Of a stretch of DNA of 64,000 nucleotides, positions 1-64,000 are shown in pieces (the first letter of the stretch is position 1; each line of letters starts with the position of its first letter). The notes below the pieces were generated by a model. It was not told where the DNA came from. It worked only from the letters and a program-made list of their open reading frames with translations, and did not search any database. The translations under genes and the position numbers were made by a program. The stretch comes from Carex sylvatica (taxonomy: Eukaryota; Streptophyta; Magnoliopsida; Poales; Cyperaceae). The DNA lies in contig CAXKVR010000138.1 in NCBI GenBank assembly GCA_964058845.1, forward strand, positions 372,001 through 436,000, given 5' to 3'.

Positions 1-42
1 ATTGAAAAATAATCGACAATCATACCACTGTCTAATATAGGG

Positions 43-500
43 CTGCACAAAAAATTCGTAGTTTGTGATTCGATTCGAGTTCGATTCAAAAAAATTGATA
101 AAAAATTCAATTCGAAATAGTTCGAAATTAATTCAAATCAAATTCAAACTGGACCTGATTCGTTCGAATTAGGTTCGCAAACTATTCTAATTCGAAATTC
201 AAAGTAACATGAACCATTAATTTCTGCTGAAGACTTATGTTCGCTGATAACTTAAAAGTTAAAACATAAGGTCGACCAACCATAAGTTATAACTCGTAAG
301 TCGTAATTCTCACTCTCAGTTCTAAAACTCTAGATGACTTTCACCTCTCACTTTTGTTGACTACGATCACTCTTTATTGTTGTAAAAAAGTTCGTAAAAG
401 ATTCGAAATTAAGTTCGTAAAAAATTCGATTCGAAGTTAATTCAAATCAAACTCAAACTAAAGTTCAAACTAAAGTAAGTTCGATTCAGTTCGATCAAAT
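43..500. repeat. TTCGAATT-rich dispersed repeat, probably a decayed MITE
   Basis: The segment is full of TTCGATTCGA, ATTCGAA and AATTCAAATCAAA words. Two same-strand copies of a roughly 25-base unit (AATTCAAATCAAA followed by TCAAACT) lie near 125-151 and 436-461. No coding potential is visible. It probably belongs to a plant non-autonomous DNA element, but I find no clean terminal repeats. Confidence 0.4.
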
Positions 501-1505
501 TGGATTCCAGGCAAGAAAAATATGTCAAAATTATGAAAGTGAGTGTTTCAGAAGGTATTTCATATTTATTTAGTTCTCTATTTATTATGTTTCTTTCTTG
601 CTTATCTTATTTTCTGAGGTGCAAATCTAAAATACTCAGTTAGTAGAAAATACATGAAAATTCTATTTCTTTCTTCTCGGAATAAAAAAAATTCTAAATA
701 CTTATTTTTTATCCATGATGCGAACGAGAATCTAGTAATTACTATGTATATTTTATGTAAAATAGAATTTCAAAATATTTACTGACTTGAATAATAAAAT
801 TTGAAGTCGTGCCATATAAGTGAACATTAATTTCTCATCATTCAAACTTCAAAAGGCATCTAGTATTTTATAACTAATTTTTTTTTTAAAGAGATACCTA
901 TATTATGAGTAATATCTCGACTCTATGTAGTTACGTAGAAATATGCAGAACATAAAAAGCCGATAATAATGCATGACACAAATTCTAAACAAACTTTTGA
1001 ATTATTTATTTGATTTACTCTTGAATCTATTCATATAAAAAATTCTATAATCAGACCAGTTTAAAAAAATAGTTAAGGGAAGAAATGAATCCGTTTTCCA
1101 TTTAAGTTAGTGATAATGAAATTTATCAAAGATTTTTTTTATAATAAATGAGAATTTAGATTATTTGTTATGTAAGAACATAATAATTCTTTACGATGTA
1201 TGATAATCTCTCATTTCCAACTCAAATATATTTTCTAATTTTTGAACACATAAATCTATCCAATAGTGTATGAGAAATTGAGTTGATTAGTTTAGACCAT
1301 GTGAATTTTGTATCTATTAAAAAATATGTCCAGAATTACATGTCAGAGATGAAAATGCTGTGATATATATAATATATACTTTCAAAATTGTGAGCAAATT
1401 AATAAAAATATAAAATTATCAATAATGTCCTCCGCCCACGCGGCCAACTAATATACTAGTTTAATAGTTTTCAGGCTTCCAGCAGAAGCGCCAAAATCCA
1501 AAATC
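501..1505. other. intergenic AT-rich DNA upstream of the H2A gene
   Basis: I see no open reading frame with family resemblance, no RNA gene and no clear repeat here. The last 80 bases (the CCTCCGCCCACGCGGCC tract at about 1428-1445) become GC-richer and probably form the distal promoter of the H2A gene. Confidence 0.4.
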
Positions 1506-1512
1506 AAAACTC

Positions 1513-1619
1513 GATCCGCCAAATTCCTCTCTTTTCTCCCACGGATCGTCCCTCCGCGAGCGCATCCTGTGCGTCCAACCCGAAGCGCATCTAACCGTGA
1601 AATTCACTCCCCACGGATC
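1513..1619 (+). promoter_or_regulatory. histone octamer-like motifs upstream of H2A.W
   Basis: Three near-matches to the plant histone octamer CGCGGATC lie just upstream of the H2A start codon. They are GATCCGCC at 1513-1520 (7/8 to the reverse complement), and CACGGATC at 1540-1547 and 1612-1619 (7/8 each). The family knowledge is that this octamer drives S-phase expression of plant histone genes. I do not see a convincing TATA box, and the transcription start is unknown, so some copies could lie in the 5' UTR. Confidence 0.5.
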
Positions 1620-1763
1620 GCACTTCCTTCCCTAGTTCCCTGTAAAAGCAAACCAACTAATAGATTCCAGTTCATACCAATTACCAAGCAACACAATACA
1701 ACTCTAAACCTTCAGATCTCCTCCTTGAAAATTTCAAGCCTTCTCAAACCCCAAAAGCTTGAA

Positions 1764-2324
1764 ATGGACGCTGCTGCAGGAGGCAAGGCCAAGAAGGGAG
1801 CCGCTGGGAGGAAAGGTGGGCCCCGGAAGAAGTCTGTCACCCGCTCCGTTAGAGCTGGCCTCCAGTTCCCCGTTGGTCGTATTGGTCGCTACTTGAAGAA
1901 GGGCCGGTATGCGCAGCGTGTTGGTACTGGTGCTCCGGTCTACCTGGCCGCTGTTCTTGAGTACCTCGCCGCTGAGGTAATTATACGGAGCACGCTCTTT
2001 TACCATATTTTTTTTTTTAAACTTTCATATTCAAGGAGTGGTTTCTAAACGTTTTTATTTTTTCAATAGGTGCTGGAATTGGCTGGTAATGCTGCCAGAG
2101 ATAACAAGAAGAACCGTATTGTACCCCGCCATGTTTTGCTAGCGATAAGAAATGACGAGGAGTTGGGGAAATTGCTTGCTGGAGTGACGATTGCAAATGG
2201 TGGAGTGCTGCCAAACATTAACCCTGTGCTGCTTCCCAAGAAGACCAAGAGCGACTCCCAAGAGACCACAAAATCACCGAAATCTCCTTCCAAAAAGGCT
2301 GCCAAGTCTCCTAAGAAGGCTTGA
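1764..2324 (+). CDS. H2A.W: histone H2A, W class (heterochromatic variant)
   Basis: Exons 1764-1976 and 2070-2324 (donor GTAATT, acceptor TTTCAATAG, phase 0 after Glu71) encode 155 residues. The protein is the H2A subunit of the nucleosome. The histone fold is complete: [20 protein letters not shown] at 31-50, then [26 protein letters not shown], and the docking region [15 protein letters not shown]. The lysine-rich tail carries KSPKS at 139-143 and KSPKK at 150-154. Such SPKK motifs define the plant H2A.W class, which is known to compact heterochromatin. A Ser134-Gln135-Glu site precedes them, reminiscent of the ATM-target SQ of Arabidopsis H2A.W.7. I chose the ATG at 1764 because it gives the normal MDAAAG-type N terminus; the frame stays open upstream only by chance. 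An AATGAA-like polyadenylation signal lies near 2483. Confidence 0.96.
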
Positions 2325-3660
2325 GATTGAGATTTGTTGCTGATAGAGTGTTTTGTCAGTTTCTAGGTTGTTTTTGTGGGATTTGGAGTTAGTTATTTTG
2401 TAATTAAGTTGGGTGGTTCTCCCTTAGTTGTAATAGGGTTTGTTACTAAAATTATGGAGATATGTACTCGGGGGTTTCTTTTAATGAAATGAACTTTAAA
2501 TTACATCTGAGCAACAATAGGTTTATGTCTAATTAACCAACTGCATTTGCTCAATAGGCTTATTTTACTTTGTTGATGAGATTGATGTTATACATTGTGG
2601 GTAAAGGGGACATACACTAGTCTTACATCAAAACAGCGTGCCCTTAAAATTTTACTAGTATCTGGTGATTGTATTTTGGTTGGCCTCCAGGTTAGTTCTA
2701 AATTATGAAGCTTATTTTTTTTTTTTTTGCTGATCTTGGATCCTAAAGATAGGGGATAAAAAAAACATAACTTGATGAGCACAAAGCAAATTACTGATCT
2801 ACTAGAAATTTGGTACCTACTTGCACTGGCTGAAGTTCAGGCTTTACCAGTACCTCAATGGAGACTATTAATAGAATAATAGGAGCACACTGGAAATAGC
2901 TTTGATATTTAAAACCCCAAAATGGTAACTTACAATACTGATACTGTTTCTGTTGTAACCATATTATTAATTGTCCAATGTTTAGTTTACCAGTTCTGTT
3001 TGAAGTGAATTTGGTATAAAAGGAAATGGTGATGTTCCATCTGCAATTAATTGACAAATTCGACCTCATTAAAGAGAGTTATTATTTGACATGTAGATGT
3101 CTGACATATTTATTCTCTGTGCTTACTTTCAGTCTATTTAATTATACATCTCAAAAGTTTATGGAGAATTTGATTTTAGTCCAGTTAGTGTGAATTTTTT
3201 GACGGAAATCACAAAAGTTCTTTTTGCAATCATCATGCTTCTATTCCAGGTATATAATAACATTTTTTTTTTCTAATTTGTTAAGTTTTGTACTAATTTT
3301 ACCCAAGCAAGGTATGTTTATGTTAGGATTAGATTGATTCTGGTATGCTGATACTGGTAACCATCAGAGTATAGGCCATATTCTCTTATGCGCAGGACAT
3401 CATAGATTAGGCCGTCCAGTTAAGTGTGTGCTTGTAAATTGACAACACAAAAGGAGCTAGAGAAAACTGCAACTCTAGAGATTCATAATAAGGCAAGTGT
3501 GTGCTTGTAAATACCAGAAGTTAAAAGTAGTTTTGTGCAAATATGAACAATTGATAGGTATTTTTTGTAGAATGAACTTTTTATTTCAATTTGATAATTA
3601 CAATTTTAGAGTACTTATACAATTTGATATTTACACTCATATGTACCTGATCTTAAGTTT
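2325..3660. other. H2A 3' UTR and intergenic DNA
   Basis: The first 180 bases are GT-rich, as expected for the 3' UTR of the H2A transcript. The remainder is AT-rich without recognisable coding sequence or repeats, although TE-derived sequence may begin before 3660. Confidence 0.4.
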
Positions 3661-3669
3661 ACTTTTGCG

Positions 3670-4940
3670 TTGGATGGCCTCTTCACGTTGCATCATGCTT
3701 TTCATATCCTTTCACTCGGTTCTGTCAACACATCCCAGTCCCCAACTCAGAACCTGCCACGAACCTTTTCGAAGGGGCTCTGGAATTCGCCTTTTGTTAG
3801 CCCACGGGTTTGTATTTTTATATGGAAGCTGCTGCATTGGGCTATTCCAGTTTATCAGGTTATGCTTAGGCGACTGACACGTCCCTGCCAGCTGCCCGAT
3901 ATGTGGGGAACAACCAGAAACGGTTCAGCACATGTTGTTTATAGTCCTGCTTGTCCGTGCTGCTTGGTTTCAGTCTCATTTGGCGATAGGATCAGATTCT
4001 CTGACAGGGACTGGCATGCCTGATTTATGGCGTAATCTGGATGACACCCAGCGAGGCCTGACTATGATTCCCATGTGGCAGATTTGGAAAACAAGATGCT
4101 CACACGTATATGAAGATACTGTACCGAATCTGTCTGTCACGGTTAGTGAGGCTGTATCTCTGTCAGCAACAATTCAGACCCCCATTTATTACAGCAGAGA
4201 GTACTACATTGCCCTTTTGTCCCGCTACAACCTACCAGGATTACACATTTATACTAAGGTAATTTCTCATGGTTACACTTGTTGGGTGGATAGGTCCTTC
4301 AAGGAGCCGGATGGGGGTGGTACAGGTTATGTGCTGTTAAATAAGGGGGTTTTGATCCAGATTGGAGGACAATTTTCCATACCTTTTTGTGCTTTCAAAT
4401 GGAGGCAATCAGTCTCCTTTGCGGGACGTATGCTGATTAATTTCTCGGGATTACAAATTGTTTATTTATAACAGACTCGGAGCTGCTCGCTAATGCTATC
4501 GAAAGTCCGCATCTGGATACTGGTATTGATTACAGGCAAAGGTACACTGGGTGGATTGGAGGGCATACTTGGAATATATGCAGGTGGTACAAAAATTTTC
4601 TGTGAATCAAGGTTTCACCTGTTTATATATGCAGAAAGTTTTTAATCAACAGGCCCATCATATTGCAAATATGGCAAGGATTCATATATTATTACCAGGG
4701 TTATACTTACCCTCTGTTTGCTGCTGAAGGTTTCTACTCTATTTCCTAGCAGTAGCTACTGATGTGTGCACGTTTATCGAAACCACTTCTCACCAATTTT
4801 GCTACCCGTTTTGTGGTTTTTGTAATGTCTGTAATATTGTATATGTGGCTTTTCCTGTTATACCGTTGTGCTATTGTTTATTGATGTAAAACTGTGGTTT
4901 CTAATATCAGCTAACGGGCACTTTCCCTCAAAAAAAGAAA
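3670..4940 (+). mobile_element. decayed LINE retrotransposon 3' part (zf-RVT and RNase H-like remains)
   Basis: Translated across frames, the segment gives a zinc-binding reverse-transcriptase tail (CPICGEQPETVQHML near 3893-3937, then AAWFQSHLA). About 300 bases further, a plant RNase H-like region reads WVDRSFKEPDGGGTGYVL (4287-4340), then CAFKWRQ and ITDSELLANAIESP. The same-strand order (zf-RVT, then RNase H) is that of the 3' end of plant non-LTR retrotransposon ORF2. Several stops and frameshifts break it. The endonuclease and reverse-transcriptase core are absent, consistent with 5' truncation during target-primed integration. The 3' end is near 4925-4940, where a TCAAAAAAAGAAAA tail follows AACGGGCACTTTCCC. 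It is a different LINE lineage from the one at 44-55 kb, in which I saw no RNase H. Confidence 0.75.
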
Positions 4941-5885
4941 ATACAAGTTTTGATTAATAAAATCCTATCAGAACGATTTATATAGAAAAACAATTTATAT
5001 GCCACGAATATGCCACTTTTTTTTAAAATGCTTTTAATGATCGATGAAATGAAACATAAGATCAAATTATATAGAAATTAATTCATTAACAAATAGATAA
5101 ACAATCTTAATATTTTCCGTGAATCCTTTTGAAAAAGTCACCAACGGAGGTTGTAGTTATTAACAAATATATGCCTGTTAAGACAGAATGATATAAATAA
5201 AAATTGGAAGTTGCGATACTAAAAATCATAAAAGTTATATAATATCAATCTGAAAATTTAAAATAGTTTTTGCTAGTTATACATGTAATATGCAGGTATC
5301 TAAAAATACAATAGTAAAGTAAAAAAAAAAAAAAAACTAATTACTATAACATTAAGATTAGAAAGAAAAGTTATAGAAGATTCATTTTTAGTTACATTTC
5401 TTAATACCAAATATACAAATTGTATAGGATAAAAATACTTAAAATTATACCATAGGATTGCTTTTATCAAGTATATGAAGGCAAATGACAGGGTGATAAA
5501 TGTAACATATGGGAGACAATAAATATGCATTAATAAAGATAAGAGAGATAGTCAAAGCGGACTTACTGCTCCATCTAACTATTTATTTATTTTATTTTAT
5601 ATATCGTTTGACAGCTTAAGTCATCGCTTAATTTAATCCGTCTGAAAGATTAAAATATTGGAACATGAATTTCTATTTAATAGGTAATATATAACAGTTG
5701 GTTAATCCGTCTGAAACTTGCGTCGTTATCACTTCATCTTACTTCTATTTTATTAATTGTTTGACAATAGAAATATGAAGTTAAGAGTTTAATCCATTTT
5801 AATTAATAATTTTTAAATCCAACGGATGAAATAGTTAGTGGATGATCAAATGGTACACTTATCGGTATTTTCTCTTTTCGCCCCA
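4941..5885. other. intergenic AT-rich DNA
   Basis: No gene is recognised. An A17-type homopolymer lies near 5320. The word AATCCGTCTGAAA is repeated near 5636 and 5705, suggesting a small decayed repeat. Nothing else is supportable. Confidence 0.35.
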
Positions 5886-5889
5886 TACT

Positions 5890-5916
5890 TGGGCCCATGG
5901 GCCTCTTAAACCCTAA
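5890..5916 (+). promoter_or_regulatory. site II element plus telo-box of the 6322 gene
   Basis: TGGGCCCATGGGCC at 5890-5903 holds two overlapping site II (TGGGCY) elements, and AAACCCTAA at 5908-5916 is a telo-box. The pair is a known arrangement in promoters of plant ribosomal, mitochondrial and cell-growth genes, where TCP factors bind site II. It lies about 400 bases upstream of the start codon. Confidence 0.6.
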
Positions 5917-6321
5917 GCTCTCTCCCATACTGTTTCAAGCTAACCTGCCCAATGCGGAGCCAGAGAGCAAGAAAATATCGAATTCCAATATTCCATCCAT
6001 TCAGAATAAAGAACAGAAAAAAAATATCTGATTACCTTCGGTTCACGCGAATCCAGACCCACTGAAGAATCAAATTGTGAGTATTGATATTGACCGTTCG
6101 ATCATAATCCGGACCAATCCGGTCCGAGATAGAGTGCACAGACTCCTTTGATATTCGTGCCAAAGCATATTCGACGGTCCTAATCAAAACTCAAATATTA
6201 AGTTACTTTAGGAGTTTTGAATTCGAACCCGCACCTAGTAACCGAGCAAGCCTGTCTATCTAATACCCTACCTCTTCCCTCAAACCCCCTCTCCTGCCTC
6301 CGCCTCATCCTCATCCAAAGC

Positions 6322-7242
6322 ATGGCGTCTCCTTCGAAGAATAGCGCCTCCCAAACCCCGATCGATGCTTACTTCCTCCAAAATATGATGAGCCGCTTAC
6401 AGCTCCGACCGCCATACCTCGACTCCAACTCCTTCCTCACCAACTCATTAGAGGACCTCCTCCTCCTCTCCAACTCCCTCCCCGACTCCGATGTCGACGC
6501 CGACTCCGACCCCGACCCCGACTTCTCTCCCGACTCTGACGGGCGTCGCCGAGCCCTTGCCAAGGAGGAGGCCAAGGTCGAGAAGGAGATCATTCGCCTC
6601 GTTCGGTCCGGAGAAGCTGATCAGCTTCTCAAACCAAACTCCGGCCACTCCGTTTCCATCGGGGATCACAACATATGCGTCGGATTTCATGTGGACAAGG
6701 AGGCTGAGTACCGTGTGTGGGAGTGGCATGGCCACATAATGCTCTATGATGAGGATGACGGGTATGTAATTATGACTACTACTTTAATTTAAAATATACC
6801 ATAATATACCCTCTAATTTGTTGGATTTCATCATCTTTTGCTTTGAGCGGTTGGTCAGTAATTTTAGGCTTTATCTCAATGCCCCAAATCTTAGGTCTAG
6901 TTATTTGTCTGTTAGACCAATAGCAAGTATCAAATTGCTTTCTGAAGCAAAGTATTGTCTAGGATCAGCTTAGTATTCCATGCAAAATGATCATCCTTGC
7001 TCAAAGAGAAACTTATTTATGCACTAATTTCGGTGCCTAAAATGGGTTGTGACAGGTACACAGCTGAATATGTGTACGGTAATCACTTTGAGCGGTTGGT
7101 GGAAGATAACAAGAAGAAGAGTAAGGAGGAGAAGGAGTCAAGCTCTGGGCTGAGGGACTTGATCAGTGGTGACAGTGGCTCGGCCGGGAGGGTGCTCCAT
7201 AGGAAGTCTGTTGTCAATTCCAATGGCTCGTCTTCTGGTTAA
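6322..7242 (+). CDS. conserved plant protein of unknown function
   Basis: Exons 6322-6761 and 7056-7242 (donor GTATGTAATT, acceptor GTGACAG, split Gly147 codon) encode 208 residues. I recognise the central block as conserved in plants but cannot assign a function. N-terminal residues 1-50 are Ser/Leu-rich. Residues about 54-72 are an acidic Asp-Ser/Asp-Pro run from an imperfect GAC-TCC/CCC repeat. A charged segment (ALAKEEAKVEKEIIRLVRSG) follows, then the most conserved part, with SVSIGDHNICVGFHV, YRVWEWHGHIMLYDEDDG and YTAEYVYGNHFERL. The C terminus is Lys/Glu- then Ser/Gly-rich and probably disordered. There is no signal peptide or membrane segment. The ATG at 6322 is preferred over the in-frame codon at 6217 because the upstream extension is low-complexity and unlike the family. 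The promoter carries site II and telo-box motifs. Confidence 0.85.
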
Positions 7243-8350
7243 ATTTTATTCTGCTTTTTGCTGGGTTACCCTTTTCAAGTTCTTTTTGGGTCTTAGGAGT
7301 TTTTTTTTTTTGTGTGTGTGGGGGGGTGGTCCATAGAAAGATCAGTTACTTAGCCTGGTTTTGTTTGAAACCTGTTGAGGGAGTAACAATTGACTAAATT
7401 GTTTGTTTGGTGTCTTGATTTTCTTTTTTTATCTAATACATCCAGCGGGTTTAATTTCTGAAACTCGAATCAGTTTTTGTATCATTTTTACTAGTGATCT
7501 GATGCTGTTCCTATCTTTCATTTATAAAGCTGCTTCTTTCAAATTGTTTGTTTTACTTCTATGTAAAGAATACTGGTGACCTGTGCTAAGGCTTAGTAGT
7601 CACAAGAAAACAAGTATTTACCAAAGTGTGCTATGCTTAATTGAAATCTAGATTCTTTATGTGTTTAGCGATCTCCATCTGTGGGGCAGAGATGTCTTGC
7701 ATTCTTAAACCTGGCTATGTCTATCCGTTTCAGTAGACAGTAGCTGATTATATATGCATGATTTTGGCAAAGATTTTTACTGAAATGCTTTAATTTGTTG
7801 TCAATTGAAGTTGGACATGAATTTCATTCTTACCTTTTTTTTATATTGATGTGGGATGATACCAACCGATTTCATTGAATGAAACCAAATGTTTTGTTGG
7901 TACCAAACTTTGGGTACTACTTGCAAAATATAACAGAAATGACCATCAACAAATGTAAGGTACATAAAGATACTAAAACAAAATACAGACGGTTCAAACA
8001 TAATCATCAAAATAACATGTCTTTACAAAACCTAATTTTTTTTTAAAGTATATGTTGTTGCTGCCTGAATCCCTCTTCATGTCTTTCTGTATTTCATTTC
8101 ATTCCAGTCCTTAACTATAAATTCCTGCTCATTTGTTTTTGATTTAGGTCTCGGTTGGTAAGCTCTCAAGCTGTGATGTTTTGGCACTGCATGAAGTTAA
8201 TAAATGCAGTTGACAATTTAATCTTGTTTAAAGAAAAATAGATGAGGTAAGTTGAGCTATCAGAACTCGGATGTTTTAGTTATGTGCAAAACCTGGGGCG
8301 GAGTCGCATGGATCCCACACACACACACCCCAATATATATATATATATAT
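7243..8350. other. 3' UTR and intergenic DNA, ending in (CA)n and (TA)n
   Basis: A T/G-rich 3' UTR-like stretch follows the stop codon. The rest has no gene. It ends in a short CACACACACACA tract (about 8317-8328) and a TA tract into which the next fold-back element is inserted. Confidence 0.4.
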
Positions 8351-8766
8351 GAGAGTGACTAATATACTTTCGGAAGTATATGGACCAAAGTGCTTACAGT
8401 CCAAATTTGAAATTTCAAAACTCAAAAAGTCGATCGGAACCGTTCATTTTGTTCTCCATATTAATATGTGTTTGGAGACCAAATTTTATATTTTTCTGAA
8501 TTTGTTTATTATTTATTAAATCACTTTGAAAATCGTTGATCCAACGATTTTACTGTTTGGTTAAATCACTGTTGGATCAGCGATTTTCAAAGTGATTTAA
8601 TAAATAGTAAAAAAAATTCAGAAAAATGTAAAATTTGGTCTCCAAGAACATATTAATATGGAGAACAAGATGAACGGTTCTGATCGACTTTTTGAGTTTT
8701 GAAATTTCAAATTTGGACCGTAAGTACTTCGGTTCATATGCTTCCGAAAGCATATTAGTCTCTCTC
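8351..8766. mobile_element. fold-back MITE, type B ends (GAGAGTGACTAATAT)
   Basis: The whole 416-bp segment is a nearly complete palindrome. It opens with GAGAGTGACTAATATACTTT and closes with its near-complement ending TTAGTCTCTCTC. The inner arms contain AACCGTTCATTTTGTTCTCC, TTGGAGACCAAATTTTATAT and ATCCAACGATTTT, shared with all family members listed below. It sits inside a (TA)n tract, so its target duplication cannot be resolved. Confidence 0.85.
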
Positions 8767-9233
8767 TATATATATATATTGCAAAAATACGCTTCTATTT
8801 GTATGTTTTTTTCAGAATAATTATAAAATATTTAAAGTTAATTTTTTTTGTCAAAATATACTTAATAGTCAAAATAATTATAAAATTATGTCCCATTCTA
8901 CTATTAAATATCTGTGCAAAAATAGAACTCCAAATGGATTTAGAATTTTACAAACTAAAACTGTCGGCAGACACAAGATGCTTGCATGTGTAAAATACCC
9001 TTCTCGGACAAGGCATCTGTATTTTTGAAATTACGCGTCAAACTGATGCTTTTCTTATATGAGCTCTTTTCTGTGGAAAGGCTTTTTTATTTCTCTGCTC
9101 CGGCTTTGTCTGTTTTCAATTTTGTAATCTGAACTATTTGGTCGCTTTCGTGTTTATTTAAGCTCTACTCGGTTTTTGCCTAATTAAGCACCCTCTCCGA
9201 AATATGCAACTCCCAATTTGTATTTTATAATAA
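8767..9233. other. intergenic DNA between two MITEs
   Basis: AT-rich sequence with no gene or repeat that I recognise. It ends in TTATAATAA, the target duplication of the next element. Confidence 0.35.
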
Positions 9234-9610
9234 GAGAGGGATCCAATTACATCATTTTTATGATAATACATTTTGACACTATATTTTTATAATTTTAAAA
9301 TTTAAACAGATAATCTGAACCGTTCAACATGATCTCTATATTAAAATGTACTTAGAGACCAATTTTTATATTTTTTAGAATTTTTTTAGTAATTATTAAG
9401 ATGTTGTACAAAATTGTTGTTTTTAGGCAATTTTGGACCATTGAAAAACAACAATTAATTTTTTTTTAAAATAAAAGTAATAAATTTTAAAAAATATAAA
9501 ATTTGATCTTCAAGTACATTTTAATATAGGCATCACGTTGAACGGTTCAGATTAACTATTTGAATTTTGAAATCGCAAAAATAACTTATAAAAATATGTG
9601 ATCCCTCCTC
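9234..9610. mobile_element. fold-back MITE, type C ends (GAGAGGGATCC), 9-bp TSD
   Basis: This palindromic element starts GAGAGGGATCCAATTACATC and ends GTGATCCCTCCTC. The core words AACCGTTCAACATGATC and AGAGACCAATTTTTATATTT, with their complements, place it in the shared-core family. It is flanked by perfect 9-bp direct repeats TTATAATAA at 9225-9233 and 9611-9619. A 9-bp duplication points to the Mutator superfamily. Confidence 0.85.
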
Positions 9611-9639
9611 TTATAATAATTCATTTTATAAATTAGTGA

Positions 9640-10000
9640 AGCTATTGTATACCATATGCATATTATCAACAGTCCGTGCCATAGACTCATATCTTACTTA
9701 AAGTTCAAACAGTTAATTCAAAACGTTGAACATTATCTTCGTATGAAACTGTACTTAAAAATCAAATTTTATATTTTTTTAAAATTTTTTATTATTTTTT
9801 AAATAAATAAAATATCTCTCGATTTGAAAATTTTGAACTTTCGAGAAAATTTTAAAATATTCAAAAGCAATGGTTTTCTATATATTTTAAAAAATAATAA
9901 TAATTAAAAAAAATGTAAAATATGATTTATAAGTACATTTAACGGTTCAAATTGACTGTTTAAGCTTAAAAAAATGAAATATAAATACATAAGATAAGTT
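9640..10000. repeat. degenerate fold-back MITE of the same core family
   Basis: Weaker arms contain AAATTTTATATTTTT and AACGGTTCAAATTGAC. The overall fold-back symmetry survives but the ends are eroded. A perfect 30-bp tandem duplication (ATATATTACC ... CTTATTTAT) follows at 10011-10040 and 10041-10070. Confidence 0.55.
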
Positions 10001-10259
10001 GACCCGTAATATATATTACCATAACTTCACTCTTATTTATATATATTACCATAACTTCACTCTTATTTATATAATATTTTTTTTTATAAAAGTTGCAGAC
10101 ACATCACTCAATTGTTTAATATCCTTACTTTTGTTATTCAAAAGTTCCAAATCACTAGATAGAAAGCTGGGTTCTTGAATCGTAAAAGAATGCTTGTCAA
10201 TATATTGTGTATTTCTTATTATCGAGATAGTATAAATTAAATATATATATATATATATA

Positions 10260-10680
10260 GAGGTTGGCTACTATGCTTATATAAGCATATTTCCACATAT
10301 GTTTATAACTTATTTTTGTGTTTTCAATGTCTAAATGGTCGATCTGAACCGTTAGATGTGATCTCTATATTGAAATGTGCTTGGAGACCAAATTTTACAT
10401 TTTTCTGAATTTGTTTTACTATTTATTAAGCTAATTTGAAAATCTCTGATCCAACGGTGGCATCTGATTTTATTGTTTTGTTAAGTCACGTTGGATCAAC
10501 AATTTTCAAAGTGGCTTCATAAATAGTAAAAAAATTCATAAAAATTTAAAATTTGGTCTCCAAGCACATATTAATATGGAGAACAAAATGAACGGTTCAG
10601 ATCGACCATTTGAACATTGAAAACACAAAAATGAGTTATAAGCATATGTGGAGATATGCTTATAGTAGCCAAACCCCCCC

Positions 10681-10682
<2 letters not shown>
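10260..10682. mobile_element. fold-back MITE, type A ends (GAGGTTGGCTACTATG)
   Basis: The 423-bp palindrome starts GAGGTTGGCTACTATGCTTA and ends near CATAG/TAGCC. The core includes AACCGTTAGATGTGATCTC on one arm and AACGGTTCAGATCGACC on the other, plus an asymmetric loop (ATTTTATTGTTTTGTTAAG). The two arms differ in the TGTGATCTCTATATTGAAAT versus TTAATATGGAGAACAAAAT variant, so one arm may have been replaced. It is inserted in a (TA)n tract. The right end runs into a C8 and (CT)n(TA)n microsatellite at about 10675-10726. Confidence 0.85.
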
Positions 10683-10726
<44 letters not shown>

Positions 10727-13700
10727 GATTATTGTGCAGTGTGCAATGTGCAGAAAAGTGTACTCTCTATCTATATCAATCCTTTGCGTTACCTCACCGT
10801 TTGACTGTAAATACGAATCATCCGATTATAATCGGAATGAATTCATCATGACCTCTTTCATACTTGTGCCAATATATAATAACTAACGGATCAGATTCAA
10901 AATCACATAATGAGGTAACTTGGGTGATATGAATTCCTCTCTCTTCATTTGGTACTTGTGTTCATTTATAAGTGGAGATGACAGCTTTTAAATTGTTCTG
11001 TATAACAAATGATAATAAATGGAACAATGGTTGTTAGATCCATCCCGATATAAGTAAAATTTCGGAGCTTCATTCTGATTCGAATTTGATATGACAAATC
11101 AAAGCAAAAAAAGATTACTCAATTATCCAGTCCAAGGAAGGAGAACAGCACAAGAAAACCTTCCGCTTTCCTTTCGGCGTTTCTAATTAAGATAATAGTA
11201 GGTTTACTGTTTGTTCAATTTTCCAAATAATTAAACAATCAGTAGAGATGTGTGCTTTTTAAGGAATAGAAAAAATAAATGATTACCTAACCAATATGTA
11301 TATATTTGTACTTCATTCCCGATATAGGAGCCTAAGTAGATCTTCCTTTAAGAGAAGCGATTACATGCATAGTATTGTCTAAATATATATAGCATCGCTT
11401 GCACACAAAACATTAATTAGATCAGAATTGGTACTCTCGCGTGGTATAAATCCCATGATATTCATTCAATATACTTTCTCAAAATATATTAGAATATACA
11501 TAATATTAAAAAAAAAAAAAATCTCGTTTTAATATATTTTGAAAGAAAATAAAATATAAACTCCTTTTGTTAAACAAAAAAATAAAAATAATAAATATAT
11601 AAGCTTGAAACCGCAAGTTTACTCGAGAGATTTTGCTATAAGTCACATGACATGACTAGAGAATACGACAATGGTTCATAACTTCGTATATCTTTAATTT
11701 TCATGTCTACGGTCTACCTCAATTTTTTAGCAGAAGAATGTAGAACTAGTCAACTACTGTATGAAATTAAATTTATTTGAAAATTAAGTGCATATATTAT
11801 TTTGTGACACTCTGATTTTATTTCGGTGGATAATTAGAGTCTATAGATAGCAACTAATTAATGTGGACAACTTTTGAGTTATCAAAATGCCATTAAATTG
11901 ATCGTAGTTAACAATTTTATTTTACTGTTTATATTTTAGATAATTTATTAAGAATCGAAACATTAGAGCATAAAAAATAAGGGTATCTGAATCATTCTAT
12001 GGGAAAAATTCGACTCATATGATATAAATTTAATATAAAAAGACAGTTCGAGGTGATCACTGTGTTAAATAACCTGAAGCAGTTATAGAAGATACATGAG
12101 GTGATTAGGAAAACATAAGAAGTAATCATGTATAAAATATAAAGTTTCAATTATATGAAGTTAGTTTGAGATAATTAAACTAATTATTGAAAGTGATTAT
12201 GAAAAAAATCCGAGGCCATATGCTATATAAATATAAGTAAACAATCAATTTATGAAAATGTAGTTCTAGGCTTCTAGCTTACATCAATATTTTTATGGTA
12301 TTTGTACTTACTATCTCAAAAAAAATATTATTCTAAAGAAATTAAAATTGTGGATGTGTTTTCCATTATTAGATAATGCATATTAAATTTGAGTTATTTT
12401 TAATTAATTGGAACGTATATAAGAGAAGTCATTAACATACAAAGATTATTTTAAATTGTTTGATGAAAGCTAAATAGCTTTCAAATTGGTCTAAAATTGA
12501 GACACAAAGTTAGTTTGAGATAATTATAATTGTCAGTGAACAAATATTTGTTTATTTTTCTCAAAAGCGTGATTTGTGGAGCATTACACATGAACAATTT
12601 TTGTTTTTGTTCTGAAAATGACATGTATGCATTGTGTTTGTTAACTTAATTACAACATTCATGCTATGCCATCACCTTATGGATTACATATATTTTCACA
12701 ATCGTGGACTATCATTCTTCCATTTTTTTTTTTTTATAATGTGGCCATGTGGGTGCTGCGAAGCATTGTCCCTAGACTCTGTGTACATTTGGGAGATGTT
12801 AACAAGCGGGTGTTCTTTGATACTTGGCAGTCCTTTAAATTTTAGGATGAAACCTGGCATTCCTATAGTTCAAGAAAGAAACAAAAGATAACAAATACTG
12901 AGAAAGAAAACGGTCAACTGAATTCAAAGTCACAAGAAGAAGCCACACCACACCACACCAGCCTTAAACTGAACTCTCTCTCTCTCTCCTAATTTAATAC
13001 CTTGAATCATCTATTCCTTCAAGTCAAGGAAGACTGAAAGAGATATGAAACGGAACCTAAACATGTAATACTCTTTCTCCTGATTCTCTGTAGTCTCTAC
13101 AATGTTATTTAAATATACAATTAACCAATCTACATTTTTTTTTTTAATCTTTTTTCTTCTGGATTATAGCATGAGGAGACACTTCACACTTTTAACGAAG
13201 CATTTTGATTGTGTGTTTAAACTTTATAATTTAAATATTAAGATAATTATCACTTTATATGAATGCAGTTGCAGATAAGATTTATTAATTTGATTTTGAA
13301 AAAACTACACATAACTTCATTCATATTGTGGATTTAAATATTCTTTTACATTTTGGAAATGAACAAATACTTCTTTACATTTCTACAAAATTGCAAACAA
13401 ATTCTTTCATCTATTTTTTATGTTAAATACACGAAAACTTACCAGTTCATTTATTCTGTTACGTACCATGTCATCACATCTCATCACCAATTCTATGTAC
13501 CAAGTCATCACATCTCATCACCAATTCTATTTTTTTATTATCGCATTTAGTTGTCACATTATAGTAAATTTTGATGTTAAATTTGTTGATGCAATTACAA
13601 AATCGGACTTTCATATAAAAATATTTTAATGCAAAGTCATAATTTATATGACATGACACTTAAATAGGATATAATGTGGTACATCATCATCAACATCATT

Positions 13701-14424
13701 ATTATTTTAGAGCATGAATTAAGAGTTAAAATTTTAAATCATTTCTAGTGACAAGTGCAATAAAATTTTAATTTGCTACCTTCTATAAAGAAAGCAATTG
13801 TCTTAACCCTTGTCTTTATTAAATATGATAAGTGTGTACTGAAATGTAGAGAATATTTGAAATCATGATTAAAAATATATTCATATATATATATATATAA
13901 TGAGTTACTTACAAAAAGAATAAATATGTATATTATAAACTTATGTCATGCATGTCTGATGTTATTTAATCTCTTTGTTTTATTGTGAAACAATACCACT
14001 ATATATATATATTTGAACTTAAAAATCTCGGCCACAGAAACATAAAATAAATATAAATATTATTTTTGCAGTGCATTTATTTCTTACACTAAGTGAGAAC
14101 ATTTATTTTGCATAGATAGTGTGGTTTTCTCTCTCCATAAAACGCGGATGAAGCCACGCATTGGACTACAAAAATCTTTGTTGCAAACAATCCGAGCCTG
14201 TTATTTTGGCTTTCCATTAATTAAGTGAGCAGTTATTAAAGTACTTCTCTTTACTTCTCCCGGTTAATTTTTTCCATCTCCTCGCAACAATCATTACCAC
14301 AATTTTCCTTCTCAAACAACAAATTTCAATGACTTGCACCTCTAAATCTTCCCTAAAACGGTAGCAAAACCGACTACAAAAGCCCCTACATCTCTTCTCT
14401 TAAAACCCTTTCAAAACCCTTTTC

Positions 14425-14428
<4 letters not shown>
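10727..14428. other. long intergenic region upstream of the bHLH gene
   Basis: No gene is recognised in 3.7 kb. A perfect tandem duplication with a 34-bp unit (GTACCAAGTCATCACATCTC ...) lies at 13463-13496 and 13497-13530, with one mismatch. A short CACACCACACCA run and a (CT)n tract occur near 12947-12990. Short stretches resembling each other (GATGAAAGCTAAATAGCTTTC near 12465, and similar words near 32850) suggest old TE debris. Confidence 0.4.

Positions 14429-14480
<52 letters not shown>
14429..14480. repeat. (TA)26 microsatellite, 100 bp upstream of the bHLH start codon
   Basis: A perfect 52-base TA run sits between a pyrimidine-rich leader (TCTTCTCTTAAAACCC) and the bHLH start codon. 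It is likely in the promoter or 5' UTR. It resembles the sites occupied by fold-back MITEs elsewhere in the window but is empty here. Confidence 0.9.
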
Positions 14481-14483
<3 letters not shown>

Positions 14484-14583
14484 TACCTAGCTAGGAATAT
14501 TATTAATTATTCTCTGGTTTTTGCTTTATATATATTCTGAAGACTTATTTGTTTCTGTTTATCTTATCTTTTGTTTTCAGACA

Positions 14584-15956
14584 ATGTGGAACCCTACCGA
14601 ATTCAATCCTGCACCTTCCTCCTACATCAACTCAGACTATAGTGTGTATCGATCTATTATTTTCTTTTTAATTATTCTCTGATTTTATATAAATTTTGAT
14701 TGCGAGATTTTCTCTAAATGTAGTTGGTTTTTAAATGAATTTTGTGAAGGTACTTTCAATTCATTCACAGTCACAGGAGAAGGCAGCGAATCATCATCTC
14801 ACTTGCAGATTTCCAACGAGTATGACAAGCTGTGAGTCCCGGTGCTCTATTTTCCTTTATTTACTATTTTGCCCTCGTAAAGTAAATATTTTAGCAGTCT
14901 TTTCAAGGGTAGTTTGATAATTTTTGGGTTGATGGAACAGTTTCTTGGGCGACTGGTTTCTCAGTCCATACAGCAGCGAAAGCCATGTCAAGTCAGGAAT
15001 GGACTTCTCCAGTTCGTCTCTTCCCCTCTCGCCTTTTCCATTAGCATCCAACAGCAACCCTTACTCAGGTTCCATAAAAAAGTTATCTACTTTTTTATTT
15101 AATTGAAAGATTTTATGTATTTCACTTTTGCTGCGTTTTAACTTTTAACTATGTAATGTTGCTCCAATCAGATGTAGTTGGAGTAGGAGGAGATGTTTCG
15201 GTGGAAACTATGGGGGTGAGTAATGGAGATGTCCAGTTCAATGGCAGTCAAGCCGTTACTGTCACTGTGAGTCTGATTATTGCTATTTATGTACTTTCCT
15301 CATATTTTTCTTGTCTGTTCTCCGTAAAAGAAGGCTAGCATTTTCAAGCTTTTATATTTTGGACTCTCTTTTATGAATAAAATTTGAAACGATACCTAAC
15401 AGTCAAACAAGAACTGTAACGGGAAAAAGGTTAGCAGAACTTCAGATGAAACTTATGTGTGTTTGCAAGGTTGCTTCTCTTTGTATTTTGAATCCAAAAC
15501 AGGGTCTTTTTTCGTTTAGATCCCTAATTTCAAAGCACTTGTGAAGTTTAAGTACATATTTAAAGATCTGGAGTCCGAACAAAAATACTATAAATGAAAT
15601 CAGAGAACAAGAAATGAAAATAAAATTTCATTTAAACGCCGGATCATAAAAAACGTACATCCGTAGCATAGCTTCACGCTGTCAATTAAGTTTAGATTTA
15701 TACTCTATTTTTGTTGTGACTTTTTCTTTTTGAAGAAATTGTTCTGATTACTTTGATGGCATGATACGAAGGAATTGTTACGTGATACATGTATTTATTA
15801 ATTTTAGGAGTTGGAGAAGTTGGTTGAATCTGGGGAAGAAAAAAGCAGGGGAGAAAGCTCTTCAAGGGAGCCAAAGAAGCTCAAACCAAGCAGTGGTCAG
15901 AAACCGCTACAAGAAGGTTCCAGCTCAACAAAAAAGCAACCGGCAAAGGTTTCCAG

Positions 15957-15994
<38 letters not shown>

Positions 15995-17496
15995 GTATGT
16001 GCTGCATACAGATTTCGAGTTGACATATTGAGTAGTGTTGGTTTTGGTTGCACCTGGCACGACACCAGAATTTGGGAGCACTCTTAGTTTCCATTTAGTT
16101 CGGAAACATTGTTAGCAATAGTATCAAAATGATCATATGCATAATTTTAAACCACAATTGATGAAAAGGGCGTGCAGCCGTGCACGATTATTTGAATAAA
16201 ATTACATAAAGTGATAATACATATATATCTTAAGTTGGATGTGTTAGTATAACCTGATCTGAGAAACAAGGTCTTGATATAATAATAAATAATGATTACT
16301 ACTGCATGCTGATTGTGTAATTAATTAACAGGGAGCAGCAAAGAAGACCCAGAGGCTTGGTCCAAAGATCATAGCTCTTCAGCGACTTATTTCTCCCTAC
16401 GGGAAGGTAACATTTGCTTCCTTTCCAGATATTATTGTACAATTTTCTTTGCACCAATGTAATTAACGCCGACATCAGTGCTGCATATGTGAGGGAAGGA
16501 AGCAGAGGTCCTTATGTGCTAATGCAATTATGTGATCAAATCAAAATTTTTAGGTGCCAATTAATAGGGTTAGAGTTTTAATATGAAAATAATGACCCTG
16601 TTTAATTCCTTCGTTCCAAGTATTATATTCATAAAACTGGAACTCAAGCCGGTACATATATCTCAGCACTGAGATAATGACTGTCAAGCTATATATAACA
16701 AATTATTTAACATGCTGAAATACAATTACGTAAATCCCTTGCTAATTGGAATGCACTTAATTTCTCATCCAAGTAGATAATAAGAGAACATTTTTGCAAA
16801 GTGATCATATTAGAATTAGAAAAACTTATCTTTTTCCTTGCTGCTTTCCATTAGTTAGACCCTTATCTCTGTAACTCCTTTTTATCCGTTGCCTTCTAGT
16901 TCAAAAAAAGAAAAAACAAACAAAACTTCGTATGCATGGATTAAGGTTTACGATGTATTATGCAGACTGATGCGGCATCGGTGCTTAATGAAACAGCCAA
17001 CAACATCAGGTACCTTCATGAACAGATCAAGGTGAGAATTTGTGTCTGTGGTGAGCGTTGAAAAGTGATATAAATTTCAGGAATTTTTTTTATGAAGAAC
17101 CATTTTTTTTTGGAAACTGAAGTTATACTCGCATTCCATTGAATGTAGACCGTTAAAACCTCACATTTCTTGCAGATTCTGGCAGCACCTTATATGGGCA
17201 TACATCGTCAAATGGTACTTAATTTAATCTATATATTTCTATACACATAAAGGAAAACATAGCCTACTTTAAAGCTGAGATAATACATTTTGTTTTAATT
17301 CAAGCTATTGCCAAAATAAAAAATTTTGAATATACATTTTGTGACGCAGGTTCTCGCAAATATGGGATGCGATTTACATAGTAGAGGCCTCTGTCTTGTA
17401 CCTGTATCCCCAGAACTTGTCAACCTCACATCTCAACTTGCTTCTAATCGTAATGTCCAAGGAAATACAGTGTCATTTTCTCGGTTTCGCGTCTAG
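14584..17496 (+). CDS. atypical bHLH transcription factor (bHLH68/111/112/123-type subfamily)
   Basis: Nine exons give a 269-residue frame: 14584-14641, 14771-14831, 14941-15068, 15172-15266, 15808-15948, 16332-16406, 16966-17031, 17176-17214 and 17350-17496. All use GT-AG. The exon 1/2 junction is the least certain, because alternative GTGT donors and CAG acceptors are close by. The N-terminal half is Ser/Asn-rich (LGDWFLSPYSSESH near 41-55). A Lys/Ser-rich linker (exon 5) precedes helix 1 (QRLGPKIIALQRLISPYGK, about 168-186), helix 2 (TDAASVLNETANNIRYLHEQ, 187-206) and a conserved tail with ILAAPYMG and DLHSRGLCLVPVSPE. The tail and the ISPYGKTDAASVL loop are hallmarks of this plant subfamily of nuclear regulators. 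The basic region lacks the His-Glu-Arg triad for E-box contact, as is typical of the subfamily, so it may heterodimerise or bind non-canonical sites. Helix 2 has NETANN where relatives usually have HEAIEY. Confidence 0.9.
15959..15992. repeat. (CT)n microsatellite in bHLH intron 5
   Basis: About 17 CT units begin only 10 bases inside the intron after the exon 5 donor. It is probably polymorphic. Confidence 0.9.
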
Positions 17497-19381
17497 GTGA
17501 TCATACAATAACATGACCATAACATTGATTCAGTGCTCATAGAAAGAGATGCATAGAGTTAATTTACTGGCATGTAGCTTTAAGCAGTTTGTTCCTGAAA
17601 GCTAAAGATCAGGAGAAATTAATTTCTTTATGTATGCATTGTTTACTATTATTTGTATGAAGTTTGCTTCATTTCTGTTTTTATATACTGCTTTTTTATT
17701 GTAGAAGATATTCAGAATCCAGAGGTTTTTGTAACCTGTCCTGCTTATGGAAGTTAAATGAACTAGCCGTTCCCAATCTTTATTATTGCTTTGGAGTATA
17801 TATAGCATGGAAAATTGAGAACGGAGTAGGTCCGACGGGCTCGAGGGCCGTCCGATCCGCTTTAAGATCGTGCCCACAAAAATTGACATGAGCGTGCATG
17901 GATATTAAAGCAGATCGGACGGTCTTGGAGTCCATCGAACCTAAAGTAGATCCCATGGGCATATGACCTACTCTGCAGTCTGGGAAATGAGCTCTCTGAA
18001 CAGATAATCCAAATCTTTTGTTATGACCCCTCAGATAGTCTCTATTATGAATACATTGTCAGAGGTGGTGCCGGGGTTTTGTAATCGGAACCTCGATTCG
18101 TGAAGAAGGCTAATGCACATATGCCTTTTGTTGTTTGACCAGAACCTCGATTCGGGGTTTTGTAATGCACATATGCCTTTTTTGTTTGACCAGAGAAGGC
18201 TGCACCAAGTAATTAAGAGCTTGCATGGTATATAATCGAACATGTATAACTCAACTTAACGTCTGTATCGACTATCAAATTAATACCAAGGAAAAATTAT
18301 TAATTTTCTAAATAGAACGTAAGATAGAATGATATCAGACTCTCACTTTCTAAGGGTCAGCTTTTATTGGCAGTTGATTAATTTGATTGTTTTGATAACA
18401 AATTTCAAGAGTGAGGTAAGAAATTTTTTTTTTTTTTTTTGTAAGCATGTAATTGGTAACTTAATTTGTAAGTTGGATGCCTATGATATATTTTGTCATA
18501 ATGTCATTTATTTTTGTGACAAAGACCATATTAAATATAAGCTGTTGTAATATTTAAATTATTTAATAAACGATCAAATTTTGATCATTCTTCATATATA
18601 TGATACATAAATAAATATAGATCCCTTTAATTGTCAAATTTTAAAGTCAAAATTAATTTAGTAATAATGAATCCAATTAATTTGTTGTAATTGAGGTTCA
18701 ATTAATTTTTTTTTAACGCATAATAAAAATCGACAGTGAGGAGGTAGCTCAAGCAGTAATGCATATAAAGAGAGTTTGTTGCTCCATTTTGGCAGCAGGC
18801 GCTTCAATGCAGACGGTCACTCTCCTCTCTTTTAATTACGTCACATCTAAATCCCCAAAGCCTTGCAATTTTTTAACATGCTTACATGCATATCCCTCTT
18901 TCTTAAATTTTGAAACAAATGTCGAATTATGTTTGATGAAAAAACTTACAAAAGCATGCCCGAAACCAACAGTAATTACACAAGATTGCCTACCTTGTAT
19001 CTTTAGTAGAACTAGTGTATTAAAACTGTGGAAATTATTATATTTTATGAATAATGTGTTTATATGTAAAATTTATAATTTTTTTTAATTAATTTAGTAT
19101 AAAATAAAACAGTCAAAATAGAAGATTTAAGTTAATTTTAATGCATTTATTATTTTATTATTTTTTGATTACTTGACTTTAAGTTGATAAATTCGAAATT
19201 TTATAAATTTTGTATGTAGATATATCACTCATAAATTAAATCAATTTCAACAGTTTAAATTACGTCAATATATATAATATATTTTGATATTAAACTAACC
19301 AAAAAACTTGGTAATTGAGTTTAAGAACATTTAATTTTACATGGGATGAAATTCTCACTAAAAAATTAAAACTGAAGCAAA
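17497..19381. other. intergenic region 3' of the bHLH gene
   Basis: No gene is recognised. A duplicated stretch with AACCTCGATTCG and TAATGCACATATGCCTTTT occurs twice between about 18060 and 18200. A T18 homopolymer lies near 18425. AT-rich sequence near 19150-19320 has words similar to the fold-back element at 56.3-56.7 kb. Confidence 0.4.
17821..17950. repeat. short GC-rich fold-back element
   Basis: Imperfect inverted arms of about 40 bases face each other. GGCCGTCCGATCCGCTTTAA on the left pairs with TTAAAGCAGATCGGACGGTC on the right, and GGTCCGACGG pairs with TCCATCGAACC. The size and structure fit a very short MITE or a hairpin. I see no target duplication. Confidence 0.55.
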
Positions 19382-21172
19382 GCTAGGGTTTGTTCACTAA
19401 AGAGTTTAGTGAACACAACTCTAAAATCTATCGTATTAAATTTAAATGATACAAATTCAAATCGTTGAAACCGATCTATTTCACGAGTGATACATGTACA
19501 TGCAAAATTTTGAATCCATTTAGTACAAAATCAAGCGGTTATTCTTTTTAATACCCAGAAAAAAAAATTACAAAACTACCTAGAGTTTTGTTTTTTTTTT
19601 AAACCTACCCAGACCGCCTGGTCTATGGGCGGTCCACTAAGGACCTGACTGCCTGGGGTCCGGGCGGTCCGCTATTTTTTTTTTTTTTTGGAGAGATCTT
19701 AATATTTTGATTTAAATAATTTTGTGAAGATTTTTTTTTTCTTGTTTAGAGTGTATGCCAAAAAATAAGACATTTGATATATTTATGAAGTGATGTTGTA
19801 ACTTTTTATAACTTTGATTTGGTTTGTCAGTTGGATATCACAAGTTTAAAGATAACACTAATTAAGGACTTGGCCTTGATTCAAAAATTTTCAACCTCTG
19901 ACAGCTTGTTGATCTTCTTCTTTTTATTTCTGGTACTAAAACAGTAGTTTAGAACTACTAAAATAGGTACAAAACTCAAATTAGATCTCTGTCTATGCAT
20001 AAAGCACTATAGACTGACCTCTAGTATGGTACCAAGTCCAAACTCAGCAGCCAAGCACTAAGCACAGGCCACTGGTATAGTGCAATGCACTAAAAACATC
20101 AAATTTGACCTCTTCTGGTAAATCAGCAAGTCTGGATTGATACAGGAAACAAACTAAAAAAATAATTATACCAGCATGTAGATCATTAAAAAATACACAG
20201 AATTGACACAAATTTTAATTTATTTGAATTTTTCTACAGTTAGTTATGAATTTCCAAAGTTCAGTTTTCGAAAAAAAATTTAAATGTCATAACTTTAGCT
20301 AGGAAAGTCGAATTTGGGAGTATAACCACTTTTCAGAAGGGGGGGGACAAGACGGATCCGATCTCGGGCATCGTCACATCAGAATTAAAAAAAAAACGTC
20401 GTTTAATGCCTCAAAAATTCAGTTTAAGTTTTCGTTCAACAGCAAGCATACAACGATCGGTATTTTGTTTAGTCAAATGTCTAAGAGATTATTTAAGAAT
20501 TATCCATATAATTATTATAAAATACATTTACTATTTATTGTGTACGTTTGCCTATCTCCAAGCAAATAGGTTATATGTTGGCAATAATCAAATAATCTAA
20601 TTATTCTCTCTCTTGCTCCCCAATTATTCTCTAAAAAAAAGAGAAGAAGTTGACATCATTGAGGCAATCTAACTATATTTTCTTGTGTATATTTGAATAA
20701 AATAAATTATAAAGAATCAAGACCAAGTCTTTAATTAGTGTTATCTTTAGATTTGTGATATCCAACTGACAAATCAAATTAAAGTTATAAAGAGTTACGA
20801 TATCACTTCATAAATATATCAAATGTCTTATTTTTTTGGCATACACTCTAAACAAGAAAATATTTTCTTCACAAAATTATTTAAATCAAAATATTAAGAT
20901 CCATCTCTAAAAAAAAAAAAAATAGCCGACCGCCCATAGGTCAGGCGGTGTGGGTAGGTTTAAAAAAAAACTAAAACTCTGGGCAGTTTTGTAAAAAAAA
21001 TTTTGGATAGTAAAAAAAATGGCCGAAAATCAAGTGGTAAAAAATGAAAAAAAAATAAATACACTAAAATAACTTGTAAAACTTTAATTTTTTTGCTTGT
21101 ACAATTATATTTTTGACCACTTGACTTTATACTAAATAAATTTAAATTTTTAAAAAATTTACATGTACACGT
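19382..21172. mobile_element. fold-back MITE (Q family), split by a nested element
   Basis: The left arm (GTTCACTAAAGAGTTTAGTG, then GATACATGTACATG ... TTTAGTACAAAATCAAG) is mirrored on the right by CCACTTGACTTTATACTAAA ... TTACATGTACACGTATC. The match stops at about 21172, so the right end is lost. Its close relative at 56293-56702 is intact. The interior is interrupted at AAAATCAAG by the element at 19536-21025. Confidence 0.6.
19536..21025. mobile_element. non-autonomous element with ~330-bp terminal inverted repeats, 9-bp TSD
   Basis: The long arms 19536-19882 and 20714-21025 are inverted copies. Mirrored words include ACAAAACTACCTAGAGTTTT, AAACCTACCCAGACCGCCTG, ATTTGATATATTTATGAAGT and CAGTTGGATATCACAA. 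The flanking AAAATCAAG is duplicated exactly at 19527-19535 and 21026-21034. Long terminal inverted repeats plus a 9-bp duplication are the classic Mutator-like (MULE) signature. The 830-bp centre has no recognisable transposase. It contains a G8 run near 20339 and AT-rich filler, so the element must depend on an enzyme supplied elsewhere. Confidence 0.85.
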
Positions 21173-22179
21173 ATCTAGAGACGGACTCACATTGATCCAA
21201 GAGGGCGGTTGCCTCCATGAATTTTGAAATTTAGTAAAAAAAACAAATCCGATTTCATTTTGCACTTCTCTGAGAATAAGCTTGTCCCTCTCTAAAATCA
21301 TTGCAGCGTGGTGGAAAAGAATTTGGGAGACGAAGATGAAATGAAGAAAACAACTTTTCTGTTTTCTTATAATTTATGAACTTGTCCCCTCACTCTTTCT
21401 CTTAAACCATTGCTGAGGGATAGAAAAGAATTGAAGAGACGAAGAAAAAGAAAAAAACAACTTTACAGTGTAACTTATGGGCTGGACTTTAAAGGCCTCT
21501 TATTTTATATCTATCCAAAAATCAATATGAAAGATTATATTGGTGGTCCCCTATTATTTTAAAATTTGTTAGGCCTTTTATCTTAGTACTTGCTAGAGTG
21601 TTAAGCTACCTTTATAATTTTAAATTTTTTTTATCAAGTATATTGAACCTTGACTGAATTTTTCTTTTTAAACATATTAGCCCTTATATAATACAATAAA
21701 TTTATAGGTTATATTTAGTTGTGGAGTAACTTTAATTCAGAGTAAATTGTTTATTCCAAATTAAGGTGGAGTAAGCTAAACTACTTTTATAGGTGGAGTA
21801 AGTAACTCCGGTTTAGTTCACCTCTTATTCCATCTTACTCCTCGTTTGACTCCTTAAACATGAAATAAGAAATTTACTCCACCTCTTACTCCACAATCAA
21901 ATATGCACCATAAGGACTTGAATGCTAAATTTAGAAATCAAATCCGGAAGGCTGCCTTTTCATTTCCATATATACTCGCTGCTTCGGTTTCCTAATCATC
22001 ACTATTAGAAAAAAGGAAAAAATTATTACTCTTGGAAAGGTTTAAATAAAAATAAATATTGTAGCCAATTAATTAACAAACTTGAGCAGGAGAGAAAAGT
22101 TTCAAATATGAAAGCTGCACCTTCCCTTTTTTTCAAGAATATGTAACCCTAAACTTTCTAATGACTACTTCATATTTAT
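21173..22179. other. intergenic, TE-derived debris
   Basis: The region opens with GAGACGGACTCACATTGATCC ... GGGCGGTTGCCTCC. A loosely complementary GCCCCTCTATATTTAAATTCTGG ... GCCCCC stretch lies near 23166-23200, a pair typical of plant DNA-transposon ends. I cannot confirm that they delimit one element. A repeated GAAGAGACGAAGA-type stretch occurs at about 21310 and 21430. Confidence 0.3.
21708..21908. repeat. ~200-bp fold-back MITE
   Basis: The left end TTATATTTAGTTGTGGAGTA is mirrored by TACTCCACAATCAAATATG. Inner words GGTGGAGTAAG and CTTACTCC are also complementary. Size and structure fit a small MITE; the superfamily is undetermined. Confidence 0.6.
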
Positions 22180-23020
22180 TTGACAAAAATAAAATGAATA
22201 ATTATATTCATCTCTACACTTCTATTCTCCCTCTATCTTCATCACTACAATTTAGAAAAGTTACATTATGGTCCCCACTAATTATTTAAACACTTCTAAA
22301 ATTAAAGGATCCAAGTTAAATAAGGAAGATGATAATTATTTAGAGATTGTATTATGGTTCTCACTAATTGTTTAAACATTTCTAAAATTAGTTGATTCAC
22401 TTTTAAAATTAGAGGTTGTACTATGGTTCCCACTAATTATTTATCCATACAAAAAATATTCATCACGATAAACGTATATGGGTGCTTATTCAAATATTTT
22501 TACATATGTATAAATACTTGTAATACTTGATATTAATACTATCATGTGTCAGTCACTATCATATGTAAATAATATTTGCAAGTATAGGTATAAATATTTG
22601 CACGATGAGGTATAAATACTTGTGTAACAATGGACATGAAATTATGTCATCATGGATCTCATTTGAAAGAGCAAATTACGTAGAAGATGTTAGTGGTTTT
22701 AGATTCGCAAAATTTCTCATAAATCATCAGAAATGTGGACGAAATTGAAATAAGATAAAAAAAACTCACCTCTAAAAATGTGTATGGTCCATCCATGTAG
22801 TTTGAGATTTGTTTGGAGAGACAATTATTTATGTAAAAATTGTTCATCTTACTGGTATAAATACTTTATTTCTTAGGGATAAATACTTATGTGCGTAAGT
22901 ATTAACACTTTAGAAAAAAAATAGTGCTGAAATTTTTATGGTTCTCCATAGTAGTTATGAAAGTTAATGGAGGGATAAATGCGGAGATAGAAATGGGAGA
23001 ATAATTATTAGCATCCAAAT
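22180..23020. repeat. imperfect fold-back element related to the one at 62.1-63.2 kb
   Basis: The left arm (AATAATTATATTCATCTC ... TTCTATTCTCCCTCTATCTT) is mirrored by GGAGGGATAAATGCGGAGAT ... AGAATAATTATTAGC on the right. The inner words CATGGATCTCATTTGAAAGA and TTTTAGATTCGCAAAATT also occur in the large fold-back at 62.1-63.2 kb, so the two are related. Exact ends are uncertain. Confidence 0.55.
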
Positions 23021-24026
23021 AAAATAGAAGAAAACATTAAACAAGGAAATTGTCTAAAAAAAAAATCTTCAACGGAGCAAGAGCAAGCATAACACAAGAA
23101 ACAAAAAAATATTCAAAGAAAAATTGCACAATTTCACAGTATCCTTAATAAAAAATAATGTTTAGCCCCTCTATATTTAAATTCTGGTTTCGCCCCCAAA
23201 GGCACTTACGGGAGGTTGAATATAGGCATTTTTAAATTTTAATCTAGGTTACTTTTAACTAACGTACCTATAATTTATTATTGACAGAAACTATAATAAC
23301 TTCAATCTAAAAAATATATTAAAGTAAATAGTAGAGTTTCGAGACACTTGACATAATAATTGTTTACGGAGTTCGGCACTAACGCCTACGTTTTCGGGAC
23401 TCGCAACCTTCGAGATAACGCGCTTTTCTTTATCCAATGAGAAATAAAGTACTAGGTGTAACCGTTTAAATTATTTAAAATTTTAGTTGTACACACATAA
23501 TTTGTAAAATAGATTTGCATTACTTGTAAAATAAATCAGTTTTAATAAATTTAAATTTATCTCGTTTGAAATCAATATGATAGAACAACATACCCTATGT
23601 TCGTATAATTAATATTATCAACTCCACTGCTCAAAGAATTAAAAAAAAGTAGAGAAAAGCAAAACGCTTCGAAAATAATATATAATTCAAATATATTTTA
23701 TAACAGAGGAGGGTTTAAATGTCTCTTTTTTTGTGCCTCCATCATGCCTTCATTTTTAAAAACTTAAATAACTCAAAATTTAAATTATAAATGTCAAAAT
23801 AAAACCGTTAGATGTGATCTATGTTATTTTCTCTATATGCTTATAAAATATTATCACATTTTAATTTTATTTTTATATAAATTAATAAGTTAAAAAATCA
23901 ACGTCTAAAAATTATTCACATTAATATTTTTTTTTACAATCTCTTAATAATAATCAAAACAAAGTTGAAATGTCATACAAAAAATAAAAGCATTTGATCC
24001 TCTTCTATATAATATTAAATTTTATA
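23021..24026. other. intergenic DNA with TE scrap
   Basis: No gene is seen. The stretch GTTTACGGAGTTCGGCACTAACGCCTACG near 23369-23397 resembles a sequence common in plant transposon ends, but no boundaries are visible. The remainder is AT-rich. Confidence 0.3.
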
Positions 24027-24187
24027 GAGGTTCAATCTCTGCCGTTGCGCGATCCGTTCCGTAACAACTGAGGTTCAATCTCTGCCGTCCAACCACAAGT
24101 AAATCAACGACCGTAGGTAATCAACCTCATCGATCCGACCCTCTTATAATCAGCCAATAACCTTCCTCAACCTTTCTCTTTATAAAC
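24027..24187 (+). promoter_or_regulatory. H2B promoter: GATCCG motifs, CCAAT and TATA box
   Basis: TTTATAAACC gives a TATA box at about 24179-24187, 98 bases before the start codon. CCAAT lies at 24154-24158. GATCCG motifs (part of the histone octamer, reverse strand) lie at 24051-24056 and 24132-24137. A 19-base direct repeat, GAGGTTCAATCTCTGCCGT, occurs at about 24027-24045 and 24070-24088. Together these look like a compact S-phase histone promoter. Confidence 0.65.
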
Positions 24188-24284
24188 CACAAGCAAACCC
24201 AGTTTCACCTCATCCCAAAATCGAATAAAATCCCATCGATTGGCACCGTTCCCAGTTCCTCCAAAGCTCAACTACTGTAACTTA

Positions 24285-24707
24285 ATGGCGCCCAAGGCAG
24301 AGAAGAAGCCAGCGGAGAAGAAGCCCGCAAACGAGAAGGCGGAGAAGGCCCCTGCTGAGAAGAAGCCGCGTGGGGGAAAGAAGGTTCCGAAGGAAGGAGG
24401 CGGGGAGAAGAAGAAGAGGAAGGCGAAGAGCACTGAAACTTACAAGATCTACATCTTTAAGGTGTTGAAGCAGGTGCATCCGGACATTGGTATCTCTAGT
24501 AAGGCCATGTCCATCATGAACTCCTTCATCAACGATATCTTTGAGAAGTTGGCCACGGAGGCAGCCCGCCTGGCCCGGTACAACAAGAAGCCAACCATCA
24601 CTTCTCGTGAGATCCAGACCTCTGTCAGGCTTGTGCTTCCAGGCGAACTCGCCAAGCATGCTGTCTCTGAGGGGACCAAGGCTGTTACCAAGTTTACCAG
24701 TGCTTAG
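24285..24707 (+). CDS. H2B: histone H2B
   Basis: A single exon encodes 140 residues of nucleosomal H2B. The plant-type N-terminal tail has repeated AEKKPA blocks (residues 5-35) and a [19 protein letters not shown] junction. The histone fold is complete, with [37 protein letters not shown] and [20 protein letters not shown]. The C terminus AVTKFTSA places the conserved mono-ubiquitination lysine at 136. The ATG at 24285 is chosen because it gives the canonical [11 protein letters not shown] start, although the frame is open upstream. It lies on the same strand as the H2A.W gene 22 kb away, with unrelated genes between, so this is not a divergent H2A-H2B pair. Confidence 0.97.
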
Positions 24708-25944
24708 TCTGATTTCGTGTTGGTTAGTTTTAGATTAGTGTGGATTGTGTTAGTTGTAGGATTAGATGGTGCTGTTGGAAATCTCAAGCAAGTGTATGTG
24801 TTTTGGTGAAAGGAAGTTGTAATTTGATGGTAAATCAGAGAAAAATACTAGTTTCAATTTTATATTTCTTTCTCTAGCAGCAATTAGCAATTACTATATC
24901 AATATTTCAGTATCCAGTGTTTATATTGAGGACACACTGAAGATGAATTTTTTTACGTCAATATGGAGGATATTTTGTGAAATTTACAGATTTAGTAAAT
25001 GCTGTGTTTGGGTGGTTTATTGGGAGTAAAAATTCTCTTGCTACCATAATTAAGTTGATATCTGGAAGGTGTATGTATTTTCTTTCCTTTTCCTTTTCCT
25101 TTTCCTTTTCTGTTATTTGTATTGAAACTACTGATACAGCCTAACAGCCATACAGCCACATAGGGTCAGCTTTGCTTTGTGGCATTTGATACTGGGTAAT
25201 CTCCTCTAACTAATTCAGTAACAAAATTAACAGCAGAAGAAGGTGAGGAAAATGGATAATGTGTTAGGAACTTAAGATGATCAACAGCCTTGTATATGCT
25301 TAATTACACGGCTACATGTTCTTATTCAACATTTGTAGATCTTACCTACCTAAACTAGAATTTGTATTATGTCATTCAAATGGCATTGCTGACGCTGGTA
25401 CTGAATCCAATTTGTCCATCCATTCTGATTGAATATTTGGAAGAAAACTTTTATCCAATTTACAAAACTAGTAATTCAAACAAATTGGATAGTCCGCTGT
25501 TGATGAATAAGAGAATTTGTCAATCATTCAGAAATTTGGTGCTCCATGGATCAGAAACTTATTTTTTCTTAAATGTTGTTGGTATTATTTGAACAAGGTG
25601 AATTCTGAAGTTTCCTTAAATAAGTTAATTTCATCAAAATACTATATTACCATTTATACAAAAAAAGAAGAATGATATTCAAAGTCTAGGCAGATCAAAT
25701 TTGTCATGCAAATATACAGCCAATCATGAACTTTTAATGAATACATTAAGTTACGAGGATTTAAAAAGAGTACACGAGATTAGTTACAAAACTGTAAGGG
25801 AAGAATGATGTGTTAAACATCCTTGGTTAGGTTCCTATGGTTCCATTACCATATGGTTTTAACTTTTAACTCATATCATCTCTTAATACACTTTTATGGC
25901 CCAGCGTAAGAGAAAAAGAAAATACAAATATATTAAAGAACTAA
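24708..25944. other. H2B 3' UTR and intergenic DNA with (CCTTTT)n
   Basis: A GT-rich 3' UTR follows the stop codon. A (TTTTCC)n microsatellite of about five units spans 25081-25110. The remainder has no recognisable gene. Confidence 0.45.
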
Positions 25945-25991
25945 GGCCCATGACGGCCCATTAAAGTAGCTATTTCATGCCTGAACCCTAA
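25945..25991 (+). promoter_or_regulatory. site II (GGCCCA) pair and telo-box of the RRM gene
   Basis: GGCCCA occurs at 25945-25950 and 25955-25960, and AACCCTAA at 25984-25991. Paired site II elements with a telo-box are characteristic of plant nuclear genes for mitochondrial and ribosomal proteins. This agrees with the predicted mitochondrial targeting of the RRM protein downstream. Confidence 0.6.
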
Positions 25992-26844
25992 CCGTTAATT
26001 CAGCTCAAACCGTTGCTCTCTTACTAAAAGTCTAGGGGTGCTAAATGGACAGAAAAGCTCGTGGACAAACGGACCTAGCAAATAATTAATTGATGCTGGA
26101 TGAGTTGCGATCTGAACAGAGCCCAAAGTTTCCATGTTCAAATTAATTTTTACATCCGAACCTGATTTGATCGATTACTTAAAAGACCATTGAGTAGTTC
26201 TTTCCGGTCGATAAACTTGTCCATTGAGACAAGCCCGTTTGATCAACTCAATCAATCTCTGGCTCTCAGTCTGCCACCGCTCTCAGTCCGCCTCTCTATC
26301 TCGCTCGCGCCGGCGCCGCTTCTCGTCCGTGGCGACACCTCTCCTCAGTCGCCATCGCCTCTTCTCCATCACATCGCCTCTTTTCAGTCGCCACCGCCTC
26401 TTCCCCTCAAGGTACAAATTTTTCTTTGAGTCAATTTCACAATTTTAGATGTCTTGAAGCAACTATGGAAGTACATAAGATACGTTAAATATTATAGAAG
26501 TCTCACTTGCTGGTCAACTTGTTTCCATGAAAAAAGATACAGTGAGGATTTCGGCCTCCAATGTTAGCTGAGGTACCTGAAGCAATCTTGTCCTGCGATT
26601 TTTCCATAGTTTAAAAATAGAATGCTTGTACCAGCTCTTTTTTGTGCATAAAGTGAGGAAAACTTCTGTCTCTCTGTCAAGGCAAGTGTGAGAATAATGA
26701 AATTAATCTGTTATAGGGCCGGGGCCTTCCAATGAATATCTCTTTAAACAAGTCCAAGTGAAATAGTTTTATAACTGGAGAATTTTTTTCAAGTTTCGAC
26801 CATTTACACAATTTGCAGTTTGGCATCAAAACCTAGGAGTTTAA

Positions 26845-27680
26845 ATGTGGTGTGGTGCAATCTCCAGCTCAAAACTGAGCTTCTTTTCCAAGCTGTATCA
26901 GAGGAACTTTTGCTCTGAAGTTTTTGTTTCCCGTAAGTTTCAATCCCCTCCCAAAATGGTTTTCTTCTTTTGTATACTGACTAGTGTAATCAGGTTTATT
27001 AATTGATATATTTTGGTTTTATAGGATTGTCACATTACACAACTGAAGACGAATTGAAAAAAACTTTTTTGCACTTTGGAAAAATAAAAGAAGGTATTTA
27101 TAGTTATTTATTTCTTGTGCTTTAGTTTTCTTTGTTAGAATTAATTTTCTAACTGTTTTGTTGCTTCTCTTGCTTAGTAAGGCTTGCTAGAGATGAGAAA
27201 ACACAAAGGCTGAAAGGATTTGGTTTTGTCAGGTTTGAATCTGACACAGCAGCAGAAAAGGCAATCAAGGGCATGGATAAAAGAGTACTAATTTGATAAA
27301 ATGTTCTTGATAAAATATATATTGTGTGACATTTTGATCTTACGAGACTTTAAAATCAGTTCAACTTTATTTGTATAAATCCTTGATTCTAGGCATGGAG
27401 CATGGTAATGTTTGACTTACATTATATGGTGGAACCAATTTATGTACAGTTTATCTGCTAGCTCTTACAACAACAATTCGAAACTTACCTTACTCCAATT
27501 TTACACCTAGTTGTTACTCCATCGAGTGCAAATCCTTAATTCTGATTTACTCGAGATCTTTTATGTATTATCAATCACAAGCAATGGTGTTACTTTGAGA
27601 CTCCTATTTTTATTTCTTTCTTGCAGATAATTCAAGGTAGGTTAATATTTGTGGAAATGGCCAAGTCAAAACCTGAGTAA
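26845..27680 (+). CDS. small RRM RNA-binding protein, probably mitochondrial
   Basis: Coding exons 26845-26932, 27025-27093, 27178-27284 and 27627-27680 join in frame to 105 residues. Residues 1-22 (MWCGAISSSKLSFFSKLYQR ...) are rich in Ser, Lys and Arg and lack acidic residues, as in a mitochondrial presequence. One RRM fills the rest, with RNP2-like VFVSRL (26-31), TTEDELKKTFLHFGKI, RNP1 KGFGFVRF (65-72) and the last strand GRLIFVEMAK. Family knowledge: such single-RRM organelle proteins bind RNA in editing, splicing or stability. A C/T-rich 5' UTR exon probably ends at 26411 (AAG/GTACAA), with an intron before the start codon. The site II/telo-box promoter fits. RNP2 has Arg30 where Gly/Asn is more usual. 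Confidence 0.85.
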
Positions 27681-28321
27681 GACATGGCTCACTAGTCTTT
27701 ATTTATTTGTTTATTTATGTCTCTTGCCATCTATATATTCACCATTAACTCCTTCAAATGCGTTATGTTGTGGCTTGAACTGTGCTGTCCCTTCACTGCG
27801 CCCTCAATATGGTACCAGTACTGTGCTGGCTCTTTACTGTGCCCTCATTTCCAAAAAAAAAAATGAAAAGTATGATTGGTCTAATATTCTTAAAAAAACT
27901 TGAGATTCTCGGACAATGAATTAACTTGAAAATCTTGCTAATCCCCAGAAATAACTACTAAAAATAAATTCTAGTATTTTTATTGTGTGATCAAACATCT
28001 TAAAATTTGCAATAATCCATATTTTATTTTATGGAATATTACTAGATAACCATTTGTAAGGCTAACAACATATCTGCTAATCTTTTTCTATTTTTAGAAA
28101 CTTCTTTGACTTTTGTGGAATGTTCTCAAAATTGGTTTAGTTAATCCATTGTCAATGGATCCCAATTTATTTTATTTAGAACTAATGTAAAATGATATAT
28201 AGTTGCCACACCATTTTTATTGAAATGTCGTTTCATGGTTTCTCCTTTGAAATGTTGATTGCATGGGTTTTCGCATCCAGTAAATACTTCAAAATTTATT
28301 CAGTTGTTTTTTATTGCCCAG
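27681..28321. other. RRM gene 3' region or intron
   Basis: A GTAAGA donor overlaps the RRM stop codon (CCTGA/GTAAGAC). The transcript may therefore continue through a 3' UTR intron to the acceptor at 28321. Otherwise the sequence is AT-rich with no gene. Confidence 0.35.
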
Positions 28322-28413
28322 GTGATTCTGACATGTTGGTAGTAGAAGATAGAATTCGGGATCTGCCAAAGATCGGCGAAGTAAAATATATTCGGACGGG
28401 TCAATCTAAATAA
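28322..28413 (+). other. candidate orphan or 3' terminal exon
   Basis: A good acceptor (TTTTTTATTGCCCAG) precedes an open stretch reading DSDMLVVEDRIRDLPKIGEV, then KYIRTGQSK and a stop. The phase does not fit the upstream RRM exon: joining from the donor at its stop codon gives GAG TGA. The stretch is therefore a non-coding 3' UTR exon of that gene, a relic exon, or part of an unrecognised gene. I do not recognise the peptide. Confidence 0.3.
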
Positions 28414-28797
28414 TTTTTTTATGGAAGCTTTTGCAATTCCTGGCTTGACTAAATGTTGACCTCCTGTTTTTTTTTTTTTTTTTGGGCTTCAGTCCATGGC
28501 TTTATTTAAGCTATTTCTTTCCAAGAACTTGTACAATGTACAATCTTGTTTGTTGCTATGTTGATTGAGAAAGATTTTATTCGTCACATCAGACATCGCT
28601 ATGCTCTTTTTACTGGCATTTGATTTTATACCTCTTGTGCTTTAAGTTATTAAAGGCGACAGATCAGGAAAACGAACAACTGTTATGCACAAAAAGATTT
28701 GAAACAACCAAATTGATCTATATAATTCAAAAGTTAAGCACTGGACTCGACTCTTTTGGTTTTCAGAAGCGTGATTCCTCATCTCCGGTGTAGTTCC

Positions 28798-28889
28798 CCT
28801 TCTGAGACAGCATACCTGGTAAGATGGGAACTTGAGAAGCATCCCTTCTGAGACAGCATACCTGGTGAGATGGGAACTTGAGAAAGCAT
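28798..28889. repeat. tandem duplication with a 45-bp unit
   Basis: CCTTCTGAGACAGCATACCT ... AACTTGAGAAGCAT occurs twice head to tail (28798-28842 and 28843-28889) with only three differences. The similarity implies a recent duplication. No coding function is evident. Confidence 0.85.
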
Positions 28890-30778
28890 CGCCAGCCAAA
28901 AATTCAAAAGATTTTGAGATGGGTCATAAAGAGGGGGGGAAGGAAATAAATTAATGGGAAGTGGCATTAGAAAACTAGGTGATGACAGGATGGTGTACTA
29001 TGGAAGATGCAATTCTGAAGCTTAATTGATGAAGGATTTACAAGAAATCTTATATTGGCATCAGTTATAATGATTTTTTTTTTGGCATGACCTAATTCAA
29101 ACTGAATGGATGAATGGCCATGTATTAAATCTGATATTGGCATAAGCAGGGCCAATAGAACAACATGATAACTTAATTTCGAACTTAAATGATCCACGAC
29201 CAAAAGGATTATTGCAGTGGTAGAGACGAGCATATTTCATTCGTATGGTCTTTGAACAAAAATCTGCGTTAATTAGTTAACATAAGTAATATTAAAATTA
29301 GTTTGGGGAAAGATACAGACGTGTTAATGAACTTAGTCTTCACCTGATTTATGATGCTGTTTGGAATGCATAAAGAGGTATTGGCACACGATTCTCCAAA
29401 GAGGTATTGGCTACGATTCAGGTGCAATAAAATAACTTTTTTCTTTTTCTTTTTAGATATCCAATTAAATGTTCTTAAACCATTTTCTTCTATCCCCATC
29501 ACACGCAGGTCCTTATATGCGGTCATACTCTACTACAAATTGAAGAAGAAGTAAGGTCCCTGCCTTTCCGGTCAGTTCTTTTCTTTTGTCAAATGTGTCT
29601 TCGCTGGGGTGTGCTTCAAACAATGGAAAATTGAAGTTTGCTTTTGTTGGATAGGACCTTTTCATTCTGTGACTAGCCCCTTCAACAGTTAATTAAACTG
29701 AAATGGATATTGAAGTTAACATACCTTTATTTTAAAAAGAAAGAAGAAAAGGTAATTACTCAGATAAATGGTTACGAAAACTGAGTTATCCTCTGTTTTC
29801 ACTTAGGCGTTGTAGAAAACTATGAATGAGGGAAACTTCTCATGGTTGAAATTGTTACAAATAGAAAAGAAAAATTAATAAATCTTGCTCGTACACCTTT
29901 AATTAGGCAGCAATTTTGTTCTTGTTCGTGAATCCATGTACCATAATTTCCTGATGGATCATGATAACATGATAAAAACCTTCCAAAACAAGCCTTATCA
30001 ATCCCTCACTTGTCAGAATGTCAGTTAATCGATCTTTTCCATTATATTTCACTAGAGGAAATGAATACGTTCAAAGTGCTACATATGAAAATCATTCAAT
30101 CAGTTATTTAATTAGCATCCAAAAATTCATAATACAAATTAATTCAGATTAACAGTTGGATAGGTGATTGTTACAGAATGTAAGATTGTGAAGAAAGAAA
30201 ATATTTCGTATAAATAAAAGTTTTTGGAAGTAATTGTTGCAAATGAAAGCACCTCCTACTCTTCATGCTCCAGTTATATATGTACGTGCATGCAGTGAAT
30301 ACGCGCAGTATATATATAGGGAACAAAGACATGGAATAAAAGAAAAAATTTCAATCTTCTGATTCACAAATCACAATAAGAAAATATGCATACTAATTAC
30401 TATATATATATATATGATGAGAACATGCGGCAGCTCATTAATACGCTATCTAGCAGAATTAATTAAACTGTAATATGAGGACATAGCTGAATCAAAAGAA
30501 ATAAAGAATAAGATTAAAAAATATCCATCCATCATCAAGCACATAAAGTTGTATATATATACATAACATTTGTAAGCAAATTCAAATCAAGCATTAGTCA
30601 TTCCGATACATAATTCGACTCGGTATACAATTAATTCTCTTTGCATGATATATACAAAACTTACACACAAAAAACAAATCTGTGGATAATTAGAATTTTT
30701 TTGGGGATTGTGGATATTTAAAGAAAAAGAAGAAGAAGAGAATTGTTTCCAAAATTAAACCATCACCAGCTCTACTCT
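28890..30778. other. intergenic DNA between the RRM and zinc-finger genes
   Basis: No gene is recognised. A short repeat (AAAGAGGTATTGG twice near 29370-29410) and several TA microsatellites are present. The last 150 bases hold the presumed 3' UTR of the minus-strand zinc-finger gene. Confidence 0.4.
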
Positions 30779-31279
30779 TCACAAAAAGGTCAGGGTGACT
30801 ATCTCACGATCTTTCCTGCACTCAATCCCTTCTTCTATTAATGGAGGCAAGTTCAAATCCCACAAAACATCATTCTTAGTATTCTTAACACCTCCCGCAA
30901 TGCCTTCAAACCGAAACCCCTCATTTACCGGTCGGTGCCGCCTCATGTGACCGCCTAGTGCTTGGCCAATAGCAAACTCAAGCCCACAGATGGAGCACTC
31001 ATGCAACTTGGGTTTAGGCAGTGCACCCAATTTGGAATCGGTGCATTCGCTGGGACCTAACCTTGGTTTTTTGTGGCTAGCACGGTGGCCACCTAGTGCT
31101 TGGAAGGAACTGAATTGTCTGTAGCATGTTTTGCACTCGAAAACCCGTTCTTCATGTGCCAGATAATATGGCACAAAATCTGTACTTTCGGCTCCATTTT
31201 GGGAGAAAAGCATCAAAACATTGGCCATGTCGATACTCTCCACCTGATAAGCACCTGTTAGATCCCTCGCTCTCTTCAT
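30779..31279 (-). CDS. C2H2 zinc-finger repressor, ZAT11/ZAT12-like (C1-2i class)
   Basis: An intronless 166-residue nuclear transcription repressor. Near the N terminus, ESIDMANVLMLF (14-25) matches the L-box of this class. Finger 1 is FECKTCYRQFSSFQALGGHR (Cys49, Cys52, His65, His69). Finger 2 is HECSICGLEFAIGQALGGHM (Cys95, Cys98, His111, His115). Both carry the plant-specific QALGGH helix. The C-terminal DLNLPP (141-146) is an EAR motif that recruits TOPLESS-type co-repressors. Length and layout match stress-responsive ZAT factors, which act in cold, oxidative and wounding responses. The assignment to stress is by family only. The start is the first ATG in the frame and gives the usual MKRAR-type N terminus. 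Confidence 0.95.
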   Translation of the reverse strand: MKRARDLTGAYQVESIDMANVLMLFSQNGAESTDFVPYYLAHEERVFECKTCYRQFSSFQALGGHRASHKKPRLGPSECTDSKLGALPKPKLHECSICGLEFAIGQALGGHMRRHRPVNEGFRFEGIAGGVKNTKNDVLWDLNLPPLIEEGIECRKDREIVTLTFL

Positions 31280-31410
31280 TAATTGTTTTTTTAAAAAAAA
31301 AAGAAGGTAAATTAGTAGATAAAAACAAATTAGCGAGAGAGGTAGAGGGTAGCAAAAGATGATATAAAAGGAGAAGAAGGATTATCAATGGAAAAGATGT
31401 GTAAAGGTAT

Positions 31411-31424
31411 ACCTATATATATAA
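31411..31424 (-). promoter_or_regulatory. probable TATA box of the zinc-finger gene
   Basis: On the minus strand the sequence reads GTTATATATATAGGT, about 135 bases upstream of the start codon, followed by a C/T-rich leader (31315-31390). Position and sequence suit a TATA box; no other element is clear. Confidence 0.5.
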
Positions 31425-31429
31425 CAAGA

Positions 31430-33040
31430 GATGATTCAATTGGACTTGTTATTTTAATATCAACTGACTCTTTTTTTGCATTAGTTTCCTTGAAGACTTA
31501 AAAACTTCCATAGTGACCCGTACGGCTCACAAATTAGCAGCTGATGTAATGTTGACTCTATTTTTGTACCAAAATTTAATATATTAATTTGTACTTATCT
31601 TCATCAATTGAGTTGTACCAGTCAAGGAAATTTGCAACACCTTCAGAATAAATTATCACAATTAATTATACGGAGCTTGGAAGGGTTTATGTTCAAAAAG
31701 AACTTACGATCGAGTGCCTCAAGTGTTATTTTTTATTCCTCCAAAAGTCAATAAGGTTTTCTTGCTGTAACAAGTAATGACATGAATAATCCACTCCTCG
31801 GGTCTCTTCTTTGTTTTACCCTCTTCTTTGTTTTGCTTTGTTAATCTTTATAGTTCGGAAGGGTTAAGAGAAAGTTAACGTTGACTTGGGAATTGTTTAT
31901 ATTATCTCCTCATCTCCAACACTCCTTTAATTTTAATTTAATATATAGTTCTCCATGGATCTGTACGTACGTAGCTCTGTCGAGTTTTACACCGTTAAGC
32001 ATTCGAGCAGATTAACATGTTAATATATATTACTCGATCGATTTTATAGGAACTCTTGTTTGTATATAAATATATAATTAATTATGCTAATGCTAGGATT
32101 TTTTGGATCTTGCATATGTCGGTACCGGCAGTCAAAGCACTTACCAGCAATGGCATGGTAATTTGAACTATAACAATAAGAAGTAATTAAAAGTGCTCAA
32201 AGTTATTTATCATAAATTAATTAATTAAAAAATCATGATGCAATTATGACCTGATACATAGATCATCAGAAACACATTCAAACACAGGTAGAGAGTACAA
32301 TGCAATCGGAAGTAAACATGCAGCAGGAGATCATAGAGATCGAAACGATCACATCCCTAGCTACTCAATTATTGTGTTTTAATTTTAAGTAATTAATTTG
32401 TTGTTGTGCGAGCAACTGAGCATCATCTTAGCACGCGCACACCAACAGATCATAAGCTAAATAAATCAATTGACTTTGCTGATTGCTCCATTCGATTAAT
32501 TGTCAACTCCTGTCATTTTCATCTAAAAGTAGAATTATGCATCCACTAGATATGAATAATTTCGAGTATGGATTAAGTGAAGCTGTGTTGAAATTAACAA
32601 TTGTATCAATTGGGACAGCTCACCATCTCTTCTTCTCTTCTTCTTTTTCTTTTTTAGTTTTGAGACATGTAGGTAGGTCTATAATTTTAGGTTTGTCTTC
32701 TAGAACTTATATCAGGTCTCTGCAACAATTAATTAATTGATTTGAAATAATACAAGAATATTGGAAAAAAGTTCTGCGAAACTAGCTTTCTGTTACTAAT
32801 GAAATTTTAACAGTTTAATTAACATGACTTGGTTCATTTGAAGTTTATAACTTGTTTGATGAAAGGCTAAATTTCTTTCAAATTGACCAAATTTATAAAA
32901 CACCACCGTTAAAATTTATAAATTATTTGATGAAAGGCTAAATTTCTTTCAAATTGACCAAATTTGAAACGCACCTTATTTAAATAATTAATTATACATC
33001 TACAAGTTTTATTTTTTAAATTTAAATAATAGTTTTTAAA
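31430..33040. other. intergenic DNA with a 71-bp tandem duplication
   Basis: No gene is seen. GATGAAAGGCTAAATTTCTT ... GACCAAATTT is duplicated in tandem at about 32843-32913 and 32914-32969. A large transposon nest starts immediately after. Confidence 0.45.
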
Positions 33041-34231
33041 AGTCAGATGTAGGGGTGTTCAAACGGTTTGGTTTGTTCGGTTTTTTGTTGAGTATTTTGT
33101 GTATACGTAATTGTACTTGATTCATACTCTTTTTGTCTTTAAATTTATTATCTTCAATACTAAAAAAAAGGATTGATTGCAAGCGCACAATCTATCCTTG
33201 TAGTACTTAGGGTGTCGAACCTCAGAGAGTAAAGTTAAAACTTAAGCTTAAACTTTATCAATTAATTTCAGAAAAATAAAAAAGAGATAAAGTAAAAAGT
33301 AGAAAGGGGGGGGGGGTATTTGTTCTAATAATCCTAAGTTTGGGTTTAATACCCGAAAGAGAGGAGTTTTAAACAATAAATATAAAATAAAGAGAAAATA
33401 AAAGAAAGTTTAGGTTGCTTTCAAGTTGAGAAGATCTAGGGGTATTCGATCTACAATTCCTTGCTAATTCTATTTATTTGGTATTATATTGTTTAAATTC
33501 ATATTTGATTATGATGAGGTTTCTAACTTATGTTAGCCTTGGAACAATTATTGATATAACTAAATTGGGTGGATAGATTAATATTCCGTCATTGTTATGG
33601 CTGTCACTACCTAATCGGAATTTTTAAGTCACATGCTCCAAAATTATACCAATATTTGTTCTAAGGTGTTCTAATTAGGTTTTCACTTCAATTTAATACT
33701 TCACCAAAACCTCCCCTTAATTTCTAAAAATCCGGTTTAGCTCTCAAAATTAGTCCATTGATAAGCTAAATCGTAAGGTATCTATTTATGATCTCAATTA
33801 GTACTCTCCTTACCTTGACCAATGCTAGAGTTTAACAAACTAAAGCAAAAAAACATGACATAGCACAATTTCAAATTACTCTAATTCATTAAACCTAACC
33901 AGGTGAACTCATAATTGCAAGTACTAATAAAATCATAAATAATAATTCACAAAAATTAACATCAAATCAAACAATCATAATAAAAATAATAAAACTGAAC
34001 AAGTAGAATTAAACAAGCTCATGCATTGACTTAAACTCCTAGAGAGAGATCTACTATCTCTTGGAGAGATCCATTACAAAGTTTGGCAAAAGTAAGAAGA
34101 AATGAAATAAAACAATGATTACACCCTTTATCGCTATATTTTATGGAAATGAACATGCACCAAGTGGTGAGAGAGAGAGAGAGAATGGATCCCTTGAATA
34201 GAAAATGAACCCCCATTTATATAGCAAAAGA

Positions 34232-36365
34232 TGAAAGATATGTGTTTTGAAAGTTATCATTTTTGTAATGATTTATATATTATTCATGAGTTTGAATATT
34301 ATTATTATGTATTATTGTTCCTTGAGATTTATATGTTATATCTTTGAAAGTATTCAAGAAGATGCTCTTGGTCTTGAATCATAGAACTCCTAAGATTAGA
34401 AATATTTAATCACTAAATAAGTTCACAATCATGGTAATTAATGAGAAACATTAATTACCGAGGAAGATTGTCATGTTGATTAAAAAGTACATCGTAGTTC
34501 TATAAATGTTGATAAGGAATTATCGTTTAATGACATCAATATATAAAATGTGTATTTTATATATTGAACATGACCTAAATGAATGGAACATTATATGGAT
34601 TGTATTTTGTGTCATTAATGTTTTCATTGTGTCTTTAGAATCTTAGATATGAGTTGTATAGGTTTTTCACATGAGAAGTATATAATGTGATTGCTATTTA
34701 AATACTATCTTGTGATAGGAATAAAATAGTAATTCGTTGTGTATAACTTGTGCGGGAGAAATCTATATGTTAATATTATCATTGTCCCTCAATTTGAGTT
34801 ATGATATCACTGGGTCCCTTGATAAAGTGGAATTATATCGCATGCAATATAACTGATGTAGTTATAAGAGGTTGGCTACTATGCTTATAACTCATTTTTG
34901 TGTTTTCAATATCCAAATGGTCGATCGGAACCGTTCATCTTATTCTCCATATTAATATGTTCTTGGAGACCAAATTTTATATTTTTCTGAATTTGTTTAC
35001 TATTTATTAAGCCACTTTGAAAATTTCTGATCCAATGGTGGCTTAACAAAACAGTAAAATTAGAAGCCACCGTTGGATCAGAGATTTTCAAATTGGCTTA
35101 ATAAATAGTAAAAAAATTCATAAAAATGTAAAATTTGGTCTCCAAGAACATATTAATACGGAGAACAAGATGAACGGTTCCGATCGACCATTTGGATATT
35201 GAAAACACAAAAATGAGTTACAAGCATATGTGGGGATATGCTTATATAAGCATAGTAGCCAACCTCGTAGTTATAATTATAATTCATTTGAGAGACCAAA
35301 AAAATGAATATAATGCAAAAATAACACGATCCTATTTTGCATATTATTCATAATATCACGTGACAATGATAGACACAAAATTAGTGGATTGAGTAAATGA
35401 TTACTATGTCGTTTGGATAACTATAATGTAATGATAGAACCTCTTATAGTCAATAATATAAAGTTTTATATTATTGCCAAGATGACATAGATCCTCTATG
35501 CGGTTACACCAACTGAAGAGAAACAACAAGTATCTTACATTTCATAGTGATGTATAAGATAAAATACATGAGATGAAATGCTAAAATAAAATGTTATAAT
35601 ATGACATGCTTAGACCATAAATAAAGTTATGAAGTTATGCAAATATTATTTAGTATAATGTTTGAATTCATTATAAGAATAATATAAATATTGTATAATA
35701 GAATAATATGAATAATATTATTTGTTCATAAATTAATTTATTAAACCAATCACAAAATGAGATTAAAGAGAGCATAAAATGACAAAACAAGGCTAGTGGC
35801 ATGTGTGTAATTAATTTAAATATTACACAAATGGATTCCCTAGCCCTTGCCTATTAAAGGAGGTGTAATTAAGAAAAATAGAACTAATTTTTCTGCAAAA
35901 AAACGTAGCTAAACTCCTTGGCCGAAAGTTGAGAAGTTTGCTCTCTCATCTTCTCTTGTTAGGTTTAGCCACCAAGAAATCAAATAGTTTGTTGATTTGA
36001 AGATCAAGAGGTGATTGTATCTAAGCTTTGAACTCTACACCCATCTATCCAAGAGGTATGGTAGTTCATTGTTTAGGTTCAAGGTGAACCAAGAGGTGCT
36101 TCCAAGAGAACGGCGATTTCAAGAGATCTAGAAGGAAAATCGACTTTCCTCTAACAAGAGATTTGACAATCTCTTTAGGTATAAATTCTTATCTCATCTT
36201 ATGTGAGAAATAAATTTATTTAATTTTATTTGAAGCACATGAGATGCTAGAAGAATTTATTTAACGTAATATTGCTTGCAATTGTCATACAAATGAGATC
36301 CGTTGTGTATTGAATTAATTTTATTTTTATTTTTATCCTCTTGACATATACATGAAATCCCTACA
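34232..36365 (+). mobile_element. LTR-like element L1 (probable solo LTR), TSD AAAGA
   Basis: It starts TGAAAGATATGTG, ends AATCCCTACA, and is flanked by AAAGA at 34227-34231 and 36366-36370. Without its nested MITE it is about 1.72 kb. It is homologous to the pieces of L2, for example GTCATGTTGATTAAAAAGTA near 34469, AAGATGCTCTTGGTCTTGAA near 34358 and GAGATCTAGAAG near 36122. A TATTAAAGGAGG core-promoter-like sequence lies near 35850. There is no coding domain. Confidence 0.75.
34868..35266. mobile_element. fold-back MITE, type A ends, perfect 10-bp TSD
   Basis: The 399-bp palindrome runs from GAGGTTGGCTACTATG to CATAGTAGCCAACCTC. The target duplication GTAGTTATAA is perfect at 34858-34867 and 35267-35276. 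This copy, outside a TA microsatellite, fixes the family's true ends and duplication length. Its loop (AACAAAACAGTAAAATTAG) is inverted relative to the copy at 10.3 kb, so the two are inserted in opposite orientations. Confidence 0.92.
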
Positions 36366-36509
36366 AAAGACTATGCCCAATTTAGAGGCTAGAAGGTGGG
36401 GTTAGTGGGTGTTATCTTTGCCTTATTTTCTTGGACTGATGTGTTCAAATTTAGCTGTCAAAATGCGTCCCTGGCTCGCTAAAAATAGAAACCGTGTTGA
36501 AATAGTGTA

Positions 36510-37040
36510 ATTTTGTCTGTCTGCGGGTTCAGTGCATTCGCACTGGTGGTGAGTGCGGGTGGTTAAACCGGTTCAACTTTCCATATTTAACTTAGAAGAA
36601 AAATCCTGCGAAATTATCTGAGTGCATCCACATTGGTGGTGAGTGCGGGTGGTTGACATGCACTGATAAATTTTCTGTGCTGTTTTGAAGTTTCTGAAAT
36701 TGGCTAAGTACTGAGTATGGGTGGATGACCCGCACTGGAGGTGAGTGCATCCGCATTAGGCTCGGACTTTTTTCTATGAAGTGCTGAGATGCTGAAAATT
36801 CGTCTAAGTGCTGAGTGCGTCCGTACTGGTGGTGAGTGCATCTGCACTGGATCCCAAATTTCTTTTTTAGTTTCTCAGGTTTTAGATCTTCTCACTAGCT
36901 TTCCAAAAAGTGGTCATACGCCCAAAATGAAGTTACGAGTCAAAATCTATGGCCGTTTTAAGTTCAGGCTCCATTCCTGCATTCTGCTATAGTGCATCCG
37001 CACTGGCTGCTGAGTGCAGGTGATACATCCGCAATGGGAT
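36510..37040 (-). repeat. AGTGCGG/CGCACT module of X1
   Basis: Short palindrome-forming words such as GTGCATTCGCACTGG, GGTGAGTGCGGGTGG and GTGCATCCGCACTGG recur about every 40-70 bases. The same module occurs in X2 and G. In X it lies upstream of the TATA box and is therefore probably U3. Confidence 0.7.
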
Positions 37041-40000
37041 GATTTTTCTCCATTTTTCATCATTTTCTGCACTGTAAAGCCAAACAAACACAGTAACTTA
37101 ATTATAGGTGTATTATATTTACTTGATGTTCATAATACAAGATATTTGAAGTTATTTTATGATAAAAACTAGATCGAATGTGTATATAATTTATGCTTAT
37201 CATTTTTAACCGAACCGGAAATTTTTTGATTTAAATAGATCAGTTTTTCAGTTTAATGGATTGGTTCAGTTGAAATTTTGAATAATTTTAGTTTAAATAG
37301 ATCGGTTTGGTTTAGACTTTCTCAAGACTGATTAAATCGAACCGACCGATTTATATTGGTTTGACTCTAATTTTATTAGTGTTACAATGATTTTATTAAA
37401 CCAAACCGGACCGAACCAAACTGAATTTCAATTGTTGTGTATGACAATGTATTCTTTTCGTTAATAATTACCAATAGATTTACTTCAGTTAGAACCAAAC
37501 AAACAGAAATTTACTTCGGTTTGATTGGTTCAGTTTTTAATCGGTTGATAGGTTTAATTGGTTCGGTTCGGTTATATTTTTGAAAAACGAAGAAAAGTTT
37601 GGTTTAGTCATTTTACTTCGGTTTGAACCGAACCAACTGTTTGAACACCCCTAGTTAGATGTACACTAGAATTACCTGTTAGTTATGTGTTCTAAAAGTT
37701 ATATTATATTGATTACTTTTACATATTGTGTTTATGAATTGGATATTATGTGCATTTTGTTCCATGAGTTTTTTGTTTATCTTTAGAAGTGTTTAAGAAG
37801 ATGCTCTTGATCTTGAACCATAGATGTCACATCCCGCGGCCACGGGTCGCGACAATCCCCCGCTGTAAGTATACAACTCCGTGTATGCTTACAAGGCAAT
37901 TAACATTTCATTCAGAAATTCACAATAAAATAATATGAAAACAAGTTTATATATATAAATCCGAGTACACGAGTCTGATAAAAGATACATCAAGGTATCA
38001 CATATAGATATCGACTATTAGGTATGACATAGAGAGTTATACGAAAAAAATAGTATATACATCTCTAGCCAACTAACAAAATATCTACTGAGGTAATGGT
38101 GACATATACCAGAGGCCTACTGATCACGTGTCTCTCCAGACTCAGTCGTACCAAAACCTGTAAAGGAATTCAAAGGGTGGGGGTGAGAATAAATTCTCAA
38201 TGTGAATTTTGCCACAGTTAGATTATTGAACTTGCAATCAAACTCCATATTCAAAAAATGAAACCCATATAATAGCAATTCAAACAGATACATATTCATA
38301 ATTAAAGTGATGCATATGCTCGACAACAATTAATAAAATAACTCACAATTAACGGAATTTTCAAGATGAAGTTCAAACAAACACACATTAGGCTTAACTC
38401 GATTTATCAGGGCTTGTAGCACCTACAGATGTTCAACCGAGCTGGACCCTTTATCTGACCCTCATCTGTAGGGTTACTGACACCTACAGATGTTCCACCG
38501 AGCTAGACCCTTTATCTGACACCTATCTGTAGCTGCTTGACTTAACCATTTACTAAAGCCTGGTTCAAAGTCATAAAATGAAAATTCACTTGTAATAATT
38601 CGGAATGTCGTAATATTCAATTGACCGTCCAAATGCATTAACACGTAGACTAATGCCCCCGAGTCACAGACATTACACACTTGTCACCCACAATTTCAAT
38701 CCACATATAAATATAGTCACCCACCCCTCGTCCCAACTGGTACTGGGAAATCACGAGGGTCATTCACCTAATGTGCCAGAAGGATCCTGAGATCAAAGTC
38801 AGCTATACAGCTTAACTTTGTAAATTTGTTCACACATATTTTCTCCATTCACATATAATTTCACAATCATCAATTCGTGGTGAATTTCAATCATAATCAA
38901 ATCACAAAATAATAATTCAATTGACAATCATAAAAATATGCAAATCAACTATATCACAACAATTCGGTTCTAAATTGATTTGGTTATGCACATAAACTCA
39001 CACCATTCTCATTTATGCAACAATCAAACATACAACATGGATTCCAAAATTATGCAACAATCAAGCATTCAACATGACAATCGAGAAATAATTTAATTTC
39101 TGAAAATGAAACAAGTCCAAGAACCCTGCACCTGTTTACGATTAGCGTACTGCGTACTTATGGATCAGACGTCTCGAAATATCCCGCAAATTCCTGCTCG
39201 ATCGAGCCTACACTTATGTTGTATATATATTTGATTTAAATCCTGGTTCGATGATCGAGGTGCTTAATTTAGTTACATCAATTGTTTCATACCCTTCTTA
39301 TCAAATCCATCTTCTCTCGGGTTAACCCTTTTTATTGGTCTTAATTACTTAACATCTCTTATAAATTCTCATAATTATATTCGGGTCCTCTAGACTATAT
39401 ACAATTCTAATTAGGTAACAGTTCATTTACCGTTTTACTATTTTGTTCTCGTAACAATTCAATTTCCCTATCACTTAAATCCTAATTTGGTCGAAATTCA
39501 AATTAATCGCTAGATCTTCAAGTTTACGAGCTAAACTTACCGATTACACCTCTAATTGGTTGGATTGGACTATACAATTCACAATTATTCCCAAAATTTG
39601 GATCTAGTTCAAAACCCTAAAATGGAAATCCGAAATTGGGATGAGATCGAGAGAAGAATTGACAGATAAACAACAAGAAAGCTCAAGAGAGCTCGATTAC
39701 TAGCAATATATGCACAAATGTCGGGTTTCTAGCAAAAACCCTAAAATAGTGGAAATCTGGATTTTGGTGAGAAGAGAGGAGAGAAAGGAGTACCGATTTG
39801 GAGAGCTAGACGATATCTACGACCAATTTCTCAGTTTCACCTTCGATTTCCCAAGAGATTGGGTGGTTTGAGAGGGAGAGGAGAGTCTCTCTCTCTTTTT
39901 CTTCTTTGTTTGGCGAATGATAAGCATAAATTATATACATATTCGATCTAGTTTTCATCATGAAATAATATCAAATATCTTGTATTTTGAATATAAAGAG

Positions 40001-40609
40001 AATATAATACACCTAGAATCAAGTTACTGCATTTGTTTGGTTTTAATTTGCAGGAAACGAAGAAAAACGAAGAAAAATGAAGAAAAATGCCCAGTGCGAA
40101 TGCACGGTTTTTGATACGGACGTACTAAGTACTTAGATGGATTTCTGGACGCGCGCCAATTTTAAAAAGGTATAATAAGCTATTCATCAAAATCCGTGTA
40201 TATGCACGGACATCGATGCAGACGCACTCTGGTCGCATAGAAAAACTGAGACCAGTGCGGACGCACTGTAGCACCAGTGCGGATGCACTGTAGCAGAGCC
40301 AAAAATAGAGTCTGAACTTAAAACGGCCAGAACTTTTGACTCGTAACTCCGTTTTGGGCATATTACCACTTTTCGGAAAGCCAACGAGAAGATCTACAAC
40401 CTGAGAATCTAAAAAAGGAAACTTGGAGTTAGTACGGATACAGTGGATCCGCAGACCGCCAGAAATACACAGTTTCTATTTTTAGCAAGCCAGGGATGCT
40501 TTTTGACAGCTAAACTTGGACAAGGCAACCTGGGAAACAATCCAAAAATAGCACCCACTAACCCCACTCACCCCACGACTATGCCTCTTGATTGGGCATG
40601 GTCTTTTGC

Positions 40610-40617
40610 TATAAAGG
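40610..40617 (+). promoter_or_regulatory. TATA box of X2
   Basis: GCTATAAAGGAGGGGG follows the AGTGCGG module and precedes a pyrimidine-rich leader, as in an LTR U3/R junction. X1 has the equivalent TATATAA at the same relative place. Confidence 0.6.
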
Positions 40618-40643
40618 AGGGGGTTCTTTCCCATTCAGGGGAG

Positions 40644-40693
40644 CTCTCTTCGGAGGGAAATCTCTCTTCGGAGGGGCATCTCTCTTCGGAGGG
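40644..40693 (+). repeat. three tandem copies of CTCTCTTCGGAGGG in the X2 leader
   Basis: CTCTCTTCGGAGGG recurs three times with 17-18-bp spacing, about 35 bases after the TATA box. X1 lacks this array and has a GA/CT run at the corresponding place. Confidence 0.8.
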
Positions 40694-41223
40694 TATCTCT
40701 TTTCGCAAAGATCAATCTCATCTCCACCAATACTTAGCGTAAAATTCTGCAATCAAGGAAGCAATTCAAGGAGGAAGAAGAAGAATATTTCAAAAAGAAG
40801 GCAAGAATAATGGTTCTTCATCTAGAGAAGGGTGTAATCTATTTCTCTATTTAATTTCTCTTTGTTTTAGCCAATCTTTTGTAATGAATTCTTTGTTGAA
40901 TACTTGCATCTCCATGAGAGGTTAGTTTTCTCTCTAGGGATTTAGGTCAATGCATGAACTTGTTTAATTGTATCTTATTCGGTTATTTGTTTTTATTATG
41001 ATTGTTTTATGGGATTTGATGCTAATTTCTGAGATTTATAATTTGTGTTAACTACATAATTAGTACTTAAAATCGATGTAGTTCCGCTTTAGATTCGAAA
41101 GAACCAAAGAAGTTAGGACGAGAGGAGAGTACCAATTATGAACACAAATACCTTAGGTTTTGATTAAGGTCTAACCAACTGCGAAATCAAACCGGAACTA
41201 CAGAAATTAGGGTTAGGGACTTG

Positions 41224-41388
41224 GTGAAGGACGTAACTGTGAAGTCATACCCTTATTAGGACATCTCAAATTGAATCGGATATTGGTATGAAGGACGTAA
41301 CTGTGAAGTACTAATATTTGAGGAGAGGAGAGACTAACAAGAGCTTATGGTCTAGGTAGCTAGGATGAAGGACGTAACTGTGAAGTCC
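41224..41388 (+). repeat. three dispersed copies of GAAGGACGTAACTGTGAAGT in X2
   Basis: The 20-base word lies near 41226, 41289 and 41367, each in a different flanking context. The spacing of about 60-80 bases suggests an old tandem array of longer units. The X1 counterpart has diverged. Confidence 0.75.
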
Positions 41389-41939
41389 AAATTGCTTAGG
41401 CACGTTATTAATTCACGAAAGTGACCCTTAATGACATATTAGATTAGAAACCTCATCAAATCATACATGAATTTAAATAAATACCAAATAGATAGAATTA
41501 ACAAGGGGTTGTAGACCGAATACCCCTAGATCTCCTTAACTTGAAAGCAAACTTCTTTTTATTCACATCTATTGTTTACAATTCTTCTCGGGTATTGAAC
41601 CCAATTTAGGATTACTTAAACAAAATCCCCCAATTCTACTTTTATCGCATTTACTTCTTTTTATTATTTTTTTGAAATTAGTCGATTAAGTCTAAACCTA
41701 GTATCTAAACTTACTCCCTGAGGATCGATACCCGATAATATACTACGCGGTAGGATTGTGCACTTGCAATCTGAACTTAAAAGTGTTTAAAGGTTAAAAG
41801 GTACAGCTTGCTGTATTGAAACTTTGTACTATACCTTTTTGGTGCAACAGCGAAGCACACACAAGGCAGGGGAAATGAGGCGGAGGGGAAGAGAGAAAGA
41901 AAAAGAGAAAATTTGGGATTTTGGTTAAAAGGCCCTCTG

Positions 41940-42420
41940 AGTGCAGACTCACTCATTTTCATTGCGGGCCGGCCCCACGCACGCAGCACTTAGCAGAGTT
42001 CAGCAGCTCAAAAAACACAGAAATATACACGAGTGCAGTCGCACTCACATACAGTGCGGGTCAGTCACCCGCACTCAACAATTAGATAGATTTTTGGAAT
42101 TCAGAAAATCACAGAAAATTCATGAGTGCGGACGCACTTACTTTCAGTGCGAGTCAGTCACCCGCACTCAGCACTTAGTCGAATTTTCATCAAATTGGCA
42201 CTTCTCATAAAAAATGCCCAAGGCTAATGCGTCCGCATTCAAATCCAGTGCGGGTTAACTCATCCGCACTCGTATAAATTTAAAAATTAACAAAAAAGAA
42301 AACTAGAGTCAGTGCGGATCATCCATCTGCACTCACCACCAGTGCGGATGCACTAGAAGAATTTCAGAAACTAATTAAGGAAAAATAGGAGCCAGTGCGG
42401 ACGGACTGAACCTGTAGATA
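41940..42420. repeat. AGTGCGG/CGCACT module of G
   Basis: Words such as GAGTGCAGTCGCACTC, CAGTGCGGGTCAGTCACC, GAGTGCGGACGCACTT and CAGTGCGGATGCACTAG recur. The block is followed by TTTTTAGCGAACTCGGGACG, similar to TTTTTAGCAAGCCAGGGATG just after the X2 module, so G and X share a longer segment than the short words alone. Confidence 0.7.
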
Positions 42421-45400
42421 GTCAGAATTTCATGTTTTCGACGCTGTTTTGATTTTTAGCGAACTCGGGACGTATTTTAAAGTCAACATTGGACTTGCTT
42501 ATCTAGGAAAATATTATTTTAAATTTAAATTCCTATTTCATCAGTAAGATTTTCCGATTGTTGCTTTTAAAATATTCAAAAATTAATTGTTAAAATTTCG
42601 TAACGTAGTAATAATAGAACTCTATATGATAACAAACATAAATCTCTAAATTGTCTACAAACTTGGTTATTAGCATGGAACATTAATATACCATTATAAG
42701 TTTGTCATGTTGATTAAAGTACATTGTAGTTCTATAAATATTGATAAAGGTTTATCGTTTAATAACATGAGTATATAAAAAGTTTCATATATTGAACAAA
42801 CCCAACAAATCAAACATTATATGAATTATGTTAGTGTCATTAATGTTTTTCATTGTGTCTCGAAATTCTTAGATATGAGATATATTTCATTTTCACATGA
42901 GAAGTATATAATGTAATTAATATTAAAAGCTACTTATCATTAGTAGTGATAAAAATATTAGTTCCTTGTATATAACTTGTGGGGAGAAAGTCATATGTCA
43001 ATAGTATCATTGCCTCTTATTTATAATGAGTGATGATTATTTATGGCTCCTTGGTAAAGAAGAATTATAATGCATGCAATATAACTTGGTAAAGTAGAAT
43101 TATAATGCATGCAAAATAAATATATTACAAAGATGACACAATCCTATTTTGTATAATGTTCATAATATCATGTGGCAAGAAATAGACACAAGCGATGTTA
43201 TTTATGACATTACTTTAAGGGATCGTATAATGTAAAATGATACTTTACATCTGTGTCATTTGGGTAACTATAATATATAGCTAGTACCTCATACAGTTTA
43301 TAATAATAAAATATTGTTATGCCATTGCCAACACGACATACATCTCACTGGATCACGCCAATAATGAATTAATTAGAAATGCTAGCTCCTATATTTATTT
43401 GACATATGTGACATGACTAATAAATGAGTTTCTCTACTTAAACATGAGATAAATAATTATAAGGATAAATATGAGATGTTTGGATTTAATTAAATGATTA
43501 ATGAAATTTAAATATAAAAAAAGATCAAAATTAAAAAAGCTTTGTGACATAAAAGAGAGTTTTTGTTTGTAGAAAACAGTTCTGTATTCCCACCACGATT
43601 TATGTGAACAGAACTTAAAACAGGCATATCTCATCAACCGTAGCGTTCTACGACTTTTCAGAAAGCTTGCGAAGAGATCTACAGTTTGATATAAAATAAG
43701 TTGTAGGTCTATGTCGCATGTGGTATGCCCATGTAGCATGCTATATTGCACAGTGCGTTGTTGGGCTAAAATCGGTTAATTTTGGCCTAACTAATTATGG
43801 AAATTATGGAGAATGTGGGAATCGTGTCTAGGGCGGTGGAGACTCTTCTAAACAGCACGGAAGTTATTTAAATAGGTCCCTCCTACCTAGGGTTTTAATC
43901 TATTGATCTCTCATCTTTTTAAGAGAGCTGAAACTTTGTCTCTCTCATTTGATCTCTCTCATGTGTTGAGAATTCACAAACCATAACTCAAGACCTAATT
44001 CTATTGGAGGATAGAGATTAAGGAGCGATTGAAATAGAACTCTCTAGCAAGATGGAGCTTCAGTTTCTAATTAATTTCTTGGTGGATACCGTGGATGGCT
44101 TCTACTTTGAAGTCTTAACTTGGTGCAATACATTCTAGGAGGCCATTTCGACCAATGAAGGTATCCAAGAGATCTAGAAGAGAATACGACTTCTCTCTAT
44201 TTACCAAATTGGCATTTGGTAGAGGTATATCCAAATCTTCTTTTTGTAGTAGATAAATTTATGATGCATGAATGAGTAGACAATTATTTGTGCTTAAGAA
44301 TTGCTTGATTAGAATTAGCATAATAAAATAGATCCATAAATACTTGTAAAAGAGTTAAATTTTTTTTTGAAAAAAAGGCATAGCAAATGCCCGTTTCAAT
44401 ATATTGAAACTGGAAGGTAACTTACAAGGTAATGAGTTTGTTATCTAACATAGCAAGAAACATAAGTTTCTAATACGCTACAAAATACAAATGCCCGACG
44501 CTTAACAATCCACCAAAAAACTGTTATAGTAAATTCATTATCTAACACTAAGCCTCTCAAGTGGGGGCTAGAGAAACTAACAGCTCCACTCAAGGGATCA
44601 TTACTGGGATGGTTGAGCGTCATTTCTGCAAGGTGTTGGAGGTCCAGCAACATTTCCTACCTCAAGAGGTTCTTCAACAGCACCTAAGAGCATCGGGGCT
44701 GTCTCAGTGAAACCATTGTTAGAATACGGCACAACTAGGTTGCCAACAGGGGCCCACATCTGAAGAGGAATTTCGTGGATGTCATTTGGGAGCCAAATGA
44801 GAGCAGCTTCTTTAATTTCTTATCCATGTGCCCTGCCCAATATTCAAAAACTGAAACAATCAATAAAATTATAGATCTAACCGTTTTAGGTGAACCGAAT
44901 TGGAAGCATATCTCATTTCGATACTTCCACAATGTCTACCTTACTGCACTTATAATAAGTAAAAAACCTTTTTGTCCGACAGCACTAAAATTAGATGAAA
45001 ATTGAAATATATCAACTAGGGTTGTCCATGTATGAAAGAAATCTTGAGTTTTCCCTAGCCAAAACCAAATTTTTTGTGCTTGTTGACAATTGAGAAATAG
45101 ATGGTTATTATCCTCAACATCAAGACAGAAGTGACATTGACGATCCCCGTTCCAACCCCTACGAGATAAATTTTGCTTAGTTAAGATTTTATTATGTATT
45201 AGAAGTCACAAAAAATTCTAATTTTGGGAGGAATTGGCAGTTCCCATATGATAGCAAATCGATTGGCATTAATTCCCCGAAAGTTTAAAATCTTGTAAAT
45301 TGATCCAACAGTAAACATACCTGTGAGAGTCCATCTCCAAACAATTCTATCTATATTATGTGTAAAAATAGATGAACTAATTAATTGTAAAATCTCATTC

Positions 45401-46267
45401 CAATCTGAGAGTAAAATTCCAACAAGTCTTCTTCTAAATTGAATTGCATAACCTTGTGAGTTAATCACGTTAGCTATTGAGACATCTTTATTGGAGCATA
45501 TGGTGTACAGTTGAGGGTATTGAGTTGCAAGGGTACAATTACCATACCATAGTGTAGTCCAAAATTCAAGATCAGAATGAGAATGAGGGGTATATGTAAC
45601 ACTTAGGTGACCTAATGCATCTAATTTGGTAATGTTTGACCAAAAGTGAGAGAACTATAATGGTGATGGAGAATAGTATTTAAAGTGAACTACAGTTTTC
45701 CATAAGGCAGAATATTGAGAATTATGAAATTTCCACCACCAATTCAAAAGTAATGAAATGTTCATTTCTTGAAAATTAAGAATGCTTAAACCACCATGAG
45801 TTTTGGCCAAACAAGCCTTAGACCATTTAACTAAAGCATATTTTTTCCTAGACTTACCTGAACGTTGCCAAAGAAATCGAATCCTAATTGTATCTAATCT
45901 TCTTATGATTGTATTAGGAGCCCTATATAGAGATAAGATATACAAGGGTATCGCTGAAACACTAGTGGAAAAACAGGAATCAGGATCGGCCTATCTGGAT
46001 CGGTTATATGAAACAACCGATACTAATATCTATCTGGATCGGTTTTTTGAACAAAACCGATCCTAATGGTCTATCAGGATCGATTTTTATAAACAACTGA
46101 TCCTGATAGTTCAACTATCAGGATCGGTTGCTTCTAAACAACTGATCCTGATAGTATCAGGATCGGTTGTTTATAAACAACTGATCCTGATAGTATCAGG
46201 ATCGGTTCTTTATAAACAACTGATCCAGATACCTATCTGGATCGGTTCTGGAGGTAGGAACCGATCC

Positions 46268-46970
46268 AGATAGTGTTTTCCTTATATTTGTGTGTGTTAT
46301 ATTTTGCATAAATAAATTACTTCTTAAAAATTCCAGAAATTTTTTTATAAATAAATTATTATAATGAGAAATGTTAAACAACATTGCTCCCAAAAAATTA
46401 TTTCTAAAAAAATACTTTTCTTCATAAATTATCTAGTTATTAAATGTAAGCTACAAATATTTGTTACATCAAATAAGATTTCAATTAAGAAGCATGAAAT
46501 TTATTTAGTTTTGATATTTTCAAACAGCTAAAAATAATGAAATTATTTATTAGAATTTACGATTAAAATAATTTAGAAAAATATGACACATACACATTCT
46601 GACTTTCATTTTTTTAAAAAGTATACCCACACAAAAATATAACACACACAAATATAAGGAAAACACTATCTGGATCGGTTCCTACCTCCAGAACCGATCC
46701 AGATAGTGTTTTCCTTATATTTGTGTGTGTTATATTTTGCATAAATAAATTACTTCTTAAAAATTCCAGAAATTTTTTTATAAATAAATTATTATAATGA
46801 GAAATGTTAAACAACATTGCTCCCTAAAAATTATTTCTAAAAAAATGCTTTTCTTCATAAATTATCTAGTTAAATGTAAGCTACAAATATTTGTTACATC
46901 AAATAAGATTTCAAGAAGAATGAAATTTATTTAGTTTTGATATTTTCAAACCACTAAAAATAAAAATCAA
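46268..46970. repeat. direct duplication inside the CACTA element
   Basis: A segment beginning GATAGTGTTTTCCTTATATT and running through TTACATCAAATAAGATTTC occurs at about 46268-46490 and again from 46702, a 434-bp offset, with few changes. A hairpin CACTATCTGGATCGGTTCC ... GGAACCGATCCAGATAGTG-like palindrome (about 46665-46710) sits at the junction. Confidence 0.8.
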
Positions 46971-47082
46971 ATAAGTTTTAAAAAGTAATTTATATATCAA
47001 AATATGATAACTTATTTTACAAAAAAATATTTAAAAAATAATTTATATATCAAAATATGATAACTTATTCATATAATATCAT

Positions 47083-47498
47083 GAGTATGGCTACCATTCA
47101 TTGCAATGCATAGGGACCTTTGTGCATTGGACTATAAATCACGGATTCAAAGTCCAAATTACCGATCCAAACCGTTTATCTTGTTCTCCATATTAATATG
47201 TGCTTGGAGACCAAATTTTATATTTTTTGGAATTTGTTTACTATTTATTAAGTCACTTTGAAAATCACTGATCCAACGGTGCCTTTTGATTTTACTGTAA
47301 CCGTTGGATCAGCGATTTTCAATGTGGCTTAATAAATAGTAAAAAAATTCGAAAAAATGTAAAATTTGGTCTCCAAGCATATATTAATATGGAGAACAAG
47401 ATGAACGGTTTCGATCGGTCATTTGGATTTTGAATATGGTGATTTATAGTCCAATGCATAGAGGTGCCTATGCATTGCAATGTATGATAGACTTACTC
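47083..47498. mobile_element. fold-back MITE, type D ends (GAGTATGGCTACCATTC), 9-bp TSD
   Basis: It starts GAGTATGGCTACCATTCATT and ends ATGATAGACTTACTC. The target duplication TAATATCAT is perfect at 47074-47082 and 47499-47507. The core (AACCGTTTATCTTGTTCTCC, TTGGAGACCAAATTTTATAT, ATCCAACGGTGCCTT) is that of the type A and B elements, but the outer 60 bases are unrelated to theirs. Confidence 0.9.
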
Positions 47499-48235
47499 TA
47501 ATATCATAACATATAAATTATATAAGTTATTTGTAAATTATTTATAAAATTATTTTAAAAAATAACATTCTAAATATTTAAAAATTATTTAAAAAATAAA
47601 AATAAAAATAAAAGAAAGCCCAAAACAGTCTTCATCTTTTGTGAAGCAACAACATAAGAAAAATATGAAAACATAAAAAAAAATGCATAAAACTAAGTAC
47701 TATATATCTAATAAGATTCCATCCTCCTCCTCTTCTCCAGACATTGGAGATGGAGGGTTGCCAGCTCCAAAACATAGCAACCTCCTTGAATCGGTCGAAC
47801 TTATTTTTTTTTTTTTTTTTTAAATGTATAAAATGTTGGTACGATAGGCATCAATTCATTAGCCACCTCCTTGAAGTACCTATTTTACTACTTGATTTTC
47901 TAAATTATGAAATTAAATGGATAATGCTAGCCATGTATATCGTTTAGATTATTGAGCATATTTATTGATATAACGAGAGAATCCGTTCAATAGTTGACTA
48001 CAATTTTTTTTTTACAAGTGTCTCCACTGCCATATAATAAGATTTTAGAGTAAGTCAATGGTACTATCAATATTAATACCTATCAATTGATACTCCAAAT
48101 TTATTTTTGAATTTTAAAATTCTTTATCAAATTGTCAAATTACCCTTCTTAGTGATAAAGTATCTTATACATTTTATCTCGCATGAGAAGGGAGGAGGAG
48201 GTGGTGGATCAGCTCGACCTTCATTTTGAAAAGGA

Positions 48236-48485
48236 AAAAAAAAAAAAAAAAACTATCTGGATCGGTTGTATCATAAATAACTGATCCAGATAGTTTTTTT
48301 TTTTTTTTTTTTAAAGTTGGTTCTGAAGGAAAAAAAAAAAAAAAAAAAAAAACTATCTGGATCGGTTATTTATGATACAACCGATCTAGAATTTTTTTTT
48401 TTTTTTTTTTAAAGTTGGTTCTGAAGGAAAAAAAAAAAAAAAAAAAAAAAAAACTATCTGGATCGGTTATTTATGATACAACCGA

Positions 48486-48523
<38 letters not shown>

Positions 48524-48790
48524 TTGGTTCTGAAGGAAAAAAAAAAAAAAAAAAAAACAATCTGGATCGGTTATTTATGATACAACCGATTCAGATAATA
48601 TTTTTTTTTTTTTTTTTTTTTTTTAAAGTTGGTTCTGAAGGAAAAAAAAAAAAAAAAAAAAAAACTATCTGGATCGGTTATTTATGATACAACCGATCCA
48701 GATTTTTTTTTTTTTTTTTTTTTTAAAAGTTGGTTCTGAAGGGAAAAAAAAAAACTATCTAGATCGGTTCATAATAGGAAACCGATCCTG
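48236..48790. repeat. tandem array of A/T-flanked hairpins in the CACTA element
   Basis: Five to six units of about 100 bp repeat head to tail. Each is a run of 15-25 A, then CTATCTGGATCGGTTATTTA, TGATACAACCGATCCAGA, a run of 15-25 T, and the spacer AAAGTTGGTTCTGAAGG. The A run, the inverted GGATCGGTT/AACCGATCC pair and the T run together can form one long hairpin per unit. Two further units, with a spacer in each orientation, lie at 49720-49930. Confidence 0.9.
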
Positions 48791-48796
48791 ATAACT

Positions 48797-49060
48797 CACT
48801 AGGGTTCTTATTTTCATTCCGCGCCTCTCATTTTCAACTTAGTGAAAATTAAACCTGTCTCTCAACTCCTCCGTCTCTCTCTCTGTCTCATTCCCTCCCT
48901 CTTCTAGGGTTCTTATTTTTATTTTGCATCTCTCATTTTCAACTTTGCAAAAATCAAATCCACCTCTTAACTCGTTCGTCTCTCTCTCTCTATCTCCGGC
49001 GTCTCTCAACTTAGCAATCTTTGTCTTTCTCTGTCTCGATCTAGTCAAAAAAAGGCGAAG
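48797..49060. repeat. duplicated leader-like sequence in the CACTA element
   Basis: CTAGGGTTCTTATTTTCATTCC ... CTCTCATTTTCAACTT and its near-copy CTAGGGTTCTTATTTTTATTTT ... CTCTCATTTTCAACTT form a tandem pair (about 48799-48903 and 48904-49010), rich in TCTCTC. It resembles a plant 5' UTR. Downstream, a short open stretch (MCHPFLPSSWNEMKDDVPPY at 49079-49138) could be a captured exon fragment; I do not recognise it. Confidence 0.5.
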
Positions 49061-49742
49061 AAGACGAAAACTGATAAGGATGTGCCATCCATTTCTTCCA
49101 AGTTCATGGAATGAGATGAAGGATGATGTCCCGCCTTATGCCCTTAAATTATACTTAAGGTACATACTATTTATTTCCTCAAATCTCTTATACACATTTG
49201 AGCATATTTTGTATTTTTAATTTACACTAAATTGCAGTATTAAAGTTTATGGTTTCAATTTTTTTTTTTTTCATTTGAGCAAGGTCTTTTGAGATTATTT
49301 AATCGGCGGTGAAGAGGTACACTTTGAGGTATGCTAGCTAGGTTTTTCTTGTCTTTCAATTTAAATAATACATGCATCGAAGATGCACAAGCAAGCAATT
49401 AATGATATAAATATTTGTTTATATTTTGAAGCTTGCACTGGAGGAGACGATAAAAGAGGGAGTGCCATACATGTGGCTAAATTTTATTTTGCTATTGCAC
49501 CAAATTTCTTCAACTATTGTACTTTTTTTTGTGTTTCATGAATTTTATTTTGTATTCTTAATTGATTTTGAGCTCCAATAAATCAATGGTAAATAAAAAA
49601 AAAATATTATGTTGGTCAGCAAATATATATGGAAGCTAGCCAAATAAAAAAAATATTTTTTTTTGATCCAATATAACATCAGGATCGGTTGTTTTGAAAC
49701 AACCGATCCAGATAGTTTTTTTTTTTCCCCCTTCAGAACCAA

Positions 49743-49783
<41 letters not shown>

Positions 49784-52700
49784 ATCTGGATCGGTTATTT
49801 ATGATACAACCGATCCAGATAAATTTTTTTTTTTTGTTTTTGTTTTTGTTTTTTTTTTTTTAAGTTGGTTCTGAAGGGAAAAAAAAAAAAAACTATCTGG
49901 ATCGGTTCTATAATAGTGAACCGATCCAGATAACTGAGTATCTGGATCGGTTCACTATTATAGAACCGATCCAGATACTCAGTTATCTGGATCGGTTTCT
50001 ATATAAGGAACCGGTCCAGATAGGTGATTATCTAGATCGGTTAAATTTTAACCGATCCAGATTATGGTAGTATCTGTATCGCCTTCATCAGGATCGGTTG
50101 TATTCCGATACTAATATGCGTATATAACCGATCCTGATTCCATATTTTCCACTAGTGAAAGTACCGAATTAATTAAGGTTAATCTTCCACCTAAAGATAA
50201 TAGTTGGCATTTCCAACTTTGTAATCTACTTTCTACTTTATCGATAAGAAATTGCCAATCAGCTATAGTTAACTTTTTATTTTCAAAGGGAGACCTAAGT
50301 ATTGTAGAGAAAATTGTCCTACTTTACATTGAAAAGTTTGTGATAGACAAAAGACTGAACTTTCAAAGGGAAAATTGTCCTACTTAAAAGTCTTTTGTAA
50401 GTTCAGTCTTTTGTAAGTTCATTTTAATACCAGATAATGCCTCAAATCCCATCATACCCCACCATGCGAATGCTATATTAATATGATTATCTTGTAAAAA
50501 TAATATGGTGTCGTCGGCATAATGGCAGTTAGTGATAGATTTTCCTAATAAATAAGGAGGTCCGAGACTTAGAAGTTTATTGGCTTGCCTACTTTTATGG
50601 AAAATTTTACATAGTGTATCCGTTGCTAATAGAAAAAGGAAAGGTGGCAAGGGGTCACCTTGTCGAACACCTCGTTTACAGTAAAAGTATTAAGTAAGAT
50701 CCTTATTAAAGTTAAGACAAGTTTGAGAGCTGGTGAGCCAATCTGTAATCCATCTACACCATTTATTTTCAAAACCCCGACTTTGTAAAATTTCTAAGAT
50801 ATAGTCCCAATGTATCTTATCATACGCCTTCTCGAAATCGATTTTAATAACTACCCCAGGAGTATGACTAACAGTACTATGATGAATCAATTCGTGACCT
50901 AAGACGACATTATCTAAAATATATCTATGTTTGATAAAAGCGGATTGACTAATATCTATGATTCTACTCATGATATGATTTAACCTATTAGTCTATTTTT
51001 GAAATAATTTTAAAACTATAATTAACTAGACTAATTGGTCTAAACTTACTAATAATATGAGCATCTTTCTCCTTAGGTATCAAGCAAATCACTGACTTGT
51101 TGAGTTGATGCAAGTCAAGTGTATGATCGGAAAAGTGAGTGCATAAAAGGAGAAGATCATGCTTAATAACAGCCCAGAATGTTTGATAGAATTGAAAAGA
51201 AAACCCATCTGGACCTGGTGCCCCTTGAGCTGAGGGAGCAAAAATTGCTTCTTCAAGTTCCCTTTCTGTAATTGGTTTTTCTATTTCAATTCTACCTGTG
51301 TCAAGAAGTTTATCCTCTAGATCCCAGAAATGGTCATCTAGATGGGCAATTTTGGTTCCTTTTTCCCCTGACAGTTGTTTATAAAAGTCTACTGCATGGT
51401 TTTTCATTTCACCTAAGTTAGTAGTCGTAGTCCCATTAATGTCTAAAGAGTTTATCCTATTTTTCTTACTTCTATGGGAAAAATTTCACCTAAGCCATGA
51501 CATGAAAAAATTTAGTATTACGGTCCCCTTCCTCTAGCCATTGTTGTTTAGACCTAGCTTTCCAATATTGTTCTTCCTCTAAGTAAATGGTATCTAATTG
51601 TGTTTTAATAGTAGCCCATTGGATATATTCTTCATCTGATAAAGATGTAGACTTTTGTAAAATTTCTAATCTATGTAACTCCTTAACTAATCTAGTTTTG
51701 CGTTGCTTTTTTTTCGCGATAATAATTCCTAACCCAACCCCTAATTTTGGATCGAAGAAATTTAAGTTTACACTTCCAACTTTTAGCTACATTTCTATCA
51801 TCTAATTGAAACTCCTCCCACCATTTAGCTATTAGTTTACAAAAGTCCTCATGGGCTAACCACTCAGATTCAAATCTGAATGGGGCTTTTGTAGGGTGCT
51901 GACTAGTATGAGTTTGAAATAAAAGTGGACAATGATCAGATCCACTTTTTTGCAAGTCTCAAATCAAGCTATTTGGATAAGTACTATCCCAAGCTTAAGA
52001 GGTAAAGATCCTATCCAACAATATAAAACTAGTGCCATTCGACCAAGTAAATTTACGACTGGTAAGTTTATGTTCCACTAAAGCGTGTTTGTTAATGAAT
52101 GCATTAAAATCCCTACTAGTGGGGGCATCAAAATTAGTACCAGTTTTCTCATTTTTATGTCGTATTACATTGAAGTCACCACACAACACCCAAAGGTCAT
52201 ATTGTGGTTGTCGAATATTTTACAAAACAGTCCAGAGGGTATTTTTAAGGTGTTTTAACATAGGACCATAGACTATTGTAAGTTGCCAAGTAGTAGAATC
52301 AAGTTTATTCTCTAAAATGACATCTAAGAAAAATCTATGGTGATGATATTCTAAAACTTTTACCTTATTACTATCACAACCAAATAATATCTCTCCCGAT
52401 CTACCGATTGATGGCACCCATTGCCACTCGTCTAATCTAGAAGAAATATTTTTAAGAAACCGCAAGGTGAAATCTTCTTTTTTGGTTTCTTGAAGAGCAA
52501 GGATATCTACTTTGTTATCTTTAACTAAATCATGTAAAAGCTGTTTCTTCCTACTTGAATTAAGGCCGCGACAATTCCAATTTAAAATATTCATAAGTCA
52601 TAACTATCACCCCTTGATACTATGAGAACTGTGGAATCTAGCATTTCTAAACTAAGTTTAAAAGGAGCATTTCGAGAATTAGAAGACTTCATAATCTGTT

Positions 52701-53420
52701 GTATAGTGGTTTCAAATTGAGTCATATTCATTAATTAGATGGCCTCTATGATTTTATAACTATCTTCCTTACTATTACCTAGTTGGATCTGATATACTTG
52801 GAATAGCTCATTAATTTGATCTACCGTTAAACGATGATAGGCAAAGCTAGTTATTAAAGAAATACCTTCTTTGTTGCCAGTTCCCAGTTCTTTGTCTCTA
52901 GCCCTTTTGATTGCTCTGCTCATTGTTGAATTAGGTCCAGTTTGCACTTGAACTCTCAGACTCTACCTCGACATAGTGGAGGTCGTGTCAGTCACCTCAG
53001 GGGTATTGACGGTGGCAAGTGTGCCAGTCTGTTCTGACGAATCAGAGATAACTACAGCTCCGTCGACAGTCTTGACCTTGGGAATTGAGCTACGAAGCCT
53101 CGCAGTTATCCCTTGTTTGACACCACTAGAAGTACCCATCTGGTTACAATAAGCCCAAGAATTCTGAGCTGCACTAGTCTTACGAGCACCAATTCTGATA
53201 GTTTTCTTCTTCAGCTTAGTTTGGCCAGTCTAAACAGTTTTTGTTGGGTTTGGCACCAGAATTTTCTTGCCCTTCCCGGAATCAGGGGTCTTAGTAATTT
53301 TTCCCAGAATCGGCTCTTTCTCTGACTCTATTGGGGCTCGGATAGGGGAATTGGGTCCAGAATGAGGTAATTTAGAGAGAAGGTAGAAGGAATTAGTGAG
53401 GAGAGGAGATGGGGGAGAGC

Positions 53421-54884
53421 TTACCAGTGTGACAGGTGAATTAAAGATAGAGGTCTTGGTCCGGGCACCACCCCCACCAGATTTTGTACCAGTAGATTTG
53501 GTACCAGTGCCCGAAACTCCTTTAGCTGGAATAGCGTGCTTTGGGGGGCCCTGAGAGCCGACCCAACTACTTTCTTCCCTGAACCAGAAGCACCATCATC
53601 TCCTTCATCCATTTTGTGAGCAATACCAGCGCCAGTACGACACCCAGCAGGAGGAGTTCCCCTACGAGGCATCGCAACATTCGATCCCTGCTGAGGCACT
53701 GTAACATTAGATCCCGTCTGATCACCATTGGTGACTGCGACTCCATTCATCTCTTCAGGTCCCCTATCACCCAGCATATCAGTGTCATCATCCAAACCTG
53801 CTCTATTCTCAGTCAAGGTTGACATGGTCTCCATGCTCGATTTATTGCCGAATTTCGTACCATTTGGATATGGCTGGCCATCCATGCGTCCCAGCCAAGC
53901 ATAAATATGCTTTGTGTTCTCATTTTTGATCTCAATATGTAGATCGAACACTCGAATCTTACCCGCCGGATTGAGATATTCAACATAGTGGATTGGTGGA
54001 ATGAGGTTAATATCATAGACCCCGAGTTTGAGACGAGCAAACCTCCAATCATAGCGTGACCCTGTACCCGGATCAATCTCCAGCAAGTGAGCTCCCATCG
54101 GATTGAAAACCCTGTCCACCTCCGACCACGACCATTGAAGTTTGGGGAATCCAGAGACACGCACCCACACCGGAATGAGATCCATCCCATCCTCAAAAGC
54201 GGGTTCCCAAGCAAGCATTGGAAATTCGACTCCTTGCAGAAGGAGAAATCCTTCAGCAGCTATAGAGTCTAGCCAAGACTTAGTGGGAGCCTTGATTAGG
54301 TATTGAAATTCAGCGTACACTGTCGCGACCCAGTGATGGCCAGCTCACTTGAACCGGGTATGGAGAGCTTTCTCAATCTTCTCGGGCCCCTAACCCGCAA
54401 TATCATCAAGAATAAAACTGAGCGCGAACTCACGTTCCAGTAGTTCTGATTCGGGGGTGGGAGTCAAAGTGATGATCGGAGTGCGAAGTGGAGCAGCCAT
54501 GGCTGTTGAGGGTTGAATCTGATTCGGAAGAGCTCGTTATCACCCCTTTTCCACAGATCTAGGTTTAGACAAGGGTTTATGCGGAGTAGAAGGGAAGTAT
54601 GAGGCAGTAGCACTGCACACCAGTGATTTATGCCCAAATTTGTTACAAATGAAGCATAGCTGCGCATTGAGACAATCACGAGACATGTGCCCAGGGGAGC
54701 CACATCTGAGGCAGATCGGGTGAGAACTGGTCGATCGGCGAATCAAGTCGCGTAGTTTGCGCTGAATCATCTCTGATTTGGATTCGTGCTGGATCACCCT
54801 ACCTGGTTGAGGTTTCGCTCGCCACGCTGTAGCAGGCTTGGAAATTACCTCTTTATAGCTACGAGGCCCAGATCGAAGCTCCAT
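53421..54884 (-). pseudogene. LINE ORF1 (CCHC knuckles plus DUF4283-like), broken
   Basis: From 54884 downward it reads MELRSGPRSYKEVISKP, a basic linker, and two CCHC knuckles (CLRCGSPGHMSRDC and CFICNKFGHKSLVC). After a frame change comes a DUF4283-like, RRM-like region (PVWVRVSGFPKLQWSW ... VFNPMGAHLLEID, from about 54200), then a disordered Gly/Asp/Thr-rich tail. ORF1 proteins of this kind bind LINE RNA. The knuckles precede the DUF4283-like part here. Frameshifts at about 54540 and 54330 inactivate it. Confidence 0.8.
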
Positions 54885-55142
54885 TAATGGAGGACGATTA
54901 GGCCCAAGAACTTGCCGCGCCTTAATTTTTTCTCGTATTCAATCCGACTGGAGCCGTATTACCTTCGACATTACTTCAATCTTTTGTTTTCTCTTTTTTC
55001 TCTTTTTTTTTTTTTGGATTTTTCGTTTGGTTTTTCGCAATCTAGAAAATCGCTTTTTTTGTCGCTTTAATCAAAAATGGTTTTGGCAAAGTTAAAATTT
55101 TTAATTTTACCACCTTAACGCATCTTGAAATCCTTCATTACC

Positions 55143-56055
55143 CTAATATTATTTTGATTGCAGCACAGACAATCATAATTAGGTAAATTTATTTTGCTTT
55201 ATATTGACTAATTTGTTAGCTTAGTGGATTACTTATTTCTGAAGGCATTACTGGGTGCTTAGCATTGAAAAGTCAAAGATATTTTGCCGAGAACAGCCTG
55301 TATACAAATTATTCAGCTAGCAATATGAAATAAGAAAAAAAATGAAACTAACTCTAATTTTCAACACCGTATAATATCGGAATATGCCCGAGTTAATTAT
55401 TAAAACATGTCAAAGAATACTTTCTGAACTCAGAACATTAATCAAATCAGATTTGCCAGTTTTGAATGCATTGTCAGTATATATAATCAGGAAATATCAT
55501 TTATATTGATTTAAGATGCCCAAAAGAAGGTTCCTTATAATTAAACTACTGACAAATATCCACGCAAATTTCGAGCCACGTACTGACCGTTTCTGCTGCC
55601 TGCTGGTTAATTAGTTGACTAATTTATTTAACAATTAGTATTAATTAATCAACTTCTTAATTAGCTCCACAATTTTTTAATAAGATTCCACAATTATGCC
55701 TCTTGGTCATTTGGTAGCAGCTGTTGGCTTGTAGGAGGCATTAACAGACAAGAACCTTCTCAGGAATCCAAGAACCGCTATATTTTTTCAATAGAGCACA
55801 GAAAAGATAAGTTCTAAATTGCTAATCGATAAGATCCTTAACTTTTTTTTTTTAATCAAAAAGTCAATTGTCTACACCTAGTTACTATCTACTGGTTCAC
55901 TTACCCATTTCTTTTTGGTTTGTGTAATTGTTTAATTACCCATGCCATGGCCAATAATATAATATAGCATGTTACCCATATGCCATCAAGGCGACACATA
56001 TAAACAATGTCAAAATCCAACTCAAGATTATAATGGGAAACACTTTGAATTTATT
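55143..56055. other. intergenic DNA right of the TE nest
   Basis: No gene or clear repeat is recognised. It is AT-rich with several ATTAATTA words. Confidence 0.4.
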
Positions 56056-56186
56056 AGGTACTTTTCGCGAGGGCAGACACTTTTCACGACGGAACACCGT
56101 CATAAACATGTTTTTTCTATTAGTGACGATACTTTTCGCGACGGAGTACCGTCATAAATGTATTTTTTTTCTCGCGAAAAATACCT
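56056..56186. repeat. ~130-bp hairpin element with TTTTCGCGA repeats
   Basis: The termini AGGTACTTTTCGCGAG and CTCGCGAAAAATACCT are inverted. The inside has two copies of CGACGGA-TACCGTCATAAA type. TTTTCGCGACGG words occur in subterminal regions of plant DNA transposons. This is probably a deletion derivative or MITE. Confidence 0.6.
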
Positions 56187-56292
56187 ACTTTGTTGTTAGC
56201 CCGATCACCATACCAGATGCCCGGAAAAAAGAGGAAAATTACCCCAAGAACGCCATACCAGACTTTGTCCTATAACAACGGTATTATATATC

Positions 56293-56702
56293 GAGTAGAA
56301 CTAAGGTGTTCTTAAGTACACCAAGTCTCTTGGTGAACTCAAGTCTAAAATTCATCGAATCGGTCTCAATTGACGAATCTAAACCATTGAAACCTGCCTG
56401 TCTTACGAATGATGCGTCTACATGTAAACTTTTTTAATTTTAAAATTAATTTTGCATAGAGTCAAGTGGTCAAGAAATGTTAAAAAATGAATGCATTAAA
56501 TTAATTTATTAACCTTCTAATTTTGACCGCATGACTTCATACTAAATTAATTCGAATGTTTAAAATTTTCACATATAGATGCATCACTCGTAAGGTAGGT
56601 ATGTTTCAACAGTTTAGATTCGTCATTTGAAGCCGATTCGATAGATTTTAGACTTGAGTTCACCAAAGAACTTGGTGAACTTAGAATACCCTAGTTCTAC
56701 TC
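56293..56702. mobile_element. fold-back MITE, Q family, intact, 9-bp TSD with one mismatch
   Basis: It runs from GAGTAGAACTAAGGTGTTCT to CCCTAGTTCTACTC. Mirrored arms include CACCAAG...CTTGGTGAAC, CTACATGTAAACTTTT...AAAATTTTCACATATAG and AGTCAAGTGGTCAAGAAATG with CTTCTAATTTTGACCGCATG. The flanks TTATATATC and TTATTTATC (56284-56292 and 56703-56711) match at 8 of 9 positions. Confidence 0.75.
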
Positions 56703-56732
56703 TTATTTATCAATTATATATATATATATATA

Positions 56733-57157
56733 GAGGTTGGCTACTATGCTTATATAAGCATATCCCCACATATGCTTATAACTCATTTTTGTGCTTCCAA
56801 TGTCCAAATGGTCGATCTGAACTATTCATCATGTTCTCCATATTAATATGTGCTTAGAAACTAAATTTTACATTTTTTGAAATTTTTTTACTATTTATGA
56901 AGCCACTTTGAAAATCGCTGATCCAACGGTGGCTGCACAAAACAGTAAAATCAGCAGCCACTGTTGGATTAATAATTTTCAAAGTGGCTTAATAAATAGT
57001 AAAAAAATTCTGAAAAATGTAAAATTTAGTTTCCAAGCACATATTAATATGGAGAACAAGATGAACGGTTCAGATCGACCATTTGGACATTGGAAGCACA
57101 AAAATGAGTTATAAGCATATGTGGGGATATGCTTATATAAGCATAGTAGCCAACCTC
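56733..57157. mobile_element. fold-back MITE, type A ends
   Basis: It spans GAGGTTGGCTACTATGC to GCATAGTAGCCAACCTC in a (TA)n tract on both sides. The core has ATCCAACGGTGGCTGCACAA with loop AACAGTAAAATCAG and the mirrored arm. It is a close copy of the elements at 34868 and 57576. Confidence 0.92.
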
Positions 57158-57177
57158 TATATATATATATATATAGA

Positions 57178-57550
57178 GGAGGGATCCAATTACATCTTTT
57201 TTTGGTGACACCGAATTACACTATCAATTTTTAAAGTTTTCAAATTCGAAACAGTCGATCCAAACCGTTCAACATAATGGATATGTTAAAATGTGCTTGC
57301 AGACCAAATTTTATATTTTTGGAATTTTTTTACTATTTATTAAGTATTTAACAAAATCGCTATATTCAGACCATTAAATTTTTGTGTCCATTTTAATAAA
57401 TAGTAAAAAAATTCAGAAAAATATAAAATTTGATCTGCAAACACATTTTAACATATCCATCAAGTTGAACAGTTTGGATCGACTATTTGAACTTTGTAAA
57501 CATATGATGTAATTCGGTGTCACAAAAAAATAGTGTAATTGGATCCCTCC
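57178..57550. mobile_element. fold-back MITE, type C ends (GGAGGGATCC)
   Basis: It runs from GGAGGGATCCAATTACATC to TGTAATTGGATCCCTCC, flanked by (TA)n tracts shared with its two type A neighbours. The core keeps AACCGTTCAACATAATGG and CAGACCAAATTTTATATTT; the middle is shorter than in type A. Confidence 0.9.
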
Positions 57551-57575
57551 TTATATATATATATATATAGAGAGA

Positions 57576-58000
57576 GAGGTTGGCTACTATGCTTATATAA
57601 GCATATCCCCACATATGCTTATAACTCATTTTTGTGTTTCCAATGTCCAAATGGTCAATCTGAACCGTTAGATGTGATCTCTATAATGAAATGTGCTTGG
57701 AGATCAAATTTTATATTTTTCTGAATTTTTTTACTATTTATTAAGCCACTTTGAAAATCGCTAATTCAACGGTGGCTTAACAAAATAGTAAAATCAGAAG
57801 CCATCGTTGGATCAGCGATTTTCAAAGTGGCTTAATAAATAGTAAAAAAATTCAGAAAAATGTAAACTTTGGTCTCCAAGCACATTTCAATATAGAGATC
57901 ACATCTAACGGTTCTAATCGACCATTTGAACATTAAAAACATAAAAATGAGTGATAAGCATATGTGGAAATATACTTATATAAGCATAGTAGCCAACCTC
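57576..58000. mobile_element. fold-back MITE, type A ends
   Basis: It runs from GAGGTTGGCTACTATGC to CATAGTAGCCAACCTC within a (TA)n/(GA)n tract. Both arms carry the GTTAGATGTGATCTCTATA variant and its complement, the variant found on only one arm of the 10.3-kb copy. Confidence 0.92.
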
Positions 58001-59035
58001 TCTATATATATATATATATATATAGCAGCGTTCTAATGTAAAACAGTACCGGAGAGGTTCCCAAGTCTGTTTTCTTTGCATAACAGGATCATCCTTTTAA
58101 GTATCTCTTGCATTAATTCAAACATTAATAAATAAAACAAAGCATTTAAATAAAAATAAAATTAACTTGTGTACTTTACACAGAGATAGGAGTTGGTCCC
58201 CCCCTGTCTGTCCGAATGCGTATCTTCAGCATTAACTCAAAAGAGAATCTTTTGAGTTAGTGAATTTTAACCGTCTGATTTTAAACGGAGCTAACCGTTT
58301 GATTTTAAACGAAGCCAATTTAGCTCTACTTATATCTTAGAAGGGCTTTAATATTAGTGCAGATCTAGTTTACATGAATCTTAAAATAAATCAAATAGTC
58401 GAGATGAATTAACTCAAAAGATTCCCTTTTGAGTTAATGTGAGGATACGAATTACTGTCTGCCCCCATATAGCACAACTGAATCTCATTTTAGGCCTTAT
58501 TCACATTTTTTGTTTCCGATTCAAAATCTGGGATGGCGTTTTTGAAGTAATTTTTTTTTCGCAGACTAATATTATCTTAATTAAATTTCAGTCGAGCAAT
58601 TCGAATTCATTGCCTATTTAAACATAGAAGTCAAAAAACCTTTTTGAGATTCGTATCAAATTAAAACATACCACTCAGATTAAATTGTACTCTAGATAAT
58701 TGCACTAAATACGAATCCGTAAACATCACTGGATCTACTTTTCTTTTTACAAAAGAGGCAAGGAATATACCAATTTTTATCTAAAAAAAAAAAGAGAGAA
58801 ACCAATCAACCCTTATGAAAAAAAGTTTTATTCTTACTCATATTTTCAAATACATTACATATCGGGTAAAATGATTAAGAGATGCTAATAACAACCCATA
58901 AATCGGTAAAACATTTTTCAAAGAAATTAAAACGAAGAAAAAATAAATAATAAAAACAACTAATTTATATTATGAAAATTTAGTAAAATCCAAACTTAAC
59001 AAATATCATGTATTATCTCGATATATATATATATA
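58001..59035. other. intergenic DNA holding one more fold-back element
   Basis: Apart from the element at 58214-58454 no gene or RNA is recognised. Confidence 0.4.
58214..58454. repeat. ~240-bp fold-back MITE with ~40-bp inverted termini
   Basis: CGTATCTTCAGCATTAACTC followed by AAAAGAGAATCTTTTGAGTT is mirrored by AACTCAAAAGATTCCC and GAGTTAATGTGAGGATACG. CTGTCTGTCC (58204-58213) and CTGTCTGCCC (58455-58464) flank it, a possible 10-bp target duplication with one mismatch. Confidence 0.65.
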
Positions 59036-59540
59036 GAGGTTGGCTACTATGCTTATATAAACATATCCCCACATATGCTTATAACTCATTTTTGTATTTT
59101 CAATGTCCAAATGGTCGATCGGAACCGTTCATCTTGTTCTCCATATTAATATGTTCTTGGAGACCAAATTTTACATTTTTCTGAATTATTTTACTATTTA
59201 TTAAGCCACTTTGAAAATCGCTGATCCAACGGTGGCTTCTGATTTTACTATTTTGTTAAGCCACCGTTGGATCAGTGACCGAAAAAAGTTTACTATTTTT
59301 TTAGAATTTTTAAAAATCATCACTTTGCTGAATTTTTTATTATTGTTTAGTTTAATCAAAAATTCAAAAAAAATAGTAAAAAAAACTTAAAAAAATGTAA
59401 AATTTGGTCTCCAAGCACATTTTAATATGAAATACACGTTGAAAAGTTCGAATCAACTATTTAAACTTTGAAAATGAAGATATGAGGGGAGGATGTACGT
59501 TAAGAGCACAAAAAGAGAGTGCATTTTAACACCACCTCTC
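59036..59540. mobile_element. chimeric fold-back element: type A left half, different right half
   Basis: The left half is a type A arm (GAGGTTGGCTACTATGC ... CACCGTTGGATCAGTGA). After about 59280 the symmetry is lost. The right half has the core AATTTGGTCTCCAAGCACAT but ends GCATTTTAACACCACCTCTC, unlike any type A end. (TA)n flanks both sides. Confidence 0.75.
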
Positions 59541-60615
59541 TCTTTATATATATATATATATAATAATTATTCTATGTGGTAACAGAAAAAAGATAGTCTA
59601 TACATGTAACCTTATTCATTAAGTAACGATATTTTTTTATCCTTATCTGTAGAAGTAAGCAAAAAAAATATACTTATACTGATCATCTTATCGATTATGG
59701 TAAGAATCGGATAAACAGATAAGATGGTGCCTTTGACACCCCGGCCCATCCCATTGCGAATTCCACTTGTCGGTTTCTATGTCCTCCGATAAATTTCTCC
59801 TGATTTTTCTTGTTAGCATTATGTAATTTATACAACACGACTAATATTGTAGCGGGTTGAAATGATAGTGGGAAACTGGGAATGAGTCAGAAACAACTCT
59901 ATACATGCTTTTTTTACTTGAACTCCATATACATGTTGAAATAGAGGATGGACAACGCAGTAGAACCAGTACTCTCGCAAAAACGCATCAGCCTGGACCT
60001 GCCACATGCCAAGTAGGCCTCGCACCGCATTTTTCACCAAGCCCATAGGGATGGGAACGTTCTAATGCCTATCAGATCAAGTCTGATTTGGTGGACATCT
60101 AAACCATTTTGGGAGAGCATCGAGACTCATACCAGAAGACTTCAATCCCATGAGTTCTGATCTCCTAAAGTAACTGAAATTAAGTTTAGATCTGGACCGT
60201 CAGATTTGAATCGAGACGTTGGATTAAGAAGTTCTGTGCGCTCCACCTCGAACTGATTAGCCCGAATTCGAATCAGACGGCCCAGATCTAAACTAAAAAA
60301 TTGGAACCTAATTTGCTATCTTTTATGTTAAAACTTAAAACTCATTTTAAATTTATAAAATTCTTTTTTCTCAAAAAAATTATAAAATTCTCATTTTAGG
60401 CTTTATTTAAAAAAAATTATGTATGTAGCTAGAATAATAAAACAACGTAAAATGTGTAAAAAAATGATAGGACAAATTGTTCTTTTCCCTACTTGTGATA
60501 TACACAAACGTGTACTTAAACATTATTATATATGCATCACAAGTAGCAAAATAAATTATTTATCTTCACAAACTAGTAAATTAAAAGACTGAACATTTTC
60601 ATAACATATGATACA

Positions 60616-60646
<31 letters not shown>

Positions 60647-61060
60647 TTAAAATAGTATAATTAGAACTAAATACATTTAAAATGGGAGAAATAATTCTAC
60701 TTTTATTTCAAAAAGAAAATTCTGATTTCAACCGTCGATCTTTATTGAGATTTGCATATGAAAAAATTTAAACAGTTGGAATCGGAATAGCAAGAACATA
60801 TTATTCTTTTAGAATAACAGCAAATTTATTTTCTGAAATGAGTGGGATACAAAAGGTAATAAATTGGTAAATTTGTGATTTTTGAAATTTATAAGATAAA
60901 TATGATTATTATAATTTTAGAAGGGAAAATACATAAATTGAAAAGTTTCGAAGGACATACATGAAATTTTCTCATATCAACTATTTCCGTAATCATTCAT
61001 CAATTAATTTCATTTCTTTCTTTTTTTCTTTTTTCTTTTTTCTTTTTTCTTTTCTTGTTT
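59541..61060. other. intergenic DNA with TE remnants
   Basis: TGACACCCCGGCCCATCCC at about 59730-59748 resembles an LTR terminus, but no partner or boundary is seen. Imperfect inverted arms GTTTAGATCTGGACCGTCAG and CAGACGGCCCAGATCTAAAC lie at 60182-60295. A (GT)n(AT)n microsatellite spans about 60616-60646. Confidence 0.4.
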
Positions 61061-61420
61061 TTTTTGATTGAAAGTCCGTAAGCGATTGTATTGATCCACA
61101 AGATAGCTATTACATAGGTTTCTTTTGATTAAAATAAAAATATGAAAACCTATACATTAAGTTACTTGTAAAATTATCTAATTTGATATGTCAGAAAATA
61201 ACATATATGTGAGGCCAAATAATACGAATTGGTCTATTCGCGCCCGATTAGTAAGTAGGTGAGCCTTCTGATTTTCTTCTATGAAAATGTAAACATAGCA
61301 GTAATTTTTAGAGTTGCATGGCTGGCGGAGTACACCATATCAAGCCCTTCCTTAAGGACGAAACGTCTTCTTCTTTCCAAAATCGATGCTGTCAGAGGAA
61401 TTCACAGCCGAGAGGCACTG
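61061..61420 (-). mobile_element. probable 3' fragment of a LINE
   Basis: On the minus strand the sequence ends GATCAATACAATCGCTTACG, GACTTTCAATC and a long A-rich tail (the T-rich run at 61018-61066). Upstream, a broken frame with ENQKAHLLTNRARID resembles the tail of a plant LINE ORF2. No conserved motif is complete, so the call rests mainly on the poly(A)-terminated 3' UTR-like structure. Confidence 0.4.
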
Positions 61421-62110
61421 AATCAAACTGGATCGAGACAGTCACCACTTAGAGAGGAGAAAGAAGAGGGCACTAAATCAAATTAGACTGGAACAATTAA
61501 CACTCAGCTGAGAAGACACTGAATTAAACCAGACCGAAAACTGAATCAACCGGTCCATGACAGTCAGCACTCAGAGAGGTGGAAGAAAAAAAAGGAAAAG
61601 AAGAAGAAGAAAGAGAGAAAGAAAGAGGCAATTATTTGTAATCTCGTCATTATCAATAACCATAAAAATACGTACCTTATTTGTATATATAGTTATAGTA
61701 GATACTACGAAGATGGAAACAAATACACAACACCTTCAGTCGAATCCGACAAGTAGAGATGAATAGATGAGGCGATGAGCAGCAAAATCCTTAAAAAAAG
61801 TCATCTTCTCGAGTGAAACAAGACGAGGTAGACCGAGCAAAAGAGAAGGAATGGAGGCGAGACAGGGCGGAGCAACCGAACTGGTGTTGCGACTCTCAAA
61901 ACAGCAGACTTTGAATCACGTTCAATATCACCTAGTTGATATTCCGGAGATAACTTAGTTGATATTCCGAAGAAATCTCCCTAATTAATTTCATTTCATC
62001 TTCATTTCTATAATTACAATTGTGGACCAACTAATGTGGCAAAGAGATTAATATTTTGTAATTGCAAGGATGCTCTTATCTCCATTTTTATATTAGAGAA
62101 ATATTCTCGT
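61421..62110. other. intergenic DNA
   Basis: A purine-rich GAAGAAAAAAAAGGAAAAGAAG tract spans about 61580-61625. AGTTGATATTCCG is repeated near 61935 and 61955. No gene is recognised. Confidence 0.4.
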
Positions 62111-63216
62111 ACTTCTGAGCACGTCCCCCAAATAGTTTAACAGAAAAAATCTTTAATATTGTCTAACTTTCATTTCCATCGCTAATATTCAAACATTTAA
62201 AGCTATATTTATAACATTTTAAAATGTTACTCGCAATCATATAAACTTCTGTCTGAAAGCATTTATATATAATTTTAACTCTCAACTACTTTTGTCTTCA
62301 AGCCAAAAAAGAAAAGATTATTTTCATCCACTTATTTATTTATTTTTTCTCTGATTATTATAATTTATTTTTCCGACGATCCGTGATGAATTTTACGAAT
62401 CTAAAAATACGAACGTTTTCTATTCAATTTTATCATTCAAATAAGATCCATGAAGAAATATTTTTGAGTAATTTAAAGTCATTTGTTTTTTTAAAGTAAA
62501 ACTCATGAGCACTTTAAATTTTCAAGTTTTTAAATCTCAGTCTACAATTATTAAAAAATTTAAGATTTTGTACATGATGTTTATATGATTTGTACACGAG
62601 CTTTGTAAATACAGTGTTATTATTGAGATTTATATGTTTTGAAGTGTTATTGTTGAGGTTTAAATTTTTTGTACATGAGGTTTATATATTTTATTCTAGA
62701 GATTTAAAGTGTTATTAATGAGGTTTATATGCTTGTAAATGAGATTTATATGCTTGTAAACAGATGTTTAAATTATTTTGAAGCAAAATAAAAAAAATTG
62801 AAAGTCACAGAGATTTAAAGTGGTAAAAAAATTTACGATACAAATATAACTCGAAAGTTATTCTTCATGGATCTCATTTGAAAGAGAAAGTCGGATAAAA
62901 ATCGTTCATATTTTTAGATTCGCAAAATTCATCACAGATCGTCGAGAAAATAGATGAGAACGATCAAAGAAAAAATAAAAAAAAAGTGGGTGAAAGAAAT
63001 CTTTTCATTTTTGGCTTGAAAACAAAAGTAGTTAGGAGTTAAAACTATGCAAATTTAGAATTTTAATGCTTGCAGATAGAGGTTTAAATGCTTGCGAGTA
63101 GCATTGTAAAATGTTATAAACATAGTTTTAAATGTTTGGATATTAGCGCTGAAAATAAAAGTTAGATAACATTGGAAGTTTTTTCTGTTAAACTACTTGG
63201 GGGACGTGCTCAGAAA
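62111..63216. mobile_element. ~1.1-kb fold-back element with ~350-bp inverted arms
   Basis: TTCTGAGCACGTCCCCCAAA ... TAACAG on the left is mirrored by CTGTTAAACTACTTGGGGGA and CGTGCTCAGAA on the right. The symmetry continues through AACATTTAAAGCTA/TAGTTTTAAATGTT, AACTACTTTTGTCTTCAAGC/GCTTGAAAACAAAAGTAGTT and AAATAAGATCCATGAAGAAA/TTCTTCATGGATCTCATTTG. The centre (about 62480-62840) has repeated GAGGTTTATATG phrases. No transposase is present. It is related to the element at 22180-23020. Confidence 0.75.
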
Positions 63217-64000
63217 TTTTGTTTGAGGTACAATTATCAAGCTCCTTTATATTAAGTGCGTAGATGATATGATCAAATAGTTGTGATTAAAAGATAAAAT
63301 TTTGAATTGAATATTAGTCCTCCAATTAAATAGTAGCCTTCTTTTGATTATGTGTATTTTTTTTAATATTTTTCTACATGTAGATGTCTAAATTTATTTA
63401 TACACATACTCGCTACATACAAATTGTATCATCTATCTGATTGGTCTTGATTTCTTTTCATTTTTTAAATGTCATTTAAAGAATTTTTAGATTGATTGAT
63501 AATTAATTGGTCATGTCTTCATTTCTTTCTATTTTTTATCTTTTAAGAAATGTTATTTATCATTTAATATGTTACTTTGTATGTGATTTTTGTATGAAAA
63601 TATTTTAAAAATATAAAAAAAGATGTATGTCATTTAAGAAATGTTATTTACATGTATATGTATTTAATATGCCATTTAGAAATATGACTTATCATTTGTA
63701 ATTTTTTTAATGAAAAAATGTAATTTTGTATGAGAGTTTTTTATTTTTTATTTGTAATATATTTCGTTACAATGCACAAGTACAACACTAATTATTTGTA
63801 AAGCAATTACAAAATATTACATGGCACTTCTGAACAAATTACTAATATAGCAGTTATTCTAGTGCTAAGTTAGAGAGTGCTCCACATCACTACTACTAAA
63901 TAATGTGTTAAAAAAGCAACAATAATAACAATGATGATGATGATGATGATGTTATTTTGTGCACCGCTAACTTAGTATTTGATTAATTTGCTTGAATAAC
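63217..64000. other. intergenic AT-rich DNA with (GAT)n
   Basis: No gene is recognised. AAGAAATGTTATTTA is repeated near 63545 and 63637, suggesting a local duplication. An (ATG)7-type microsatellite lies at about 63931-63952. Confidence 0.4.

What the first reader, a model, noticed from the sequence alone, without database searches (positions are those of the whole stretch)
8351..59540. A fold-back MITE family with one conserved core and at least four unrelated sets of outer ends
About ten elements (8351, 9234, 9640, 10260, 34868, 47083, 56733, 57178, 57576, 59036) share inner arms with AACCGTTC-type, TTGGAGACCAAATTTTATAT and ATCCAACGGTGGC words. Their outermost ~15-80 bases fall into types A (GAGGTTGGCTAC), B (GAGAGTGACTAA), C (GAGRGGGATCC) and D (GAGTATGGCTAC). 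Only the leading GA(G) is common. Since transposase recognises the ends, a conserved interior with changing ends is the reverse of the usual MITE pattern. Either ends have been exchanged repeatedly, or the core has a function of its own (hairpin RNA, replication, or enzyme binding).
Basis: partly seen in the sequence, partly recalled or inferred. Interest (0 to 1): 0.8.

Follow-up and report, generated by a model that had tools for sequence, protein, structure and literature searches.

The report
MITEs with borrowed, interchangeable transposon ends
A plant genome carries many short hairpin transposons that share one interior but wear different ends, and one of those ends matches the end of a longer, transposase-bearing transposon that lacks the shared interior, which suggests that the interior persists by being re-ended for different transposases.

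Summary
The ten elements are real: fold-back Mutator-type MITEs in a plant genome, mostly in (TA)n or (GA)n repeats, others with 9-10 bp target duplications. The shared core under different ends is confirmed, but four types is an undercount: I saw 19 end labels, ten of them in two or more elements. The ends are not structureless: after GAG most carry a type-specific word, its inverted copy and often a third copy further in, and these copies change together between types.

The core was not found in the related transposase-bearing elements. A 6.18-kb FAR1/MULE/SWIM (Jittery-like) element with a broken gene, C822, carries type C ends and no core. Searching the genome with its end gave 28 partial matches, all stopping at base 45-49; ten pairs span MITE-sized elements, and the five fetched all carry the core. 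A second MULE (C539) has the same end layout with its own word, also coreless.

Mosaics (A or B ends around a foreign 24-column core tract; a J end crossing into a B core) support exchange by recombination. Exchange is rare: end and core mostly travel together. A special core function is not needed. Core-sharing MITEs with different TIRs are known in corals: a new variant.

The parts
8351..8766 (.). type B element (GAGAGTGACTAATAT end), core arms 8427-8541 and 8575-8690
   Evidence: profile hits; ends read
9234..9610 (.). type C element; 9-bp TSD TTATAATAA at 9225-9233 and 9611-9619; core arms 9307-9414, 9466-9558
   Evidence: (TSD by eye); by eye the same end class as L092-L096, whose ends match the C822 MULE
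9634..10032 (.). degenerate type F element (GAGTGAAGTTATGGTA right end), weak core arms 9710-9803 and 9867-9958
   Evidence: E 1e-8 and 8e-4; limits approximate
10260..10682 (.). type A element whose left arm has the beta core cassette and right arm the alpha cassette; right end damaged and run into a (CT)n repeat
   Evidence: element 105; right limit approximate
34868..35266 (.). type A element with 10-bp TSD GTAGTTATAA (34858-34867, 35267-35276); left end lacks the stretch between the two direct word copies
   Evidence: (TSD by eye); hairpin
47083..47498 (.). type D element with 9-bp TSD TAATATCAT; three other copies at 100% in the genome
56733..57157 (.). type A element in (TA)n
   Evidence: best other copies 97% identical
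57176..57552 (.). type C element in (TA)n, 18 bp from its neighbour
57576..58000 (.). type A element, beta core cassette on both arms, in (TA)n
   Evidence: element 52
59036..59543 (.). chimera: type A left end with alpha core, type E right end with E-type core
   Evidence: element 108

Best explanation
These are non-autonomous Mutator-like MITEs (fold-back, mostly in TA microsatellites), mobilised in trans by FAR1/MULE/SWIM (Jittery-like) transposases. The outermost ~48 bp (GAG, a type-specific word, its inverted copy, and in many types a third copy near position 32-45) is the block that the transposase reads; this is inferred from layout and from the match with MULE ends. Each end type belongs to a different MULE lineage: shown for type C (C822), suggested for D/Q-like, M/E-like and H/I-like types. 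The interior (linker, core and loop, ~300 bp) is one inherited passenger that has been fitted with new end blocks several times, after which the new combination amplified. Ends were most likely exchanged by recombination or gene conversion between neighbouring copies, since the ends lie between shared (TA)n outside and shared linker/core inside. The mosaics are shown; the molecular route is inferred.
For: MULE-type element with type C ends and no core: inverted ends alike over at least 400 bp (one mismatch, one 3-base gap) at C822:11282 and 17464, around a gene whose pieces match FAR1, MULE and SWIM. The end used as query gives 31 places: 3 full-length and 28 that stop at base 45-49; ten opposite pairs span 404-426 bp; 5 of these 10 were fetched and all 5 carry the core on both arms. 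A second MULE, C539:32984-39246, has 212 bp of inverted ends at 94.8%, the dyad + third-copy layout and no core. Four MULE ends match MITE end types at 29-35 of 48 positions, 0 of 2000 shuffles each. Co-variation of word copies within end types: 0-5 of 20000 permutations. A-alpha and B: core distance 0.10 (within 0.051, 0.095), end distance 0.41 (within 0.060, 0.128). Mosaics: the A-beta cassette is 24/24 like type I and 15/24 like A-alpha, with flanks 18/18 and 34/34 like A-alpha; element 12 is J-like at 4 of 4 sites, then B-like at 15 of 16. All 8 elements with H or I ends carry H on one side and I on the other; the core cassettes of the two arms differ in 6, one arm is unassigned in 1, and they agree in 1.
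Against: No transposase-bearing partner was found for the commonest types A and B. Flanks of only 20 of 150 listed MULE places were read (305 candidates in the first look), 12 of them as upstream windows of 1.0-1.4 kb. Two of the four MULE matches rest on one end each (C60, C769). C822's duplication is imperfect, and both two-ended MULEs have stops in the coding region. End type and core mostly travel together (22 changes, least possible 18), and end and core distances correlate weakly, as plain descent predicts. Each swap is inferred from few events; B-beta is a single element. A-alpha and A-beta were separated by their core cassette, so their core distance (0.15, end 0.10) is partly by definition; the informative fact is the same end on both. 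The test of arm asymmetry was uninformative. Absence of the core from MULE ends rests on HMMs, local alignment and ungapped matrices of limited sensitivity; C822 reached 6 of 100 shuffles, and one block of C60 had p 0.014 (combined p 0.088 or more). No binding or transposition was measured.
Confidence: 0.66

Rival explanations
1. Plain divergence by descent: one MULE lineage split into many, the ends changed fast in step with each transposase, and the core changed slowly. No exchange.
For: Core tree and end labels agree well. End and core distances between types correlate weakly (Mantel rho 0.34, p 0.023). The shared layout and subtype gradients B-B2 and D-D2 look like descent.
Against: A-alpha and B cores are hardly more different than copies within type B, while their ends are far apart. 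The same A end sits on two cassettes, and recombinants exist. C822 has type C ends without linker or core, with a sharp boundary.
Confidence: 0.21
2. The core has its own function (a second protein-binding site, a small-RNA hairpin or a replication aid) and is kept by selection while ends drift.
For: Core columns 43-70 are 81% identical between types. Within types the end is a little more variable than the core in 11 of 12 groups. Very stable hairpin.
Against: That within-type ratio is at most 2.03, far from the contrast between types. The core was not detected in the MULE TIRs tested.
Confidence: 0.08
3. Ascertainment: the core only looks universal because elements were found through it; each MULE family has many unrelated MITEs and a few took up the same core.
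For: Searches used core-bearing queries. In one search, 17 of 410 end hits had no core beside them (some at locus edges), in loci that were mostly chosen for their core.
Against: A query without the core (C822 end) led to MITEs that carry the core in 5 of 5 fetched of 10 pairs.
Confidence: 0.05

Closest known systems
Coral CMITEs (PMC2872659; sections 10 and 15 and passages read)
   Same: MITE families with different TIRs and a conserved interior; only the outermost letters are common; limited similarity to an autonomous element near the TIR, none in the rest of the interior
   Different: piggyBac type, TTAA target, 75-bp interior, 13-14 bp TIRs; the paper leaves the interior's origin open and in the parts read reports no word-copy layout or exact end boundary (it does note one element with a family II-like interior)
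Microsatellite-targeting MULE MITEs: MuTAnT (PMC4486113, part 1 of 4 and passages), SaTar (PMC5907723, abstract, section 13, first part of section 16, passages), pineapple Ac-mMITE (PMC8449440, parts 1-2 and discussion)
   Same: short elements in (TA)n, 9-10 bp TSDs elsewhere, GA...TC ends (pineapple), adjacent non-nested clusters; MuTAnT is fold-back and has a Jittery-like autonomous partner
   Different: in the parts read, a common core under many end types is not described. Pineapple families are 510-570 and 210-270 bp, here nine of ten window elements are about 377-425 bp; no autonomous partner was found in pineapple
Galileo of Drosophila (PMC3573991, passages)
   Same: subfamilies with divergent TIRs, chimeric copies with two different TIRs, copies with TIRs of one subfamily and interior of another; sequence exchange proposed
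   Different: P superfamily, 7-bp TSD, long internally repetitive TIRs
Mutator of maize
   Same: long TIRs in which MURA binds a conserved ~32 bp motif (stated in PMC3310237, passage); GAG-type ends (recalled)
   Different: classical Mu elements share TIRs and differ inside (recalled), the reverse of this case

Membership tests
Mutator-like (MULE) MITE | 8-11 bp target site duplication | tested here: met
   Window: 10, 9 and 9 bp by eye in three elements. Of 95 elements (of 132) with both ends placed, 78 have TA/GA repeats on at least one side; of the other 17, nine show 8-11 bp duplications with at most one mismatch, small offsets allowed, several of them AT-rich
Mutator-like (MULE) MITE | TIR shared with a MULE transposase element | tested here: met
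   Type C with C822, whose gene is broken. Types A and B: no partner found among 20 MULE places read
Microsatellite-targeting MULE MITE (MuTAnT/SaTar/Ac-mMITE kind) | insertion in (TA)n | tested here: met
   78 of 95, TA or GA repeats on at least one side
Microsatellite-targeting MULE MITE (SaTar kind) | adjacent, never nested clusters | tested here: inconclusive
   Gaps of about 18, 21 and 27 bp between neighbours in the window, but element 99 has a TSD that reads as type A end sequence, so nesting may occur
Microsatellite-targeting MULE MITE (MuTAnT kind) | Jittery-like autonomous partner | tested here: inconclusive
   C822 (type C) has FAR1, MULE and SWIM domains but two in-frame stops; calling it Jittery-like is from recall. 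None found for A and B
Pineapple Ac-mMITE-1 or -2 | sequence identity with the published families | not testable with these tools
   Genome unnamed; the consensus sequences are in supplements not readable here
CMITE | TTAA target site, piggyBac ends | tested here: not met
   9-10 bp TSDs and GAG ends
Galileo/Foldback (P superfamily) | 7-bp TSD and P-type transposase | tested here: not met
   9-10 bp TSDs; MULE-type element with matching ends

The most novel reading that the evidence does not exclude
The interior is a 'hermit' replicator: one passenger that has outlived several transposase families by changing its terminal 48-bp recognition block, with ten recurring end types seen in one genome. 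TA-microsatellite insertion supplies the outer homology and the core the inner homology, so that the end becomes a swappable cassette. The end blocks are a natural series of re-written recognition sites (matched word copies in a fixed layout) for sister transposases.
Probability: 0.4. Interest if true: 0.7.

Novelty: new variant of a known kind. Interest (0 to 1): 0.55.

Why it matters
MITEs are commonly sorted into families by their terminal repeats and thought to depend on one transposase (recalled; PMC8449440 says that size, structure and TIR or TSD similarity to autonomous partners are used). Here the interior outlasts the ends, so sorting by TIR would split one lineage into many families. 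The boundary at 45-49 bp and the co-varying word copies point to the bases that Jittery-like transposases may read, which can be tested directly. It also offers a mechanism for the puzzle left open in coral CMITEs.

Tried and rejected
Partners of the commonest types: flanks of 20 MULE places were scanned (C35, C138, C78, C354, C518, C455, C822, C769 in windows of 4.0-7.0 kb, C822 later extended by 5.5 kb; C396, C60, C8, C66, C539, C256, C424, C80, C322, C309, C36, C217 as upstream windows of 1.0-1.4 kb). Four showed ends like a MITE type: C822 and C539 at both ends, C60 and C769 at one. The far ends of C60 and C769 were not found in 3.2 kb and 1.8 kb. The 665-, 717- and 900-aa MULEs showed no such ends of their own in the windows read; an H/I-type MITE with its own core lies beside the 665-aa gene.

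Core homology inside MULE TIRs: local alignment (6, 30, 34 and 70 of 100 shuffles as good for C822, C539, C769 and C60) and matrices (combined p 0.3, 0.11, 0.088, 0.82 for four core blocks). A resemblance of the start of the core (GAACCGTT) to MULE inner TIRs seen by eye did not survive this test.

Copying of one arm onto the other as the way both ends change: at one site 21 of 44 type A elements were discordant (18.7 expected), 13 of 19 type B (9.1 expected); undecided.

Literature: searches. One search (TIR exchange in MULEs) returned nothing; (end and core words) returned seven papers, off the subject by title and start of abstract. The library holds open-licence papers only, so 'not in print' is not claimed.

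Rows dropped before counts: 52 unpaired arms and 53, and elements with under 100 nt outside a core; 3 of 218 ends shorter than 100 nt; end groups with fewer than three ends and 8 unassigned A arms; 46 of 264 ends not anchored and types F and N; rows over 14 per label. Duplicates were removed only when identical over the element and 60 nt of flank on each side, so near copies such as the 1.76-kb tandem units on C315 may count twice.

After the one-time check I changed these points: identities, the H/I cassette count, the within-type ratio told in full, the partial circularity of A-alpha against A-beta, and two membership rows to inconclusive; confidence was lowered slightly for these.
Full report
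WHAT IS THERE. The window is part of an unnamed plant genome (G000, 64.0 Mb held in 950 contigs; 'plant' is my reading from the sequence and the matches). The ten elements named in the finding are present, each with two opposed core arms. Nine are about 377-425 bp by my limits; the tenth, 59036-59543, is 508 bp. The one folded (34868-35266) is a near-perfect hairpin, -274 kcal/mol against a mean of -75 for 100 shuffles. They begin GAG and end CTC or a decayed form of it. Three in the window have duplications read by eye: GTAGTTATAA (10 bp), TAATATCAT (9) and TTATAATAA (9). In a wider set, 78 of 95 elements with both ends placed (of 132) have TA or GA repeats on at least one side, and 9 of the other 17 have 8-11 bp duplications with at most one mismatch. 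This is the signature of Mutator-like MITEs that prefer microsatellites. The first look listed 2224-2904 candidate places per query, of which only 40 per search were scored.

END TYPES. I gathered 60 loci from two searches (some overlapping) and further stretches. One search paired 132 distinct elements, whose 264 ends fell into 37 clusters; I grouped these by hand into 19 labels, ten of which recur in two or more elements. Compared in one register, positions 13-48 are no more alike between labels than shuffled letters (26-29% against 25-26%), GAG is 84% alike, and core segments are 67-81% alike against 35-48%. With gaps allowed, type distances run from 0.18 (B-B2) to 0.72, with A-B at 0.41, against 0.645 (sd 0.16) for shuffled A-B ends.

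LAYOUT. Most ends read GAG, three or four letters, GGCTA or GACTA, then a type-specific word, its inverted copy and, about 20 nt on, a third direct copy: A TATGCTTA / TAAGCATA / TATGCTTA; B TGCTTTCG / AAGCATAT / TGCTTACG; D ATACATTG / CAATGCAT / ATGCATTG. Types C, M and E use mainly direct copies. Of 24 types listed, 17 have a direct copy matching at 6 or more of 8, and 17 an inverted one (mismatched pairs of types average 5.0-5.2). Across the 20 GGCTA-class types the first and third copies resemble each other more within an end than between ends (k=8: 6.05 against 5.24, 5 of 20000 permutations; k=9: 6.75 against 5.54, none). The inverted test agrees, but its windows overlap, so the non-overlapping direct test is the clean one. 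Types were listed by hand, and some are represented by one end only.

WHO OWNS THE ENDS. The Pfam MULE domain was found at 150 places scored of 305 candidates. I read flanks of 20. C822 is a 6183-bp element (C822:11282-17464) with inverted ends that agree over at least 400 bp but for one base and a 3-base gap, around a minus-strand gene whose pieces match FAR1, MULE and SWIM. The gene has two in-frame stops, and the flanking duplication is imperfect. Its outer ~48 bp are type C; neither linker nor core follows. The 400-bp end as query gave 31 places: three full-length (one of them a third end on the same contig), and 28 that all stop at base 45-49. Among the 28 are ten opposite pairs spanning 404-426 bp, one pair 4.6 kb apart, and six singles. 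I fetched five of the ten pairs: all five carry the core on both arms (10 of 10 arms). This query held no core, so it answers much of the worry that cores were found because cores were sought. C539:32984-39246 is a second MULE, in TA repeats, with 212 bp of inverted ends at 94.8%, the dyad plus third copy with its own word (GTACTTTGCAAAGC ... GTGCTTTGC), no core, and stops inside its MULE domain. C60 and C769 show one end each, like types H2/I and M. All four match some MITE end at 29-35 of 48 positions, which 0 of 2000 shuffles reach. No significant trace of the core was found in the four inner TIRs; the nearest to significance were C822 (6 of 100) and one block of C60 (p 0.014; combined over four MULEs 0.088).

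HOW END AND CORE ARE COMBINED. On a tree of 109 core arms (few columns, many forks unresolved) the end label changes 22 times, where 18 is the least possible and shuffling gives 81.5 on average. So combinations are mostly inherited. But there are clear exceptions. Types A (alpha cassette) and B differ by 0.10 in the core, with within-type values 0.051 and 0.095, yet by 0.41 in the end, with within-type values 0.060 and 0.128. The A end occurs with the alpha cassette in 79 arms and with beta in 19; B with alpha in 45 and beta in 2. A-alpha and A-beta differ by 0.15 in the core, partly by definition, and 0.10 in the end, the within-type level. The A-beta cassette (24 columns) is 24/24 identical to type I and 15/24 to A-alpha, while both flanks match A-alpha fully (18/18, 34/34). 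The one B-beta element shows the same patch (24/24 like I, 15/24 like B). Element 12 has a J end and is J-like at 4 of 4 diagnostic sites up to column 45, then B-like at 15 of 16 from column 63; its other end is type B. The window element at 59036 is A on the left and E on the right. All 8 elements with H or I ends carry H on one side and I on the other, so such a chimera can amplify. In the window, A-B and A-D interiors (83-89% identical) are nearly as similar as A-A interiors (86-91%).

MECHANISM. Shown: shared interior; many end blocks; one end block shared with a coreless MULE up to a sharp boundary; mosaics with breakpoints in the core. Inferred: the outer 48 bp is what the transposase reads; each end type marks a different MULE; ends are swapped by recombination or conversion between neighbours, because ends commonly lie between (TA)n and common linker/core; each successful swap founds a burst (best other copies of the query: D 100%, A 97%, B 92%, C 93% identical; best matches, not averages). 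The core need not have a function: within types the end/core ratio is 0.96-2.03, above 1 in 11 of 12 groups, so the core is at most modestly steadier.

AGAINST. No partner for A or B was found. Only four MULEs carried matching ends, two of them seen at one end only, and both two-ended copies are broken. Swaps rest on few events.

KNOWN AND NEW. Microsatellite-targeting MULE MITEs are known (PMC4486113, PMC5907723, PMC8449440; parts read). Chimeric copies and TIR exchange are known in Galileo (PMC3573991, passages). MITEs with different TIRs over one interior are known in coral piggyBac CMITEs, whose authors left the interior's origin open (PMC2872659, sections 10 and 15). I saw no description of the word-copy layout, of the 48-bp boundary with a coreless transposase element, or of end-swap recombinants in MULE MITEs in the listings or in the parts read; the library is open-licence papers only.

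Noticed in passing
L008:1422-1473: A 42-bp palindromic remnant made of a type B end joined directly to a type A end at the dyad, lying in (TA)n; the dyad itself may be a joining point (end 69R also looks I-like outside and H-like inside the dyad).
   Followed up: no
L085:551-684: A 134-bp type D mini-element with a perfect 10-bp duplication (GAAATTCTAG) and almost no core; its right end has the dyad but no third word copy.
   Followed up: partly
window 34868 and L039 (element 65): Type A left ends in two places lack exactly the stretch between the two direct word copies, as if recombined between them.
   Followed up: no
G000:C315:94034-108938 (L015, L021-L025, L027-L029): Type B element nine times, mostly at about 1.76-kb spacing: a tandem array of a larger unit (or an assembly artefact).
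   Followed up: no
window 46660-46740 and 48230-48500: Another hairpin repeat (ATCTGGATCGGTT... / ...AACCGATCCAGAT), in the second place several copies bounded by T/A runs; also beside one MITE (end 101R).
   Followed up: no
window 10010-10070: The right end of the 9640 element (ATATATATTACCATAACTTCACTCTTATTT) is duplicated in tandem.
   Followed up: no
L017:2348-2779: M-like ends on an element whose interior keeps only a much diverged core start (AACCGTTAGATATGATC), perhaps an older branch of the family.
   Followed up: no
C539, C60, C822 inner TIRs (about positions 57-82): The MULE ends seem to share their own inner block (like CRTTRRAT...AARATTCGTGC); seen by eye, not tested.
   Followed up: no
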